Below are positions 1 to 64,000 of a DNA stretch of 64,000 nt, one piece after another. Made by a program: the position numbers and the translations under genes. The notes beneath the pieces are model-generated. The model was not told the DNA's origin, ran no database searches, and was given only the letters and a program-made list of their open reading frames with translations. This DNA comes from Rhodococcus sp. HM1 (GTDB taxonomy: Bacteria; Actinomycetota; Actinomycetes; Mycobacteriales; Mycobacteriaceae). Each line of letters begins with the position of its first letter. Positions within the stretch are counted from its first letter, which is position 1. The DNA lies in the NCBI RefSeq assembly GCF_023218075.1, contig NZ_JALPTB010000003.1:1-64000 (forward strand), given 5' to 3'.

Positions 1-5
1 CGCGG

Positions 6-1511
6 GTGACGCGGGTGGTCACCGCCCAGGCCACCGCGACCCTGCGGACCCTGGCGTATCGGGATGCGGCGATCGCGGCGCTGTCGGCCCGGTTCGATCC
101 CGCCACCGGACGCATCGCCGCACCGGATTCTGCTGCGGAGTACGTGCCGGCGGGGTTCGCGCGGGGCGTGCGCCGTCAACTGCTCGCCCGGACCCGCCGG
201 GTCGACGAGACGGCCTCGGAGGTGACACCACTGCGGATCACCGACCTGCAAACCCCACCGCAGGTAAGTCCGATGGCCCGACTCTCCGCCGCCGACACCC
301 AACTCGCCCGGCTCACCGTCCCCGGCGACACCATGGTGCTGACGGTGAAACTGCCCACCACCGCCGCCCCGACGGGGCGGGCGCACTGGAGGTCGGTGCG
401 CCTGACCGCCGCGCTCCCACCGCACCTGCACGGCCGGGCGGTCACACAGTGGCATCTGCCGACCCTGACCCTCGACGGGCGGGGTGTGCTGCTGCGGTGC
501 GCCGCCACCGAAGCCGTCCCCGCCGGTGACCTCGCGGCGGGCACGGTCGCGGTGGGGGTGGATTGGTCACCGGCCACCCTCGGCGCCGCCGCCGTGGTCA
601 CCGACACCGGCGACGGGTTGGTCTCCGACTTTCGGGGCTTCACCTACGACGATCGTGGTCTCGGCATCACACTCGCCCGCCTCCAGACAGAAGGCCAATT
701 CCTGCACCGCAAGGCCGCGCGGCTGCGCCGGCTCGCCGAGACCGCACCGCCCCGGGTGCGGGCGGAGCTGGAGGCGAAGATCGCGGTCCTCGAGGACAAT
801 CGCCTCGCGATCGGTGTCAAACGCGGGAAGATCAACCGAGAGCTCGCGTTTCATTTCGCCCGGCAGGTCGCCGACCACGCCGCTGCGGCGGAGGCGACGG
901 TGATCGCGGTGGAGGACCTGACCACCCTGGAGGCTCGCAGGCGCGGCCGGCGAAACAACAATCGGGCGGCGCAGTCCGCCCGCCGCAAGACCGTCGATGC
1001 CCTGGCCCACACCGCGGCGCGCGAGGGTGTGGTGGTGGTGTCGGTGCCGGCGCGGGGATCGTCGGCACGGTGTCCGGGCTGCAACGAACCGCTGACCCGC
1101 CCCGGTGGCTATCACACGGCATGGTGCGAGGCGTGCAAGGTGGGTGGGAATCGTGATCATGTGGCGGCGGTGAACCTCGCCACACGGGCGTTGGTGGGGC
1201 GCAGCAGAGCGGTCCGCACCCGCAGTGGGAGCGTGGAGATCCGGACCGCGGTGCACGCCCCGGTCCGGAAATGCCGGGACAAGACCGGTCCCACCCCGCG
1301 CAGGCCTCGGCATCGCCGGGTCCGCCGCAGTATTGCGGTCCCGAGACCGTCCGAGGGGGTGACACAGTCGAGGAGTTGTCCTGCACCCGAAGCGTCGGTG
1401 TGGGACACGGTCGAGCCCGCAACATCGCACGATGGTGTGGTGGGTAGCCGTGAGGAACGTGGATCTTCACCGCCTGCCACGTCAGTGGCAGGAAGTATCA
1501 GATTTACGTAG
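6..1511 (+). CDS. tnpB: RNA-guided endonuclease TnpB (IS605/IS607-type), 5' end uncertain
   Basis: TnpB proteins are RNA-guided nucleases carried by IS200/IS605 and IS607 elements; they cut the empty donor site and favour retention of the element. The protein shows the RuvC triad: D186 in a GVDWSPATLGAAAV segment, E303 in AVEDL, and D384 in GNRDHVAAVNLA. A four-cysteine zinc ribbon (C356, C359, C374, C377) lies between the last two. Reading from the GTG at position 6 gives 501 residues, but the frame is open to the window edge, so the true start may lie upstream. No TnpA or serine recombinase is visible. About 115 residues after D384 are basic and low in recognisable motifs; this stretch overlaps the element's right end, where the guide RNA is normally encoded. 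The stop (TAG 1509-1511) lies in frame with the gene remnant that follows. Confidence 0.85.
   Translation: MTRVVTAQATATLRTLAYRDAAIAALSARFDPATGRIAAPDSAAEYVPAGFARGVRRQLLARTRRVDETASEVTPLRITDLQTPPQVSPMARLSAADTQLARLTVPGDTMVLTVKLPTTAAPTGRAHWRSVRLTAALPPHLHGRAVTQWHLPTLTLDGRGVLLRCAATEAVPAGDLAAGTVAVGVDWSPATLGAAAVVTDTGDGLVSDFRGFTYDDRGLGITLARLQTEGQFLHRKAARLRRLAETAPPRVRAELEAKIAVLEDNRLAIGVKRGKINRELAFHFARQVADHAAAAEATVIAVEDLTTLEARRRGRRNNNRAAQSARRKTVDALAHTAAREGVVVVSVPARGSSARCPGCNEPLTRPGGYHTAWCEACKVGGNRDHVAAVNLATRALVGRSRAVRTRSGSVEIRTAVHAPVRKCRDKTGPTPRRPRHRRVRRSIAVPRPSEGVTQSRSCPAPEASVWDTVEPATSHDGVVGSREERGSSPPATSVAGSIRFT
1270..1511 (+). ncRNA. Putative omega RNA (TnpB guide) overlapping the tnpB 3' end and element right end
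   Basis: In TnpB elements the guide RNA (omega RNA, reRNA) is transcribed in the same direction as tnpB, overlaps its 3' end, stops at the right end of the element and carries 15-20 nt of flanking sequence as the guide. Here the region after the zinc ribbon codes for unconserved-looking basic protein. It ends with a perfect 8-bp hairpin, CCTGCCAC-gtca-GTGGCAGG (1473-1492), followed by an A/T-rich tail to about 1510. Flanking gene sequence resumes by about 1512. The left boundary is a guess. The assignment rests on position and family knowledge. Confidence 0.4.
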
Positions 1512-2372
1512 ACGCTGATCAAGGATGCCGAGGCGTCGGGGCTGCACCGGGACGGCGAACGCTGGCTGGACGAGGTGAGCGGCCGGGTGCTCGACGCGCT
1601 GGCGGACGGTCGGGAAGCGACGTCCACGGAACTGCGGGCCGAGATTCCGCTGCTCGGGGGCTCGATGGAGTATGGCGTCGGAAAGTCCTGGGGCGGAGAG
1701 GTTTCGCTCGGGCCGCGTGTCCTCACGGTGCTGTCGGCGTCGGGAAAGGTGGTGCGGGCCTCGAACAACGGTTCGTGGCGGGTGTCGCGGCACAACTGGG
1801 CGACGACGGAGTCGTGGCTGGGCTCCGGGATCGAGTCGTGTGACGAGGCGGACGGGCTGCGCACGCTCGTCGAAATGTGGTTGCGTGCTTTCGGTCCCGG
1901 AACGGAGACCGACATCAAGTGGTGGCTCGGTTCGACCCTGAAAACCGTGCGCGCGGCACTCGCCGAACTGAACGCGGTCGAGGTAGATCTCGACGGTCGC
2001 ACCGGGTATCTGCTCCCCGACGACCTCGAGGCGGCGCCGCTCGTCGAGCCGTGGGGTGCGCTGCTGCCGGCACTGGATCCCACCACGATGGGGTGGTTCG
2101 AGCGCGACTGGTACCTCGGGCCGTACCGGCAGCAACTGTTCGACACCGCAGGCAACGCGGGCCCTACCGCGTGGTGGGACGGCCGGATCGTCGGCACCTG
2201 GTGGCAGAACGACTCCAGGGCGGTGTGCCTGCATCTGCTCGAGGACATCGGATCGGAAGGGAGAGCCGTACTCGAGCAGGAGGCCGCCCGGCTCGACGAA
2301 TGGGTGGGCGGCGATCGGGTGACCGTGAAGTTTCCGAGCCCGCTGGCGCGGGAACTGGCCGGTCGTGGCTGA
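1512..2372 (+). pseudogene. Winged-helix DNA-binding protein (HTH_42 family), 5' end lost to TnpB element insertion
   Basis: The reading frame after the TnpB stop encodes about 286 residues starting TLIKDAEASGLHRDGERWL, with no start codon at its head. It reads as the middle and C-terminal part of a winged-helix DNA-binding domain protein (PF06224/COG3214 type; intact members are roughly 350-400 residues). The first internal start (position 1575) would give 265 residues but drops the family's helical lead-in. The remnant begins within a few bases of the element's right end and shares its reading frame, so the insertion cut the gene and fused the frames across a stop codon. It ends naturally at 2372. 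Family members include nucleic-acid-binding proteins linked to DNA-repair phenotypes, but this copy is probably non-functional. Confidence 0.7.
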
Positions 2373-2432
2373 GCCGCAGGTCCCGGGTCGTCGTCGCCTT
2401 GCCAGAACCGGTAGGGCGTGGACGATGAAGGT

Positions 2433-3011
2433 ATGGGCAGCGACAACACCGAGGTCCTGTGGAGAGGAGCGCGCGTCACGGGACGAAGCTTCCGGGACGC
2501 GGATCTGCGCGGCTCGATCATCGAGGACGCGTTCTTCATCGACTGCGATTTCACCGATGCAGACCTGAAGGGAAGCAGCCACCTGCGCAGCACCTACCGA
2601 TCGTGCACGTTCACCCGGACCGATCTGTCGGACAGCGTCTTCCGGCGCTGTTCGCTGGTGGGATCGGTGTTCAAACAATGCCCGATGCGCCATCTCGTCC
2701 TCGACGACGTCGACTTCACCCGCGCGAGTCTGCGCAGCGCCGACCTGCGTGGCCTGGACCTGAGCACCTGTATCTTCCGGGACGCCGACCTGACCCGCGC
2801 CGACATGCGGTACGCGGTGCTGCGGACGGTGGATCTGCTGGGCGCGCGGCCGGTGGGGGTCCGACTGGACGGCGCGGACCTGCGCGGCGCCCACATCGGT
2901 CCCGCATTGTGGCGCAGCGCGGAACTCGACCACACCCGGATCGAGCAGTCGCAGGCGATCGGTTACGCCCGCGCTCACGGCCTCGACATCGACGAGCCCG
3001 ACCGCCGTTGA
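2433..3011 (+). CDS. Pentapeptide-repeat protein (MfpA/Qnr-like fold)
   Basis: The protein of about 192 residues is built almost entirely of pentapeptide repeats, A(D/N)LXX-type, for example [33 protein letters not shown] and [10 protein letters not shown], running from about residue 15 to residue 175. Such repeats fold as a right-handed quadrilateral beta helix. In MfpA and Qnr proteins this mimics DNA and binds gyrase, giving some quinolone protection. Length and layout resemble MfpA (about 183 residues), but pentapeptide proteins are diverse and the function cannot be fixed from sequence. I chose the ATG at 2433; an in-frame GTG at 2418 would add five residues. The gene is followed closely by folD on the same strand. 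Confidence 0.75.
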
Positions 3012-3045
3012 AGGACCGGGACACGGACCTGCGACAATGGCAGTC

Positions 3046-3900
3046 GTGACTGCGACGATCCTGGACGGCAAGGCAACCCGCGACGAGATTTTCGAGGACC
3101 TGAAGGCCCGTGTGGCCGCGCTGAAGGCGAAGGGCATCACGCCCGGCCTCGGCACCGTCCTCGTCGGCGACGATCCCGGATCGGCTGCGTACGTGCGCGG
3201 TAAGCACAACGACTGCGCGAAGGTCGGCATCACCTCGATCCGCAAGGACCTGCCCGCCGACATCACCCAGGAGCAGCTCCACGCCGCGATCGACGAGCTC
3301 AACGCCGATCCCGCGTGCACCGGCTACATCGTGCAGCTTCCGCTGCCCAAGCATCTCGACGAGAACGCCGCGCTCGAGCGCATCGACCCGGACAAGGACG
3401 CCGACGGCCTGCACCCGGTGAACCTCGGCCGCCTCGTGCTCGGCAAGGAGGCTGCGCTGCCCTGCACCCCGCGCGGCATCGTGCACCTGCTGCGCCGTTA
3501 CGAGGTTCCGATCGCCGGCGCCCACGTGGTCGTCGTCGGCCGTGGCGTCACCGTCGGCCGTCCCATCGGCCTGCTGCTCACCCGTCGCAGCGAGAACGCG
3601 ACCGTGACGCTCTGCCACACCGGGACCAAGGATCTGAAGGCCGAGGTCGAGCGCGCCGACATCGTCGTCGCGGCGGCCGGTGTGCCCGGTCTGATCACCG
3701 CGGACATGGTCAAGCCGGGCGCGGCGGTGCTCGACGTGGGTGTCTCCCGCACCGCGGACGGTCTGCGCGGAGACGTCGCCGACGATGTGCGCGAGGTCGC
3801 CGGGTTCATTTCGCCGAATCCCGGTGGTGTCGGTCCGCTGACCCGTGCTTTCCTGCTCACGAACGTGGTGGAGCGGGCCGAGCAGCTCGCCGGCCTCTGA
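3046..3900 (+). CDS. folD: Bifunctional methylenetetrahydrofolate dehydrogenase / methenyltetrahydrofolate cyclohydrolase
   Basis: FolD interconverts 5,10-methylene-, 5,10-methenyl- and 10-formyl-tetrahydrofolate in the cytosol, supplying one-carbon units for purines and formyl-methionine. The 284-residue protein has the family's catalytic YVRGK segment (Tyr and Lys near residues 49-53), the [11 protein letters not shown] motif, the [11 protein letters not shown] stretch, a Rossmann region with [11 protein letters not shown], and the C-terminal [10 protein letters not shown] signature. I chose the GTG at 3046 (VTATILDG) because family members begin close to TATILDGK; the ATG at 3037 is possible. 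The DUF3017 gene follows 20 bases later, an arrangement common in Mycobacteriales. Confidence 0.95.
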
Positions 3901-3920
3901 TCCGGAATCAGGCGACTCGG

Positions 3921-4205
3921 ATGGACCGTTGGATGCGGTTCGCCCGCCGGAACCTGCCGTTGGTGGCGGTGACCGTGGTCATCGCCGCCGCGGTGGTGCT
4001 GGTGCTCGCGGACCGGTGGCGGCGCGGCGCGTTCGTGTTCGGCGGCGCCGTGATCCTCGCGGGTGTGCTGCGGTGGGCGCTGGCGCCCGAGCAGGTCGGG
4101 GTGCTGGCCGTGCGCGGCAAACGATTCGATGTCGCGGCGATGCTCCTGGTGGGAGGGGCGATCGTGGCGCTTGCCGTCTCGATCGACCCTCTCGGAACCG
4201 GTTAG
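3921..4205 (+). CDS. DUF3017 small membrane protein
   Basis: A 94-residue protein with three predicted membrane segments: about residues 12-30 ([19 protein letters not shown]), 38-55, and 73-90. It starts with a basic [14 protein letters not shown]3017 proteins sit beside folD in Mycobacterium, Rhodococcus and relatives (Rv3355c next to folD, from memory). No biochemical role is known. Its last four bases overlap the convergent metX gene. Confidence 0.8.
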
Positions 4206-5332
4206 CCGCGTTCGACCAGGTCCATCAGTTCGACCAGGAGCTTGGCGACGGCGTCGGCCTCGGTGAGGAATCCGTCGTGCCCGTCCCGCGATTCGAGGAC
4301 CCGCAGACCGTCGCAGTTGGGCAGCCCGTCGGCGATCTCCTGCTGCAGCCGCAGCGGGTACAGCCGATCGGAGCTGACGCCCGCGACGATCGTCGGAACC
4401 GGGGAAGCGGCGAGCGCAGCCTGGACTCCGCCCCGTTTACGCCCGACGTCGTGGCGGTTCATGGCCTCGGTGAGGACGACGTAGGTGCCGGGGTCGAACC
4501 GCGACACCAGCTTGTCGGCCTGGTGTTCGAGGTAGCTCTGCACGGCGTACCGTCCGCCCTGCCACGGATCCTCGTCGGCCTGAGGCGAATTCGCGTAGCG
4601 GGAGTCGAGTTCTTCCTCGGTGCGGTAGGTCAGGTGCGCGATGCGGCGCGCGATGCCCAGTCCCGCGTCCGGGCGGCGTCCGGTGCCGTAGTAGTCGCCG
4701 CCCTGCCAGTCGGGGTCGCCGGTGATGACGGCCATCTGCGTGGTCTGGGTGCCGATCTGGTCGGCGGTGGCGCGGGCGCCCACGGCGAGGATCAGCGAGG
4801 CCCGGACCCGGTCCGGATGGGTCACGATCCACTCGAGCGTGCGCATGCCACCCATGGATCCGCCGGTGACGGCGGCGAGGGTCTCGATGCCGAGCGTGTC
4901 GAGCAGCGCGGCCTCGGCGGCGACCTGATCGCGGATGGTGATCTGCGGGAAGCGTGACCCCCACGGCTTGCCGTCCGGTGCGATGCTGCCCGGACCGGTG
5001 CTGCCGCGGCAGCCTCCGAGCACGTTGGACGCCACGACGCACCAGCGGTTGGTGTCGATGGGGGCGCCCGGCCCGACCATGCCGGTCCACCACCCGGGTG
5101 AGGGGTGATCCGGTCCGGCAGGTCCGGTGATGTGCGAATCCCCGGTGAGGGCGTGCTCGACCAGGACGACGTTGTCGCGGGCGGGGGAGAGGGCTCCCCA
5201 GCGCTGCACCGCGAGCGTGACGTTCGGGAGCGTCTCACCGTTCTCCAGCGACAGCGCGCCGATGTCGACCAGGCCGAGACGGCCGTCCTCGGGAGGAAGG
5301 TCGACGTATCGCCGTTCGGTGCCCGCCGTCAA
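4202..5332 (-). CDS. metX: Homoserine O-acetyltransferase
   Basis: MetX transfers acetyl from acetyl-CoA to homoserine, the activation step of methionine synthesis. The 376-residue alpha/beta-hydrolase has the nucleophile elbow GGSMGG (Ser159), the conserved [11 protein letters not shown] and [12 protein letters not shown] segments, and the C-terminal Asp (SSDRLYPL) and His (RDGHDGFL) of the triad. The only start that keeps the conserved N-terminus is a TTG at 5332, which overlaps the stop of an 18-codon upstream ORF (TTGA). This implies either translational coupling or an N-terminal frameshift. Upstream lie a second tiny ORF and a SAM-IV riboswitch. In mycobacteria metY (metC) stands between icd and metX; it is absent here, so the riboswitch controls metX directly. 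Confidence 0.93.
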
Positions 5333-5382
5333 GACGCTGCCGCCTCGACGACGACGGTGGGGGTGGCGGTGTTGGTCATCAT
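5329..5382 (-). CDS. 18-codon upstream ORF overlapping the metX TTG start
   Basis: An ATG preceded by AGAAGGAC opens a 17-residue frame, [17 protein letters not shown], whose TGA stop overlaps the metX TTG by three bases (TTGA). It may be a leader ORF whose translation feeds ribosomes to the weak TTG. It may also be the original N-terminal extension of MetX, put out of frame by one base. The Shine-Dalgarno-like GAAGGA sits here and not in front of the TTG, which favours initiation at this ATG. Confidence 0.45.
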
Positions 5383-5418
5383 GTCCTTCTGGGCGGGCGG
5401 CGGGTGGTCGGGTCGGAT

Positions 5419-5451
5419 CTACGCGCGACAGCTCATGATCACAACTCTCAT
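5419..5451 (-). CDS. 10-residue leader peptide downstream of the SAM-IV riboswitch
   Basis: Directly after the riboswitch an excellent ribosome-binding site, GGGAGGT, stands 6-7 bases before an ATG that opens the frame [10 protein letters not shown] and a TAG stop. It contains two further Met/Cys codons (M6, C8), suggestive for a sulfur amino-acid gene. The ribosome site may be what the riboswitch exposes or hides. Too short for homology; the call rests on the ribosome site and position. Confidence 0.45.
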
Positions 5452-5461
5452 GGTCACTACC

Positions 5462-5586
5462 TCCCTGTACAGGCTTGCCGCCCGACCTGTGCGCCGAACG
5501 GCCCGGTCCTCACCCGGAGCACCCCACCCTGACCGGAGGGTTGCCGACCAGCAAGCCGGGGCTCGATGCTGGCACTCATGACCTGA
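5462..5586 (-). promoter_or_regulatory. SAM-IV riboswitch upstream of metX
   Basis: On the minus strand the leader contains GGTCATGAGTGCCAGC, then CCCCGGCTTGCTGG, CGGCAACCCTCC, GGTGGGGTGCTCCGGGTGA and GGACC. These are in the order and wording of the actinobacterial SAM-IV class, an S-adenosylmethionine-binding RNA found ahead of methionine genes. The GGTC/GGACC ends form the outer stem. The following GGCCGTTCGGC hairpin and the AAGCCTGT stretch correspond to the downstream pseudoknot part. High SAM should lower metX expression, probably at translation, because no T-run terminator is visible. Confidence 0.85.
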
Positions 5587-5841
5587 ACGGCAAGTTTAGC
5601 GGCTCGCTCCGTCGGGCCGGAAGCCGGGCCGTGCGCCCCGCTGACCAGCACAAAGTTACCGGCCGGTAGTGAAACCCGCGCTTTGCGCTGCCGACGAATA
5701 GCAGTACGCTTGTCTTGTTTGGCACGTGTTCCCGCGCGTGTGAACACGTCCATGCTCAGATCCCTGAGCAGTGAGAAGCCGTACTCACAAAGTGCGGTCG
5801 ATTCGGGCCGAGGAAACGTCCTAGGAGGACACGAAGCGCAC

Positions 5842-7059
5842 ATGTCCAAGATCAAGGTTGAAGGCAAGGTCGTCGAACTCGACGGCGACGAGATGACCCG
5901 CATCATCTGGCAGTTCATCAAAGACAAGCTGATCCACCCTTACCTGGATGTCGATCTCGAGTACTACGACCTCGGAATCGAGCACCGCGACGCGACCGAC
6001 GATCAGGTCACGATCGACGCGGCGAACGCCATCAAGAAGCACGGCGTCGGCGTCAAGTGCGCCACGATCACCCCGGACGAGGCGCGCGTCGAGGAATTCG
6101 GCCTCAAGAAGATGTGGCGCTCGCCCAACGGCACGATCCGAAACATCCTCGGCGGCACCATCTTCCGCGCCCCGATCATCATCTCCAACGTGCCCCGCCT
6201 GGTTCCGGGCTGGACCAAGCCGGTGATCGTCGGCCGTCACGCGTTCGGCGACCAGTACCGCGCCACCGACTTCAAGGTCCCCGGCGCCGGCACCGTCACG
6301 ATCACCTTCACGCCCGAGGACGGCAGCGAGCCGATCCAGCACGAGGTGTGCAAGATCCCCGAGGACGGCGGCGTCGTCATGGGGATGTACAACTACAAGA
6401 AGTCCATCCAGGACTTCGCGCGTGCGTCGCTGGCCTACGGCCTGCAGCAGAACTACCCGGTCTACCTGTCGACCAAGAACACGATCCTCAAGGCCTACGA
6501 CGGCATGTTCAAGGACGAGTTCCAGCGGATCTACGAGGAAGAGTTCAAGGCGGAATTCGACGCCGCGGGCCTGACCTACGAGCACCGCCTCATCGACGAC
6601 ATGGTCGCCTCCTCCCTCAAGTGGGAGGGTGGCTACGTGTGGGCCTGCAAGAACTACGACGGCGACGTCCAGTCCGACACCGTCGCGCAGGGCTACGGCT
6701 CGCTCGGCCTGATGACCTCCGTGCTCATGACCCCGGACGGCAAGACCGTCGAGGCCGAGGCGGCGCACGGCACCGTCACCCGCCACTACCGTCAGCACCA
6801 GCAGGGCAAGCCGACGTCGACCAACCCGATCGCGTCGATCTTCGCCTGGACCCGCGGTCTCGAGCACCGCGGCAAGCTCGACAACACCCCCGAGGTGATC
6901 GAGTTCGCGCAGCAGCTCGAGGACGTCGTCATCAAGACCGTCGAAGCCGGCCAGATGACCAAGGACCTCGCTCTGCTCGTCGGCCCCGAGCAGGGCTGGC
7001 AGACCACCGAGGAGTTCCTCGGCACCCTCGACGAGAACCTGCAGAAGGCTCGCGCCTGA
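5842..7059 (+). CDS. icd: NADP-dependent isocitrate dehydrogenase (Icd1 type)
   Basis: Oxidatively decarboxylates isocitrate to 2-oxoglutarate in the TCA cycle, making NADPH. The 405-residue protein is of the eukaryote-like dimeric class seen as Icd1 in M. tuberculosis: [23 protein letters not shown] at the start, [12 protein letters not shown] for substrate binding, [11 protein letters not shown] for metal, and [12 protein letters not shown] for NADP. The ATG at 5842 follows AGGAGG (5823-5828). In-frame codons upstream to 5683 lack family similarity. A strong hairpin terminator follows. This marks the left edge of the accessory catabolic island. Confidence 0.95.
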
Positions 7060-7080
7060 CGTAGCTCGCGACACAGCAGA

Positions 7081-7116
7081 ACGGGGCGCCTCCGGAAGGA
7101 GGCGCCCCGTTCTTTT
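7081..7116 (+). terminator. Rho-independent terminator after icd
   Basis: A perfect 13-bp stem ACGGGGCGCCTCC / GGAGGCGCCCCGT with a GGAA loop is followed by TCTTTT. It lies between the convergent icd and aconitase genes and serves icd. Confidence 0.9.
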
Positions 7117-7140
7117 GCTTTCCTCGGGCCCGACAGCGTG

Positions 7141-9765
7141 TCAGACCGACAGCGGCGACCGTGTGGCCAGCAGGTGTCCGAACAGGCCACCGGCACGCAG
7201 CCACTCGTACTCCAGCGGAGTGTCGAGCCGGGCCAGTGCAGTGCCCTCCCACCGGATTTCGCCCGCGCGCGTCACCCGGACCGCGACGTCGCGGGACGTC
7301 CCGAGATCGTCCAGGCCGAGCACGGAGATCTCCTCGCTCCCGTCGAACTCCTCGGGGGCGGGACCGTCCCACTGGATCGGCAGGACACCCAGCGCGACCA
7401 GGTTGGTCCGGTGGATGCGTTCGAAGCTGCGGGCGAGAACGGCCCGAACGCCGAGCAGCCGTGTCACCTTGGCGGCCCAGTCGCGGGCGGATCCGGCGCC
7501 GTAGAGCTCTCCCGCGACCACGACGACGGGTGTGCCGTGCTCTCGGTGGTGTTCGGCGGCGACATGGACCGGCACCGGCGGCTGTTCCGGCGAGATCCGC
7601 GTCCAGCCGCCCTCCCGATCCGGTGCGAGGAAGTTGTGCAGGCGGGTGTTCGCGAAACCACCCCGGACCATCACGTCGTGGTTGAGCCGGCGAGAACTGA
7701 AGGTGCCCAGCGCCCGTTCGTCGACACCCCGTTCGACGAGCCAGCGTCCCGCCGCCGAATCGGGCAGGACCCGCGCGACGGGGGAGATGTGGTCGGTGGT
7801 CACGGCGTCCCCGAGCACGAGCAGCGGACGCGCGTGCAGGTCTCCGTGGATTGCGGGCACGGTCAGCTCGGTATCGGTGAACGGTGGCCGGCGGATGCTG
7901 CCGGTTTCTCCGTCCCACCGATAGTGCTCGCCGTGCGGGTACTCGAGCTGTTCCCAGCGGTCGGTCGTCAACGCCCGATCCGCACCGCGGCCGAGCGCGG
8001 CCGCTTCGTGCTCGGCGAGCAGCGCGTCGATCTCCTGCTCGTCGGGCCAGAGGTCGGCGAGGGTGACCGGCGAGCCGTCCTCGGCGTGACCGAGAGGCTC
8101 GGCCGACAGATCGACCCGCACGTTGCCGGCCAGGGCGTAGGCCACGACCAGCGCAGGGGAGGCGAGGTAGGCGTGGGTGACGTCCGGATGGATTCGGCCG
8201 GTGAAGTTCCGGTTGCCCGACAGCACGGCGGTGTCCGGGGTCGTATCCGAACCGGCCGGGGCAGGAGGCAGCGGACCGGAGTTACCCATGCAGGTGCCAC
8301 AACCGAATCCGGTGACGTGGAAACCGAGCCGGTCGAGGTGTGCCTGAAGGCCACTGGATTCCAGGAGGTCGGCCGCCGCTCGCGATCCGGGGGTCAGCGA
8401 TGTCTTGGTCCACGGCGCCGCAGCGAGACCGGCCTCGACGGCGTTGCGCGCGAGCAGACCCGCCGTCACCAGGGCGCGGGGGTTGGACGTGTTGGTGCAA
8501 CTGGTGATCGCGGCGATGGCGACATCGCCGCTGCGCGACCTGGACGCGCCGTCGTCGCTGTGCGACCCGGACTCGCCGCGCGAGGCGGGAACCTCGGACA
8601 GCGACAGGGCTTCGTGCGGTCGCGACGGACCGGCCAGTGTCGTCGTGATGCTGCTCAGGTCGATCCGCAGTGTCGTCTCGAAACGGGGGACCGGGCTGGA
8701 TGCGGTGTGCAGCAGACCCTGGGCGGTCAGGTACTGCTCGGCCAGACGGACCTGCTCGGGCGAGCGACCGGTGGTTGACAGGTAGTCGAGAGTGCGGCGA
8801 TCCGCGGGGAACCACGCCATCGTGGCGCCGTATTCGGGCGCCATGTTGGCGACCGTGGCGCGGTCGGGCACCGACAGCGAACCCAGTCCGTCGCCGTGGA
8901 ATTCGACGATCGCCCCGACCACGTTCACGGCGCGCAGACGTTCCGCCAGGGTCAGTGCCAGGTCGGAGGCGAGGACACCCGGCGCGAGACGGCCGGTGAG
9001 TTCGACGCCGACGACGCGCGGTACCCGGATCATGAGGGCCTGCCCGAGCGCTGCGGCGGTGGCCTCGATGCCGCCGACGCCCCACCCGGTGACACCGAGC
9101 GCATTGATCATCGTGGTGTGCGAGTCGGTGCCGACCAGCGCATCCAGGGCCGCCACGCGCAGGCCGTCGGATTCGGTGGTGGTGACCACCGGCGCCAGGA
9201 CCTCGAGATTCAGCTGGTGACAGATGCCGACCCCGGGCGGAACGACGCGGAGCCCGGGGATGCGCTCCTGGGCCCAGCGCAGGAACCGGTAGCGGTCGTG
9301 GTGACGCATGTACTCGAGGTCGATGTTCCGGCCCGCCGCGGAGGCGTGCCCGTGCTCGTCGACCTCCAGCGCGTGGTCCACGACGAGATCGAGAGGCAAC
9401 GACGGCCGGAAGGCGGACGCGTCGATGCCGTCGCTCTCGGCCCGCTCGAGCAGGGTAACGATGTCCGCCAGCACCGGAATGCCGGAGGCGTCCTGGAACA
9501 GGACACGTCCGGGGAAGAACGGCACAGCGGCGGTCTCGTCCCGGCGGGTGAGGGCGAGAACGTGCTCGGGCAGCGCCTCGGGATGTCCCTGATTGCGCAG
9601 AACCCCTTCGACGAGCGTCTTCAGCGACCAGGGGAGCTCGCCGATGGGTCCGGCGCCGTTGGCCTCGGCGGCGGCGAGGCTGTAGTAGTGCAGCGGGGAA
9701 CCGGCCGGGTCGTCGAGCGGCAACGCCGTCAACGACCGGAAGGGATCGGTGTCGGAGATGCTCAT
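7141..9765 (-). CDS. Aconitase-family hydratase in the IclR/citryl-CoA-lyase operon
   Basis: An 874-residue AcnA-like protein. Isomerises citrate and isocitrate via cis-aconitate, or a related tricarboxylate. The three [4Fe-4S] cysteines are in SCTNTSNP and GFGCGTCMGNSGP. Other hallmarks are VGTDSHTTMINALGV, SGNRNFTGRIHP, LGDAVTTDHISP and GAGSARDWAAK in the swivel domain. An unusual polar Ser/Arg/Gly insertion (SGSHSDDGASRSRSGD) precedes the first cysteine. It overlaps the upstream lyase gene by four bases (ATGA) and ends the operon iclR - CoA-transferase - lyase - aconitase. The placement argues for a pathway-specific enzyme and not necessarily the housekeeping aconitase; whether another acn exists cannot be seen here. 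Confidence 0.85.
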   Translation of the reverse strand: MSISDTDPFRSLTALPLDDPAGSPLHYYSLAAAEANGAGPIGELPWSLKTLVEGVLRNQGHPEALPEHVLALTRRDETAAVPFFPGRVLFQDASGIPVLADIVTLLERAESDGIDASAFRPSLPLDLVVDHALEVDEHGHASAAGRNIDLEYMRHHDRYRFLRWAQERIPGLRVVPPGVGICHQLNLEVLAPVVTTTESDGLRVAALDALVGTDSHTTMINALGVTGWGVGGIEATAAALGQALMIRVPRVVGVELTGRLAPGVLASDLALTLAERLRAVNVVGAIVEFHGDGLGSLSVPDRATVANMAPEYGATMAWFPADRRTLDYLSTTGRSPEQVRLAEQYLTAQGLLHTASSPVPRFETTLRIDLSSITTTLAGPSRPHEALSLSEVPASRGESGSHSDDGASRSRSGDVAIAAITSCTNTSNPRALVTAGLLARNAVEAGLAAAPWTKTSLTPGSRAAADLLESSGLQAHLDRLGFHVTGFGCGTCMGNSGPLPPAPAGSDTTPDTAVLSGNRNFTGRIHPDVTHAYLASPALVVAYALAGNVRVDLSAEPLGHAEDGSPVTLADLWPDEQEIDALLAEHEAAALGRGADRALTTDRWEQLEYPHGEHYRWDGETGSIRRPPFTDTELTVPAIHGDLHARPLLVLGDAVTTDHISPVARVLPDSAAGRWLVERGVDERALGTFSSRRLNHDVMVRGGFANTRLHNFLAPDREGGWTRISPEQPPVPVHVAAEHHREHGTPVVVVAGELYGAGSARDWAAKVTRLLGVRAVLARSFERIHRTNLVALGVLPIQWDGPAPEEFDGSEEISVLGLDDLGTSRDVAVRVTRAGEIRWEGTALARLDTPLEYEWLRAGGLFGHLLATRSPLSV

Positions 9766-10676
9766 CGGCCGTTCTCATCCTCCGCTTCGGCTCCCCAGGC
9801 ACGCTCGGGGTGCCCGACGTAGGTCGGGAGCAGCGGCGGCGGCATCGGGCCCTTGATGCGGCGACCGCTCTGCGACTCCTCCCAGCTGTGGGCGAGAACG
9901 CCGACCGACCGGGACAGGATGAACAGGCCGCGGGCGAGTTCGGCGGTGAAGCCGAGCTCGGCGTAGATGACGGCCGTCGCACCGTCGATGTTCATCGGGA
10001 CCGGTCGGGCCCGGCCGGCGGAGAGCTGTGCCTCCAGTTCCAGCGCGGCCGCGAGGTAGCGACCGGACACGACTCCGGCGTCGACGGCCCCCTGGACGGC
10101 CTCGAGGAGCGGATCCCGGCGCGGGTCGCGGGTGTGGAATCGGTGACCGAAGCCGGGGACGTAGGCCCGGCGCTCGCGATAGGAGGCCACCTCGGCCGCC
10201 ACGGCCTCGCCGAGATCGCCGCCCTCGGCGGACGTGACCAGCCGCTGCAGGAATTCGACGCACTGCTGGCCGGCTCCGCCGTGGACGTCGCCGAGCAGCC
10301 CGACGCCGGTGGACATCGCGCCGTGCAGGCCGACACCGCACGTGGCGGCCATCCGGGCGGCCGCGATCGACGGTGCCTGCGGTCCGTGGTCGACAGCGGC
10401 GACGAGCGCCTTCTCGAGCAGCGCCGCCTCGGCGTGGGACGGCATCGAGCCGCGCACCATGGTCCAGATGGTCTCGACGAACGTGGCGTGACGGATGAGG
10501 TCCTGGATGGGATATCCGCGGAACCGGATCACGTCGGGTTCGATGTCCGAGACGGCGGTGCTCCACCAGTCGGCGGTCTTCTGCGAGTCCACCGCCGCGA
10601 GTGCTGCGGTGCGGGCGGCCGACGTGGCGACGTGCGTCTGCGAAACCTGTTCTGCTGCAATCGGTGTGGTGGTCAT
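9762..10676 (-). CDS. Citryl-CoA lyase-like protein (citrate synthase fold), catalytic residues intact
   Basis: A 304-residue homologue of the citrate synthase superfamily, shorter than true citrate synthases (about 370-430). This is typical of citryl-CoA lyases, which split citryl-CoA into acetyl-CoA and oxaloacetate. The three catalytic positions are present: His132 in GDVHGGAG, His178 in VPGFGHR, and Asp231 in MNIDGATA. It overlaps both neighbours by ATGA, so it is translationally coupled to a CaiB-type CoA-transferase and an aconitase. Together they could activate a citrate-like acid with CoA and cleave it without ATP. The substrate may be citrate or a homologue. Confidence 0.75.
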   Translation of the reverse strand: MTTTPIAAEQVSQTHVATSAARTAALAAVDSQKTADWWSTAVSDIEPDVIRFRGYPIQDLIRHATFVETIWTMVRGSMPSHAEAALLEKALVAAVDHGPQAPSIAAARMAATCGVGLHGAMSTGVGLLGDVHGGAGQQCVEFLQRLVTSAEGGDLGEAVAAEVASYRERRAYVPGFGHRFHTRDPRRDPLLEAVQGAVDAGVVSGRYLAAALELEAQLSAGRARPVPMNIDGATAVIYAELGFTAELARGLFILSRSVGVLAHSWEESQSGRRIKGPMPPPLLPTYVGHPERAWGAEAEDENGR

Positions 10677-11878
10677 ACGGCGCCCTCCTGGCGGAAGTTG
10701 TCGATCTGGTCGGCGGTGAATCCGATCTCGGCCAGGATCTCGTCCGTGTGCTCGCCCAGGATGGGCGGGCGGGTGGCGGGGCCGACGGCCCTGCCGTCGA
10801 CGTGAGTGGGCAGTCCGAGAACCTGGACGGTGCCGAGGTCTCCGACCGGCATCTCCACTTCGGTCACCAGCTGACGGTGCCGGATCTGTTCCGAGCGAAG
10901 CGATTCCGACACCGGGACCACCGGTGCCGCCGGGACGCCGGTGTCGAGGAGGATCTCGTCCCACTCGGCCGCGGACTTCTCCTTGAGCGAGATCTCGAGT
11001 TCGTCGCGCAGGATCTCGCGGTTGCGCTTGCGGTCCTCGCGGGTGACGAACCGCGGGTCGGTGACGAGTTCCTCGCGGCCGAGCACGCGGCACAGGATCT
11101 CGAACTGTTCCTGCTTGTTCGCCGCGATGTTGAGCACGCCGTCGGCGGTCTTGAAGGCGCCCGACGGGGCCGAGGTCATGTTCTCGTTGCCCATGGGGAT
11201 CGGTTCCTTGCCTGTGACAAGGTGATTGGAGACCACCCAGCCCATGGAGGTGAGCGCGGCGTCCAGCATGGACGTGTCGAGGTAGGCGCCCTGTCCGGTC
11301 GCGCGCTGCCGGACGATCGCGGCGCACACGGCCATCGCCGCGGCGAGTCCGCCGAAGCTGTCGCAGACGGGGTAACCGACCCGCAGCGGCGCCGACTGGG
11401 TGTCGCCGGTGACGCTCATGATTCCGGACATGCCCTGGACCACCTGGTCGTAGGCGGGGCGACCGCGCAGCGGGCCGGTGGCGCCGAACCCGGACACCGC
11501 GCAGTAGACCAGCCGGGGGTTGATCTCCTTCAGGCGGTCCCAGCCGAAGCCGAGGCGCTCGAGCACGCCCGGCCGGAAGTTCTCCAGCAGCACGTCCGCG
11601 TCGGCGAGCAGGCGTTCGAAGACCTCCTTGCCGCCGGCGGTCTTGAGGTTCACGGTGACCGAGCGCTTGCCCGAGTTCTGGGCGAGGAAGGAGACACCCA
11701 TGTATTCGGCGCTCAGCCCTGGGTCCGCGCCGAGCTGACGGGCCAGGTCGCCGCTGCCGGCGGTCTCGACCTTGACGACGTCGGCACCGAGGAGGGCGAG
11801 CTGGTAGCCGGCGAAGGGGCCGGCGAGGACATTGGTCATGTCGAGGACGCGCACGCCCTCGAGCAGGTTGGTGGTCAA
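10673..11878 (-). CDS. CaiB/BaiF family (class III) CoA-transferase
   Basis: Class III CoA-transferases move CoA between carboxylic acids through an aspartyl-anhydride on a conserved Asp. This 401-residue protein has the N-terminal EGVRVLDMTNVLAGPFAGYQLALLGADVVKVE signature region, FRPGVLERLGF, and the putative catalytic Asp144 in GRPAYDQVVQGMSG. The best-supported start is a TTG at 11878, overlapping the iclR stop (TTGA). The gene lies in a four-gene operon in which every junction overlaps. The likely acceptor is a di- or tricarboxylate handled by the downstream lyase. Confidence 0.8.
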   Translation of the reverse strand: MTTNLLEGVRVLDMTNVLAGPFAGYQLALLGADVVKVETAGSGDLARQLGADPGLSAEYMGVSFLAQNSGKRSVTVNLKTAGGKEVFERLLADADVLLENFRPGVLERLGFGWDRLKEINPRLVYCAVSGFGATGPLRGRPAYDQVVQGMSGIMSVTGDTQSAPLRVGYPVCDSFGGLAAAMAVCAAIVRQRATGQGAYLDTSMLDAALTSMGWVVSNHLVTGKEPIPMGNENMTSAPSGAFKTADGVLNIAANKQEQFEILCRVLGREELVTDPRFVTREDRKRNREILRDELEISLKEKSAAEWDEILLDTGVPAAPVVPVSESLRSEQIRHRQLVTEVEMPVGDLGTVQVLGLPTHVDGRAVGPATRPPILGEHTDEILAEIGFTADQIDNFRQEGAV

Positions 11879-12648
11879 AGGAAAGCCTCCACGGTTCCGA
11901 GCCCGACAGCACTGATCTGCCGGGCGGTGTCAGTTACGGCGTCGACGTACCGGGCGGCCCGGTCGGCGGTGAAGCGCGACGTGGGGCCGCTGATCGAGAG
12001 CGCGGCGAGGACACGGCCGTCGGCGGAGAGAATCGGGGCGGCGACCGCCGAGGCGCCCAGTTCCCGCTCTCCGTGGGTGATCGCGCAGCCGGCTTCGAGG
12101 TCCCCGGCCGCTCTGCTGCGAAGGTCCGCTGCGCTCACGCCGCTCTGCTCGGCCAGCGCGGCGAGGATCGTGTCCGGGCAGGCGGCGAGCAGTACCCGGC
12201 CCGCGGCCCCGCTCGTGAGGGGGTACCGCGCCCCGACCTGGACCACGCTGCGGACCGTGGTCGTTCCCTCGATCTGCGCGATCGACAGGCGGTGCAGGTC
12301 CTGGCGGATGTAGATGTTCACCGTCTCGCCGCACCTGTCGCGCAGGGCCGTCATCAACTGCCGGGCCTCGGGACCGATCTCCCACATCGCCTCGGCCAGC
12401 TTCACCCAGCGCAGGAACGAGGGCCCCACGCTGTAGCTCGTCGATTCGCCGGGGCTGGCGATGATGCCCTGCGACGTGAGCGTGCCCAGCAGCCGCACCA
12501 CCGTGGACTTGGGCAGTCCACTGATGTCGACGAGTTCGCGCAGGGTCCGGACCGGATGTTCGGCGTCGAACCCGTTGAGCAGATCGAAGGCGCGGGCCAC
12601 GCTGCGGACCCCGCCGTCGGCTACTGCGGCCGCTGTTGCCTGTGTCAT
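11875..12648 (-). CDS. IclR-family transcriptional regulator
   Basis: A 257-residue IclR protein with an N-terminal winged helix (about residues 15-75: SVARAFDLLNGF, TLRELVDISGLPKSTVVRLLGTL) and a C-terminal effector-binding domain (about 90-250). It is the first gene of its operon and is divergent from the MHS transporter. Matching inverted and direct copies of AACCA(C/T)CT-like sequence lie in the shared promoter (12664-12796), so it probably controls both directions and senses the transported acid or a CoA derivative. Confidence 0.85.
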   Translation of the reverse strand: MTQATAAAVADGGVRSVARAFDLLNGFDAEHPVRTLRELVDISGLPKSTVVRLLGTLTSQGIIASPGESTSYSVGPSFLRWVKLAEAMWEIGPEARQLMTALRDRCGETVNIYIRQDLHRLSIAQIEGTTTVRSVVQVGARYPLTSGAAGRVLLAACPDTILAALAEQSGVSAADLRSRAAGDLEAGCAITHGERELGASAVAAPILSADGRVLAALSISGPTSRFTADRAARYVDAVTDTARQISAVGLGTVEAFL

Positions 12649-12663
12649 GACGCCACCCTAGGT

Positions 12664-12796
12664 CCGCTAGGTGGTTTCTGCAAACCATCTGATGGACGAA
12701 CATCGTCTTGACTTGTCAACAACAGCATGGTTTCATGCGTGACGCAGACCACAGGACTGCTCTGCGGTTCCGATCAACCACCTAGTGGTCGAACAT
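12664..12796. promoter_or_regulatory. Putative IclR operators in the iclR/MHS divergent promoter
   Basis: Three related 13-mers occur: CCGCTAGGTGGTT (12664-12676), AACCATCTGATGG (12683-12695) and AACCACCTAGTGG (12776-12788). The first is the near reverse complement of the others, so the first two form an inverted repeat, GGTGGTT-tctgc-AAACCATC. The second and third are each followed by a CGAACAT copy, making two direct 20-21-bp units. Placement between iclR and the transporter, the last unit reaching the transporter's ribosome site, fits autoregulation and control of transport. The binding protein is inferred. Confidence 0.55.
12706..12721 (+). promoter_or_regulatory. Copy of the island-wide 16-bp palindrome (putative MarR operator)
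   Basis: TCTTGACTTGTCAACA. The same 16-mer is found in reverse complement at 22519-22534, and it matches the T(G/C)(T/A)TG-N6-CAA(C/G)A consensus seen in the other promoters of the island. It lies between two IclR-like repeats and contains TTGACT, which could serve as a -35 element of the transporter promoter. Confidence 0.5.
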
Positions 12797-12806
12797 GAGG
12801 AGGAAA

Positions 12807-14171
12807 ATGACCACCAGCGGCGAGCTCATCGAAGAAGGTGTGAACAACAACGGCGTGAAAACGGAGGGGGGTGCGAAGACCACAGCGAACCCCGCCATGG
12901 CGCGCCGAGCCGCGCTCGCCGGAGGCGTCGGTACCGTCATCGAGTACTACGACTTCAGCGTCTACGGCTTTCTGGCGCTGACCCTGGCGCCGCTGTTCTT
13001 CCCCGAGCAGGACCCGGCCACCGCAACCCTCTCGGCGCTGGCCGTGTTCGCGTCCTCGTACCTGGTCCGCCCCGTCGGCGGCTGGTTCTTCGGCATCCTC
13101 GGCGACCGTCGTGGCCGGCGCTTCGCGCTCGTCTCGACGGTGCTGCTCATGTCCGCCGCGTGCCTCGTAATGGGCCTGCTGCCCACCCACGCCAACATCG
13201 GCATCGCGGCAACCGTCGCGATCGTGATCGTCCGCCTGGTCCAGGGCTTCGCGGCGGGTGGTGAGGTCGGCGGTGCCGCGACCTACATCGCCGAACTCGC
13301 GCCTCCCGGGCGCCGCGGCTTCTTCGGAAGTTCCACGGCCATGGGTGCGACCTTCGGTTTCGCGGTGGCCGCGGCCGTCGTCGGTGCCGTCCGGCTGGGC
13401 CTGAGCGCCGAGCAGATGCAGTCCTGGGGATGGCGAATCCCGTTCCTGGTCTCCGTGATCTTCGCCGCCGTCGCCCTGTGGGGACGTCTCCGGCTCGAGG
13501 ACAGCCCGCAGTTCAAGGAACTCGAGGAGCGTCTCGACGGACCGGCCGTGGAGAAGCGACCGCTGGCGACCGTGATCCGCAACCACCCGCTGTCGGTGCT
13601 CCGCGTGTTCGGCATGTCGGTCGCGCTCAACGGCACCGTGTACATCGGCCTGACCTACTTCGGAATCTTCTTGCAGCGCAAGGGACATCTCTCGCCGACG
13701 GCGATCGCGTGGATCGCCGCCGCGGGTATCGCGATCGCGACCGTCACCTTCCCGCTGCCCGGTCTGCTCTCCGACCGGTTCGACCGTAAGCCGGTTCTGA
13801 TCGTCGGCTACGTCGCCCTCGCTCTCCTGGCCTGGCCGGCGTTCTCGATCCTGTCCACCACGAGCAGCGTGCTCCTGGCCATCGCGGTCTACGTCGTCTA
13901 CATGTTCTTCAACGGGTTCGTCCAGGTACCCACCTACGCCCTCGCGGCGGAGTTGTTCCCCACCAACGTGCGGTACACCGGGATCGCGCTGGGCTACAAC
14001 CTGGGTACCATCACCGCCGGCGGCACCGCGCCCCTGATCGCGGAACTCTTGGTGCAGCGCACCGGCCAGGACACGAGTCCGGCAGGATGGGTCATCCTGG
14101 TCGCCGTGGTCGGTCTGATCAGCGTCGCCACCGTGGGGCGGACCGCGTCCAAGTCCCTGCCCCAGCACTGA
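12807..14171 (+). CDS. MHS-family MFS transporter (metabolite:H+ symporter)
   Basis: A 454-residue, 12-segment major facilitator of the metabolite:proton symporter group (ProP, ShiA, KgtP, CitA relatives), which import organic acids and related compounds. The family features are visible: GTVIEYYDFSVYGFLA in segment 1, GGWFFGILGDRRGRR in the 2-3 loop, and RLVQGFAAGGEVGGAATYIAE in segment 4. The chosen ATG at 12807 follows GAGGAGGAAA; an ATG at 12795 lies within that ribosome site. The gene is divergent from the iclR operon and is followed by the PrpD-like gene eight bases on. The context suggests uptake of a di- or tricarboxylate. Confidence 0.85.
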   Translation: MTTSGELIEEGVNNNGVKTEGGAKTTANPAMARRAALAGGVGTVIEYYDFSVYGFLALTLAPLFFPEQDPATATLSALAVFASSYLVRPVGGWFFGILGDRRGRRFALVSTVLLMSAACLVMGLLPTHANIGIAATVAIVIVRLVQGFAAGGEVGGAATYIAELAPPGRRGFFGSSTAMGATFGFAVAAAVVGAVRLGLSAEQMQSWGWRIPFLVSVIFAAVALWGRLRLEDSPQFKELEERLDGPAVEKRPLATVIRNHPLSVLRVFGMSVALNGTVYIGLTYFGIFLQRKGHLSPTAIAWIAAAGIAIATVTFPLPGLLSDRFDRKPVLIVGYVALALLAWPAFSILSTTSSVLLAIAVYVVYMFFNGFVQVPTYALAAELFPTNVRYTGIALGYNLGTITAGGTAPLIAELLVQRTGQDTSPAGWVILVAVVGLISVATVGRTASKSLPQH

Positions 14172-14179
14172 GGAGTTTC

Positions 14180-15613
14180 ATGAGTATCGACACCGCAACG
14201 CGCACAACGCCGGAACCGCTCGAGGAACAGCCGGCGTCGCCGGAACAGCTGATGGCCCGCTTCGTCGCCGACACCGTGGTCGCCGACATCCCCTCCGATG
14301 TGCTCGCCGTCGCCCATCAGGTTCTGCGCACGGTGTGCGGCACGGCGATCGCCGGGGCCGGGCAGGATGGGATCGCGGAGCTGCGGAAGATGGTCGTCGT
14401 CCAGGGCGGTCGAGGCGAGGCACGCTCGCTCGTCCACGGAGACCCCCTTCCGGCGCAGAGCGCCGCGCTGCTCAACGGCACCATGGCGCGCGCTCTCGAC
14501 TACTGCGACACGATGGTCCCGGGACTGCACCTCGGCTCGTCGGTCGTGCCGGCGGCTCTGGCCGCTGCCGAGCTTCGCGGTGGGTGCACCGGCTCGGAGT
14601 TCCTGGCGGCCCTGGCCGTCGGGCTCGAGGCGGGCATCCGGTTCAACCTCACCGAGGAGCAGTACGCCGGCCTCGACCCGACCGGAGTTGCGGGCCTCCT
14701 CGGAGCCACCGCCGCCGCGGCACGGGCCGCCGGCCTCGACGCCGAGCAGACCCTGAACGCGCTGGCACTTTCGTTCAACCGCTGTGCAGCGAGCTTCCAG
14801 AGCAACGTCGACGCGTCGCTCGCGGTGCGGTTGATCCAGGGCTGGACCGCGGCCTCGGCCGTGCAGAGCGTCCAGTTCGCCCAGGCCGGACTCACCGGGC
14901 CCGCGAACTACATTTCGGGACCGTTCGGGTACGCGCGGCTGTATGCGCGCGGTGAACGCACTCCGGAGTCGTTCGTCGAGGAGATCGGCAGCCGCTACGG
15001 GCTGGGAGACATCTTCTTCAAGAAGTACCCGAGCTGCGGCCTGACCCAGGGCGTCACCGAATCCGCGCTTCTCGCACTGGAATCCGTCGGCAAGAAGAAC
15101 ATCGAACGGGTCGACATCCACCTGCCCGAGTTCGCCCACAATCTCATCGGCAAGCCGTTCGAGCCGGGCACCAACCCCCGGGTCAACGCGCAGTTCAGCG
15201 CCCAGTACACCTGCGCGAACGCCCTCGAACGAGGTGCCTCGCTGCTCGAGCACTTCGAACCCGAGCGGGTCGCCGAGCTGGACGGATCGGACATGCTCGC
15301 GCGGATTCGGGTGCATTTCGACCCGGAGCTGACCGGGCACTCGTCGTCGCGGGTCGAGGTGCACACCACCACCGGCGGCACGTGGGTGCGGACCCTCGAG
15401 GTCGGCCCGGGCTACCCCGGCAACCCGCTGACGCCGGAGGAACAGGCCCAGGGGTTCGGTGACTGCGTCGGCTATGCGCCCTGGGGCCTGCCGGCCGACC
15501 AGGTGCGCGACCTCGAGTGGATGACGTCCGATCTCACGACGGTGGAGGACGTCCGGAGCGTCGTCACGGCGTTGATCAGTCCGGACGCGACGCCCCTGCC
15601 CGAGTCGCCGTAA
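14180..15613 (+). CDS. MmgE/PrpD family protein
   Basis: A 477-residue member of the MmgE/PrpD superfamily, which includes 2-methylcitrate dehydratase, cis-aconitate decarboxylase and an iminodisuccinate epimerase. Family features are FVADTVVADIPSDVLAVAHQVLRTVCGTAIAGAGQDG, LNGTMARALDYCDTMVPGLHLGSSVVPAALA and KKYPSCGLTQG. The start follows GAGGAG. With an aconitase and a citryl-CoA-lyase homologue divergently encoded, dehydration or hydration of a citrate-like acid is the natural guess. The exact reaction cannot be read from sequence. Confidence 0.8.
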   Translation: MSIDTATRTTPEPLEEQPASPEQLMARFVADTVVADIPSDVLAVAHQVLRTVCGTAIAGAGQDGIAELRKMVVVQGGRGEARSLVHGDPLPAQSAALLNGTMARALDYCDTMVPGLHLGSSVVPAALAAAELRGGCTGSEFLAALAVGLEAGIRFNLTEEQYAGLDPTGVAGLLGATAAAARAAGLDAEQTLNALALSFNRCAASFQSNVDASLAVRLIQGWTAASAVQSVQFAQAGLTGPANYISGPFGYARLYARGERTPESFVEEIGSRYGLGDIFFKKYPSCGLTQGVTESALLALESVGKKNIERVDIHLPEFAHNLIGKPFEPGTNPRVNAQFSAQYTCANALERGASLLEHFEPERVAELDGSDMLARIRVHFDPELTGHSSSRVEVHTTTGGTWVRTLEVGPGYPGNPLTPEEQAQGFGDCVGYAPWGLPADQVRDLEWMTSDLTTVEDVRSVVTALISPDATPLPESP

Positions 15614-15627
15614 CGCCGAGCGGAACG

Positions 15628-15671
15628 CGAAAGAGGTCCGCGCCGGGGATGCCCGGCGCGGACCTCTTTCG
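15628..15671 (+). terminator. Strong hairpin terminator after the PrpD-like gene
   Basis: A perfect 20-bp stem (CGAAAGAGGTCCGCGCCGGG and its complement) with a four-base loop, ending in CTCTTTCGTTG. It starts 14 bases after the stop codon. Confidence 0.85.
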
Positions 15672-15763
15672 TTGTCGACGTACTACCCTCAGGCGCAGCC
15701 GATTTCGGATTCGACCGGTTGTGGGTGCAACCGGCGTCGGGGTCGGGGTTCCGTCGACGAGGA

Positions 15764-15795
15764 GGACCACCATGTGCGGTGGCACATGATGGTCC
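15764..15795. terminator. Hairpin between the convergent PrpD-like and flavin reductase operons
   Basis: GGACCACCATGTGC - GGTG - GCACATGATGGTCC forms a 14-bp stem with one mismatch, 29 bases beyond the stop of the leftward eight-gene operon. No T-run follows on the minus strand, so it may be a Rho-dependent 3' structure or a mRNA-stabilising hairpin. Confidence 0.4.
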
Positions 15796-15823
15796 CTCTC
15801 GCTTCTTGCTCCGTTCGCCCGGG

Positions 15824-16981
15824 CTACCGGTTTTCGGTGGCCGTCTCGGCGAGTCGTCGGAGTTCGAGTCCCCACGCTGCGATGTCCGCGCCCGGCGTGG
15901 GTGGTATCCGGCACAGCCGCAGCATGAGTTCGCAGCGGCCGTGAGCATTTCTGATGGGCGCCACCAGGCTTGCGCCCTGGTAGAGCGTCTGCGCCTCGAG
16001 CGGCACAGGGCGAAGTTCCTGCACTGCGGCGTGCAGCATCTGCCGGACCTCGCGCTGCCGGGCGGGCGTGACGGAGTCGACGCCGTACTCGTTCAGGGCG
16101 GGGAAGAGCAGACGGTCCCGCGTATCACCGGCGTAGGAGCCGGTCCAGCCGTGCCGGCACGCGTGGGCCAGGCGTTCACGCGAGACGCTCAGCACCTCGT
16201 CGTCGGTGGAGCCCCCGGCCGACGCGAGCCATTGCTCGACCTCGGCCTCGGGGGCTCCCACCAGGAACACCTCACCGAACGGGGGAGTCAGGGGCAGCTT
16301 CGAACCCAGGACGGTCGACGTCGGGACGCCGGGTGCGGCCACCGTCGCGACGGCAACCGCATGGTCGGCGACCTTGGCGTACGCCGTGACCTCGCCTCCT
16401 GCCGCGTGGGCCAGCTCCTGCATCCCGTTGCGGATGCGCTGGACGATCGGGACGCTCCCGGCGACGATCCCGTCGCTCGGTGCGACGAACGAACCCGGGA
16501 CGAACCCGCCGAAACCGCCCTGGAAGAACAGCAGCGGCGCAACGGGTCTGTGGATCGCGAGGCTCTCCACCCGGCCGGTGACGAAGTAGTGGTCGCCGGC
16601 CGGGGTGGTGGATTCGAGGGTGCAGTCGATGCTGCCGACGACACCGGGCAACAGCGGGGAGCCGTTGCCCGACGGCGACCACTCCACCCCGTCGAATTTC
16701 GTTGCGGCGGGCCGGGACAGCGCTCGGCAGAGCGGTTCCTGGTCGTGGGCGAGGATGTTCACGGTGAACTTCCCGACCTTCGCGATCTCGGCGAAACTCG
16801 CCGAGTCGCGGGTCGGCAGGAAACCGACCAACGGGGGATCGAGGGACACCGACGTGAACGTCCCGACGATCATGCCGACCGGTGTCCCCTCGGCGGTCAC
16901 GCTGGAGATCAGCGCGACCCCGGTGGGATGGTGACCGAGCACCTGCCGGAAATCGGCGGGATCGAGGACCCCGGTGCTCAT
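15824..16981 (-). CDS. Flavin reductase fused to an IclR-type effector-binding domain
   Basis: The N-terminal ~165 residues form a flavin reductase domain (PF01613 type): FRQVLGHHPTGVALISS, GMIVGTFTSVSLDPPLVGFLP, KVGKFTVNILA, and GDHYFVTGRVESL. Such enzymes supply reduced FMN or FAD to a separate monooxygenase. After a linker, residues ~175-385 read like an IclR effector-binding domain, e.g. RIRNGMQELAHAAGGEVTAY, VPTSTVLGSKLPLTPPFGEVF and RDRLLFPALNEYGVDSV, without a DNA-binding helix. The 385-residue length is about double a bare reductase. By analogy with HpaC-type reductases carrying a MarR-like domain, the tail may sense the aromatic substrate and gate NADH use. Starts by ATGA overlap with the thioesterase gene. 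The likely oxygenase partner is the protein at 27897-29171. Confidence 0.8.
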   Translation of the reverse strand: MSTGVLDPADFRQVLGHHPTGVALISSVTAEGTPVGMIVGTFTSVSLDPPLVGFLPTRDSASFAEIAKVGKFTVNILAHDQEPLCRALSRPAATKFDGVEWSPSGNGSPLLPGVVGSIDCTLESTTPAGDHYFVTGRVESLAIHRPVAPLLFFQGGFGGFVPGSFVAPSDGIVAGSVPIVQRIRNGMQELAHAAGGEVTAYAKVADHAVAVATVAAPGVPTSTVLGSKLPLTPPFGEVFLVGAPEAEVEQWLASAGGSTDDEVLSVSRERLAHACRHGWTGSYAGDTRDRLLFPALNEYGVDSVTPARQREVRQMLHAAVQELRPVPLEAQTLYQGASLVAPIRNAHGRCELMLRLCRIPPTPGADIAAWGLELRRLAETATENR

Positions 16982-17439
16982 GACGGTACGGCCACCGGCG
17001 TGGGTGCCGCCGAATCGACCGGGGCGGAATCCAGCAGGGCACGAACCTCGTCGGGCCACGCCATCGACCGTCCGCTGTCGCGATCGGTGAGGACGAAGAC
17101 CGAGCGGGACGACGCGACGTCCTTCTCACCGACGGACATCGTCTGGAGCAGCGTCATCGACGTGCGTCCGATCTTCTCGATCCGGGTGCGGGTCCGGATG
17201 GTCGCGGGGTAGTGGACCTGTCCGGTGAACTCGACCTCGAGCTTGACCAGGGCGAGGATGACGTCGAAACCGACCGTCGGCCTGACGCAGTCGCTCAGGA
17301 ACGCGAAGCGCGCGTTCGCGAACACCTGGGTGAAGGCGGTGTTGCCCATGTGGCGCTGGAAGTCGAGGTCGCTGACCCGCAGGATGTCCTCGACGACGTG
17401 CTCGGAGGCGGCGAGCACCGTGCTCGGCTGGTCCGTCAT
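16978..17439 (-). CDS. Hotdog-fold acyl-CoA thioesterase (4HBT type)
   Basis: A 153-residue single-hotdog protein. The segment DLDFQRHMGNTAFTQVFANARFAFL matches the 4-hydroxybenzoyl-CoA thioesterase-like family (DxxxHxxN pattern), followed by VEFTGQVHYPATIRTRTRIEKIGRTS. It would hydrolyse an acyl- or aroyl-CoA. The ATGA overlap with the flavin reductase and eight-base gap to the hydratase homologue place it in the P450 operon. Together with the hydratase and a ligase it implies CoA-thioester intermediates. Confidence 0.75.
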   Translation of the reverse strand: MTDQPSTVLAASEHVVEDILRVSDLDFQRHMGNTAFTQVFANARFAFLSDCVRPTVGFDVILALVKLEVEFTGQVHYPATIRTRTRIEKIGRTSMTLLQTMSVGEKDVASSRSVFVLTDRDSGRSMAWPDEVRALLDSAPVDSAAPTPVAVPS

Positions 17440-17446
17440 GACGTCC

Positions 17447-18220
17447 TCACCCGGCCTTTGCGGCCTTGACCGCGGCGCCGAAGTCCTTGAGTGCCTCTGC
17501 GCGGTATTCGCGCATCTCCTCGTTCGCCTCGCGACCGCGCACCAGGCCCTCGGCCAGCGGGAGATCTGCGACCTTGTGGAACAGGCGCTTGGTGGCCTGG
17601 AGGGAGGTGGGGATCTGCTCGGCCAGGGCCTGCGCGACCTTCAGGGCTTCGGTGTACTCCTCGCCCTCGGGGACCACGCGGGTGACCATGCCGAGCGCGG
17701 CGGCCTCCTCGGCGCCGACGAGGCGGCCCGTGGCCACCAGCTCGAAGCCGGCCTTGCGTCCGAGCTGCTTTGTGAGGTTCGCCATCACCACGGCGGCGAC
17801 CAGACCGTGCTTGATCTCGGGGTAGCCCATCTTCACGTTGGCCGATGCGATCGTGATGTCGCAGGCCAGCGCGAGACCGCAACCGCCGCCGACGGTGTAG
17901 CCGTGGACCGCGCCGATCACCGGCTTCGAGATCTCGGGGATGGTCTTGTGCAGCTCGTAGGTGAGCCCGGCCCGCGCCTCGACGCGTTCGGTGTTGTCCG
18001 GCGTCAGCTCGGCGAATTCGCCGGTGTCCGCGCCGGAGCAGAAGGAGGTGCCCGCGCCGCGGATGACCACGGCCCGGATGTCGTCGTCCTTGTCGGCGCC
18101 GCGCAGCTCGTCGGTGAGGCGGATGTAGAGCGCGCTGTCCATCGCGTTGAGCTTCTTGGGACGGTTGAGAGTGAGCACCAGCACGTGGCCGAGGCGCTCG
18201 ACGATCAGGTTCTCTTCCAT
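17447..18220 (-). CDS. Enoyl-CoA hydratase/isomerase family protein
   Basis: A 257-residue crotonase-superfamily protein with the oxyanion-hole segments RGAGTSFCSGADTGEF and GAVHGYTVGGGCGLALACD. At the first catalytic-glutamate position of classic hydratases (GGGCELA) it has Gly (GGGCGLA), while the second Glu is kept in YPEIKHG. Hydration may therefore not be its reaction; crotonases with one acid include isomerases, hydrolases and C-C lyases. It lies in the P450 operon, 15 bases after the PcaG-like gene. Confidence 0.8.
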   Translation of the reverse strand: MEENLIVERLGHVLVLTLNRPKKLNAMDSALYIRLTDELRGADKDDDIRAVVIRGAGTSFCSGADTGEFAELTPDNTERVEARAGLTYELHKTIPEISKPVIGAVHGYTVGGGCGLALACDITIASANVKMGYPEIKHGLVAAVVMANLTKQLGRKAGFELVATGRLVGAEEAAALGMVTRVVPEGEEYTEALKVAQALAEQIPTSLQATKRLFHKVADLPLAEGLVRGREANEEMREYRAEALKDFGAAVKAAKAG

Positions 18221-18235
18221 GGTGGGGGCCTTTGC

Positions 18236-18751
18236 CTAGTCGAGGGAGAAGAAGACGGATTCCTGCTCACCCTGCAGGTGAATGTCGTACTGCAGGTGGC
18301 CTTCCTGGCCGGTGGGCTGGGCGACGAGCAGGTGACGGCGCTCCTCGGGCACTTCCTGCAGGATCGCGTCGGACCGGTTGGCCTCCGTCTCGTCGGGGAA
18401 GAACATCTTGGTGACCAGCGGGCCCGCGAGACCGCGAGTGAAGATGAAGATGCCCAATTGCGGTGCGAGAGTATGGCCGTCGGCCAGGGTGACCGGTGCC
18501 GGCTTGCGCACGACGGCGCGGAAGCGCCCTTCCAGAGTGCGCACGCGGCAGGCCTGCTCGTCGCTCCAGAACTCGAGGAACGCGCCGTAGTCCACGTGGT
18601 CGCCCCGGCCGTCGAGGAGCATGCCCTCGATGACGATCGCGTCGGGGTGGTCCTCGGAGACGGCCTGGGTGACCGCGGGCGGGGTCAGCGCGAAACCGAA
18701 CAGGGGGCCGCAGGTCTGTGCGGGGGTGAGAATCATCGAGTCGTCCCTCAT
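18236..18751 (-). CDS. PcaG-like intradiol dioxygenase alpha subunit (short form)
   Basis: A 171-residue relative of protocatechuate 3,4-dioxygenase alpha subunit (usually about 200). Recognisable parts are LTPAQTCGPLFGFAL at the start, LEGMLLDGRGDHVDYGAFLEFW, APQLGIFIFTRGLAGPLVTKMFF, and the C-terminal LQYDIHLQGEQESVFFSLD. About 30 residues in the middle of the family are missing. The alpha subunit carries no iron ligands but shapes the active site. I chose the ATG at 18751, which overlaps the PcaH-like stop (ATGA); a second ATG at 18736 is possible. It forms the enzyme with the preceding gene product. Confidence 0.78.
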   Translation of the reverse strand: MRDDSMILTPAQTCGPLFGFALTPPAVTQAVSEDHPDAIVIEGMLLDGRGDHVDYGAFLEFWSDEQACRVRTLEGRFRAVVRKPAPVTLADGHTLAPQLGIFIFTRGLAGPLVTKMFFPDETEANRSDAILQEVPEERRHLLVAQPTGQEGHLQYDIHLQGEQESVFFSLD

Positions 18752-19533
18752 TCGAACGGGGTGGCGGCGGATCCGCGGAGCACGATGTCGAAGCGGTAGG
18801 CCAGTGCCGAGGGGTTCTTGGTCAGCAGGGCGCCCGGATCGGTCCGCTTGGGCGGGTACACGACGGCACCGCTGCCGTCGACGGTGGGCAGTGTCCTCGA
18901 CGGGCCGAACGATTCGGAGATCGAGTTGTCCGCGTCCAGCTTGGCGATCAGCCGGTCCTGTCCACGCCGGTCCGGGATGGCATTGATCATGCGGTCCATC
19001 CGGATCAGCGGGTCGCCCTCGAAGTACATCTGGGTGACGAGGCGGCTCGCGCATCCGGCGCCGAGCACGGAGAAGTGGATGTGGGAGGCGCGCCAGACAC
19101 GTGCACCGTCCTTGAACATCGCCGGGTACGGGCCCGGGCGGATCGTGACGAACCGGTAGTAGCCCCGGCTGTCGGTCAGACAGCGTCCGGCTCCGTAGAA
19201 GTTCGGGTCGAGCGGAAAGCCCGAGACGTCCAGGGAGTCGCGGTATCCGCCGGCGCTGTTCGCCTGCCAGATCTCGACGAGGGCGTTCTTGACCGGGACA
19301 CCGCCGCTGTCGGTGATGTGGCCGTGCACGATGACCCGCGTGCCGATCGGCTCGGAGACGCCCTGCACGGTGAGGTCGCTGTCGAACGCGCCGAGCTTCA
19401 GCTGCCCGAAGGCGGGTCCCGGCCGGTTGTGGAAGAACTCCTTGTCCAGGTGCACCGGTGCCTGCAGGGGCACACGCAGGGTGCTGACGAGGGAGTTCGA
19501 GTCCGCCAGCGGCGGATCGAACGATTCGATCAT
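18748..19533 (-). CDS. PcaH-like intradiol dioxygenase beta subunit with altered active site
   Basis: A 261-residue homologue of protocatechuate 3,4-dioxygenase beta subunit, which cleaves a catechol ring between the hydroxyls using Fe(III). Aligned by eye to Pseudomonas PcaH, the four ligands are present: Tyr97 (GGYRDS), Tyr136 (PGPYP), His151 and His153 (SHIHF), plus the second-shell Arg148. Differences: the substrate-stacking Trp after PYP is Ala138 with two extra residues before VWRASH, and there is an extra stretch of about 25-30 residues around 207-240 before the conserved AYRFDIVLRG. These changes suggest a substrate other than protocatechuate. It overlaps both neighbours by ATGA. Confidence 0.85.
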   Translation of the reverse strand: MIESFDPPLADSNSLVSTLRVPLQAPVHLDKEFFHNRPGPAFGQLKLGAFDSDLTVQGVSEPIGTRVIVHGHITDSGGVPVKNALVEIWQANSAGGYRDSLDVSGFPLDPNFYGAGRCLTDSRGYYRFVTIRPGPYPAMFKDGARVWRASHIHFSVLGAGCASRLVTQMYFEGDPLIRMDRMINAIPDRRGQDRLIAKLDADNSISESFGPSRTLPTVDGSGAVVYPPKRTDPGALLTKNPSALAYRFDIVLRGSAATPFE

Positions 19534-20771
19534 GATGTTGCCTCCAGTGCTTGTGCGGCGATGTCCCGGATACCGAGGCTCTCGTCGGCCACGGTGTGCT
19601 GTGCGGGGCTGACCCCGCGGTCCATCAGCCTGCGGGCCGTCAGGAACGCGCCCGGGTCGTTGAGGGCCTCCACCGCGACGAGGTCGTCGCCGCGGTAGTG
19701 CCACAGGGAGAATCCGTTGCCGTCCTCGGACTTTCGGGTGACGACGGTGTCGCTCTCGTCGAGCAGGCCGACGATCTGCAGTTTCACGTCGTACTGGTCC
19801 GACCAGAACCACGGTGCGGGCCGCGGGGGAGTTTCCCGGCCCGCGATGTGCGCGGCCGCGGCCTTGGCCATGAACTCGGCGTTCTGCACCGACTCGAGTC
19901 GCCGTCGCCCGCCGCACCACGCGAAGTTGGCGCAGTCGCCGATCGCGTAGACGCCGGGGGCGCTGGTGCGGCCGAGTTCGTCGACGGTGATGCCGTTGTC
20001 GACCTCGAGGCCGGCGTCGGCGGCGAGTTCGGCGACCGGTTCGGCGCCGATCCCGACGAGCACCAGGTCGGCCTCGATGCGGGTTCCGTCCGTCATCACG
20101 CCGGCGGTTACGCGTCCGTCCACGCCGTCGAACGAGGCGAGTTCACGACCTTCGACGAATTCGACGCCGTTGCCCAGGTGCACGGACCGGATGTGTTCGG
20201 CCGCCTTCTCGCTGACGACCCGCCCCAACACTCGGTTGCGTTCGACCACCGTGACGCGACGACCGAGACGTGCTGCCACGGCGGCGAATTCGAGTCCGAT
20301 GAAGCCGCCACCGAGGACGAGCACCGACTTCGCGTCGTCGAGGGCGCCGGCCAGGGTGTCGGCGTCGGCGAGGGTCCGGAGCACGTGCACACCGGCGAGT
20401 CCGCCCACCAGCGACTCGGGGAGCCGCCGGGCGCGGGTGCCGGTGGCCAGCACGAGATGGTCGTAGCGGTAGCTGGTGCCGGCGTCGGAGACGACGACGC
20501 GCCGGTCGACGTCGATGCGGGCCACGCGCTCGCCGGTGCGCAGGTCGATCTGCGGTCCCCGGGCACGGCCGCCGAGTGCCAGGTGTTCGGGCTGGACCTC
20601 GCGCAGCAGGTAGCGCTTGGACAGCGGAGGACGCTGGTAGGGGGCGGCCGGCTCGTCGCCGATGACGGTGACCGGGGCCTCGTATCCGGCGGCCCGCAAC
20701 TGCATGGCGGCGGTGTGCCCGGCCTGCCCGGCGCCGATGATGACGGTTCCGTGGCTCATGGCGGTGCTCAC
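19530..20771 (-). CDS. Ferredoxin reductase (rhodocoxin/putidaredoxin reductase type)
   Basis: A 413-residue FAD/NAD(P)H oxidoreductase that passes electrons to the neighbouring [2Fe-2S] ferredoxin for the P450. It shows VIIGAGQAGHTAA for FAD near the start, PYQRPPLSKRYL, LATGTRAR, VLVLGGGFIGLEFAAVAARLG for NAD(P)H, and the YAIGDCANF segment near residue 275. The C-terminal PWFWSDQYDVKLQIVGL matches the rhodocoxin reductase (ThcD) group. Starts at a GTG overlapping the ferredoxin stop (GTGA). Confidence 0.9.
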   Translation of the reverse strand: MSTAMSHGTVIIGAGQAGHTAAMQLRAAGYEAPVTVIGDEPAAPYQRPPLSKRYLLREVQPEHLALGGRARGPQIDLRTGERVARIDVDRRVVVSDAGTSYRYDHLVLATGTRARRLPESLVGGLAGVHVLRTLADADTLAGALDDAKSVLVLGGGFIGLEFAAVAARLGRRVTVVERNRVLGRVVSEKAAEHIRSVHLGNGVEFVEGRELASFDGVDGRVTAGVMTDGTRIEADLVLVGIGAEPVAELAADAGLEVDNGITVDELGRTSAPGVYAIGDCANFAWCGGRRRLESVQNAEFMAKAAAAHIAGRETPPRPAPWFWSDQYDVKLQIVGLLDESDTVVTRKSEDGNGFSLWHYRGDDLVAVEALNDPGAFLTARRLMDRGVSPAQHTVADESLGIRDIAAQALEATS

Positions 20772-21079
20772 CAGGCGGAGGGCACTTCGACGGTGATGCC
20801 GTCGAGCTCGGGCCGGCAGACGATCTGGCAGCTCAGCCGGCTGGTGTCGCGGCGGGGAACCTCGGCGAAGTCCAGCAGGTCGGCCTCGACCGGAGTGGGT
20901 TCACCGGTCTGGTGGTCCGACTCGACGTAGACGTGGCAGGTTGCGCACATCATTCCGCCGCCGCATTCGCCGACGATGCCGGGAACGCCGTTGGCGACGG
21001 CCGCTTCCATAAGGTTGATGCCGTCGGCGACATCCGCGGTGATGCGCTCGCCGTCGGCGATCCAGGTGACCTCAGCCAT
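20768..21079 (-). CDS. [2Fe-2S] ferredoxin for the P450
   Basis: A 103-residue putidaredoxin/rhodocoxin-type ferredoxin. The cluster ligands are Cys39, Cys45, Cys48 (GECGGGMMCATCHVYV) and Cys84 (RLSCQIVC), the C-X5-C-X2-C-X35-C spacing of the family. It carries electrons from the reductase to the P450. I chose the ATG giving MAEVTWI, which overlaps the P450 stop by eight bases. Confidence 0.93.
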   Translation of the reverse strand: MAEVTWIADGERITADVADGINLMEAAVANGVPGIVGECGGGMMCATCHVYVESDHQTGEPTPVEADLLDFAEVPRRDTSRLSCQIVCRPELDGITVEVPSAW

Positions 21080-22355
21080 TTTCGGAACCTCCAAGGCGGA
21101 CCTTCAGACTCTGGGGGCCGCGGTGGGCCATCGTCCTGGTCCATTCGAGTTGTTGTCCCTCCACCAGGCTCATGCCCGGGAAGGCGTTGACGAGTTCTTC
21201 GAGCACGATCTTCAGTTCGGCGCGTGCGAGGGGTGCTCCCATGCACACGTGGATGCCGTATCCGAAGGACAGATGTTCGCGGGAGTTGCGGCGGTGGATG
21301 TCGAAGACCTCGGGGCGCTCGAACCGGGCCTCGTCGTGATTCGCCGATGCCAGGCTGAGCAGGATCTTGCCGCCGGCCGGGATGGTCACGCCGCTCAGTT
21401 CGACGTCCTCGAGTGCCGTACGCCGCCAGGTCATGACCGGTGTGCTGTGCCGCAGGACCTCTTCGATCGCCCGGGGAATCAGCGCGGGGTCCGCGACCAG
21501 TTCCTCCCAGGCCTCACGATGCTCGAGCAGGGTGAGGATGCTGATGGTCAGGCCGTTGGTGACGGCCTCGTGGCCGGCCAGCAGCAACGCGAAGACGAGG
21601 CAGACGATTTCGTTCTCGCTCAGCACGCCGTCGTCGCCGCGCAGTTCGAGCAGCTTGCTGGGGTAGTCGTCGCGCGGGTTGCGCTTTCGGTCCTCGACGA
21701 TCTCCCGGCAGAACCGGAAGAAGTCGTTCAGCTCGTGGCCGGCGTCGATCATCTCCTGTTCGGAGAGCTTTCCCCAGATCATGGTGGCGCGGTTGAGCGC
21801 CCAGCGCTTGATCTGCAGCGGGTCCACGTCGTCGACACCGAGCAGCATGAACACCACGCGTGCGGGCATCTCGTGCGTCAGTTCGGCGACGATGTCGACC
21901 TCGTCGTCACCGCGAGCGACCTTCTCGCGCAGGGCTTCGACGTACTCCTGGACCAGAGCGCGGACGCGGGGTTCGAAGTCGCGGTAGCGCTTGGGATTCA
22001 GGAACTGGCCCGCGCTCTGCCGGATCCGGGTGTGCCGGGGGCGGTCGGTGTTGGACTGCACCGGCTCGACCGTGAAGTTGTTGTCCGCGAGGAACTTGGT
22101 GAGCTCCTCGGGGTACGGCTTGACCGAGGACAGCACGTTCGCGGCCGAGAACCGGTCGGCGTCCTTGAACACCGCGAGGACGTCCTCGCGCCTGGTCACC
22201 ACCCAGTAGTCGGTCTCGGCGTTGTAGAAGACCGGTGCCTCGCGGCGGGCGCCGAGGAAGAACTCGTAGGTGCCGTCGTGATCGAACGGCTTGAATCCGC
22301 TGGTCACGGGGCACTGTGCGGCGGCGGCGATGGGCTTCTCGTCGGTGACAGTCAT
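21072..22355 (-). CDS. Cytochrome P450 (class I), first gene of the aromatic operon
   Basis: A 427-residue soluble P450. It has the heme-binding loop FGYGIHVCMGAPLAR (Cys371), the ExxR pair at Glu299/Arg302, and the I-helix stretch LLLAGHEAVTN. The usual acid-threonine pair (GxE/D-T-T) reads Glu263-Ala264-Val265, with Thr only at 266, so the proton-relay threonine seems displaced or missing. It works with the ferredoxin and reductase encoded next. The operon's intradiol dioxygenase suggests it O-demethylates or hydroxylates an aromatic acid to reveal a catechol; the family number cannot be assigned by eye. The ATG at 22355 follows GGGAGAAAG. The promoter region carries three palindromic operators. 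Confidence 0.92.
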   Translation of the reverse strand: MTVTDEKPIAAAAQCPVTSGFKPFDHDGTYEFFLGARREAPVFYNAETDYWVVTRREDVLAVFKDADRFSAANVLSSVKPYPEELTKFLADNNFTVEPVQSNTDRPRHTRIRQSAGQFLNPKRYRDFEPRVRALVQEYVEALREKVARGDDEVDIVAELTHEMPARVVFMLLGVDDVDPLQIKRWALNRATMIWGKLSEQEMIDAGHELNDFFRFCREIVEDRKRNPRDDYPSKLLELRGDDGVLSENEIVCLVFALLLAGHEAVTNGLTISILTLLEHREAWEELVADPALIPRAIEEVLRHSTPVMTWRRTALEDVELSGVTIPAGGKILLSLASANHDEARFERPEVFDIHRRNSREHLSFGYGIHVCMGAPLARAELKIVLEELVNAFPGMSLVEGQQLEWTRTMAHRGPQSLKVRLGGSENG

Positions 22356-22417
22356 CCGTCTGCACTTTCTCCCGTCGGTCATGTGTGACCGTGCTCGAGG
22401 TCACATTCGACCGTAGT

Positions 22418-22534
22418 TGTTGTTTTGTCAACAGACGAGTCGAAGTGTGTCCAGAGTCTGATGATTTGTCAACAACTCCCGAGAAATCCGAGGCCGGACC
22501 CGGTTTCGCGGGAAGCCATGTTGACAAGTCAAGA
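22418..22534. promoter_or_regulatory. P450/MHS divergent promoter region with three copies of the 16-bp palindrome
   Basis: The 321 bases between the divergent P450 and transporter genes hold three palindromes: TGTTGTTTTGTCAACA (22418-22433), TGATGATTTGTCAACA (22459-22474) and TGTTGACAAGTCAAGA (22519-22534). All fit T(G/C)(T/A)TG-N6-CAA(C/G)A. Spacing between them is 41 and 60 bases. I infer binding by the MarR protein encoded at 29243-29746, whose own promoter carries the same site. No other gene is visible in this gap. Confidence 0.65.
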
Positions 22535-22676
22535 GACTTCCGTCACCGTTGTGGTCCAGGTCACCGGACTCCGCCGAATCGATTCCGTGAGCGCAGTCCC
22601 GCCCTGGGGCCGGCGCTCCGTTGAAACCGGTTTGCGGGCAGTGGCTTTCATAAACGACTCTGTCGAGAGGACTCCT

Positions 22677-24020
22677 ATGGGAGCGAATCGGACTCCTGAA
22701 CTCGCCGACGCTTTCGCGTCGGCGGGTCACGCTGCGCCGGCAGGCATGGACCGGGAGCGTCGCCGCGTCGCACTTGCGACGCTCGTCGGCACCACGGTCG
22801 AGTGGTACGACTTTCTCGTCTACGCGCAGATCGCCGCCCTGGTCTTCGGTGATCTGTTCTTCAGCGGCCTCGGTCAGTGGAGCCAGCTCACCGCTCTGGC
22901 GACCACCGGCGTGAGCTTCATCTTCCGGCCGCTCGGGGCGATCGCCAGCGGCTACCTCGGCGACCGCTTCGGCCGGCGGATCGTGCTCGTGCTCACCCTC
23001 GGTCTGATGGGTGTGTCGACCACCCTCGTCGGTCTGCTGCCGACGGCCGCGTCGATCGGAATCGCGGCGCCGATCCTGCTCATCGCGCTGCGCTGCCTGC
23101 AGGGGCTCTCCGCGGGCGGCGAGTGGGGTGGCGCGGCGATGCTCGCCGTCGAACACGCGGAGCCCGGTCGCCGCGGCCGCATGGGTTCCTTCCCGCAGAT
23201 GGGCATGCCGCTCGGCATGATGCTGGCGATCATCGTGATGGCCGTCTTCAACAACCTGCTGGGCAAGGAGGCGTTCGACTCCTGGGGTTGGCGCCTGCCG
23301 TTCCTGCTCTCGGTGGTGCTGGTCCTCGTGGGTCACTTCGTGCGGTCCAGGGTTGCCGAGTCGCCCGTCTTCGCGGAGCTCGAGGAGTCGCACGCGACGG
23401 CGAAGACCCCGCTGCGTGAGCTCTTCGGCACTCATTCCGGCAAGGTGCTTCACGCAGCCGGCACGCTCCTGGGCAACATCACCGCCGGCTACATGATCGT
23501 CGGTGGCTTCGCCCTCGCGTACTCGACCAAGACGCACGGCCTGTCGCGCAATCACGTGTTGATGTGGCTCGTCGCGGCCAGTGCCGTGTGGATCGCCTGC
23601 ACCTACCTCGGCGCGTGGTGGAGCGACCGTTCCGGTCGTCCGATCGTCTACCGGGTCGGCTACGCGCTGCTGTTCGTGATGCTCCTGCCGCAGTTCTGGC
23701 TCCTCAGCTCGGGCACGCTGCTGGGCACCGGGATCGCGGTGGTGACCCTGGCGGTGCCGCTGGGCCTGACCTACGGCCCGCAGTCGGCGCTCTTCGCAGA
23801 GATGTTCCCGGCGAAGATCCGGCTCTCCGGGGTGTCACTGTCGTACGCGCTCGGTGCCGTGCTCGGTGGCGCCTTCGCCCCCACGATCGCCGAAGCGCTG
23901 ACCAAGAGCTTCGGCTCGGTCATGGCGGTCGCTCCGTACCTGATGGGCATGGCTGCGATCAGCCTGGTCGCCGCCTTCCTCATCCGTGATCGCTCCGGGG
24001 AGCCACTGGACGCACGCTGA
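22677..24020 (+). CDS. MHS-family MFS transporter, probable aromatic or organic acid importer
   Basis: A 447-residue metabolite:H+ symporter with 12 predicted membrane segments: VGTTVEWYDFLVYAQIAALVF in segment 1, GYLGDRFGRRIVLV in the 2-3 loop, and RCLQGLSAGGEWGGAAMLAVE in segment 4. It is divergent from the P450 operon and upstream of the CoA-transferase operon, with operators on both sides, so it probably brings in the pathway substrate. The ATG at 22677 follows GAGAGG with a six-base spacer. A terminator follows. Confidence 0.85.
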   Translation: MGANRTPELADAFASAGHAAPAGMDRERRRVALATLVGTTVEWYDFLVYAQIAALVFGDLFFSGLGQWSQLTALATTGVSFIFRPLGAIASGYLGDRFGRRIVLVLTLGLMGVSTTLVGLLPTAASIGIAAPILLIALRCLQGLSAGGEWGGAAMLAVEHAEPGRRGRMGSFPQMGMPLGMMLAIIVMAVFNNLLGKEAFDSWGWRLPFLLSVVLVLVGHFVRSRVAESPVFAELEESHATAKTPLRELFGTHSGKVLHAAGTLLGNITAGYMIVGGFALAYSTKTHGLSRNHVLMWLVAASAVWIACTYLGAWWSDRSGRPIVYRVGYALLFVMLLPQFWLLSSGTLLGTGIAVVTLAVPLGLTYGPQSALFAEMFPAKIRLSGVSLSYALGAVLGGAFAPTIAEALTKSFGSVMAVAPYLMGMAAISLVAAFLIRDRSGEPLDAR

Positions 24021-24042
24021 GGCGGGCCATCCGCCGAGCAAT

Positions 24043-24093
24043 GCCGGCGGCGGGAAGTTCGTGTCCCGCCGTCGGCTTCGGCATGCCTTTTTC
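24043..24093 (+). terminator. Rho-independent terminator after the second MHS transporter
   Basis: GCCGGCGGCGGGA pairs with TCCCGCCGTCGGC (24043-24055 with 24064-24076), followed by GGCATGCCTTTTTCC. It separates the transporter from the CoA-transferase operon, which therefore needs its own promoter. Confidence 0.8.
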
Positions 24094-24154
24094 CGGTAGG
24101 GCCGTGCTGTTTTCGGGCGGGTGTGGCTCCGAACCGGATCTGCCGAAAATGTGG

Positions 24155-24205
24155 TGTTGACAACTCAACAACTCTCTCGACAAGATGCGTGTTGACAAAA
24201 CAACA
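24155..24205. promoter_or_regulatory. Promoter and paired 16-bp palindromes before the second CoA-transferase operon
   Basis: Two perfect copies: TGTTGACAACTCAACA (24155-24170) and TGTTGACAAAACAACA (24190-24205). Each contains a TTGACA. With the first as -35, CAAGAT at 24181-24186 would be a -10 after 18 bases. A repressor bound to either copy would block this promoter. Confidence 0.65.
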
Positions 24206-24264
24206 ACTTGTGACGGGGTCGCGCAACACGTCGGCGCCCGGGCCGCAAGTCGTAGGAGGAAGCT

Positions 24265-25452
24265 GTGGAGATTCAGCAGAGCAAGGAAGCGGGAAGTCCG
24301 CTCGGAATGCTTCCGGGACTGAAAGTCGTGGAGATGGGCCAGAACCTGGCCGCTCCGTACGCTTCGTTGATCCTCGGTGATCTGGGCGCCGACGTCGTCA
24401 AGGTCGAGAAGCCCGGCGGCGACGACGCTCGCGGTTGGGGCCCGCCGTTCGTGGGGGACAGCTCCGTGAGCTTCCACATGATGAACCGCAACAAGAAGTC
24501 CGTGGTTCTCGCCCTCGACGACGAGAACGACTACAAGGCGTTCCTCGATCTCATCCGCGACGCCGACGTCTTCGTCCACAACCTCCGCCCCGGCGTCGAC
24601 AAGAAGCTCGAGGCCGACGCCGAGACGCTCATGGCCGTGAACCCGCGGTTGATCTACTGCGCGATGTCGGCCTTCGGTCACACCGGCCCGATGGCGGACC
24701 GCCCCGGCTACGAGCCCCTCCTGCAGGCATTTTCGGGCATGGTCGCGATCAACGGTGACCCGAGCGGGCCGCCCTCGCGGGTCGGTCCCTCGGTGGTCGA
24801 CCTCGGCACCGGCATGTGGTCGGTCATCGGTGTGCTCTCCGCGCTCCTGCAGCGTCAGGTCACCGGACTGGGCAGCGAGGTCAAGACCTCCCTGCTGGAG
24901 ACCGCCGTCAACTGGGCGGGACGTCACATCGCCGATTACGGTGCCACCGGCAAGATTCCGCCGCGTGTGGGCACCGGCCACAACTCGCTCACGCCCTACG
25001 GTGCGTTCGAGGCGTCGGACGGCCCGTTCATCATCGCAGCCGGCAACGACCGCCTGTTCGCCAAACTGGCGGGGGCGCTGGGCCATCCGGAGTGGCCGGC
25101 CGATCCTCGCTTCACGACCAACGCGGCCCGTACGGAGAACCGCCCCACGCTCCTGCCGCTGATCTCCGAGATCGTCGCCGGTGCCACCGTCGCGGAGTGG
25201 ATCGAACGCCTCGAGGCGGCGGGAGTGCCCTGCGCACCGATCAATTCGATCCCGCAGGTCCTCGAGCACCCGCAGACCGCGGCGATGCAGATGATCCTCG
25301 ACACCGACGACGAGCGGCTCAAGCTCACCGGGCTGCCGCTGAGCATCAACGGCGCCCGGGCGGGTTTCGGCACCAAGGCCCCGGCGCTCGACGCGCACCA
25401 CGACGAACTGGTCGACGGCGCAGCCGCGACGAACACGGGAGAAGTCAAGTGA
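24265..25452 (+). CDS. CaiB/BaiF family CoA-transferase, second copy
   Basis: A 395-residue class III CoA-transferase. It has LKVVEMGQNLAAPYASLILGDLGADVVKVEKPGGDDAR at the N-terminus, VFVHNLRPGVDKKL, and YCAMSAFGHTGPMADRPGYEPLLQAFSGMV. At the position of the family's catalytic Asp it has Glu150 (PGYEPLLQA), seen in a subset of the family. The GTG start follows TAGGAGGA. It is the first gene of an operon overlapping the lyase homologue by GTGA. Only distantly similar to the copy at 10673-11878. Confidence 0.8.
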   Translation: MEIQQSKEAGSPLGMLPGLKVVEMGQNLAAPYASLILGDLGADVVKVEKPGGDDARGWGPPFVGDSSVSFHMMNRNKKSVVLALDDENDYKAFLDLIRDADVFVHNLRPGVDKKLEADAETLMAVNPRLIYCAMSAFGHTGPMADRPGYEPLLQAFSGMVAINGDPSGPPSRVGPSVVDLGTGMWSVIGVLSALLQRQVTGLGSEVKTSLLETAVNWAGRHIADYGATGKIPPRVGTGHNSLTPYGAFEASDGPFIIAAGNDRLFAKLAGALGHPEWPADPRFTTNAARTENRPTLLPLISEIVAGATVAEWIERLEAAGVPCAPINSIPQVLEHPQTAAMQMILDTDDERLKLTGLPLSINGARAGFGTKAPALDAHHDELVDGAAATNTGEVK

Positions 25453-26222
25453 GCCAAGTAGTTACGCACATCGCAACCTCCGACGAGAAGTCGGTCACCG
25501 TCCGCGGCAAGGACCTGTGCGACGAGATCATCGGTGAGCGCACCTTCACCGAGATGATCTACTTCCTGTCCGTCGGACGGATGCCCTCCACCGCCGAGGC
25601 GCGGGTCCTCGACGCCTGCCTGGTCACCCTGATGGAACACGGCTGGGTCCCGACCTCGATCGTCACCCGCCTGGTCGCGGACAGCGTCCCCGACGACGTG
25701 CAGGTCGCGATGGCCGCCGGTCTGCTCTCCGTCGGCCCGGTCTTCGCCGGCACCATGGAAGGCTGCGCGGAGATCCTCGCCGAGGGCATCCGCAGCGGTG
25801 AGGACCCGGACGTGTACTGCAAACGGGTCGCCGAGGAGTACGTCGGCGCCAAGCGGCCGGTCCCGGGATTCGGGCACCGCCTGCACAAGCCGGACGATCC
25901 CCGCTCGATCAAGCTGCTGCGTGTCGCGGAGGAGAACGGGCTCGAGGGCCGTTACGTCGATCTGCTCCTGACGCTGAGCCGCGAGGTCGACGCCGCCCGC
26001 GGTGGCCGGCACCTGACCATCAACGCCACCGGCATGATCGCTGCGCTGTTCCTGGAGATCGGGATTCCGCTGAAGGCGGGCCGCGGCATGGCCGTGGTCT
26101 CGCGCGCCGGCGGTCTGCTCGGTCACGTGGTCGAGGAGTTCAACGAGCCCTCCGCGCGCAAGATCTGGCAGCTCACCCGGGAAGGCATCCCGTATTCGGC
26201 ACCCGAGGAGACGCAGGCATGA
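25449..26222 (+). CDS. Citryl-CoA lyase-like protein (citrate synthase fold), two catalytic residues replaced
   Basis: A 257-residue short citrate-synthase homologue. His143 in VPGFGHRLH is conserved, but the first catalytic His position is Phe99 (VGPVFAGTMEGC where the other copy has VHGGAG), and the catalytic Asp position is Asn192 (LTINATG for MNIDGAT). It therefore probably does not use the standard citrate-synthase chemistry, and may cleave or make a different beta-hydroxyacyl-CoA. Start GTG and end ATGA overlap both neighbours, so it is made in step with a CoA-transferase and an acyl-CoA ligase. Confidence 0.7.
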   Translation: MSQVVTHIATSDEKSVTVRGKDLCDEIIGERTFTEMIYFLSVGRMPSTAEARVLDACLVTLMEHGWVPTSIVTRLVADSVPDDVQVAMAAGLLSVGPVFAGTMEGCAEILAEGIRSGEDPDVYCKRVAEEYVGAKRPVPGFGHRLHKPDDPRSIKLLRVAEENGLEGRYVDLLLTLSREVDAARGGRHLTINATGMIAALFLEIGIPLKAGRGMAVVSRAGGLLGHVVEEFNEPSARKIWQLTREGIPYSAPEETQA

Positions 26223-27811
26223 CCGCCGCGTCGACCGATCGGTACTCCTCGGCCGACGTGCTGGCGCTCTACCGCGAGCACGACGGCACCCTGGCCGATC
26301 TCGTCCGCAGTCGCGCCGAGACCGATTCCGGGCGCGAGATGCTCGTGTGCGGTGAACGGTCCCTGTCCTGGGCGCGGGCCCTCGACGCGGCCGGCCGCCT
26401 GGCTGCCTACCTGCACGGGCGCGGCGTCGTGGCCGGCGACCGGGTGCTGGTGATGGGCCGCAACAGCGACTGGCACGTGCTCGCGTTGCTCGCCGCCGCG
26501 GGACTCGGTGCCGTGTTCGTCCCCGTCAACCCGGATTTCAAGGTGGAGGAGGCGGCCTACGTCCTGCGCCAGTCCGGTGCCCGGGCCGTTCTCTGCGACG
26601 AGGTCGCCGCGGCGACCGCCGAGGCGGCGCGCGCCGAGGTCGACGAGGACGTCTGGATCGAACTGCTCGGCGAGCACCTGCTCACCGCCGAGCCGATGGC
26701 GCTCGGCGGCGACCCGAAGGCACCGTGCGTGATGATCTACACCTCCGGCACCACCGGTTTCCCCAAGGGCGTCCTGCACTCCCAGCAGAGCGTGATCGCC
26801 GCGGGGGAGAGCTTCGTGGAGCGGGTGCAGTTGCAGCCGCACGACCGGGTCCTGACGATCCTTCCGCTCTTCCACGTCAACGGACTGCTCTACTCGGTGG
26901 CGGGTGCGCTCGCCGCGGGCGCGACGCTGCTGGTGGAGCCGAAGTTCTCGGCGTCGAACTTCTGGACGACGGTGACGCGCCTGCGCGCGACGCAGGTCAA
27001 CATGATCGAGGCGATCAGCGCGATCCTGCTCAACCGTCCCGAGAGCGAGTATCTGCCCGAGCACGGACTGCGCAAGATCTACGGGATCCGGCAGGCGAGC
27101 ATGCAGGCCTTCCGTGACCGGTTCGGGGTGCCGCACCTGGTGGGCGGCTACGGCATGACGGAGATCCCCGGCATCCTCAGCACCCCCTACGCCGGCGAGA
27201 CCCCGAAGGGCAGCATGGGCCGGTTGTGCCGGCATCCCGATCCCGCGCGGCCGTGGGCACAGTGCCGGATCGTCGACGACAGCGGCGCCGACGTCCCCGA
27301 CGGAACGATCGGCGAACTGTGGGTGAACACGCCCATCGTGATGCTCGGCTACTTCCGCGAACCCGAGCAGACCGCCGATTCCTTCGACGGCGACTGGTTC
27401 AAGACCGGCGACCTCGTCCGCCGTGACGAGGACGGATGGTTCTACTTCGTCGCCCGCAAGAAGGACATCATCCGCCGGCGCGGGGAGAACATCTCCGGTG
27501 CCGAACTCGACCGGGTCGTTGCCGAGCATCCGGAGATCGTGCTCGCCGCGGCGGTCGGCGTGCCCTCCGAAATGGGCGACGACGACATCCTGCTCGTGGT
27601 GACCAGGCGAACGGATTCGCAACTGACAGAACAGGAAGTCGCCGACTTCTGCAGCACACGACTGGCCCGGATCAAGCGACCGCGCTACGTCGTGTTCACC
27701 GACGACATGCCTCTCACACCCACCGGAAAGGTCGCGAAACACCGGTTGCGAGCGGACGTCACGCTCCGCGACCGCGCCTGCGAAGTCGACCTCGTAACCG
27801 CCGAACAGTAA
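26219..27811 (+). CDS. AMP-forming acyl-CoA ligase (acyl-adenylate family)
   Basis: A 530-residue adenylate-forming enzyme that activates a carboxylic acid with ATP and CoA. The motifs are in order: MIYTSGTTGFPKGVLHS (P-loop, near residue 175), GGYGMTEIPG (A5-like), NGL-type substrate region, DWFKTGDLVRRDEDGWFYFVARKKDIIRRRGENIS, and the C-terminal Lys in TPTGKVAKHRL. Closest in layout to crotonobetaine/carnitine and hydroxycinnamate-type CoA ligases. The substrate is unknown; the setting points to the aromatic acid or its ring-cleavage product. Confidence 0.85.
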   Translation: MTAASTDRYSSADVLALYREHDGTLADLVRSRAETDSGREMLVCGERSLSWARALDAAGRLAAYLHGRGVVAGDRVLVMGRNSDWHVLALLAAAGLGAVFVPVNPDFKVEEAAYVLRQSGARAVLCDEVAAATAEAARAEVDEDVWIELLGEHLLTAEPMALGGDPKAPCVMIYTSGTTGFPKGVLHSQQSVIAAGESFVERVQLQPHDRVLTILPLFHVNGLLYSVAGALAAGATLLVEPKFSASNFWTTVTRLRATQVNMIEAISAILLNRPESEYLPEHGLRKIYGIRQASMQAFRDRFGVPHLVGGYGMTEIPGILSTPYAGETPKGSMGRLCRHPDPARPWAQCRIVDDSGADVPDGTIGELWVNTPIVMLGYFREPEQTADSFDGDWFKTGDLVRRDEDGWFYFVARKKDIIRRRGENISGAELDRVVAEHPEIVLAAAVGVPSEMGDDDILLVVTRRTDSQLTEQEVADFCSTRLARIKRPRYVVFTDDMPLTPTGKVAKHRLRADVTLRDRACEVDLVTAEQ

Positions 27812-27896
27812 AGCCCACACCGTCGTCGGTGACGACGCGCAGCCACCCATCGGACCGGTCGGCGTGATCGACGGTGGCCACAGAAAGGACCGAGCT

Positions 27897-29171
27897 ATGA
27901 CCGAGACCCTCGCACCCCGCACCACATCCTCCGTCTGGGACGACCCGATCGGCCGGATCCACGAATTCCTGGTCGGCGACTTCACGTCCTCGCCGTTGGT
28001 GCAACGCGCCCGCGACCTCGTTCCCACGCTGAAGGAGCGCGCGGCACGCCAGGCGCAGCAGGACCGCATCCTGCCCGAGACGATCGAGGACATGCAGCGG
28101 GCAGGGTTCTTCCAGATGCTGCAGCCGCGTTCCCACGGCGGATACGAACTGTCACCGATCGAATCGTTCGAGGTGACTTCGATTCTCGCGGAGGGTGATC
28201 CGTCCGTCGGCTGGGTCCTGGGCGTGATCGGCATCCACCATTTCCACCTCGGTTTCTTCGACGAGCGTGCCCAGGCGGACGTCTGGTCGACGGACCACAC
28301 CACGCTGGTCAGTTCGCCGTACGCACCGCAGACCGCGAAGCGAGTGGACGGCGGTTACCTCCTGTCCGGCCGGTGGTCGTTCTCGTCGGGCAGCGACTAC
28401 TGCGAATGGGCGCTGCTCGGTGCGAACGTCGAAGGTGAGCCGACCCCCGGTCCCGGACCGCTCGGCAGCCACGTGCTGCTGCTCCCGCGCACGGACTACG
28501 AGATCGTCCACAACTGGGACGTCTCGGGCCTGCGCGCTACGGGTAGCAACGACATCGTGGTCGAGAACGCCTTCGTCCCCGACCACCGCAGCCTGACCTG
28601 GAACGAGGTGCACGACGGAACGGCACCGGGGCTCGCGCTCAACGACGGGCTGCTGTTCAAGCTCCCGTTCTTCCAGGTCTTCTCCCGCGCCACCCAGGCT
28701 CCCACCGCGCTCGGCGCACTGAAGGGCATGGCCGACGCCCTGGCCGACTTCATCCGGAGCAAGGGACGCAAGGGTGTCGATCCTGCTGCTGCCCTCGCAC
28801 TCGCCGAGGCGTACTCGTTCATCTCGGAGGCGAAGGGACGGCTGTACGCGAACTACGGTGCGGTGATCGCCGAAGCGACCGGCGGTGCCGCGGTTTCGCC
28901 CGAGCGGCTCGAGGAGTTCCGGTTCCAGTCGGCGTACATCCCCGCGCGCGCCGCCCGGTACGGCACCGAGCTGTACCGCGTCGCGGGTGGCACCGGTATC
29001 TACAACACCCGGCCGTTCGGGCGGTACCTCACGGACCTGATGGCCACGCAGACCCACGCCATCAACAACTTCCAGGCCCGGGCGATGGACTGGATGGGTC
29101 CGCAGCTCGACATCACGGGTTCGTTCGTCTCGAAGCCGGACGGCGTGGTGCCGAACGCGATTCGGCGCTGA
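27897..29171 (+). CDS. Group D flavin-dependent monooxygenase / acyl-CoA dehydrogenase-like protein
   Basis: A 424-residue acyl-CoA-dehydrogenase-fold protein. Segments such as GGYLLSGRWSFSSGSDYCEWALLGANVEG and WDVSGLRATGSNDIVVENAFVPDHR resemble the oxygenase component of two-component monooxygenases (HsaA, HpaB C2 type, DszC), which hydroxylate phenols using reduced flavin from a separate reductase. No acyl-CoA dehydrogenase catalytic Glu context is evident by eye. The ATG at 27897 follows AGAAAGGA. The gene is last in the CoA-transferase operon; the fused flavin reductase at 15824-16981 is the likely partner. Confidence 0.75.
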   Translation: MTETLAPRTTSSVWDDPIGRIHEFLVGDFTSSPLVQRARDLVPTLKERAARQAQQDRILPETIEDMQRAGFFQMLQPRSHGGYELSPIESFEVTSILAEGDPSVGWVLGVIGIHHFHLGFFDERAQADVWSTDHTTLVSSPYAPQTAKRVDGGYLLSGRWSFSSGSDYCEWALLGANVEGEPTPGPGPLGSHVLLLPRTDYEIVHNWDVSGLRATGSNDIVVENAFVPDHRSLTWNEVHDGTAPGLALNDGLLFKLPFFQVFSRATQAPTALGALKGMADALADFIRSKGRKGVDPAAALALAEAYSFISEAKGRLYANYGAVIAEATGGAAVSPERLEEFRFQSAYIPARAARYGTELYRVAGGTGIYNTRPFGRYLTDLMATQTHAINNFQARAMDWMGPQLDITGSFVSKPDGVVPNAIRR

Positions 29172-29189
29172 GCCGCCGGCGAACACTGC

Positions 29190-29230
29190 TCGGCCCGGGT
29201 ACCGATACGGTGCCCGGGCCGATCTGCTTT
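29190..29230. terminator. Hairpin terminator between the monooxygenase and convergent marR
   Basis: TCGGCCCGGGTACC pairs with GGTGCCCGGGCCGA (29190-29203 with 29209-29222, one wobble), followed by TCTGCTTTT on the plus strand. It probably ends the CoA-transferase operon and may act for marR as well. Confidence 0.7.
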
Positions 29231-29242
29231 TCGGCGGTCCGT

Positions 29243-29746
29243 CTATTCGCTCAGCCCGTCCAGGTTCTCGCGGAAGCGCCGCAGCATTTCGTTGAACTTC
29301 TTGATCTCCCGCGGTGTGAAGCCCGACAGCACCTGCTTCTGGCGAGCGAGCACATCCTCGAGCATGCGGTCGTGGAGCTCGTATCCCTCCGGCGTCAGAT
29401 GCCACAGGCGGCTCCGCGGATTCGTGCCGTTCGCTATCGCCTCGGCCAGGCCGAGCTTCTCGAGCTTGCTCAACGCGCGGCTCACGGCACCCTTGTCGTA
29501 GCCGACCGCGGGGCTGGCCGCGGTCACCGGGACATCCGGTTCCTTGCACAGCATCACCAGCATTCGCCATTCCATCGCGCTGATGCCGAATTTGTTCTGG
29601 TAGTGCCGGGAGGCGCTCCGGTTGAAACTGTTGGCGGCCCACACCAGAAGGACCGTCGGATTGTTGTCGAGATTGAGCGACTTCGAGCCGGAGCCGTCGC
29701 TGCGCTCGACGTCCTCGACAAAGAATTCATCGAGCGCGTCGGCCAT
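29243..29746 (-). CDS. MarR-family transcriptional regulator, probable master repressor of the island
   Basis: A 167-residue MarR protein with a central winged helix (about residues 65-125: ISAMEWRMLVMLCKEPDVPV, VGYDKGAVSRALSKLEKLGLAEA, NPRSRLWHLTPEGYELHD) and terminal helices for dimerisation. MarR proteins usually repress catabolic genes until an aromatic acid or CoA ester binds. Its own promoter carries a copy of the 16-bp palindrome that is also found upstream of the P450 operon, both transporters and the CoA-transferase operon, so it is the best candidate for the shared regulator. Confidence 0.85.
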   Translation of the reverse strand: MADALDEFFVEDVERSDGSGSKSLNLDNNPTVLLVWAANSFNRSASRHYQNKFGISAMEWRMLVMLCKEPDVPVTAASPAVGYDKGAVSRALSKLEKLGLAEAIANGTNPRSRLWHLTPEGYELHDRMLEDVLARQKQVLSGFTPREIKKFNEMLRRFRENLDGLSE

Positions 29747-29806
29747 GCGTTGCCCTTTCGGTTTCGGCTCGAACCGACGATCTCGGTGAACCGGACAGGA
29801 ATCAGT

Positions 29807-29822
29807 TCTTGTTTCGTCAACA
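29807..29822 (-). promoter_or_regulatory. 16-bp palindrome in the marR promoter (putative autoregulatory operator)
   Basis: TCTTGTTTCGTCAACA, 61 bases upstream of the marR ATG. It matches the consensus of the six other copies in the island. Confidence 0.6.
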
Positions 29823-29945
29823 GTTTAAGGGCATTTCGGCGATTGCCAAGAGGCCGCAGCTGTTTGCCCACCCGAAGTGCCGGGTGAGTGAAGTCACGGG
29901 GCCGCACCGGTGACCTCGCCTCCGCGCACGGGACAATGGACTCCC

Positions 29946-31175
29946 GTGACTCTCACCGACATCGCGCACCCACCCACCGGGTCCGGAACCGTCCGCAGCC
30001 GCGCCCTCGCGGTGTTCGCGCTGGCGCTGGGTGGCTTCGGAATCGGCACCACCGAATACGTCGCGATGGGACTGCTCCCCGAAATCGCCGCCGACCTCGG
30101 TATCACCGAGCCCACCGCCGGCCACACCATCTCCGCGTATGCGCTCGGCGTCGTCGTCGGCGCACCGCTGTTCGCGGTGCTCGCCGCCCGAATGCCCCGT
30201 AAGACGCTGCTCGCCGCCCTGATGGCGGTCTTCACGCTCGGCAACGCCGCCTCGGTCGTGGCCTCGGGCTACGGGCTCCTCGTCGCGGCCCGTTTCCTCG
30301 CCGGCCTGCCGCACGGGGCCTACTTCGGGGTGGCCGCGCTGGTCGCCGCGCATCTCGCCGGTCCCCGGCGCCGCGCCCGGGCCGTCGCCCGGGTGATGCT
30401 GGGCCTGTCCGTCGCCAACGTCGTCGGTGTGCCCGCTGCGTCGTGGCTCGGGCAGGCCTTCGGCTGGCGGACGGCGTTCGGCCTCGTGGTCGTCATCGGT
30501 GCCGCGACCGTCGCGGCCATCACCGCCTGGGTGCCGAAGGTCTCGATGCCCGTCACCAACCCGATCACCGAACTCGGTGCGCTGCGGCGACGGCAGGTGT
30601 GGCTGACGTTGATCGTCGCGACCGTCGGTTTCGCCGGGTGCTTCGCCGTCTACACCTACCTGGCGACCACCCTCACCGACGTCACCGGCGTCGCCCGCTC
30701 GACGGTCCCGATCGGGCTGGCCGTGTACGGCGCGGGCATGGTTGCGGGCAGTCTCGCCGGCGGTCGCATCGCCGACCGTGCGCTGATTCCCGGCCTGATC
30801 GGCGGCATGCTCGTCTACGCCGCGCTGCTCGGCCTGTTCGTCGCCGGCGCTCACCATCCGGTCGCGGCGTTCGTGCTGCTGTTCCTCATCGGCGCGACCA
30901 ACGCCTCACTGATCCCGGGGCTGCAGACCCGCCTCATGGACGTCGCCGCCGACGCCCAATCCCTCGCCGCGTCCCTGAACCACGCCGCGCTCAATGCCGC
31001 GAATGCGCTGGGCGCGTGGCTGGGTGGCCTCGTCATCGCCGCCGGGTTCGGCTATACGGCGCCCGCCGCGGTCGGAGCCGTACTCGCGCTCGCAGGGGTC
31101 GCGGTCCTCACATTCTCCGTCCGCCTCGACACCCTCCCACCGGACCGGATCCGTCGACTGCGTCGGATACGGTGA
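29946..31175 (+). CDS. MFS exporter (AraJ/DHA1-like)
   Basis: A 12-segment major facilitator of about 409 residues. The opening FALALGGFGIGTTEYVAMGLLPEIAADLGIT and the GHTISAYALGVVVGAPLFAVLAARMPRKTLL motif are typical of the AraJ/NepI/CmlR drug and sugar efflux group. Substrate unknown. I chose the GTG at 29946 (MTLTDIAHP), preceded by a GACAATGG stretch typical of actinobacterial -10 regions with very short leaders; a GTG-type start further upstream at 29910 is possible. Its stop overlaps xth (GTGA). It is not part of the palindrome regulon as far as I can see. Confidence 0.75.
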   Translation: MTLTDIAHPPTGSGTVRSRALAVFALALGGFGIGTTEYVAMGLLPEIAADLGITEPTAGHTISAYALGVVVGAPLFAVLAARMPRKTLLAALMAVFTLGNAASVVASGYGLLVAARFLAGLPHGAYFGVAALVAAHLAGPRRRARAVARVMLGLSVANVVGVPAASWLGQAFGWRTAFGLVVVIGAATVAAITAWVPKVSMPVTNPITELGALRRRQVWLTLIVATVGFAGCFAVYTYLATTLTDVTGVARSTVPIGLAVYGAGMVAGSLAGGRIADRALIPGLIGGMLVYAALLGLFVAGAHHPVAAFVLLFLIGATNASLIPGLQTRLMDVAADAQSLAASLNHAALNAANALGAWLGGLVIAAGFGYTAPAAVGAVLALAGVAVLTFSVRLDTLPPDRIRRLRRIR

Positions 31176-31984
31176 CCGGCGTGCCTCGCATCATCACCAC
31201 CGTCAACGTCAACGGCGTGCGCGCCGCGGCCACCAAGGGCCTGCTCGAATGGCTCGAGGGGTCGGCCGCGGACATCGTGTGCCTGCAGGAGGTCCGCGCG
31301 ACCGAGAAGCAGTTCCACGCGGCGATCGCGCCCGCCCTCGCCGCCGGATGGCAGGTCGTCGGCGCCGAATCCTCCGCGAAGGGCCGGGCCGGTGTCGCGA
31401 TCATGTCCCGGGTTCCCGCGGACGCCGTCCGCGTCGGCTTCGGCGACGAGAGCTTCGCCGACACCGGCCGCTACCTCGAGGCCGACTTCGGCGACCTGAC
31501 GGTCGGGAGCCTCTACCTGCCGACCGGCGAAGCGGAAACCCCGAAGCAGGACGAGAAGGAGCGCTTCATGAAGTCGCTCGCCGCCTACCTGGGGGACCGC
31601 GCCGCCGAGGTCGTCGAGGCGGACCGGCACATGCTCGTGTGCGGCGACTGGAACATCGCGCACACGGAACGGGACATCAAGAACTGGAAGGGCAACATCC
31701 GCAAGTCCGGGTTCCTGCCGCACGAACGCGAATGGGTCGGCGATCTCCTCGCGACCGGTCAGTGGCGCGATGTCGTGCGCGAGCACCACGGCGATGTCCC
31801 CGGCCCGTACTCGTGGTGGTCGTACCGGGGCAAGGCCTTCGACACCGACGCGGGCTGGCGGATCGACTACCACCTGGTGACCCCGGCACTCGCCGACCGG
31901 GTGACCGCGGCCCGCGTCGAACGGGCCGCGACATATGCCGAACGCTGGTCGGACCACGCGCCGGTGACGGTCGAATTCCGATGA
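31172..31984 (+). CDS. xth: Exodeoxyribonuclease III
   Basis: A 270-residue AP endonuclease/exonuclease of base excision repair (ExoIII/APE1 fold). Motifs: TVNVNGVRAA, CLQEVRA (metal Glu), GRYLEADFGDLTVGSLYLP, CGDWNIAH (Asp/Asn), FDTDAGWRIDYHLVTP and the final WSDHAPV (catalytic His). The GTG at 31172 overlaps the previous stop; a second GTG at 31181 is possible. Followed by ATGA overlap with the barnase-like gene. Confidence 0.92.
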   Translation: MTGVPRIITTVNVNGVRAAATKGLLEWLEGSAADIVCLQEVRATEKQFHAAIAPALAAGWQVVGAESSAKGRAGVAIMSRVPADAVRVGFGDESFADTGRYLEADFGDLTVGSLYLPTGEAETPKQDEKERFMKSLAAYLGDRAAEVVEADRHMLVCGDWNIAHTERDIKNWKGNIRKSGFLPHEREWVGDLLATGQWRDVVREHHGDVPGPYSWWSYRGKAFDTDAGWRIDYHLVTPALADRVTAARVERAATYAERWSDHAPVTVEFR

Positions 31985-32468
31985 TCCGGCACCGGGTGAA
32001 CCGGCACTGCAAGGCGGCCCTGCTCGCGCTGCTGTCCGCGATCGTCGCCCTGTTCGTCACGGCCTGCGGATCCGCGGGCACCGACACCGGCACGACCGTC
32101 GCGCCGCTGCTGTCCGTTCCCTCCTCGACAGCACAGCCGTCCGGGACGGCACAGCCGAACGGCGACACCGTCACCTGCGAGCCGGAAGGTCCGATCCCCG
32201 ACTACGTCTGGGACACCCTCGAGCTCATCGACGCGGGGGACTGGCCACCGGACGACGCCCCGGGCACCCAGGGCGGTCGCCGGTTCGGCAACTACGAGGG
32301 CGAGCTGCCCACCGTCGGCGACGACGGGCGACCGGCGGCCTACCAGGAATGGGACGTCAACCGGAAGAAGCCCGGGCGCAGCCGCGACGCCGAACGCATC
32401 GTCACCGGTGCGGACGGATCGGCGTGGTACACCGCCGACCACTACGAGTCGTTCACGAGGATGTGCTG

Positions 32469-32469
<1 letters not shown>
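31981..32469 (+). CDS. Secreted barnase-like ribonuclease (lipoprotein signal)
   Basis: A 162-residue protein whose C-terminal ~90 residues align by eye with barnase: APGTQGGRRFGNYEGELP, YQEWDVN (catalytic Glu123), RDAERIV (Arg139) and ADHYESF (His154). These are the general base, phosphate-binding Arg and general acid of the microbial N1/T1 RNase family. The N-terminus is a signal peptide ending in a lipobox-like VTAC (Cys29), then a Ser/Thr/Pro linker. It likely acts outside the cell or at the surface on RNA. The next gene encodes a barstar homologue, starting within the stop codon. Confidence 0.85.
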
Positions 32470-33945
<1,476 letters not shown>

Positions 33946-33959
33946 AAGGAGCGTCACGG

Positions 33960-34994
33960 ATGGCCGGCGCGAGCGACGAGAAGAAACCCGGTTTCCTCGA
34001 TCGGCAGCGTGCCGCCCATCCCTGGCTCGACCACACGATCCGGACCGGGCTGCGCTACCAGGAGCACAAAGGCGACTACTACGCCGCCGGTATCACGTAC
34101 TTCACGGTGCTGGCTCTCGTGCCGATCCTCATGGTGGCGTTCTCGATCGCCGGTTTCGTGCTCGCCGGCCGCCCCGAGACGATCGAGCAGATCCAGGACG
34201 CGATCGCCGAGAACATCCCCGGGCAACTCGGTGACACCGTGCAGAGTCTGATCGCGTCGGCGATCAACTCGCGCGGCGCCGTCGGCGTGATCGGGCTGCT
34301 CACCGCGTCGTACGCGGGACTCGGCTGGATGGCGAACGTGCGTGACGGCCTCACCGCGATGTGGGACCACCCGCGCGACAAGGGCAACTTCGTGGTCTCC
34401 AAACTGCGGGACGGGGCGTCGCTGCTGGGTCTCGGTCTCGCCATGCTCGTCTCGCTCGGGTTGTCGGCGCTGAGCAGCGGCCCGATCATGTCCAGGCTCG
34501 TCACGCTGCTGAACATGGAGAACCTCCTCGGGATCGGCGTCGCGTTGCGGATCGCCGCGCTGGTCTTCGCGCTGGGCGCGACCTGGGCGGTGTTCACGTG
34601 GGTGATCGCGCGGCTGCCCCGCGAACCGGTCACCTTTCGTAGCGCCGCGCAGGCCGGTCTGATCGCCGCGATCGGATTCGAAGTGCTCAAGCAGGCCGGG
34701 TCGATCTATCTCGAGATCGTGCTGAACGGGCCCGCCGGCGTCGCCTTCGGCCCGATCCTCGGTCTGCTCATCTTCTCCAACCTGACGGCGAAGCTGCTGC
34801 TGTTGTGTACGGCGTGGGCGGCGTCGAAGAAGGAGAATCTGGCCTTGGCGCACGTGCCCGCGCCGGAATCGGCGACGATCACTCCGCGGCTCGAGGTGCA
34901 CCAGGGTCCCGGGGTGCGGGGGAGCATCGCGCTCCTCGGCGCGGGCATTCTGGGTGGCGCGCTGCTCGGGTCGCGCCGACGCGCCCGGAGATGA
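33960..34994 (+). CDS. YihY/BrkB-family inner membrane protein (YhjD-like)
   Basis: A 344-residue polytopic protein with about six membrane segments (near residues 42-66, 105-125, 150-175, 185-210, 220-250, 255-285). It carries the family stretch GDYYAAGITYFTVLALVPILMVAFSIAGF. Function is not settled; YhjD relatives have been linked to lipid or LPS-related transport in E. coli. AAGGAG lies upstream of the ATG. A Gly-rich C-terminal hydrophobic segment and RRRARR end it. Confidence 0.85.
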   Translation: MAGASDEKKPGFLDRQRAAHPWLDHTIRTGLRYQEHKGDYYAAGITYFTVLALVPILMVAFSIAGFVLAGRPETIEQIQDAIAENIPGQLGDTVQSLIASAINSRGAVGVIGLLTASYAGLGWMANVRDGLTAMWDHPRDKGNFVVSKLRDGASLLGLGLAMLVSLGLSALSSGPIMSRLVTLLNMENLLGIGVALRIAALVFALGATWAVFTWVIARLPREPVTFRSAAQAGLIAAIGFEVLKQAGSIYLEIVLNGPAGVAFGPILGLLIFSNLTAKLLLLCTAWAASKKENLALAHVPAPESATITPRLEVHQGPGVRGSIALLGAGILGGALLGSRRRARR

Positions 34995-35019
34995 CCGGCG
35001 AAGTCGAGGGGCCGGCGGA

Positions 35020-36279
35020 TCAGCCCGCCGCCTCGTCCTGGCACGCCTCGTAGCCTCCCGCGACGAAGGTCGTCGCGGAGCAGTACACGGCGGTCGGATA
35101 GTACGGTCCCATCACCGTCGCGGGGTCGGCTCCGGTCGCCTGGGACGCCTGGATGGACTGCGGGTAGAACGCCGGCGTCGGCAGCATGTAGCGCAGGAAC
35201 AGCACCTTCTTCGGTACCGTCGTATCGCCCCACGGCAGCACCGTCACGGTCGGATCGGCGACCGAGGTGAGATCGGCGGGCGCGGCGACCGCGTAGGTGT
35301 AGTAGCCCGATTCGTCGAGCGCGGTCTCGAAGTCGGCCGCGCACGCCACCACCGGATAGGGCGAGACCCGATCGTTCTGGCACAGCGACCAATACCGCAC
35401 CTGCTGATCCGGGTCGGTCGCCGGGACACCCGCGCGGGTGTCCGGGAACAGCGGCGCCTTCCCGCGGACGACCACGATCCTGCCCGGCTGGTAGGTCAGT
35501 GCCGTTCCGAGATACTTGTTGTCCCCGTTGGGAAACAGACCGGACGAGCTGGCCGGGTTCACGAACACCGTCTCCGGTGTGTCGCCGGGGAACGCGCCGC
35601 TCGCGGCACCGGCGATGACCTGATCGAAACCTGCCTGCGCGAGCTGCGAGACGGGTCCCGTGTAGGAGTTCGGGTCGAACGGCTGCTCGCACGGCTGCCG
35701 CGGAACGGTCGCCCCACCGACCCGCATCGTCGCCTCGGGCAGGGGCACACCGCCGCTGGGGGAGGCGGCGTCGTCGGGCACGTAGACGCGGATGATCAGG
35801 AAACCCACCGGGGTGCTCTGACCGGCCGACAGAGCCTGAATCTCGTTGCGCGCGTGGTCGGCCGGGCCGGTGACGATGGTGGCGTGCCATTGGCGTTGCG
35901 CAGGGGGGAGGGTCCGTGCCGACGCGTCCGTGAACGGATTGCTGCTGCCAGGGTCGGGGTCGATCTGGTTGTCGCGCAACGTATCCACGGTGTCGAAGTT
36001 CGTGCCGTAGGTGTTGAGCGAGAAGTACCGGGCGTACGGGTAGGTGCCGGACAGTTCGATCGAGTCGCCCGGCCCCAGCGCATAGGGCAGGACCCAGTAG
36101 GTGGCGTTCACGTCCGGAAACGCGACGTTCAGCACCGTCTCGTTCGACATGAACCGCCACGCGCACAGGGGAGTATCGGCGGTCGCGGCCGGAGGCAGGG
36201 CGACCGTGACGGCGGCGCACAGGAACGCGACGAGGGCAACGATCCGGGCGCAGGCAGATCGAGAGCGATTGTCGGACAC
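35020..36279 (-). CDS. Secreted protein of unknown function
   Basis: A 419-residue protein with a clear Sec signal peptide (RIVALVAFLCAAVTVALPPAATADT, cleavage after about residue 35). The mature part has a repeated-looking beta-rich character with FMSNETVLNVAFPDVNATYWVLPYALGPGDSIELSGTYPYARYFSLNTYG, resembling DUF1214/DUF1254-type secreted domains, but I would not assign a family with certainty. Six Cys residues in the mature part (for example CAWRF, PCEQPF, LCQNDR, VVACAADF, VYCSATT, YEACQD) suggest disulfides. Convergent with the YihY gene. Confidence 0.6.
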   Translation of the reverse strand: MSDNRSRSACARIVALVAFLCAAVTVALPPAATADTPLCAWRFMSNETVLNVAFPDVNATYWVLPYALGPGDSIELSGTYPYARYFSLNTYGTNFDTVDTLRDNQIDPDPGSSNPFTDASARTLPPAQRQWHATIVTGPADHARNEIQALSAGQSTPVGFLIIRVYVPDDAASPSGGVPLPEATMRVGGATVPRQPCEQPFDPNSYTGPVSQLAQAGFDQVIAGAASGAFPGDTPETVFVNPASSSGLFPNGDNKYLGTALTYQPGRIVVVRGKAPLFPDTRAGVPATDPDQQVRYWSLCQNDRVSPYPVVACAADFETALDESGYYTYAVAAPADLTSVADPTVTVLPWGDTTVPKKVLFLRYMLPTPAFYPQSIQASQATGADPATVMGPYYPTAVYCSATTFVAGGYEACQDEAAG

Positions 36280-36406
36280 GGGACTCCGTTCGTCGCGTCC
36301 ACGATAGCCGCGGTTCGCCCAGAACGGACCGGGTTTCGGTGAACAAGATCATTCGATTCGGTTACATCGGCTGACGCGGTGGTGGATCGGCCGTACTGTC
36401 GGGTCC

Positions 36407-37447
36407 ATGAAAGCCGTCCAGTACACCGAGATCGGTGCGGAACCGGTCGTCGTCGAGATCCCCACACCGTCCCCCGGCCCGGGGGAGGTGCTGCTGAAGG
36501 TCACCGCCGCGGGTCTGTGCCACTCCGACATCTTCGTGATGGACCTGCCCGCCGACGGATACGTCTACGGGCTTCCGCTGACGCTGGGCCACGAGGGGGT
36601 CGGCACGGTCGCCGAACTCGGCGCGGGCGTCGACGGCGTCGCGGTCGGGGACGCGGTCGCCGTGTACGGGCCGTGGGGCTGCGGTTCCTGTCACGCCTGC
36701 GCCCGTGGCCACGAGAACTACTGCACGCGCGCCGCCGACCTCGGGATCACCCCGCCGGGGCTCGGTTCTCCCGGTTCCATGGCCGAATACATGATCGTCG
36801 ATTCGGCCCGGCACCTCGTGCCCATCGGTGATCTCGACCCGGTCGCGGCGGCTCCGCTGACCGACGCCGGTCTGACCCCGTACCACGCGATCAACCGGGT
36901 GCTGCCGCTGCTGGGCCCCGGATCCACCGCGGTGGTGGTCGGTGTGGGCGGGCTCGGTCACGTCGGGATCCAGATCCTGCGGGCGATCGGCGCGGCCCGG
37001 GTCGTTGCACTGGACGTCGACGACGACCGTCTCGAACTGGCCCGCACGGTGGGCGCCGACGTGGCGATCCGGTCCGATGCGAGTGCGGCCGCCGCGATCC
37101 GCGAACTGACCGGCGGGCAGGGCGCCACCGCGGTGTTCGACTTCGTCGGCGCGCAGTCGACGATCGACATGGCGCAGCAGGTCGTCGCGATCGACGGGCA
37201 CATCTCGATCGTCGGAATCCACGCCGGCGCGCATGCGAAGGTCGGGTTCTTCCTCGTACCGTTCGGTGCCTCCGTCGTGACGCCGTACTGGGGGTCCCGC
37301 ACCGAGCTGATGGAGGTGATCGCCCTCGCCCGCGCCGGCAGACTCGAGATCCACACCGAGACGTTCACTCTCGACGAGGGGCCCGAGGCGTACCGGCGGC
37401 TGCGGGAAGGCACCATCCTCGGCCGCGGTGTGGTCGTACCCGGCTGA
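36407..37447 (+). CDS. Zinc-dependent secondary alcohol dehydrogenase (R. ruber ADH-A type)
   Basis: A 346-residue medium-chain NAD-dependent dehydrogenase. From memory it is nearly identical in many segments to ADH-A of Rhodococcus ruber, an enzyme oxidising secondary alcohols and reducing ketones: MKAVQYTEIGAEPVVVEI, LCHSDIFVMDLPADGYVYG, VYGPWGCGSCHACARGHENYC. Catalytic zinc ligands are Cys38, His62 and Asp153; structural zinc ligands Cys92, Cys95, Cys98 and Cys106. The cofactor loop VVGVGGLGHVGIQILRA ends in Asp-Val-Asp, favouring NAD. Stands alone and is followed by a terminator. Confidence 0.9.
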   Translation: MKAVQYTEIGAEPVVVEIPTPSPGPGEVLLKVTAAGLCHSDIFVMDLPADGYVYGLPLTLGHEGVGTVAELGAGVDGVAVGDAVAVYGPWGCGSCHACARGHENYCTRAADLGITPPGLGSPGSMAEYMIVDSARHLVPIGDLDPVAAAPLTDAGLTPYHAINRVLPLLGPGSTAVVVGVGGLGHVGIQILRAIGAARVVALDVDDDRLELARTVGADVAIRSDASAAAAIRELTGGQGATAVFDFVGAQSTIDMAQQVVAIDGHISIVGIHAGAHAKVGFFLVPFGASVVTPYWGSRTELMEVIALARAGRLEIHTETFTLDEGPEAYRRLREGTILGRGVVVPG

Positions 37448-37481
37448 GTCCGCCCGGCGGAACAGCGTCGCGGAAACGCAG

Positions 37482-37518
37482 AACGCGGGCCCGGCCCCCG
37501 AAGGGCCGGACCCGCGTT
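37482..37518. terminator. Bidirectional hairpin terminator between adh and sdhB
   Basis: AACGCGGGCCCGGCCC pairs with GGGCCGGACCCGCGTT with one mismatch and a CCGAA loop. It lies between the convergent alcohol dehydrogenase and sdh operon; CCGTGTTGC follows on the plus strand, so the T-run is weak. Confidence 0.65.
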
Positions 37519-37548
37519 CCGTGTTGCAGTTCCCTGTGACAGGGAGGG

Positions 37549-38325
37549 TCAGCGAGCGAACAGCAGCGCGCGCTTGACCTCCTGGATCGCCTTCGTCACC
37601 TGGATGCCACGGGGGCACGCGTCGGTGCAGTTGAAGGTGGTGCGGCAGCGCCACACGCCGTCCTTGTCGTTGAGGATGTCGAGACGCTCGGCGGCACCCT
37701 CGTCACGCGAGTCGAAGATGAACCGATGCGCGTTGACGATCGCGGCGGGGCCGAAGTACGACCCGTCGCTCCAGTACACCGGGCACGACGTGGTGCAGCA
37801 CGCGCACAGGATGCACTTGGTGGTGTCGTCGAAGCGGGCGCGGTCGGCCTGCGACTGGATCCGCTCGCGGGTCGGCTCGTTGCCCGTCGTGATGAGGAAC
37901 GGCTTGACGGCACGGAACGCGTCGAAGAACGGCTCCATGTCGACGACCAGGTCCTTCTCGACCGGCAGGCCGCGGATCGGCTCGACGGTGATGGTCACCG
38001 GCTTGCCGTCCTTGGGCAGCATGTCCTTCATGAGGATCTTGCAGGCCAGGCGGTTGACACCGTTGATCCGCATCGCGTCGGAGCCACACACGCCGTGCGC
38101 GCAGCTGCGGCGGAAGGTGAGGGTTCCGTCGAGGTAGCCCTTCACGTACAGCAGCAGGTTGAGCATGCGGTCGCTGGGCAGCGCCGGCACCTGGAACGAA
38201 TCCCAGTGCTGACCCTTGCCGTCCTCGGGGTTGAACCGGGCGATCTTGAGGGTGACCATGACGGCGCCCTCGGGAACCGGAGGCAGTTCCGCGGCGACGG
38301 CGTCGTTCTTCTCGAGAGTAGTCAT
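37549..38325 (-). CDS. sdhB: Succinate dehydrogenase iron-sulfur subunit
   Basis: A 258-residue SdhB, carrying electrons from FAD to the membrane anchor of respiratory complex II. The [2Fe-2S] ligands are in RRSCAHGVCGSDAMRINGVNRLAC; the [4Fe-4S]/[3Fe-4S] ligands are in CILCACCTTSCPVYW and CRTTFNCTDACPRGIQVTKAI. Starts one base inside the sdhA stop codon (TGATG). Last gene of the leftward sdhCDAB operon. Confidence 0.96.
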   Translation of the reverse strand: MTTLEKNDAVAAELPPVPEGAVMVTLKIARFNPEDGKGQHWDSFQVPALPSDRMLNLLLYVKGYLDGTLTFRRSCAHGVCGSDAMRINGVNRLACKILMKDMLPKDGKPVTITVEPIRGLPVEKDLVVDMEPFFDAFRAVKPFLITTGNEPTRERIQSQADRARFDDTTKCILCACCTTSCPVYWSDGSYFGPAAIVNAHRFIFDSRDEGAAERLDILNDKDGVWRCRTTFNCTDACPRGIQVTKAIQEVKRALLFAR

Positions 38326-40076
38326 CAGTACTTCCGCTCCATCGGCTCGTACCGGGTCTGGACCACCGGCTTGTAATCCAGGCGGATTTCGGAGATCAGA
38401 TCCTGGCCCACCTTGTACGCCATGGTGTGCTTCATGTAGTTCGCGTCGTCACGATTCGGGTAGTCCTCGCGAGCGTGGCCGCCGCGCGATTCCTTCCGGT
38501 TGAGGGCGCCGACCACGGTGACCTCGGCCATCTCGAGCAGGAAGCCGAGCTCGACGGCCTCGAGCAGGTCGCTGTTGTAGCGCTTGCCCTTGTCGTGAAC
38601 CGTGATGTTCTTGTAGCGCTTCTTCAGATCGTGGATGTCCTCGAGGGCCTTGGTGAGGGTCTCCTCGGTGCGGAACACCGACGCGTTGTTGTCCATCGAC
38701 TGCTGCAGGTCGCGACGGATGTCGGCGACGCGCTCCTTGCCGCCCGCGTGGAGGATGCGGTCGAGCCACTCCTCGACGTAGGTCGCGGGGTTCTCGGGCA
38801 GCTCGACGAACTCGGTGCTGTTCGCGTACTCGGCGGCAGCGATGCCGGCGCGACGGCCGAACACGTTGATGTCGAGCAGCGAGTTGGTGCCGAGGCGGTT
38901 GGCGCCGTGCACGGACACGCAGGCGCACTCGCCGGCGGCGTACAGGCCCTTGACGATCTCGTCGTTGTTGCGCAGGACCTCGCCCTGGACGTTGGTGGGG
39001 ATACCACCCATCACGTAGTGGCAGGTCGGGTACACCGGGACGAGCTCGGTGACCGGGTCGACGCCGAGGTAGGTGCGCGCGAACTCGGTGATGTCCGGGA
39101 GCTTCTCCTCGAGGACGTCCTCACCGAGGTGCGTGACGTCGATGTAGACGTAGTCTTTGTTCGGACCGGCACCGCGGCCTTCGAGCACCTCGAGCACCAT
39201 CGACCGGGCGACGATGTCGCGAGGCGCGAGGTCCTTGATGGTGGGGGCGTAGCGCTCCATGAACCGCTCGCCGTCGGCGTTGCGGAGGATGCCGCCCTCA
39301 CCGCGGACGGCCTCGGAGATGAGGATGCCGAGGCCCGCGAGTCCCGTCGGATGGAACTGGTGGAACTCCATGTCCTCGAGCGGCAGGCCCTTGCGGAAGA
39401 TGATGCCCAGCCCGTCACCGGTGAGGGTGTGCGCGTTGGACGTCGTCTTGTACATGCGGCCCGAACCGCCGGTGGCGAACACGATCGACTTCGCGTGGAA
39501 GACGTGGATCTCGCCGGTGGCGAGCTCGTACGCGATGACACCGGTGGCGACGGGACCGTCCTCGGTCTCGGTCAGCGCGATGTCCAGGGCGTAGAACTCG
39601 TTGAAGAACTCGACGTCGTGCTTGACGCAGTTCTGGTACAGCGTCTGCAGGATCATGTGGCCGGTGCGGTCGGCGGCGTAGCACGCGCGACGGACCGGGG
39701 CCTTGCCGTGGTCACGGGTGTGACCACCGAAGCGGCGCTGGTCGATCTTGCCTTCGGGGGTGCGGTTGAAGGGGAGACCCATCTTCTCCAGGTCCAGCAC
39801 CGCGTCGATGGCTTCCTTGGCCATGATCTCGACGGCGTCCTGGTCGGCGAGGTAGTCGCCGCCCTTGACGGTGTCGAAGGTGTGCCATTCCCAGTTGTCT
39901 TCTTCGACGTTGGCCAGCGCGGCACACATGCCGCCCTGCGCGGCACCGGTGTGGCTGCGGGTCGGGTAGAGCTTGGTCAGAACCGCGGTGCGGGCGCGGG
40001 GGCCGGCCTCGATGGCCGCGCGCATACCGGCGCCGCCGGCACCGACGATGACCACGTCATAACGATGTTCCTGCAT
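38325..40076 (-). CDS. sdhA: Succinate dehydrogenase flavoprotein subunit
   Basis: A 583-residue SdhA oxidising succinate to fumarate with covalently bound FAD. Conserved parts: VVIVGAGGAGMRAAIEA (dinucleotide fold), TRSHTGAAQGGMCAAL (His for FAD attachment), FHPTGLAGLGILISEAVRGEGG, RSM-type active-site Arg region, CHYVMGGIPTN and NRLGTNSLLDINVFGRRAG. The operon order sdhC-D-A-B matches Mycobacteriales. Confidence 0.97.
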   Translation of the reverse strand: MQEHRYDVVIVGAGGAGMRAAIEAGPRARTAVLTKLYPTRSHTGAAQGGMCAALANVEEDNWEWHTFDTVKGGDYLADQDAVEIMAKEAIDAVLDLEKMGLPFNRTPEGKIDQRRFGGHTRDHGKAPVRRACYAADRTGHMILQTLYQNCVKHDVEFFNEFYALDIALTETEDGPVATGVIAYELATGEIHVFHAKSIVFATGGSGRMYKTTSNAHTLTGDGLGIIFRKGLPLEDMEFHQFHPTGLAGLGILISEAVRGEGGILRNADGERFMERYAPTIKDLAPRDIVARSMVLEVLEGRGAGPNKDYVYIDVTHLGEDVLEEKLPDITEFARTYLGVDPVTELVPVYPTCHYVMGGIPTNVQGEVLRNNDEIVKGLYAAGECACVSVHGANRLGTNSLLDINVFGRRAGIAAAEYANSTEFVELPENPATYVEEWLDRILHAGGKERVADIRRDLQQSMDNNASVFRTEETLTKALEDIHDLKKRYKNITVHDKGKRYNSDLLEAVELGFLLEMAEVTVVGALNRKESRGGHAREDYPNRDDANYMKHTMAYKVGQDLISEIRLDYKPVVQTRYEPMERKY

Positions 40077-40091
40077 GAAGTCTTGGCTCCC

Positions 40092-40532
40092 CTAGCTCGC
40101 AACGATGTTGGGGTCGAATGTGAAGATCACGTAGGTGCCCAGGCCCATGATCAGGATCATCGACACTGCGAGGATCGTGTTGAGCCAGAAACGGGTCGAG
40201 TCCTTGCGCGAGTAGTCGGCGATGACGGTGCGCAGACCGTTGCCGCCGTGCAGCTGCGCGAGCCACAGCATCGACAGGTCCCAGAACTGCCAGAACGGGC
40301 TGGACCAGCGACCGGCGACGAACGCGAAGTTGATGCGGTGCACGCCCTCGTCGAGCATCAGCATGATGAACAGGTGGCCGAGCACGAGGATGATCAGTGC
40401 GAGGCCGGACAGGCGCATGAACAGCCAGGCGTAGAGCTCGAAGTTGTTCTTGGCCTGACGACGCGGCGAGCGCGGGTTGTCGAGGCCGGCCGGACGGTCG
40501 TAGGCCGTTCCGAGAGTCTTCGCTTCACTCAT
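40092..40532 (-). CDS. sdhD: Succinate dehydrogenase hydrophobic anchor subunit
   Basis: A 146-residue membrane anchor with three predicted membrane segments (about residues 37-60, 70-95, 118-140). Conserved LFMRLSGLALIILVLGHLFIML holds a candidate heme/quinone-site His, followed by LAQLHGGNGLRTVIADY. The start MSEAKTLGTA lies one base from the sdhC stop; an upstream in-frame start at 40547 is less likely. Confidence 0.92.
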   Translation of the reverse strand: MSEAKTLGTAYDRPAGLDNPRSPRRQAKNNFELYAWLFMRLSGLALIILVLGHLFIMLMLDEGVHRINFAFVAGRWSSPFWQFWDLSMLWLAQLHGGNGLRTVIADYSRKDSTRFWLNTILAVSMILIMGLGTYVIFTFDPNIVAS

Positions 40533-40533
40533 G

Positions 40534-40941
40534 TCAGTGCCCCGCAAACATGTTGTAGAAGATGCGTCCGGCCGCGGGGATCATCACCACGAACCAGATC
40601 GCCAGGATCGTCCAGAGCATCACGCGCTGGTACTGCGGTCCCTTCGACCAGAAGTCGACGAGCATGACACGCAGGCCGTTGAGCGCGTGGTAGAGAACCA
40701 TCGCCACGAGCGCCAGCTCCATCAGGCCGACGATCGGGTTCTTGTAGGTTTCGATGACACTGTCGTAGGTCTCGGGGTTGACCCGGACGAGTGCCGTGTC
40801 CAGAACGTGGACGAAAAGGAAGAAGAACGTGGCCACGCCTGTGATCCGGTGCAGAACCCAGGACCACATTCCGGGATCTCCCCGGTAAAGCGACCGTGTG
40901 CGCCCCGCCGGTGCGGGGGCGGCTTCAGTCGTGCTGCTCAT
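40534..40941 (-). CDS. sdhC: Succinate dehydrogenase cytochrome b556 subunit
   Basis: A 135-residue membrane anchor with the SdhC signature YRGDPGMWSWVLHRITGVATFFFLFVHVLDTALV (heme-ligating His in the second helix) and MVLYHALNGLRVMLVDF. Three predicted membrane segments. The ATG at 40941 follows GGAGG. First gene of the operon; a candidate iron-box lies about 170 bases upstream. Confidence 0.93.
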   Translation of the reverse strand: MSSTTEAAPAPAGRTRSLYRGDPGMWSWVLHRITGVATFFFLFVHVLDTALVRVNPETYDSVIETYKNPIVGLMELALVAMVLYHALNGLRVMLVDFWSKGPQYQRVMLWTILAIWFVVMIPAAGRIFYNMFAGH

Positions 40942-41107
40942 CGAGTGCTGTGCCTCCAACGTCAATGGTGGACGCGTCGAGCCGCTGTAGCCTGTGGGGG
41001 ATTCCGCAGTACGGGCCCGACGAGAACCTGAACCGACTTGTTCAGACTCTAAACCCATCGGAATCGTGGGAACTAATCTCCTTCGCGATTCGTACCGGCC
41101 CGAAATG

Positions 41108-41126
41108 CTAAGTTAGGTTTGCCTTT
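41108..41126. promoter_or_regulatory. Candidate IdeR/DtxR iron box between sdhC and cdd
   Basis: CTAAGTTAGGTTTGCCTTT matches 12 of 19 positions of the IdeR consensus (TTAGGTTAGGCTAACCTAA); the left half is good, the right half weak. It lies in the 253-base divergent gap between sdhC and cdd. Iron control of the iron-rich Sdh operon would be sensible, but the match is only moderate. Confidence 0.35.
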
Positions 41127-41194
41127 CCAACTGTGATCTGGTGCGGTGGGGGCCACCGAACGTCGTCTTCGCCACCGTGACAGGATGGTCAACC

Positions 41195-41614
41195 ATGGTG
41201 GACGTGGAGTGGGAAACGTTGCGCGCCAAGGCACATGAAGCGATGGGGCGTGCGTACGCGCCGTACTCGCGGTTCCCGGTGGGGGCTGCCGCTCTCACCG
41301 CCGACGGCGCGGTTGTGAGTGGGTGCAATGTGGAAAATGTCTCACATGGGGTGGGACTTTGTGCCGAATGCGTACTCGTCGGTAACTTCGTTTCCGGTGG
41401 TGGCGGACGGTTGCGAGCGATCTCGGTCTGCGACGCCCGCGGCGCCGTTCTGATGCCCTGCGGGCGCTGCCGCCAGCTCCTCATCGAGCACGGCGGACCC
41501 GACCTGCTCGTCGACACGTCCCGAGGGCCGCGGCCCATGTCCGAGCTGCTGCCCGACGCGTTCGGGCCCGATGATCTTGCGGCCGTGCATCCGACGGGAG
41601 GCGATCGTGCCTGA
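41195..41614 (+). CDS. cdd: Cytidine deaminase
   Basis: A 139-residue zinc enzyme turning cytidine and deoxycytidine into uridine forms for salvage. The zinc and catalytic residues are in VGLCAECVLV (Cys, Glu) and MPCGRCRQLL (two Cys); SGCNVENVSHG is the substrate segment. The ATG at 41195 gives MVDVEWETLRAKA. Overlaps deoA by eight bases; cdd-deoA-add form a nucleoside salvage operon as in mycobacteria. Confidence 0.93.
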   Translation: MVDVEWETLRAKAHEAMGRAYAPYSRFPVGAAALTADGAVVSGCNVENVSHGVGLCAECVLVGNFVSGGGGRLRAISVCDARGAVLMPCGRCRQLLIEHGGPDLLVDTSRGPRPMSELLPDAFGPDDLAAVHPTGGDRA

Positions 41615-42911
41615 CATCGTCTCCGTGATCCGGCACAAGCGCGACGGTCTGGAACTGACCGGCGCCGAGATCGACTGGGTGATCAGAGCGTTCACCCACG
41701 ACATCGTCGCCGACGAACAGATGGCGGCTCTCGCGATGGCCATCTGGTTCCGCGGCATGACCCGCGCCGAGACCGCCCGCTGGACGACCGCGATGATCGA
41801 CTCCGGACGGCGTCTCGACTTCACCGGGTTGGGCCTGCCCACCGTCGACAAGCACTCCACCGGCGGTGTCGGCGACAAGATCACGCTGCCGCTCGCACCG
41901 CTCGTCGCGGCGTGCGGGGCTGCGGTGCCGCAGTTGTCCGGACGCGGACTCGGATACGCCGGCGGCACCCTCGACAAACTCGAATCGATTCCCGGCTGGC
42001 GCGCCGACCTCGGCACCGTCGAGATGGCCGAGATCCTCACCGATCCGGCGATCGGCGCGGTCGTGTGCGCACCCACCGAGGACCTGGCCCCGGCCGACCG
42101 CAAGCTCTATGCGCTGCGCGACGTCACCGGCACCGTCGAATCGATCCCGCTCATCGCCAGTTCGATCATGAGCAAGAAGATCGCCGAAGGAGCGGGCGCG
42201 CTCGTACTCGACGTCAAGGTCGGCTCCGGCGCCTACATGACCGAGCTGGGCGAGGCACGCGAACTCGCGCGCACGATGGTCGAGCTCGGCAGCGACGAAG
42301 GCCTGCCCACCGTCGCGTTGATCACCCGCATGGACACCCCGCTCGGGCGCACGGCGGGGAATGCGCTCGAGGTACGCGAGGCTGTCGAGGTTCTCGCCGG
42401 TGGCGGACCGCCCGACGTCGTGGAGCTGACCCTGGCGCTGGCGCGGGAGATGCTCGCTCTCGCCGGGATCGACGGCGTCGACCCCGCCGAGCGGCTGAAG
42501 GACGGCTCGGCGATGGACCGATGGCGCGCGATGATCGCCGCGCAGGGAGGCGACCCGGACGCTGCGTTGCCCACCGCCGCGTACACCGAGACCCTGCGTG
42601 CGGACTCCGACGGCATCCTCACCGGACTCGACGCCATGGCGGTCGGGGTCGCGGCGTGGCGGCTCGGCGCAGGTCGTGAACGGCAGGGGCAGGCCGTGCA
42701 GGCCGGCGCCGGTGTCGAGCTGCACGCGAAACCGGGCGAGGCGGTGCGCGCCGGGCAGGTCCTCGCGACCCTGCACACCGATACCCCGGAGAAGATCCCG
42801 GCCGCGCTCACCACGCTGCAGGGCGGGGTCCGGATCTCCGCCGAGGCGTCCGACGGAGGGGCACCCGCGGTGCCCGCGCGACCGCTCGTCGTGGAGCGGA
42901 TCTCCGGGTAG
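41607..42911 (+). CDS. deoA: Thymidine (pyrimidine-nucleoside) phosphorylase
   Basis: A 434-residue phosphorylase splitting thymidine or other pyrimidine nucleosides with phosphate. The family signature [21 protein letters not shown] is present, as are [11 protein letters not shown] (phosphate site), [13 protein letters not shown] and KVGSGAYM. The GTG at 41607 ([14 protein letters not shown]) gives the standard N-terminus and overlaps the cdd stop. Confidence 0.95.
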
Positions 42912-42928
42912 CCGACTACCGTCGGGGC

Positions 42929-44014
42929 ATGAACGAGCTGACTGCCCCGCAGGTGCGTACGGCACCGAAGGTTCTGCTCCACGACCACCTCGACGGTGGC
43001 CTGCGACCGGCGACGATTCTGGACCTCGCCGACGCATGCGGCCACACCCTGCCTGCCGATTCCGAGACCGAGTTGGCCGGATGGTTCCGGCAGTCGGCGG
43101 ACAGCGGTTCGCTGGTGCGGTACCTCGAGACATTCGAGCACACGGTCGCCGTCATGCAGACTGCCGAGGGGCTCGAACGGGTCGCCCGCGAGTGCGTCGA
43201 GGATCTTGCCGCCGACGGCGTCGTCTACGCGGAGGTTCGGTTCGCGCCGGAACAGCACCTCGAGTCCGGCCTGACCCTCGACGAGGTCGTCGAACACGTT
43301 CTCGAGGGGTTCCGGTCGGGGGAGTCCGCGGTCGCGGCGGCTGGCGGCCGGATCCACGTGGGATGTCTGCTCACCGCGATGCGGCACGCGGCGCGGTCGC
43401 GTGAAATCGCCGAACTGGCAGTGCGTTTCCGCGACCGGGGGGTCGCCGGGTTCGACATCGCCGGCGCCGAGGCCGGATATCCGCCCAGCCGGCACCTCGA
43501 CGCCTTCGAGTACATGCGAGCGGCCAACGCGCACTTCACGATTCACGCGGGCGAAGCGTTCGGGCTCCCGTCGATCCACGAGGCCGTCGCGTTCTGCGGC
43601 ACCGACCGGCTCGGTCACGGGGTGCGGATCGTCGACGACATCACCGTCGCCGAGGACGGCACCGCGTCGCTCGGTCTGTTGGCGAATTACGTGCGGGACA
43701 AGAGGATTCCGCTCGAGCTCTGCCCCAGCTCCAATGTCCAGACCGGCGCGGTGGCCGCGCTCGAGGACCATCCGTTCGATCTGCTCGCGCGGCTGCGGTT
43801 CCGCGTCACCGTCAACACCGACAACCGGCTGATGAGCGACACCACGATGACGAAGGAGATGATGCGCCTGGTCGAGACGTTCGGCTACGGCTGGGTCGAT
43901 CTCGAACGGTTCACCATCAACGCCATGAAATCGGCGTTCCTGCCGTTCGATCAGCGGCTCGAGCTGATCGACGACGTCATCAAGCCCGGCTACGCGGTGT
44001 TGATAGGCGCGTAG
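42929..44014 (+). CDS. add: Adenosine deaminase
   Basis: A 361-residue zinc amidohydrolase converting adenosine and deoxyadenosine to inosine forms. Metal and catalytic motifs: [11 protein letters not shown] (usually LHxHLDG), HAGEAFG (Glu), GHGVRI (His) and [18 protein letters not shown] (Asp). Third gene of the salvage operon, 17 bases after deoA, closed by a strong hairpin. Confidence 0.95.
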
Positions 44015-44018
44015 CGCC

Positions 44019-44062
44019 CGGTGTGCCTTTGTGGCGGTGGGAGCCGCCACAAAGGCACACCG
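44019..44062. terminator. Bidirectional hairpin terminator after add
   Basis: A perfect 19-bp stem CGGTGTGCCTTTGTGGCGG with its complement and a TGGGAG loop, starting five bases after the add stop and 14 bases before the end of the convergent gene. No T-run. Confidence 0.75.
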
Positions 44063-44075
44063 GCGGCGGAGCCGC

Positions 44076-45314
44076 CTAGTGCTTGCGGAGTCGTGCCTCG
44101 AACTCGCGCTCGAGTTCGCGCCACGCCGCGACCTCGGCGTCGAACGGCGCGCTCGGGGCCAGGCGGCTCGTATCGGGCTCGAGCACGTAGTTGACGAACC
44201 AGCCCAGCTCGGTGGAACCGGCGAGCGCGGCGTCGGTGGAGTCGTCGCCGGCGTAGTTCGCGGCATCGGTGAACAACTCGACCGCGAGTTCCAGCTGGTC
44301 CGGGTCCACTGCGTCGACGCCCGCCGCGATGTCGTCGGCGATGCCGGTGAGCACGTACACGTTGTCGTCGCTCACCTCGATCTCGAGCGAACCGTCGGTC
44401 GCTGCGAGACGGATCTCGTCGTAGGTGCTCACTGTCGCGAGATCGTGGTCGTGACGGTCGGCCAGGTAGCGGGCGAGCGCACGCTCGGAACCGAATACCG
44501 AGATCAGGCCGTCTTTGCCGAGGAACAGCGCGTCGTCGTCCAGGTAGCACCGCAGGGTGAACCATGTGCCTTCGCTCGTGATGATCTTGATCGGGTCGAT
44601 GCCGACCTCGCCCCAGAAGTCGTCGACGAGTTCCTCGTCCTCGTCTTCGTCCACGAACTCGTATTCCTCGTCGTCTTCGCCCTCGACGGTGTCGTCGGCC
44701 TCGACGACGTTCTCCTCCGCAGCGACGAGTTCGGACTCGATCTCCGCGACGATCGCGGAGTCGACGTCGGGGGTCGTGACGACGGCGTCGATCGCGTCGA
44801 TGACGTCGTCCCAGTCCTCGGCGACCGCGGTGCCGACCTGGTTCCACAGGTCCTCGCCGTCGGCACCTTCGAACGCGCTCGCGCCGTGCTGCAGCAGTGT
44901 CGCGATCTCGGGCCGGTCGACGAACTTCGTCACCGCCTCGAGGTCGCACACCTCGCCCAGGCTGCGGACGACGTCGAAGGTGTCCTGGAGCTGGGCGACG
45001 ATCTCCGGGTCGACGTCCTCGGCGACGAGTTCGGGCACCCCGACGATGTCGAACCGATAGGCGTCGTCGGGCTCGAACTCGACGGCCGCGAGCTTCACGA
45101 CGACCGGCCAGGTGGGGTGCTCGACGAGATCGTTGTCGGTGTCGGAGCGGACGAACGCGACCAGTTCGGCGACACCGGGGAATCCGTACAGATCGTCCCC
45201 ACGGCCGAGGAACGCCTGCCATTCCTCGCCGTCCTCGCGCCACCGGGGCACCCACAGGGTGACGAGGTTGTCGTCGGTGAGACCGAGCTCGATCGGGACG
45301 ATGTCTCCAGCCAT
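44076..45314 (-). CDS. Conserved acidic protein (Rv3311-like), function unknown
   Basis: A 412-residue cytosolic protein without signal peptide or membrane segment. It occupies the position of Rv3311 beside add, and similar proteins appear in this spot in Mycobacteriales. A strongly acidic low-complexity segment (about residues 199-233, with runs of Glu and Asp) splits it into an N-terminal part and a C-terminal part (TWFTLRCYLDDDALFLGKDGLISVFGSERALARYLADR, then a satD-like ELGWFVNYVLEP). The ATG at 45314 gives MAGDIVPIELG; longer frames upstream read into the YbaB region. Function unknown; some annotations say primosomal protein, which I cannot support. Confidence 0.7.
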   Translation of the reverse strand: MAGDIVPIELGLTDDNLVTLWVPRWREDGEEWQAFLGRGDDLYGFPGVAELVAFVRSDTDNDLVEHPTWPVVVKLAAVEFEPDDAYRFDIVGVPELVAEDVDPEIVAQLQDTFDVVRSLGEVCDLEAVTKFVDRPEIATLLQHGASAFEGADGEDLWNQVGTAVAEDWDDVIDAIDAVVTTPDVDSAIVAEIESELVAAEENVVEADDTVEGEDDEEYEFVDEDEDEELVDDFWGEVGIDPIKIITSEGTWFTLRCYLDDDALFLGKDGLISVFGSERALARYLADRHDHDLATVSTYDEIRLAATDGSLEIEVSDDNVYVLTGIADDIAAGVDAVDPDQLELAVELFTDAANYAGDDSTDAALAGSTELGWFVNYVLEPDTSRLAPSAPFDAEVAAWRELEREFEARLRKH

Positions 45315-45373
45315 GGCGGGAAGCCTAGCCACCTCGCGCCCGAAGACATAGCCGGGAGTGGACGAGACCGTCA

Positions 45374-45673
45374 TCACCGGAACGACTCGCGAAGATCCGA
45401 CAGCAGCCGGTCGCGTTTCCGGGCTGCGATCCGCGCCGCCTCGTGCGCGGTCGCGAGGATCGCCGCGGACAATTCGGCGGCCTCGAGCCGGCACGCCGAC
45501 TCCGCCAGATGCAGCGCGATCATGCCGCCTCCGCCGTCGACCTGTACCCACACCCGGCCATCCACGCTCATCGCTTCCGCCGTCACCTCGCCGAGCCCGG
45601 CCATCACGTCCTCGAGCATGCCCAGCCTTTCCCGAGCCCGTTCGACGATCTCGTCGACGCGGTGCCCGCTCAC
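45374..45673 (-). CDS. YbaB/EbfC-like small protein, ESX-associated operon
   Basis: A 99-residue protein with the YbaB/EbfC outline: N-terminal helix (VDEIVERARERLGMLEDVMAGL), central strands (AEAMSVDGRVWVQVDGGGGMIALHL) and C-terminal helix (ELSAAILATAHEAARIAARKRDRLL). YbaB proteins bind DNA, but in actinobacteria short relatives also accompany type VII secretion genes. The GTG start overlaps the preceding stop (GTGA). Last gene of a four-gene leftward operon. Confidence 0.6.
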   Translation of the reverse strand: MSGHRVDEIVERARERLGMLEDVMAGLGEVTAEAMSVDGRVWVQVDGGGGMIALHLAESACRLEAAELSAAILATAHEAARIAARKRDRLLSDLRESFR

Positions 45674-45990
45674 ACCGACCTCAGCCAGGACGTGGGTTGC
45701 CGCTGCTCGTCGTCGTCCTGCTGGACGCGCGCCACCTCGTCCCGGGTGGGCAGGCCCATCCGGTCCAGCAGGGCGTCCGGCATGCCCTGGGCAGCGAGCT
45801 CGCCGCGGCGCAGCGCGGCGGCCTCGAGGGTCGCGCGGCGGCTGAGCGCGAGGATCTGCCCGGCCAGGTGCCCGGCCCCGTGGCGCAGTTCGCGGGGATC
45901 GATGTGCAGCTCGACCGGCACCCCCTGGTCGGTTGCGCGCACCGAGACGGTGCCTGCCGCATTGGCGGCGGTTGCTGTCGTGATGTTCAT
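45670..45990 (-). CDS. Small ESX-operon protein with YbaB-like features
   Basis: A 106-residue protein beginning MNITTATAANAAGTVSVRATDQGVPVELHIDPRELRHGAGHLAGQILALSRRATLEAAAL, which looks like a short beta-hairpin followed by a helix, as in the C-terminal half of YbaB-like proteins. The tail is charged (QQDDDEQRQ). I do not recognise a characterised family. Sits 38 bases after the NlpC/P60 gene. Confidence 0.55.
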   Translation of the reverse strand: MNITTATAANAAGTVSVRATDQGVPVELHIDPRELRHGAGHLAGQILALSRRATLEAAALRRGELAAQGMPDALLDRMGLPTRDEVARVQQDDDEQRQPTSWLRSV

Positions 45991-46028
45991 ATCCGGTTGG
46001 ACGCACCCGATCGCCGGCCGGTTCCCTC

Positions 46029-47024
46029 TCATCCGGTGGGCCGGTAGAACCCTTCGAAGGCCATGCCGCTGTTGCCGGTGCGGATCGGGGTGACGGCGAC
46101 GGGATCGCCAGCTTCCACCATGAGGCCGTTGCCGATCACCATCGCGACGTGCCCGTCCCAGACGGCCAGGTCGCCGGGCAGGACCGAGTCCGGAGCGACC
46201 GGCGTCCCGATGTCCTGCTGCTGGGCCAGCCGGGGAAGCTCGACACCGGCCTGGCCGTAGGCCCACTGGGTCAGCCCGCTGCAGTCGAGTCCCTGTCCCG
46301 GGGTGGTTCCGCCCCACACGTACGGGGTGCCCTGCTGGGACAGCGCATGACGCACCGCCGCGGCGGCCGTGGCGTTGGGTGCGGTGGCGACGCTGCCGTC
46401 GGGCAGGCGCACCGCGCAGTCCGACGCCGATCCCGGCCCGAGGCCCCCGTCGTCGTAGAACGCGCGGCTGTCGCCGGAACCGGGATCGGTTTCGGACGGT
46501 CCCGCTCCCGTGGGGGGCGGCGTCTCCGGCAGCAGGGCGGTGAGCCGGTCGGTGTGCTGTGCCAGTTCGGACGTGACCCGGGCGAGTACGTCGAGGCCTG
46601 CCGCGAGATGTTCGAGTGCGGCAGCGAGCATCAGCAGCTGGCCCTGGGGCAGCGCGAGCGCGGGTTCGAGGCTGCGGGCGATGGAACCGAACGAGTCGAC
46701 GATGCGGGCGATCTCGACGGCGCCGCCGAGGACCGTCGCGGTGCCGTCCACCGCGACCGCGGCGATCTCCATGCCGCGGTCGGCGGCGGCCAGCGTGTCG
46801 GCGAGTACCTGCTCGGCGCTGCGGACCGCGGTGTCCGCCGCGGTACCGGTCCAGTCCCACACCAGTTCGGTGAGCGCGGCGCGGCCGACGGCGTGCACGT
46901 CCTCCGCGATCGCGGTCCCCGCCCGCAACGCCGCGGCCGGATCGATCGCGGGTGCGGTGCCGGAGCCGAATGCGGTGAGCAGATCCGCCAGCGGAGCCGC
47001 GAGCAGATCGGCCCCGATGGTCAT
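46029..47024 (-). CDS. WXG100-like protein fused to an NlpC/P60 peptidase
   Basis: A 331-residue protein. The N-terminal ~165 residues are helical with a WTG turn (residues 58-60), like WXG100/ESX substrates; a Pro/Gly/Ser linker follows (about 168-200). The C-terminal domain is NlpC/P60: [19 protein letters not shown] (catalytic Cys248), [16 protein letters not shown] (His292). Such peptidases cut peptidoglycan stem peptides. There is no Sec signal, so export through a type VII system is a reasonable inference. ATGA overlap with the EspC-like gene. Confidence 0.8.
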
Positions 47025-47344
47025 CGTCGCGCTCCCGCCTCGGGCGTGCCTGCGGACTGCAGACCCGTGGACCACTCGGCCTCGCGGTTCTCGTAGCCCG
47101 CTGCGGTCGCGGCGGCGACCACGGACATGCCGTCGAGTGCGGTCACGAGGCGGGACACGTGCTCTTCGTGCGCGCGATGCGCCGTGACCAGGGCCGCGAC
47201 GAATCCTGTTCCGATCGGGCCGAGCCCGGTGTCCAGTTGTTCGGGGGCTGCGCCCCGGATCTCGTCGACCGCGCCGCGCATTCGTTCGGCCAGGTCTCCC
47301 GCCGTACCGCCGAACGCTGCGATGGTCTCCGGGCGTACCTGCAC
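47021..47344 (-). CDS. EspC-like ESX secretion-associated protein
   Basis: A 107-residue protein with the PF10824-like pattern: [31 protein letters not shown], then a second helix [44 protein letters not shown]. EspC-type proteins are small helical hairpins co-secreted by ESX systems. I chose the GTG at 47344 (ahead of VRPETI); a GTG at 47371 would add nine residues. First gene of the operon, and coupled to the WXG-NlpC/P60 protein. Confidence 0.7.
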
Positions 47345-47461
47345 ACCGTCCTGCCGAAACTCGCCTCTCACGCCTCACGCCCCTCGATGTCGGATCGAAT
47401 CGCTCTCGACGGGTTCGACGCATTCGGGCGGCGGCCGGTTCCACCGTTCTATCCTTCGGGC

Positions 47462-48085
47462 ATGGATCCGCTCGTCGTCGATCATCCGCTCGCTGCCTCG
47501 CTCCTCACGATCCTGCGCGATGAGCGCAGCGACAACGCCGCCTTCCGGCATGCACTGAGCCGGCTCACCCAGATGCTCGTGTACGAGGCGGTCAGGGACG
47601 CGCCGATCGAGCAGTTCGAGGTGCGCACGCCGATCACGACAACCACGGGGGTGCGGCTGAAGCAACCGCCACTTCTGGTCCCGGTTCTGCGGGCCGGTCT
47701 GGGCATGGTCGATCAGGCGCACGCGCTGATCCCGCAGGCGCAGGTCGGTTTCGTCGGGCTGGCGCGCGACGAGAAGACGTTCGAGCCGGTGCCCTATCTC
47801 GAGTCCCTCCCCGCCGATCTGTCCAGGCTGCCGGTGTTCGTGCTGGATCCGATGCTGGCGACCGGTGGGTCGATGGTGCACACGATCGAGCTCCTCGTGT
47901 CCCGCGGCGCGACCGACATCACCGCGGTGTGTGTGGTGGCGGCGCCGCAGGGTGTCGAGGCACTCGCGGCGTGCGGGCACCCGGTGCGGTTGGTGACCGC
48001 CACGATCGACGAAGGCCTGAACGAGAACAAGTACATCGTTCCAGGCCTCGGCGACGCGGGCGACCGTCAATTCGGGCCGCGATAA
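47462..48085 (+). CDS. upp: Uracil phosphoribosyltransferase
   Basis: A 207-residue salvage enzyme making UMP from uracil and PRPP. PRPP-binding loop [17 protein letters not shown], uracil-site [21 protein letters not shown] at the C-terminus, and [13 protein letters not shown]. The ATG at 47462 gives the usual length of 207. Confidence 0.95.
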
Positions 48086-48301
48086 CGGCCATCGCCTACT
48101 CTTCGAAACACGCAGCCGAATCGTGACATCGATGTCCATTTTGGTGCTTATGGTGCACATGGGGCTGCTGAGACGCTGTTCGTGCGCTGATCCGTTACCA
48201 ACTCTTCACGATCTTCCTCACGAAATCGCTTGCGGCTCATTACTCTGAGGCGTGCATCACGATCGCTTCACTGTCATCAGTTCGTGAAATGGGGAAACGC
48301 G

Positions 48302-49000
48302 ATGGTCCGCAATTCCGTAACGAAATCCCGCCGGCGATTCCGGGTAGCAGCACTGGGGGTGGCTGCCGCCGCGTTCGTGGCGATGGTCAACCCGGGCGCC
48401 GCAGGAGCCGCAGTCGACAACGCCCGGTCGATGCCGCTCGACGGCGGCGCCACGATCGAAGTCCTGCAGGCGGACACGTCGATCCAGTCCGTCCCGCCGC
48501 TCGACAGCTCACCGTTGAGCGTCGAGTTCTTCAGCGACGGTGTTGCCGCCGTCAAGATCACCGGTCCGGGAGCGGATGCGTTCACCGGTACCAAGCTCAC
48601 CCTCGGCTATCAGATCGGCTATCCGGTCGCGCTGCCCGGCGCGATCGTGCACCTCTTCACCCCGAGCCTGGATTGGGGGGTGGGGAACAACGTCAATCTC
48701 GGCTTCGGCGATCTGCTCGGCGACCCTGTCATCGGCCTGGATCTGGGTGCCAATGCGCAGCTCGGAGGCCGGATCATCCCCGAGCACGAGTTCGAGATCG
48801 AACTCGAACCCGGCGGCATCACCGAGGTGCCGATCGTCGAGGGTCTGACCTTCGACGGCAGCGCGGTCACCGTTCGAATCGCCGGTGTGCACGGTTCCGT
48901 CTCCGGGGCGATCGGCCCGGTCACCGTCCGGCCGTTCGCGAAGGCGACCACCTCGAAGGGTGACACCGTCGTCACCTACGGTGTGCCGCAGCGGGTCTGA
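48302..49000 (+). CDS. MspA-family porin
   Basis: A 232-residue precursor with a signal peptide (FRVAALGVAAAAFVAMVNPGAAGAA, cleavage near residue 37). The mature ~195 residues show the MspA pattern: TGTKLTLGYQIGYPV, PSLDWGVGNNVNLGFGDLLG, IGLDLGANAQLGGRIIPEHEFEIELEPGGITEVPI. MspA porins form octameric channels through the mycolic-acid outer membrane and let small hydrophilic nutrients in. Stands alone, with a 216-base upstream gap in which I see no other gene. Confidence 0.85.
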   Translation: MVRNSVTKSRRRFRVAALGVAAAAFVAMVNPGAAGAAVDNARSMPLDGGATIEVLQADTSIQSVPPLDSSPLSVEFFSDGVAAVKITGPGADAFTGTKLTLGYQIGYPVALPGAIVHLFTPSLDWGVGNNVNLGFGDLLGDPVIGLDLGANAQLGGRIIPEHEFEIELEPGGITEVPIVEGLTFDGSAVTVRIAGVHGSVSGAIGPVTVRPFAKATTSKGDTVVTYGVPQRV

Positions 49001-49010
49001 CGACCCAGGA

Positions 49011-50501
49011 TCAACCGGCCATCCCGGAAGCCCACACGCGCAGCGCCGCCAGCTTGCTGGTGGCGCTGCCGTGGTTTCCATCCACCGCGACCGCCTGCAG
49101 GTAGCACTTGAGCTTCGGTTCGGTGCCGGACGGCCGGACGACGACGCGGACCGACGCGCCCTCGAACACGAGCGCGTCGGTCCGCAGTCGTGTCTCCGCC
49201 CGGGCGAGATCGGTCACGGTGACCGCCTCGCCCGCGAGTTCGTCCGGCGGCGTGGCCCGCAGTGATGCCATGAGCCGGTCGATCCGCGTGAGGTCGGCGA
49301 CCCGGATCGAGACCTGATCGGTCAGGTGCACGCCGAACTCGGCGTACAGATCGTCGAGCGCGTCGAGCAGCGTGCGACCACGCGTCTTCAGGTCTGCCAC
49401 ATAATCCGCGACGACGACCGCCGTCGCGATGCCGTCCTTGTCGCGCACCGCGTCCGGGTCGACGCAGTGGCCGATCGCCTCCTCGTACGCGTAGACCAGA
49501 CCCTCGCCGGCGCGGGCCAGCCACTTGAAGCCGGTGAGGGTCTGCGCGAAGCGGGCGCCGCGCGCGGCGGCGACCTTCCCGAGCAACGTGGACGACACGA
49601 TCGTGGTCGCCACCAGCGATTCCGGGCGCGCTCCCGCGAGGATGTGATCGCCGAGCAGCACACCGGTCTCATCGCCGCGCAGCATCCGCCAGCCCTCGAC
49701 GGCGTGCCGTCGCGAGTCGCTGCCCGCCGGCACCCCCACCGCGCAGCGGTCGGCGTCCGGGTCGAGCGCAAGTGCGACGTCCGCGCCGACGTCCTCGGCG
49801 AGCGCCAGCAGCGCGTCGGTGGCACCGGGCTCCTCGGGGTTCGGGAACGCCACGGTGGGGAACGCGGGGTCCGGCGCGAACTGGGACGCGACGACGTGCA
49901 CGTCGGTGAACCCGGCCTGCCGCAACGCCGCGACCGCGGTCTCGCCGCCGACGCCGTGCAGCGCGGTGAGTGCGATCCGCACGTTCCGGTGTGGCGACCG
50001 CGGCAGCGTCGCGACCCGCGCGAGGTATCTCTCGACGAGGTCGCCGCCCGAGGGTTTCACGGGCGTACGAGGCACCACGCCGCCGACCGCGTCGATCGCC
50101 GCTTCGATCTCGCGGTCCGCGGGGGAGACCAGCTGGGCACCGCCGGTGACATACACCTTGTAGCCGTTGTCGGCGGCGGGATTGTGCGACGCGGTGATCT
50201 GCACCCCGGCGACGGCACCGAGCGCGCGCACCGCGAACGCGGTGACCGGCGTCGGCAGCGGGCGGGGGAGCGCGACCACGTCGAATCCTGCCGCGGCGAG
50301 CACCTCCGTTGCCGCGGTGAAGAATTCGGCGGATCCCGTGCGGGCGTCGCGGCCGACGACGACGGTACCGCCGCCGTGCCCCTGCGCGTCGAGCCAGGCC
50401 GCGAGCCCGGCGGTCGTGCGCTCGACGACCGGCACGTTCATGCAGTCCGGGCCGTCGCCGACCGGTCCCCGCAATCCCGCGGTCCCGAAGCGCAGGCTCA
50501 C
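49011..50501 (-). CDS. pmmB: Phosphosugar mutase (phosphomannomutase/phosphoglucomutase, PmmB-like)
   Basis: A 496-residue alpha-D-phosphohexomutase, possibly acting on phosphopentoses in nucleoside salvage given its neighbours. Active-site phosphoserine loop [17 protein letters not shown], metal loop [11 protein letters not shown], sugar loop [25 protein letters not shown], and phosphate loop [14 protein letters not shown]. The GTG at 50501 overlaps the deoD stop (GTGA), so the two are co-translated. Confidence 0.88.
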
Positions 50502-51310
50502 AGCCGCGCCGCCAGTTCGCGCAGCAGATCGCCCATGCGGCGGGCCGCGGCCTGCCCTGCGGCCAGGACCTCGGCGTGGTCGAGGTGCTCACCGGTGACG
50601 CCCGCGGCCGCGTTGGTCACGAGCGAGATGCCGAGCACGCGTGCTCCCGCGGCGCGCGCGGCGATCGTCTCGTGCACCGTGGACATGCCGACGAGGTCGG
50701 CGCCGAGGGTGCGCAGCATCCGGATCTCGGCCGGCGTCTCGTAGTGCGGGCCGGGCAGACCCGCGTACACCCCCTCCGCGAGCGAGGGGTCGATCTCGCG
50801 GGCGAGGCTGCGCAGGTCGGCGGAGTAGGCGTCGACGAGATCGACGAACTGGGCGCCGACCAGTGGCGACCGGCCGGTGAGATTGAGGTGGTCGGAGATG
50901 AGCACGGGTTCGCCGACCTTCAGATCCGGGCGGATGCCGCCGGCGGCGTTGGTGAGGATCACGGTGCGGGCGCCGGCCGCGACGGCGGTGCGCACCGGAT
51001 GCACGACGCGGCTGAGGTCGTGGCCCTCGTAGGCGTGGATGCGCCCGGCCAGCAACAGCACCGGGGTCCGTCCGACGGTCATCGAATGGACGGTTCCGGG
51101 ATGACCGGCCGCGGTCGGCGGGGTGAAGCCGGGCAGGTCGTTCATGGGTACGTCCGCGACGGTCGGCCCGAACCGTTCGACGGCGGCGCGCCATCCCGAG
51201 CCGAGCACCACGGCGACCGGGTGGGCGGCCACTCCGGTGCGCTCGGCGAGGACGGCGGCGGCCCGTCCGGCTTCGGCGGGGGGATCGAGGATGGCGTCGG
51301 CTGCTCCCAT
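50498..51310 (-). CDS. deoD: Purine nucleoside phosphorylase
   Basis: A 270-residue trimeric-type PNP splitting (deoxy)inosine and (deoxy)guanosine with phosphate. [11 protein letters not shown] (phosphate Ser), [37 protein letters not shown] and [25 protein letters not shown] are present. The ATG at 51310 begins MGAADAIL. Coupled to pmmB, as Rv3307-Rv3308 in M. tuberculosis from memory. Confidence 0.93.
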
Positions 51311-51376
51311 GGCGCATGACCCTAGTGCCAACCTGCTTGTTACTCGCGAGTAGCTATTGGGTCTATCCTCGTGTCC

Positions 51377-52075
51377 ATGCCTTATCTCGAACGTGACGGC
51401 GACGTCTTCGTCCTGTACCTCGGCGACCGGGACCGGGAGGTCGACGAGAACCGCTTCCATCCCGACCGGCTGGCCGAGATCGGTGCGCTGCTCGACGAGG
51501 TGGAGGCGCACGACGGTCCCGCCGCACTCGTGACCGCCGCGACCGGAAAATTCTGGAGCAACGGCCTCGACACCGACTGGATCTTCGGGAATCTGCCCGA
51601 CCTGCCCGGCTATCTCGACACCGTGCACGCGCTGTACGTGCGGATGCTGACCTTCCCCGCCGCGACCGTCGCCGCGATCCAGGGCCATGCGTTCGGCGCC
51701 GGCGCGATGCTCGCCCTCACCCACGACTTCGCGGTGATGCGCGCCGACCGCGGCTTCTGGTGCCTGCCCGAGGTGCAGCTCGGTATGCCGTTCACCGTCG
51801 GCATGTCCGCGCTGCTGCGCACCCGGCTGACCCCGGCCACCGCGGTCGAGGCCGTCACCACGAGCCGCCGTTACGGAGGCTCCGACGCGCTGGCCGCCGG
51901 GATCGTCGCGCAGGCCGTCGACGGGGACGCGGTCCTGGCCGCGGCGGTCGAGCGGGCGGCGGGACTGACCTCGACCCGTGGCGCGAACCTCGGCGTCGTC
52001 AAACGGGGCCTGCACGCGCCCCTCGTCGCCGCACTCGAGACGAAGACCGACGAGTCGAACTTCCGCTTCGGCTGA
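51377..52075 (+). CDS. Enoyl-CoA hydratase/isomerase family protein (short)
   Basis: A 232-residue crotonase-fold protein, close in type to eukaryotic delta3,delta2-enoyl-CoA isomerase-like proteins (PECI/ECI). Oxyanion segments [17 protein letters not shown] and [34 protein letters not shown] holds a candidate Glu. Short C-terminus. Substrate unknown. The ATG at 51377 follows a weak upstream GTG option at 51371. Confidence 0.78.
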
Positions 52076-52113
52076 CCGTTGGACCGGGCGGTCGGCATGA
52101 CAGACTGGACGAT

Positions 52114-53274
52114 GTGACGACCGAAGCGGACAGGGTGATCGAGGCGGCGTCCGACGAGCTCATCGCCCTCTCGCATTCGATCCACGCGGAACCGGAACTC
52201 GCGTTCGACGAGCACCACAGTGCCGCAAAGGTCGTCGAGGTCCTGCGCGCCGCGGGATTCGAGATCCGCACGGGGATCGCCGATCTCCCGACCGCGTTCG
52301 ACGCCCGCTTCGGCAGCGGCGAACTCGTCGTCGGAATCTGCGCCGAGTACGACGCGCTGCCCGGAATCGGTCACGCCTGCGGGCACAACATCATCGCCGC
52401 CGCTGCCGTCGGTGCCGGTCTCGGTCTCGCGTCCGTCGCCGATGCCCTGGGAGTCACCGTGCGGGTCATCGGAACCCCCGCCGAGGAGACCGGCGGGGGC
52501 AAGGTGCTCATGCTCGAGCGCGGGGTGTTCGACGACGTCGCCGCGGCGATGATGGTGCATCCGGGTCCCTTCGACATCACCGGTGCGACCTCCCTCGCGC
52601 TGGCGGACATCGCCGTCAGCTACGAAGGACGCGAGGCGCACGCGTCGGCGGCACCCGAGTACGGACGCAACGCCGCCGACGCCGCGACCGTCGCCCAGGT
52701 CGCGATCGGGTTGCTGCGTCAGCACCTCCTGCCGGGCCAGCAGATCCACGGCATCGTCAGCGACGGCGGCACGGCCCCGAACATCGTGCCCGCGCACACC
52801 GAGTTGCTGTACTACCTGCGCGCGACGACCGCGGAGTCGCTCGCCGACCTGTCCGAACGGGCCGGGAACTGCTTCGCGGCAGGGGCGCTCGCCGCCGGCT
52901 GCACCCACCGGATCCGGACGGTGTCACCCACCTACACCGAACTCACTCCCGACCCGTGGCTCGTACAGGCATATCGTGAGGTGATCATCGGCATGGGACG
53001 GGCGCCGCTGCCCGTCGAAGAGGAAGGATCGCGCCCGCTGGGCAGCACGGACATGGGAAACGTGACGAATGTTGTGCCGGGTATCCATCCGGTCATCGGA
53101 CTCGATTCGGGTGGTGCGGTCACGCACCAGGCTGCTTTCGCGGCGGCGTGTATCACCGAGTCCGCGGATCGGGCGGTGCTCGACGGAGCCCGGGCGCTCG
53201 CGGCGACCGCGGCCCGCGTCGCGTCCGATGCCGGTCAGCGTGATCGCCTCCTCGAAGGGGTCGCGCGCCGATGA
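52114..53274 (+). CDS. amiB1: M20 family amidohydrolase (AmiB1-like)
   Basis: A 386-residue M20D metallopeptidase-like amidohydrolase, related to aminoacylases and p-aminobenzoyl-glutamate hydrolase. Metal-site motifs: [17 protein letters not shown] (Asp, His/Cys), [15 protein letters not shown] (Glu-Glu), HPGPFDIT (His) and [13 protein letters not shown] (terminal site). Starts at GTG and overlaps amiA1 by ATGA. The pair sits at the place of Rv3306c-Rv3305c. Natural substrate unknown. Confidence 0.85.
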
Positions 53275-54428
53275 ACCCCTATGTCGAGAAGTGGCTCGGT
53301 GACCACACCCAGGACCTCACCGCATGGCGTCGCCACATCCATGCGAACCCCGAACTGGCGCGCCAGGAGTACGCGACGACCGAGTTCGTCGCGGGGCACC
53401 TGTCCGCGGCCGGGCTTGAACCGAAGGTGCTGCCTCGCGGGACCGGCGTGATCTGCGATCTCGGGCCCACCACGGGACCGCGTATCGCCTTGCGCGCCGA
53501 CATGGACGCCCTGCCGATGCAGGAGCTGACCGGACTGCCGTTCGCGTCCTCGGTCCCCGGTGTTTCGCACGCGTGCGGTCACGACGCCCACACCGCCGTC
53601 CTGCTCGGCACCGGACTCGCATTGGCCGAGGTCCCCGAGCTGCCCGTCGGAGTCCGGCTGGTGTTCCAGCCCGCCGAGGAGGTCATGCCGGGCGGTGCCC
53701 TGGACGTCGTCGCGGCCGGCGGTCTCGACGGGGTGTCCCGGATCTTCGCGCTGCACTGCGATCCGCGCCTCGAAGCGGGGAAGGTCGGGATGCGGGTCGG
53801 TGCGATCACCTCCGCCGCCGACACCGTCGAACTGGTGCTGGATTCGCCCGGTGGTCACACTTCGCGCCCGCACCTGACCGGCGATCTGGTCTACGGGCTC
53901 GGCACCGTCATCACCGGACTGCCCGGCATGCTCAGCCGCCGCATCGATCCCCGGACCGGCACCGTCATGGTCTGGGGTGCGGTCAGCGCGGGCAAGGCGC
54001 CGAACGCGATTCCGCGGACCGGGATGCTCGCCGGCACCGTGCGTACCGGCGACCACGAGACGTGGGAACTGCTCGAACCCATGGTGCGCGAGGTCGTCCA
54101 CGGTCTGCTCGCACCGACCGGGGTCAGCTACGAACTGGACTATCGCCGGGGTGTGCCCCCGGTCGTCAACGACGAGGTCTCGGCGCGCATGTTCGAGGCC
54201 GCGATCCGGGCCACCGACCCGGACGCCCTGGCCGACACACCGCAATCCGGTGGCGGCGAGGACTTCTCGTGGTACCTCGAGCAGATCCCCGGGGCGATGG
54301 GCCGGCTCGGTGTGGGATTCGGGACCGGACCGGCGCTCGACATCCATCAGCCCACGTTCGACCTCGACGAGCGGGCGCTGCCGGTGGGGGTGCGGGTGAT
54401 GACCAACCTCGTGCTCGGCGCAGGGTGA
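53271..54428 (+). CDS. amiA1: M20 family amidohydrolase (AmiA1-like)
   Basis: A 385-residue M20D amidohydrolase/N-acyl-amino-acid deacylase. WRRHIHANPELARQEYAT at the start, ALRADMDALPMQE, SHACGHDAHTAVLLG (metal), FQPAEEVMPGGALD, HCDPRLEAGKVG and GGEDFSWYLE. The C-terminus is regular. Its TGA overlaps a GTG beginning the ABC-ATPase remnant. Confidence 0.88.
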   Translation: MNPYVEKWLGDHTQDLTAWRRHIHANPELARQEYATTEFVAGHLSAAGLEPKVLPRGTGVICDLGPTTGPRIALRADMDALPMQELTGLPFASSVPGVSHACGHDAHTAVLLGTGLALAEVPELPVGVRLVFQPAEEVMPGGALDVVAAGGLDGVSRIFALHCDPRLEAGKVGMRVGAITSAADTVELVLDSPGGHTSRPHLTGDLVYGLGTVITGLPGMLSRRIDPRTGTVMVWGAVSAGKAPNAIPRTGMLAGTVRTGDHETWELLEPMVREVVHGLLAPTGVSYELDYRRGVPPVVNDEVSARMFEAAIRATDPDALADTPQSGGGEDFSWYLEQIPGAMGRLGVGFGTGPALDIHQPTFDLDERALPVGVRVMTNLVLGAG

Positions 54429-54762
54429 AACGGCTGGATGAGCTCAGCCTGCCGTTCAGCGCGCTCGACGCCGAAGCGGACGGCGACCATGCCCACACGG
54501 CGGTCGGAAAGGTGCAGCTCACCGCGCCGGGGCGCGGCACCGGCCGGATTCTGGTGCGACCTGAGCAGATCTCCGTCGAAGGGGCGGTGGAGAAGTCGTC
54601 GTTCACGTCCGCGACATCGCCTTCGGTGGTGCGCACAGCGAGGTGCGGGTCGACGGACCCGACATCACGATCCGCTCACTGCGCGGCGACGTCGACGACC
54701 TGCGCCCCGGGGACGCGGTGTCGGTTCGGGTGTGCCTGCCGGGCCCGTTCTACGCGGACTGA
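54425..54762 (+). pseudogene. Frameshifted remnant of an ABC transporter ATPase C-terminus (TOBE domain)
   Basis: From the GTG at 54425 the frame reads KRLDELSLPFSALDAEADG through GTGRILVRPEQISVEG. That is the regulatory TOBE-type tail of Fe3+/spermidine-class ATPases, where RPE is the hallmark. Immediately after this the sense moves to the next frame, EVVVHVRDIAFGGAHSEVRV to PGDAVSVRVCLPGPFYAD, ending at a TGA at 54760-54762. A one-base deletion near 54582-54592 explains it. The Walker and signature domains are absent, so this is a decayed fragment left at an old rearrangement point. Confidence 0.7.
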
Positions 54763-54792
54763 CGGACCCCGGGCCTGACGGAACCCCGGCCC

Positions 54793-55263
54793 TCAGAACG
54801 CGTCGGGCCGGCCGGGTCCGACGTTGCGGCTGTTGCGGGTCCGCAGGTCCATCACGTAGTCGGAGGGGGCGCCCGCGATCTCCGCGGCATCGGCCATGAC
54901 CCCGAGGTAGCGGGCGGACGGCAGGCCGCCCTCGTACGCGTCCACGACGTACAGCCACGCGAGAACCGGCCCGTCGGCGGTGTCCACACGCACCCGGATC
55001 TTGCGGTGGACGCCCAGTTCGGAGCCCTCCCAGCGGTCGAGGCTGCGCTCGTCCTCGTCCGGCACGTCGTAGAGCACCACGAAGACCTTCGAGTCCTCGT
55101 CCTCGACGACGGTCGCGAGGGCACCCTCCCACCCGAGGTCGGCGCCGCTGAACGTCAACCGCCAGCCGTGCAACCACCCGGTACCGGCCATCGGCGAGTG
55201 CGGGCAGCGCTGCAACATCTGCTCCGGATGCATGTTGGACCCGTAGGCGGCGTAGATCGGCAC
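54793..55263 (-). CDS. Gamma-glutamylcyclotransferase-like (GGCT/AIG2 fold) protein
   Basis: A 156-residue protein beginning MPIYAAYGSNMHPEQMLQRCPHSP, the YGSN substrate loop of the GGCT/BtrG fold, with VFVVLYDVPDEDERSLDRWEG (the acid position near Glu80) and a C-terminal YGGLPSARYLGVMADAAE. May release cyclic glutamate derivatives; substrate unproven. Corresponds in position to Rv3304. Confidence 0.8.
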   Translation of the reverse strand: MPIYAAYGSNMHPEQMLQRCPHSPMAGTGWLHGWRLTFSGADLGWEGALATVVEDEDSKVFVVLYDVPDEDERSLDRWEGSELGVHRKIRVRVDTADGPVLAWLYVVDAYEGGLPSARYLGVMADAAEIAGAPSDYVMDLRTRNSRNVGPGRPDAF

Positions 55264-55441
55264 GTGCCTAAGGCTAATCGGTCACCGCCCGACGCAGGAT
55301 TCGGGGCACTTGTCGCCGAGTCCGCGCGTCCGTATGCGCTGCCCGCGCCCGGTGGCATAGCGTTTATGAGGGCGAAGCGGTGACCCTGCACGCCCGGAAA
55401 CCGGCCCGAGGACCATCTCGGAATCGATACAGAGGAGAAAA

Positions 55442-56839
55442 ATGACCCGGATCGTGATCATCGGCGGTGGGCCTGCGGGCTACGAGGCTGCGCTGGTGGC
55501 GGCCCAGTACGGCGCGACGGTGTCACTGATCGATTCGGACGGGATCGGCGGCGCCTGTGTGCTGTTCGACTGTGTGCCGTCGAAGACCTTCATCGCGTCG
55601 ACCGGGGTGCGCACCGACATGCGCCGCGCCGCGGACCTCGGCATCGAGCTCGAACGCGCCGCCGTCTCGCTGCCGCAGGTCCATGCCCGCGTCAAGGGCC
55701 TCGCCCGTGCCCAGTCCGCCGACATCCGCACCAAGCTCGAGGCCGCCGGTGTGTCGATCTACTCGGGGCACGGCGAACTCATCGACCGCGAGGTCGGCAT
55801 GGCGGCCCACCAGGTCCGCGCGAACCTGTTCACCGGCGACGAGAGGGTGCTCGACGCCGACGTCGTTCTCATCGCGACCGGCGCGAGCCCCCGCGTGCTG
55901 CCCGGTGCGGTGCCGGACGGCGAGCGCATCCTCACCTGGCGTCAGCTCTACGACCTCGACAAGCTGCCCGAGCACCTGGTCGTCGTCGGGTCCGGTGTCA
56001 CCGGCGCCGAGTTCGTTTCCGCGTACACCGAAGTCGGCGTGCAGGTCACCCTGGTGTCGAGCCGTGACCGTGTGCTGCCGCACGAGGACGAGGATGCGGC
56101 GCTCGTGCTCGAGGACGCGTTCGCCGAGCGCGGTGTCACCCTCGTCAAGCACGCTCGCGCGGACGTGGTCGAACGCACCGAGGACGGGGTGCGCGTGCTG
56201 CTCGCCGACGGCCGGATCGTCGAGGGCAGCCACGCTCTCATGACCGTCGGTTCGATTCCCAACACGTCCGGTCTCGGCCTCGAGAAGATCGGGCTCGAGC
56301 TCGATCGCGGCGGCTACATCCCGGTCGACCGCGTGTCGCGCACCGCGGTGCCGGGCGTCTACGCCGCGGGTGACTGCACCGGTCTGCTGCCGCTCGCGTC
56401 GGTCGCCGCGATGCAGGGCCGCATCGCGATGTACCACGCGCTCGGTGAAGGCGTGAGCCCCATCAAGCTCAAAACCGTTGCGTCCGCGGTGTTCACGCGC
56501 CCGGAGATCGCCACGGTCGGTGTCAGCCAGGCCGCGATCGACAACGGCGAGGTCCCGGCGCGGACCGTGATGCTGCCGCTGAACACCAACCCGCGCGCGA
56601 AGATGGCGGGACTCAAGCGCGGTTTCGTGAAGATCTTCTGCCGTCCCGCGACCGGCGTCGTCATCGGTGGTGTCGTGGTCGCGTCGACGGCGTCGGAGCT
56701 GATCCTGCCGATCGCGATCGCCGTGCAGAACAACCTGTCGGTCAACGATCTCGCGGCGACCTTCTCGGTGTACCCGTCGCTGAGCGGGTCGATCACGGAG
56801 GCGGCGCGGCAGCTCATGCGGCACGACGATCTCGACTGA
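55442..56839 (+). CDS. lpdA: LpdA-type flavoprotein disulfide reductase / NAD(P)H quinone reductase
   Basis: A 465-residue FAD protein of the lipoamide-dehydrogenase family. FAD fold VIIGGGPAGYEAAL, redox-loop GGACVLFDCVPSKTF with two Cys (Cys39, Cys44), NAD(P) fold VVVGSGVTGAEFVSAYTEVG, and YAAGDCTGLLPLASVAAMQG. The C-terminal His-Glu dyad of true lipoamide dehydrogenases (HPTLSE) reads YPSLSG, as in mycobacterial LpdA (Rv3303c), which acts as a quinone reductase. From memory the mycobacterial enzyme lacks the first Cys, which this protein has. GAGGAG lies upstream of the ATG. Confidence 0.85.
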   Translation: MTRIVIIGGGPAGYEAALVAAQYGATVSLIDSDGIGGACVLFDCVPSKTFIASTGVRTDMRRAADLGIELERAAVSLPQVHARVKGLARAQSADIRTKLEAAGVSIYSGHGELIDREVGMAAHQVRANLFTGDERVLDADVVLIATGASPRVLPGAVPDGERILTWRQLYDLDKLPEHLVVVGSGVTGAEFVSAYTEVGVQVTLVSSRDRVLPHEDEDAALVLEDAFAERGVTLVKHARADVVERTEDGVRVLLADGRIVEGSHALMTVGSIPNTSGLGLEKIGLELDRGGYIPVDRVSRTAVPGVYAAGDCTGLLPLASVAAMQGRIAMYHALGEGVSPIKLKTVASAVFTRPEIATVGVSQAAIDNGEVPARTVMLPLNTNPRAKMAGLKRGFVKIFCRPATGVVIGGVVVASTASELILPIAIAVQNNLSVNDLAATFSVYPSLSGSITEAARQLMRHDDLD

Positions 56840-56899
56840 TCGAGTCTCGTTCGACGGTGGCGCGTTTCACGATGTGAGACGGCGTGTTCACATGGTGGT

Positions 56900-56956
56900 G
56901 CCGTGATGAGGTAAGCTCTTCCCGGGTCGGTCGTACCCACGACCGCTCGTCACGGC
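56900..56956 (+). promoter_or_regulatory. Structured RNA leader upstream of the aminotransferase gene
   Basis: GCCGTGATGAG (56900-56910) pairs with CTCGTCACGGC (56946-56956) apart from one wobble. Inside, GGTCGT-ACCC-ACGACC (56929-56944) is a perfect six-base hairpin, and between them lies a purine-rich loop, GTAAGCTCTTCCCG. The element ends 69 bases before the ATG. It resembles a small riboswitch or a protein-binding leader but fits no class I can name. Confidence 0.45.
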
Positions 56957-57025
56957 ATCCCTCCGCCCGCAGATCCGGACGCTCGGTGCTGCTTCGCTCA
57001 CCACCCCTCTGCTCGTGGAGTACCC

Positions 57026-58237
57026 ATGACACGTATCCGCGCCCGCCGTCTGGACGGGTTGACCAGTTCCGCCATCCGAGATCTGCTCGAAGTCACCGCC
57101 CGTCCCGAGGTGATCAGCCTCGCCGGCGGCCTGCCCGCCGCCGAACTGCTGCCCACCGCGCGGCTCGCCGAGGCCGCCGCGTCCGCGCTCGCCGATCCCG
57201 CGACCGCCCAGTACACCGAGACCTGCGGGCTCGGGGACCTGCGCACGGTGATCGCCGCCCGCGAGAGCGGACGCCTCGGCCGCACGGTGGATCCGCAGCA
57301 GGTCGTCGTCACCCACGGTTCGCAGCAGGCCCTGAGCCTGATCGCGCAGGCGCTGCTCGACCCGGGCGATCTGGTCGTCGTCGAGGAACCCGCGTATACC
57401 GGGGCGCTGCAGGTGTTCCGGGCCGCCGAGGCCACCCTCGCCTCTGTCCCCGTCGACGACGACGGCCTCGACACCGATGCACTCGAGGAGCTGCTCGTGC
57501 GCGGCGCGCGGCCGGTGCTCGTGCACACCGTCGCCACCTTCCACAATCCGCGCGGGGCGGTTCTGTCGGCGCCGCGGCGGGCGCACCTCGCGGCACTCGC
57601 CGATCGCTACGGATTCCGCATCGTCGAGGACGATCCGTACGGCGACCTGTGGTTCGGTACACCGCCTCCGGCGCCGGTCGCCTCCCACACGGACCGGGTG
57701 ATCCGGCTGTCGAGCGCGTCGAAGATCATCGCCCCGGCGCTGCGGGTCGGCTGGCTGCTCGCCGACCGCGACGTGTGCGCGTCCGTGGAACTGCTCAAGC
57801 AGGGCGCGGATCTGTGCGGATCGTCGCTGACCCAGCGGATCGCCGCGGATCTGCTCGCCGACACCGCCTGGCTCGACGCCCATCTGACGACCCTGCGCGC
57901 CACCTACGGTGCCCGCGCGCACGCACTGGCCGCCGCTCTCACGGCCGAATTCGGTCCGGACGTGACGTATTCGCCGGTGCGCGGCGGCATGTTCACTTGG
58001 TCGTCGCTGCCCACCGCGGTTCCGGCCGCGGAATTGCTCCCTGTCGCAGCGGATCTCGGTGTCGCCTTCGTTCCGGGTGATGCGTTCGCGGTGGCAGGCG
58101 ACCACACGCACTCCGTGAGGCTGTGTTTCGCCACCTCCGCGGAGGACGAACTCGCCGAGGCCGTCCGGCGCCTGGGCGCGGCGGTGCGGACCGCCGAGGG
58201 CGCCCGCCCGCCGGCCCGGGCTCAGGCCCAGTCGTAG
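57026..58237 (+). CDS. PLP-dependent aminotransferase (class I/II, LysN-like)
   Basis: A 403-residue fold-type I aminotransferase of the MocR-catalytic/2-aminoadipate (LysN) group: [16 protein letters not shown] at the start, [52 protein letters not shown] (NPTG-like), [10 protein letters not shown] and the PLP lysine K233 in [15 protein letters not shown]. No N-terminal GntR helix. Substrate not predictable. Its last 16 bases overlap the convergent glpK. Confidence 0.85.
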
Positions 58238-59736
58238 GTTCGTTCGACCGCCTTGTTCCACTCGCCGTACAGCCGCTCGCGTTCCGTCTCGTCGAGTGCG
58301 GGCTCCCAGGTGTCGCCGACCGCCCAGTTGCGGCGGATGTCGTCCTCGCCCTCCCAGAATCCGACGGCGAGACCGGCCGCGTAGGCCGCGCCGAGCGCGG
58401 TGGTCTCCGCGACCACCGGACGCACCACCGGCACCCCGAGGATGTCGGCTTGGAACTGCATCAGGGTGCGGTTGACGACCATGCCGCCGTCGACCTTGAG
58501 GGTGCTCAGATCGACCCCGGAATCCGCGCGCATCGCCTCGATGACCTCGCGGGTCTGGTACGCGGTCGCCTCCAGGGCGGCACGCGCCAGGTGGCCCTTG
58601 TTGACGAACCGGGTCAGACCCGCGATGACGCCGCGGGCGTCGGGGCGCCAGCGAGGCGCGAACAGCCCGGAGAACGCCGGCACGAAGTAGGCGCCGCCGT
58701 TGTCGGGGACGGTCGCGGCGAGGTCCTCGATCTCCGCTGCGGAGCGGATAATTCCGAGATTGTCGCGCAGCCACTGCACGAGCGATCCGGTCACCGCGAC
58801 GGATCCTTCGAGCGCGTACACCGCCGGAGCGTCACCGATCCGGTAGCAGACCGTCGTGAGCAGGCCGTGCTCGCTGCGCACCGGCGTGGTGCCGGTGTTG
58901 AGCAGCAGGAAGTTTCCGGTGCCGTAGGTGTTCTTCGCCTCGCCGGGCGACAGGCACGCCTGCCCGAAGGTGGCGGCCTGCTGGTCGCCGAGGATGCCCG
59001 CGACCGGAACCCCCGCGAGCGGACCGCGTTCGCGTGCGTAGCCGTACACCTCGGACGAACTGCGGATCTCCGGCAGCATCGACATCGGGATCCCGAAGTC
59101 CGCGCAGATCTGCGGATCCCATTGCAGCGTCCGGAGATTCATCAGCATCGTGCGCGAGGCGTTGGTGACGTCGGTGACGTGCACACCCGGTTCCTGCGTG
59201 CCGTTGCCGACGCCGCCGGTCAGATTCCACACGATCCAGCTGTCCACGGTGCCGAACGCCAGCTCTCCGGCTTCGGCCTTCTCCCGGGCGCCTTCGACGT
59301 TGTCGAGGATCCAGAGCACCTTCGGGCCCGAAAAGTACGTCGACAGAGGCAGTCCCGTCGCCTCGCGGTACCGGTCGACGCCGGCGTCCCCGGCGAGTTC
59401 GCCGATGAGCCGATCCGTGCGGGTGTCCTGCCACACGATCGCGTTGTACACCGGCTTGCCGGTGGTGCGGTCCCACACCACGGCGGTCTCACGCTGATTC
59501 GTGATGCCGATCGCGACGACCGCTCCGCGCGGCAGGTCGGCCTTCGCCAGCGCCAGTGCCGCGACCTCGCGGGTGTTCGTCCACAGCGTCTCGGGGTCGT
59601 GTTCGACCCATCCCGAGCGCGGGAAGATCTGTTCGTGCTCGGTCTGCGCGACCGAGACGATGCGGCCGTCGTGGTCGAACAGGATGCAGCGGCTCGACGT
59701 GGTGCCCTGGTCGATCGCGGCGATGTACTGGTTCAC
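58222..59736 (-). CDS. glpK: Glycerol kinase
   Basis: A 504-residue FGGY-family kinase making sn-glycerol 3-phosphate. N-terminal [84 protein letters not shown] and [20 protein letters not shown] are typical. Divergent from glpD with 109 bases between; no glpF facilitator lies next to them. Confidence 0.95.
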
Positions 59737-59845
59737 GGCGTCCTCGCTCGAATCGGTGGTCTGAAGGTTGCGTCCTGGTCAGCGGTACGAATCGAAAACT
59801 ACTAGCCTGGGTCCGGATACGTCGACGAGGCACAGGAGTGGCGCG

Positions 59846-61579
59846 GTGACCAACCAAGCGGGTGTGCAGATCCTCGGGCCCGAGCAGCGCCGCGAGGCGT
59901 GGCAGCGACTGGGTTCCGAACAGTTCGATGTGGTCGTCATCGGTGGAGGCGTGGTCGGTGCCGGTGCCGCACTGGACGCCGCGACCCGCGGGTTGCGGGT
60001 CGCCCTCGTCGAGGCACGGGATTTCGCCTCGGGCACCTCGAGCCGGTCGTCGAAGATGTTCCATGGCGGCCTGCGTTATCTCGAACAGCTCGAGTTCGGT
60101 CTGGTCCGGGAAGCGCTGCGCGAGCGGGAACTGTCGCTGACGACGCTCGCCCCGCACTTGGTCAAGCCGCTCGAGTTCCTGTTCCCGCTCACCCACCGGG
60201 TCTGGGAGCGGCCGTACATCGCCGCCGGGATCTTCCTCTACGACCGGATGGGCGGGGCGAAGTCCGTACCCGCGCAGAAACACCTGACCCGGTCGGGGGC
60301 ACTGCGCATGGCGCCGGGTCTCAAGCGGTCGTCGCTCATCGGCGGGATCCGCTACTACGACACGGTCGTCGACGACGCCCGGCACACGATGACGGTGGCG
60401 CGGACGGCGGCGCACTACGGCGCGGTCGTGCGTGCGTCGACGCAGGTGGTCGGGTTCCTGCGGGAAGCGGACCGGGTGTCGGGTGTACAGGTGCGCGATT
60501 CCGAGGACGGAACCGTCACCGAGGTCAAGGCACACGTGGTGATCAACGCGACGGGGGTGTGGACCGACGAGATCCAGGCGCTGTCGCGTCAACGCGGCCG
60601 GTTCCGGGTGCGTGCCTCGAAGGGCGTGCACATCGTGGTGCCCCGCGACCGCATCGTCGCCGATTCCGCGATCATCCTGCGCACCGAGAAGTCGGTACTG
60701 TTCGTCATCCCGTGGGGCAACCACTGGATCATCGGCACCACCGACACCGACTGGAATCTCGATCTCGCGCACCCCGCGGCGACGAAGGCCGACATCGACT
60801 ACATCCTCGACCACGTCAACGAGGTTCTCGTCACCCCGCTCACCCCCGAGGACATCGACGGGGTGTACGCGGGTCTGCGTCCGCTGCTCGCGGGGGAGAG
60901 CGACGAGACCTCGAAGCTGTCCCGCGAGCATGCGGTCGCGCGCGTGGCGCCCGGGCTGGTGGCGATCGCCGGCGGCAAGTACACCACCTACCGCGTCATG
61001 GCCGAGGACGCCGTCGATCTGGCCGCCGAGGACATTCCGTCGCGCATCGCGCCGTCGATCACCGAGAGGGTGCCGCTGGTGGGCGCCGACGGGTACTTCG
61101 CGCTCGTGAACCAGACGATGCACCTCGCCGATCGGTACCGGGTGCACCCGTACCGGATCAAGCATCTGCTCGACCGGTACGGCTCGCTCGTCGAGGAGGT
61201 GCTCGCCCACGCCGACGGCAAACCCGAACTGCTGCAACCTCTCACCGATGCGCCGCAGTACCTGCAGGTCGAGGTCGTCTACGGAGCCGCCGCCGAAGGC
61301 GCGCTGCACCTCGAGGACCTGCTCGCGCGGCGCACCCGGATCTCCATCGAGTATCCGCACCGCGGGGTGCACTGCGCCGAGCAGGTCGCGCGGCTCGTCG
61401 CTCCGATCCTGGGCTGGGACACGGAGACGGTGGATCGGGAGATCAGCACGTACCGCGCGCGGGTCGACGCCGAGGTCCGGTCGCAGAGCCGACCCGACGA
61501 CGAGTCCGCGGACGCGTTGCGCGCGGCGGCACCCGAGGCCCGCGCCGAGATCCTCGAACCGGTGCCGGTCTGGGGCTGA
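59846..61579 (+). CDS. glpD: Aerobic glycerol-3-phosphate dehydrogenase
   Basis: A 577-residue FAD enzyme passing electrons from glycerol 3-phosphate to quinones at the membrane (GlpD2/Rv3302c type). FAD fold VVVIGGGVVGAGAALDAATRGLRVALVEARDFASGTSSRSSKMFHGGLRYL, INATGVWTDEIQAL, GIHIVVPRDR-like HIVVPRDRI, GTTDTDWN and AGGKYTTYRVMAEDAVD. The GTG at 59846 gives MTNQAGVQIL; earlier in-frame codons are not conserved. Divergent from glpK. Confidence 0.93.
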   Translation: MTNQAGVQILGPEQRREAWQRLGSEQFDVVVIGGGVVGAGAALDAATRGLRVALVEARDFASGTSSRSSKMFHGGLRYLEQLEFGLVREALRERELSLTTLAPHLVKPLEFLFPLTHRVWERPYIAAGIFLYDRMGGAKSVPAQKHLTRSGALRMAPGLKRSSLIGGIRYYDTVVDDARHTMTVARTAAHYGAVVRASTQVVGFLREADRVSGVQVRDSEDGTVTEVKAHVVINATGVWTDEIQALSRQRGRFRVRASKGVHIVVPRDRIVADSAIILRTEKSVLFVIPWGNHWIIGTTDTDWNLDLAHPAATKADIDYILDHVNEVLVTPLTPEDIDGVYAGLRPLLAGESDETSKLSREHAVARVAPGLVAIAGGKYTTYRVMAEDAVDLAAEDIPSRIAPSITERVPLVGADGYFALVNQTMHLADRYRVHPYRIKHLLDRYGSLVEEVLAHADGKPELLQPLTDAPQYLQVEVVYGAAAEGALHLEDLLARRTRISIEYPHRGVHCAEQVARLVAPILGWDTETVDREISTYRARVDAEVRSQSRPDDESADALRAAAPEARAEILEPVPVWG

Positions 61580-61622
61580 CCACCCGGGAACCATCGCGCC
61601 GGCCGGGAACCGCGCGGCCCGC

Positions 61623-62171
61623 TCACAGCCCGGCGAGCAGGTCCTTCCAGAACGCCTTCACATCGTCCGCGGAATCCGGGGACGGAAGCCGGTTGTGCGC
61701 GACCGCGATCCGGCTCCTGCCGGGGCCGCTCTCACCGATGGTGACCTCGACGCGGGTGCCGTCGTCGAGCGCGCAGCGCCAGTATCGCCACTTCGGCGTC
61801 GTGGAGGTCGTCGGGTCGCCGGCGAGATCCCGGTCGGCGAGGCGGGTACGGCCGCCGACCAGTGCGGTCCACGCCGCGAGCGCGTCGTCCGGTGATCCGT
61901 CGACGGTGCGGCTCGTGGCGGCGGAGAAGGTTCCGTCCGACTGCTGGCCGGGAACGCGCCGGCCGATGTGCTGTTCGTAGGCGACGGTGACGGACTGGGC
62001 CCACCATCCCGCGTTCGCGACGCCGAGCGAATCGAGTTCACGTTGCACGTGCGGGGCGATGTCCCGGTGATCCAGCTCGGCTGCGCCGAGTTCGTCGAGC
62101 CAGCGGACCCACTGTTCCCACGGCCGGGAGGTGCTGCGCTCGATGGCGGTGACGTTGGCGGGCGCGGTCAT
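61623..62171 (-). CDS. DUF4287/SRPBCC-like protein
   Basis: A 182-residue protein. The first ~70 residues (RPWEQWVRWLDELGAAELDHRDIAPHVQREL...GWWAQSVTVAYEQHIGRRVPGQQSDG) match the DUF4287-type helical module often fused to AHSA1/SRPBCC domains. The rest (FSAATSRTVDGSPDDALAAWTAL, KWRYWRCALDDGTRVEVTIGESGPGRSRIAVAHNRL) fits a small Bet v1-like ligand-binding fold. Function unknown. Confidence 0.65.
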   Translation of the reverse strand: MTAPANVTAIERSTSRPWEQWVRWLDELGAAELDHRDIAPHVQRELDSLGVANAGWWAQSVTVAYEQHIGRRVPGQQSDGTFSAATSRTVDGSPDDALAAWTALVGGRTRLADRDLAGDPTTSTTPKWRYWRCALDDGTRVEVTIGESGPGRSRIAVAHNRLPSPDSADDVKAFWKDLLAGL

Positions 62172-62224
62172 GCTCCGACACTAGTCCCGGTACGGCCCGG
62201 GATCCCGCATTCGGCGGTCCCGGA

Positions 62225-62761
62225 TCAGTGGGTGAGCAGGACCTTCGTGAGCACGACCGACAAGGCGACCAGCATGATGACCGCGGCACTCGTGAGCCAG
62301 CCCTTGCTGGGACGTTTGCCGTTGAGTCTGCCGATGACGAGGACGATGCCGCCGATCCGCACGAGCACCGCGATCTCGGCGAGCAGCTGCGCGGTGTGCG
62401 GCTCGAGCCAGCCGATCCATCCGATCGCCAGGATCACGCACGGCATCACCGCCGAACTGAGGATCGGTACCGAGTTGCGGACCTCGGCCCGGCGCTCGGC
62501 AGCGGTCAGCTGCGCACCCTCCCGGACACTGTGCCCGACCGCCTCGGCGAAGATGTGGGCGACGAACGTCGACAACGTGGTGCCGAGGACGATCGCGATG
62601 CCGACGTACTTGTCTTCGGTCACCACCGGCACGAGCGCCGCCAGCACCAGGATGTTGCCGTAGATGTAGGCACTGATGCGGCTGGCGGCGTTGCTGCGGT
62701 CGAGCGGCTGACTCCGCGAGAACAGGGGACCGTGCAGCACGGCGTGGGCATCGACCTTCAT
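62225..62761 (-). CDS. Small integral membrane protein, function unknown
   Basis: A 178-residue protein with about five predicted membrane segments (near residues 30-48, 52-72, 96-118, 122-142, 155-176). The region RISAYIYGNILVLAALVPV, then STFVAHIFAEAVGHSV faintly recalls VIT/CCC1-like transporters but is too short to assign. ATG at 62761 chosen. Confidence 0.55.
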   Translation of the reverse strand: MKVDAHAVLHGPLFSRSQPLDRSNAASRISAYIYGNILVLAALVPVVTEDKYVGIAIVLGTTLSTFVAHIFAEAVGHSVREGAQLTAAERRAEVRNSVPILSSAVMPCVILAIGWIGWLEPHTAQLLAEIAVLVRIGGIVLVIGRLNGKRPSKGWLTSAAVIMLVALSVVLTKVLLTH

Positions 62762-62833
62762 GCACACAAGGGTGGCATGCGATGACCGCGTCTGCGTGCT
62801 TCTGTGTCGTCTGTGGGTCGTCGTCTGTGGTTG

Positions 62834-63781
62834 TCACCGGCTTTCGTGTGCGGGAACCTTCGGGCTGTAGTGGATGGGCAGGTCGCGGCGGTCGAGCGGC
62901 GGCAGGTTCCGCGCCGGGGTGTGCACGAGCGGCGCATCGCCCGGGATCCGGCCGGCTTCCCGGTCCCACCCGGCGCGGGCCCGCGGATGGTAGCGATAAC
63001 GCCACGGCACGAGCCGGGTACCGAGACCGATCGCCCGGCCGATCACCCGGTGCAGCCGCTCCTCCGGGCGTGACCACGACAGGCCGAGCAGGTGGCGCAC
63101 GGGCTGGTCGTAGAGGCCGACGGTCAGCCACAGGAATCCGCGGGTGACGACCGAACGCACGGCCCGCCAGACCGGTGCCGGAAACCACCGGAGGAACGGC
63201 GGCCGGTCGAGCTGCGACAGGTCGAGGACGTCCCGGGTGGCCTTGTTGTCCTCGAGAACGTTCCGGCACATGTGGTCCCAGTACTCGAGGAACGCCTCCC
63301 ACGACTCGGGGACCGGGCGCATCGACATCCCGTAGAGGCGGTACCACTGCACGTGTTCGTCGAACAGCCGGTGCTTGTCGGCGAGTGACAGCGGGCCGTC
63401 GAACCATTCGATCGACACGACCAGGCTGTAGAAGAAGGTGGCGTGTGCCCAGTAGAACGTGTCCGGGTCCAGCGCGTGGTACTTGCGGCCGCGGGCGTCG
63501 ACGCCCTTGATGGTGTCGTGGTATCCGCGCACCTGGCGTGCGGTCTCGGCGGCACGGGGTCCGTCGAACACGACGCCGTAGATCGGATACAGCGATCGGT
63601 ACAACCGTTCCCAGCGTTCGTCGAAGAACTTCGAATGCTGTTCGACGCCGGCGCCGAGGCCCGGATGCATGTTCTGCATCGACCCGGCCCACGGCCCGAA
63701 CAGCATGCCGCGCCACCCGCCGAAGTACTTCCAGGTGAGCGAATCCGGCCCGAGCGGCACCGGCGAGTTCTGACTACGCAT
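62834..63781 (-). CDS. MpaB/DUF2236-family oxygenase
   Basis: A 315-residue protein of the latex-clearing-protein-related DUF2236 family, heme b-containing oxygenases that include MpaB. Family features: WRGMLFGPWAGSMQNMHPGLGAGVEQHSKFF, RVRGYHDTIKG-like QVRGYHDTIKGVDARGRKYHALDPDTFYWAHATFFYSLVVSIEWF. ATG at 63781 chosen; an in-frame start at 63841 would add 20 residues into the divergent promoter. Divergent from a TetR regulator, which likely controls it. Confidence 0.8.
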   Translation of the reverse strand: MRSQNSPVPLGPDSLTWKYFGGWRGMLFGPWAGSMQNMHPGLGAGVEQHSKFFDERWERLYRSLYPIYGVVFDGPRAAETARQVRGYHDTIKGVDARGRKYHALDPDTFYWAHATFFYSLVVSIEWFDGPLSLADKHRLFDEHVQWYRLYGMSMRPVPESWEAFLEYWDHMCRNVLEDNKATRDVLDLSQLDRPPFLRWFPAPVWRAVRSVVTRGFLWLTVGLYDQPVRHLLGLSWSRPEERLHRVIGRAIGLGTRLVPWRYRYHPRARAGWDREAGRIPGDAPLVHTPARNLPPLDRRDLPIHYSPKVPAHESR

Positions 63782-63831
63782 GTTGTCAGAGTAGAATTCC
63801 GGCGCGCAGGGGTCAACGACAGGATCGAGCC

Positions 63832-64000
63832 GTGGAACCAACGCGCCGCAGTTGGGCGGGCACCGCCCTCGAGGAGCGTCGGCGCGTGAGACGCGAGGCC
63901 CTTCTGGAGGCGGGAATAGAGCTGCTCGGGGCCGTCGACCGGTCGGCCTCGAACGTGCGAGCGGTGTGCCGCGCTGCCGGACTCACCGAACGGTATTTCT
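63832..64000 (+). CDS. TetR-family regulator, truncated by the window edge
   Basis: From a GTG at 63832 the visible 56 residues read ERRRVRREALLEAGIELLG, then RAVCRAAGLTERYF, the N-terminal helix-turn-helix of TetR regulators. It diverges from the MpaB-family gene, and the 50-base gap between the two starts would hold its operator. Confidence 0.8.
   Translation, partial: MEPTRRSWAGTALEERRRVRREALLEAGIELLGAVDRSASNVRAVCRAAGLTERYF

Follow-up and report, generated by a model that had tools for sequence, protein, structure and literature searches.

Does a block of about 22 kb on a contig of the high-GC bacterium Rhodococcus sp. HM1 code for a single pathway, in which an aromatic ring is opened and the product ends in citryl-CoA-lyase-type cleavage, as a preliminary description of the locus had proposed? 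The window analysed is a stretch of 64,000 nucleotides, and the block in it consists of a probably undescribed aromatic-degradation unit adjoining a separate unit for citrate-like acids. The named enzymes (P450 with its redox chain, monooxygenase, dioxygenase, two CaiB proteins, two citrate synthase homologues, aconitase and MmgE/PrpD protein) are all present, their open reading frames are high in GC3, and profile searches confirmed the earlier gene list by strong family matches. From their coordinates, genes overlap inside each of the units, referred to as A, B and C. The explanation favoured here, with moderate confidence, is that two adjacent catabolic units are inherited together, A for a citrate-type acid and B with C for an aromatic acid.

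Unit A comprises an IclR-CaiB1-CS1-aconitase operon, MFS1 and an MmgE/PrpD gene. The operon lies on the minus strand and is headed by an IclR-type regulator (11875..12648; PF01614, PF09339), followed by CaiB1, a family III CoA-transferase (10673..11878; PF02515, 398 bits), CS1, a citryl-CoA-lyase homologue with a complete catalytic set (9762..10676; NF004864) and acn, an AcnA-type aconitase of 874 aa (7141..9765; PF00330/PF00694). The aconitase exceeds the cut-offs of two AcnA models (NF009520, 987 bits, cut-off 905; NF006757, 981 bits, cut-off 686) and scores 912 bits with TIGR01341 (cut-off 945). It is below the cut-off of the AcnD equivalog (674 bits, cut-off 1420) and far under that of homoaconitase (TIGR00139, 87 bits, cut-off 530), a result that weakens the single-pathway reading. 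The other two genes are on the plus strand. MFS1 (12795..14171; TIGR00883) is a metabolite:H+ symporter with ProP and TcuC among its relatives and scores of 380 bits for TIGR00883, 295 for ProP and 253 for TcuC (cut-off 445), none of which reaches the respective cut-off. The MmgE/PrpD family protein (14180..15613; PF03972, PF19305) scores 31 bits with the PrpD equivalog, the cut-off being 950. In unit A, MFS1 would import a citrate-type acid, the MmgE/PrpD protein and the aconitase would interconvert its dehydrated and hydrated forms, CaiB1 would form the CoA ester and CS1 would cleave the ester, releasing acetyl-CoA together with a 2-oxo acid, which for citrate would be oxaloacetate. Unit A would then be a portable means of using citrate-like acids through CoA activation.

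Relatives of the IclR-CaiB1-CS1-acn operon are present in another genome of the genus, G214 (59-75% identical), and in Rhodococcus koreensis (57-74%). Beside them in both are a TcuA-like tricarballylate dehydrogenase gene (354-360 bits, cut-off 369) and a transporter, and in scans the MFS gene there was nearer to MFS2 (42-43%) than to MFS1. Over the 20 and 25 kb covered at these loci, neither the dioxygenase nor the ligase, CS2 or HsaA gene had a match. Unit A recalls tricarballylate utilisation in the TcuA-like gene beside its relatives, just under the cut-off, and in the TcuC score of MFS1, but in the window MmgE/PrpD stands in place of TcuA, and CoA activation and a lyase are added. The module of CS1 therefore occurs elsewhere without the aromatic enzymes, which speaks against assigning CS1 to the aromatic route. 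In genomes G135 and G166, IclR-CaiB1-acn alone occupies the site of the block; CS1 is missing there, as are B and C, and neither MFS1 nor MmgE is present at the site. The dN/dS between these two genomes is about 0.03 for CaiB1, 0.10 for acn and 0.10 for IclR. CaiB1 and acn thus remain under selection without CS1, which the reading of unit A given above does not predict. Relatives of CS1 also adjoin shikimate/quinate genes in Azoarcus and in genome G207.

Unit B, on the minus strand, contains a cytochrome P450 (21072..22382; PF00067), a 2Fe-2S ferredoxin (20768..21079; PF00111), a ferredoxin reductase (19530..20771; PF07992, PF14759), the PcaH-like beta subunit (18748..19533; TIGR02422, aligned with 2pcd_M) and shortened PcaG-like alpha subunit (18236..18751; TIGR02423, 1eo2_A) of a dioxygenase, an enoyl-CoA hydratase/isomerase (17447..18220; PF00378, 165 bits), a 4HBT thioesterase (16978..17439; PF13279) and an HsaB-like flavin reductase (15824..16981; PF01613), whose C-terminal extension of about 225 aa had no match in searches. 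Unit C, on the plus strand, contains MFS2 (22677..24020, with the start codon chosen by likeness to the related genome G068; TIGR00883), CaiB2, a family III CoA-transferase (24265..25452; PF02515, 397 bits), the citrate-synthase-like CS2 (25449..26222; NF004868), an AMP-forming acyl/aryl-CoA ligase (26219..27811; PF00501, 242 bits) and the oxygenase component of an HsaA-type group D flavin monooxygenase (27897..29171; NF045629). MFS2 is a metabolite:H+ symporter and a relative of the shikimate transporter (TIGR00883, 362 bits; shikimate transporter, 296 bits; neither reaches the cut-off). A terminator-like hairpin of 15 pairs (29190..29222, plus strand) lies 3' of unit C, in a region where the terminator scan gave 11 such sites against 5.7 expected from shuffles. 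Beyond it a MarR-type regulator (29243..29746, minus strand; PF12802), kept in G068 at 78%, probably controls units B and C. The monooxygenase and flavin reductase reported earlier as a pair are both present, but the oxygenase and its likely reductase belong to two divergent operons and are separated by about 11 kb. This split pair, together with a divergent region of 294 bases common to the two units, is circumstantial evidence tying B to C.

The best solved relatives of the P450 are 5xjn and 5gwe, entries for CreJ of Corynebacterium glutamicum. The P450, its ferredoxin and the ferredoxin reductase are arranged as in the CreJ/CreE/CreF system of alkylphenol oxidation (PMC9549646), but no CreH, CreI or CreD-type gene was recognised in the block. 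For the oxygenase and the flavin reductase, the best curated relatives are those of the steroid-phenol hydroxylase HsaAB, and the best solved relatives of the oxygenase (2rfq, 3afe, 2jbr) are of the HsaAB and HPA 3-hydroxylase C2 types. Unlike HsaAB, the two components fall under the equivalog cut-offs (NF045629, 283 bits, cut-off 450; NF045630, 161 bits, cut-off 230) and are divided between two operons, and no extradiol dioxygenase was recognised in the cluster.

The dioxygenase resembles protocatechuate 3,4-dioxygenase PcaHG in having two subunits and in keeping the substrate Arg and all the Fe ligands (Tyr408, Tyr447, His460 and His462 in the residue table). It differs in that both subunits miss the equivalog cut-offs (TIGR02422, 243 bits, cut-off 296; TIGR02423, 99 bits, cut-off 126), the alpha subunit is about 30 residues shorter than a normal PcaG, and no pcaB, C or D adjoins. 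The protocatechuate pocket consists of Trp449, Tyr324, Ile491, alpha Tyr/Phe16 and alpha Arg133. Among these five positions only alpha Arg133 (in FTRG) is unchanged; the window's enzyme has Phe at 449, Ser at 324, Met at 491 and Leu at alpha 16. Trp is found at 449 in 110 of 118 rows, and the Phe of the window's enzyme, accompanied by a two-residue insertion, recurs only in copies of its own gene and that of G068. Of the 70 rows that extend to position 324, 65 have Tyr there, and at alpha 16 an aromatic Phe or Tyr occupies 103 of 108 rows; Met at 491 is seen in 12 of 118 rows too. The lack of beta-ketoadipate enzymes described earlier holds for the block, where none of pcaB, C, D, I, J or F is among the annotated genes, but not for the genome: PobA, PcaH, PcaG, PcaB and PcaL (PcaDC) lie together on contig C195, with PcaB narrowly below its cut-off (348 bits, cut-off 356). 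The existence of such enzymes elsewhere in the genome is half of what the preliminary description named as evidence against its own scheme, a dioxygenase product going to beta-ketoadipate through them. Another contig, C76, carries a catechol-dioxygenase-type gene, and by eye its neighbours resemble catB and catC.

The two citrate synthase homologues differ at the catalytic residues. Residues are numbered as in citrate synthase (H264, H305 and D362 catalytic; R314 and R387 for the carboxylate). CS1 passes the citryl-CoA lyase model NF004864 (406 bits, cut-off 261), its alignment retains the equivalents of H264, H305, D362, R314 and R387, and the catalytic set is complete in 13 of 13 CS1-type sequences, including the window's. 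CS1 belongs to the family of citryl-CoA lyase (6hxp; NF004864), has its length and agrees with it at each of the six residues compared, but has a CaiB partner and belongs to a catabolic operon with aconitase. CS2 also matches the family models and is named citryl-CoA lyase by them (NF004868, 292 bits, cut-off 193; with NF004867 it scores 272 bits, below the cut-off of 409), but in the alignment the catalytic His is replaced by Phe and the Asp by Thr. These two are the enolisation pair. The equivalents of His305, Arg314 and Arg387 are kept and would bind the carboxylate of a hydroxy acid. The His is missing in 44 of 44 CS2-type sequences and the Asp in 43 of 44, and in all but one of 29 order-level loci the CS2 relative stands beside a CoA-activating gene (CaiB in 25, a ligase in 3); since many of the source genomes are closely related, these counts do not represent independent events. 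In proteobacteria, actinobacteria and one haloarchaeon, proteins of the CS2 type are annotated as citryl-CoA lyase and are encoded beside a CoA ligase or a CoA-transferase. With the lyase of the aromatic operon lacking the enolisation His and Asp, and CS1 overlapping the genes of the IclR-CaiB1-aconitase module, the proposed end of the pathway in citryl-CoA-lyase cleavage is not supported.

In the favoured reading, B and C form one aromatic-acid pathway. MFS2 would import the aromatic acid, the P450 chain would oxidise a side group on it, and the HsaA-type oxygenase with the flavin reductase would convert a phenol to a catechol by ortho-hydroxylation. The PcaH/G-like enzyme, with its changed pocket, would open the catechol by intradiol cleavage to a substituted muconate. 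The ligase, CaiB2, hydratase and thioesterase may act on the aromatic acid or the ring-cleavage product in the form of CoA esters, and CS2 would perform a CoA-ester step other than the canonical Claisen cleavage. For this reading as for that of unit A, the sequences show which genes are present, their order and overlaps, the residues and the inheritance, while all substrates and reactions and the sequence of steps are inferred. It is possible, though tentative, that the aromatic-acid pathway of B and C is undescribed and that CS2 carries out in it a new type of reaction on a CoA ester. If this is true, the aromatic unit would represent a new route whose dioxygenase has a new specificity, and proteins that commonly carry the annotation citryl-CoA lyase would do different chemistry. 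That annotation would then be wrong for a large group of proteins, and metabolic reconstructions that infer citrate cleavage from the presence of the CS2 type would need correcting.

Among the 17 other genomes of the genus, all three units are present in one, G068, at the identical site and in identical order; the block is missing from the others, and 16 of the 18 genomes of the genus have no PcaH relative at 1e-70. Between the window and G068, synonymous sites have diverged by 0.34-0.70 in 10 cluster genes and by 0.40-0.74 in the flanking trpS, BrkB, sdhA, metX and folD. The block has thus diverged like its flanks, and a recent horizontal island is rejected. The dN/dS of the 10 cluster genes is 0.11-0.24, which, with the order kept in G068, argues for a gene cluster beyond chance. 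As the site and order are the same and the divergence is like that of the flanking genes, the block is old and under selection. Since it is kept in order in G068 and is missing from the rest of the genus, A may have been kept because of B and C.

This joint inheritance also bears on the alternative of a single pathway, in which a carboxylated muconate is hydrated by the aconitase (or MmgE) to a citrate- or homocitrate-like acid, CaiB1 makes the CoA ester, and cleavage by CS1 yields an unsaturated 2-oxo acid besides acetyl-CoA. In its favour, hydration of 3-carboxymuconate, the diene form of homoaconitate, would yield a citrate-like tertiary alcohol, CS1 is catalytically complete, the dioxygenase keeps its alpha-subunit Arg, the order of the block is common to HM1 and G068, G135 and G166 lack CS1 as well as B and C, and CS1 relatives stand beside shikimate/quinate genes. 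Even so, the block is unlike one pathway from a ring to citrate-type cleavage, because only the lyase of the citrate unit keeps its catalytic residues. Unit A, with a transporter and a regulator of its own, is found without aromatic enzymes next to a TcuA-like dehydrogenase; its aconitase scores as AcnA rather than homoaconitase; positions 449, 324 and alpha 16 of the dioxygenase are unlike those of most relatives; and IclR-CaiB1-acn is under selection without B, C or CS1. A single pathway is therefore considered unlikely.

Somewhat less probable still is that B and C are only a feeder, the dioxygenase producing 3-carboxymuconate or a close analogue that goes to beta-ketoadipate by PcaB and PcaL elsewhere. 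The genes together on C195 and the retained iron ligands and substrate Arg are consistent with this, but it leaves CaiB2, CS2, hydratase and thioesterase without a role, the genome already has a normal PcaHG, and the pocket changes and shortened alpha subunit are difficult to reconcile with it. CS2 might instead act before ring attack, CaiB2 or the ligase activating an aryl-malate-type acid (e.g. benzylmalate) from which CS2 frees a C2 unit to leave an arylpyruvate. CS2 does share an operon with a transporter, a CoA-transferase and a ligase, and has the His and Arg residues to which carboxylate binding is ascribed above. The missing enolate His and Asp, and family searches that recognised nothing in the cluster for the use of an arylpyruvate, make this order of events very improbable. 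The reading as two adjacent units is preferred.

A literature search over titles and abstract openings, with most subscription papers outside it, gave no description of an aromatic pathway combining CaiB with a citryl-CoA lyase and no account of the residues missing from CS2. The proposal of an undescribed aromatic unit, coherent and of unusual composition, agrees with the literature so covered. No homologous cluster of B and C outside the genus was found among the loci examined, which for PcaH relatives were the best 80 of 590 confirmed loci, with gene matches taken from the 60 of 114 loci with most matches. With few candidates scored per genome, HsaA relatives were limited to the window's own at 1e-80 in 394 genomes of the class, and were found in 2 of 301 genomes of the family at 1e-85. 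In plasmids PcaH had no match at 1e-50, and HsaA matched 27 records, of which two were examined. One, from Burkholderia arboris, has relatives of HsaA (47%), the flavin reductase (26%) and the ligase (29%), and no match to the P450, dioxygenase, CaiB or CS genes; the other (H4) has no such genes by annotation. A locus of Caballeronia NK8, alike by annotation, was dropped as an orthologous cluster, no HsaA or flavin reductase match being listed for it, though it does have matches to the window's ligase, CS2, thioesterase and hydratase.

Genes were called by codon usage and their products scanned with Pfam and NCBIfam models; all the enzymes named in the preliminary description were recovered, and its gene list was right. 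The genome is 6.93 Mb in size and the window sits on its contig NZ_JALPTB010000003.1, where gene ends set three units, A, B and C. Unit A has a minus-strand part, IclR-CaiB1-CS1-acn, with a four-base overlap at each junction, and a plus-strand part, MFS1 and MmgE/PrpD. Unit B (minus strand) consists of P450, ferredoxin, reductase, PcaH-like, PcaG-like, enoyl-CoA hydratase, thioesterase and flavin reductase genes, in that order. Unit C (plus strand) is MFS2-CaiB2-CS2-ligase-oxygenase followed by a 15-pair terminator-like hairpin, and a MarR gene is convergent with it. As B and C diverge from a common 294-base intergenic region and the oxygenase of C would need a reductase such as that of B, the two are treated here as one putative unit of function. 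The flavin reductase carries about 225 extra C-terminal residues (window 15824-16500) with no Pfam or NCBIfam match; its copy in G068, a same-genus relative, has a total length of 171 aa. A PF00545 (ribonuclease-family) protein adjoins the block at window 30994-32469, and a barstar gene is found near trpS of the relative G027 (L251 2074-2954).

The two short citrate-synthase homologues, CS1 and CS2, were compared in an alignment with 6hxp, a citryl-CoA lyase of solved structure, and with the citrate synthase of this genome; residues are numbered as in E. coli citrate synthase. In CS1 the equivalents of H229, H264, H305, R314, D362 and R387 are all kept, as they are in 13/13 CS1-type sequences. 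A fourteenth row of that alignment (from locus L188, with Phe and Thr) was set aside, being by position the CS2-type gene of its locus. In CS2, H264 is replaced by Phe and D362 by Thr. A set of 44 CS2-type sequences, including those of the window and G068 and many from related genomes, shows 40 Phe, 2 Leu and 2 Tyr at the H264 position, and 25 Ala, 18 Thr and a single Asp (L120) at the D362 position. All 44 keep H305 and R314, while H229 and R387 are each kept in 43. The residues that remain speak for an active CS2 protein that would have a carboxylated CoA ester as ligand, and loss of the H264/D362 pair argues that it would not form the acetyl-CoA enolate in the usual way.

CS2 relatives were matched in 108 of 397 genomes, and 29 loci besides that of the window were examined for neighbours: CaiB was present in 25, a ligase in 3 and neither in 1. 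From 100 matching plasmid records 14 CS2-type loci were read, and a ligase or CoA-transferase was annotated or matched in all except those of Rhodococcus DMU1 and Sulfitobacter dubius (12/14). Such neighbourhoods agree with a predicted role in work on CoA esters. On plasmid pBB2 of Cupriavidus necator N-1 (L189 5466-14480), a CS2-type gene with a ligase adjoins maleylacetate reductase and intradiol dioxygenase genes; judged by gene content, this is a second aromatic setting for CS2.

Of 301 family genomes, 8 have a CS1 relative at 1e-60, the window's own genome among them. Identities for IclR, CaiB1, CS1 and acn are 61%, 75%, 71% and 59% in the same-genus genome G214, where an MFS gene and a dehydrogenase adjoin, and 64%, 74%, 71% and 57% in Rhodococcus koreensis. 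The MFS gene beside unit A in both is nearer MFS2 (42-43%) than MFS1, which leaves a loose end. TcuA, the tricarballylate dehydrogenase of the tricarballylate system, is the best model for the dehydrogenases of G214, R. koreensis and Agrobacterium larrymoorei, with scores of 350-360 bits, under the cut-off of 369. IclR, CaiB1 and CS1 matches are found together without acn in four family genomes (G021, G064, G230 and G023). In Ruegeria the CS1 relative comes after tripartite tricarboxylate transporter genes and a CoA-transferase, and in Azospirillum it is grouped with aldehyde dehydrogenase, CoA-transferase and FAD oxidoreductase genes. Near unit A of R. koreensis are P450, ferredoxin and reductase genes 36-46% identical to their unit B counterparts; with EthD-like and AraC-type genes they look by eye like an ether-degradation cluster. 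On these occurrences, unit A exists apart from dioxygenase, ligase, CS2 and HsaA genes.

The block is flanked by icd and trpS, both of which were located in 18/18 genus genomes and on one contig in 16. In these 16 the icd-trpS distance, by subtraction of positions, comes to about 26 kb for both the window's genome and G068. G205 has 13 kb between the two genes, G135 and G166 have 7.1 kb, and the remaining 11 genomes have 0.9-3.1 kb. Gene detail was examined at eight of the 16 sites (the window's, G068, G135, G166, G205, G027, G156 and G123). G068 has A, B and C in the identical order; a transposase gene separates its MarR gene from the oxygenase (L115 10261-11499). The G205 site holds a 54-aa piece of acn and a 51-aa piece of IclR; in G027, G156 and G123 nothing at the site matched genes of A, B or C. 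Synonymous divergence between the window's genome and G068 is 0.34-0.70 in 10 cluster genes versus 0.40-0.74 in five flanking genes, and cluster dN/dS is 0.11-0.24; this likeness to the flanks and the low dN/dS indicate an old block under selection. Presence in the ancestor followed by piecewise loss is the simplest history, and gain of the block is conceivable.

At this site G135 and G166 carry IclR-CaiB1-acn only (L249 2464-7075 and L250 2258-6875), under selection (dN/dS between the two about 0.10, 0.03 and 0.10, respectively). A CS1 match at 1e-60 was missing from both genomes, as were PcaH relatives (1e-70) and HsaA relatives (1e-85). Their CoA-transferase and aconitase must, on this gene content, have some role that would not need the CS1 lyase. 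The preliminary description had proposed a single aromatic route in which ring cleavage leads to citryl-CoA-type cleavage. That link found no support, as the lyase of the aromatic operon, CS2, is without the catalytic pair and the catalytically complete CS1 is part of a module that can stand apart and whose aconitase is AcnA-like. Two things keep the route alive, although we consider it unlikely: G135 and G166 lack CS1 along with B and C, and A, B and C are inherited jointly. Two contexts in distantly related genomes also count against separating unit A from aromatic metabolism: in Azoarcus KH32C (L154 4819-12333) and G207 (L211 3947-10598), the CS1 relative is grouped with shikimate dehydrogenase, dehydroquinate dehydratase, a TIM-barrel protein and an acetolactate-synthase-like thiamine-diphosphate enzyme. 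These loci might encode a so far not known quinate/shikimate route via a citrate-like acid. The aromatic unit of the window is itself probably undescribed in the literature searched.

The PcaH-like subunit keeps Y408, Y447, H460, H462, R457, Q477 and W400. It has Phe at 449 with a two-residue insertion, Ser at 324 and Met at 491. Among the 118 other rows, 110 have Trp at position 449, three have Asn, one has Ala and four have Phe; all four Phe rows duplicate the gene of the window or that of G068. Position 324 is reached by 70 rows, and 65 of them have Tyr there. The change at 491 is less telling, since Met is also present in 12/118 rows. The PcaG-like subunit keeps T12, G14, P15 and R133 and has Leu at position 16, which is Phe or Tyr in 103/108. 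The enzyme is best read as acting on a new substrate that probably still bears a carboxyl group. Its alpha subunit is short, and one of the same look is encoded in an unrelated cluster of Amycolatopsis pithecellobii. In the PcaHG relative there (L044 7491-15866) position 449 is Ala and alpha position 133 is Ser, and its neighbours, named by eye, are 2-oxoacid-dehydrogenase-like and aldolase-like genes.
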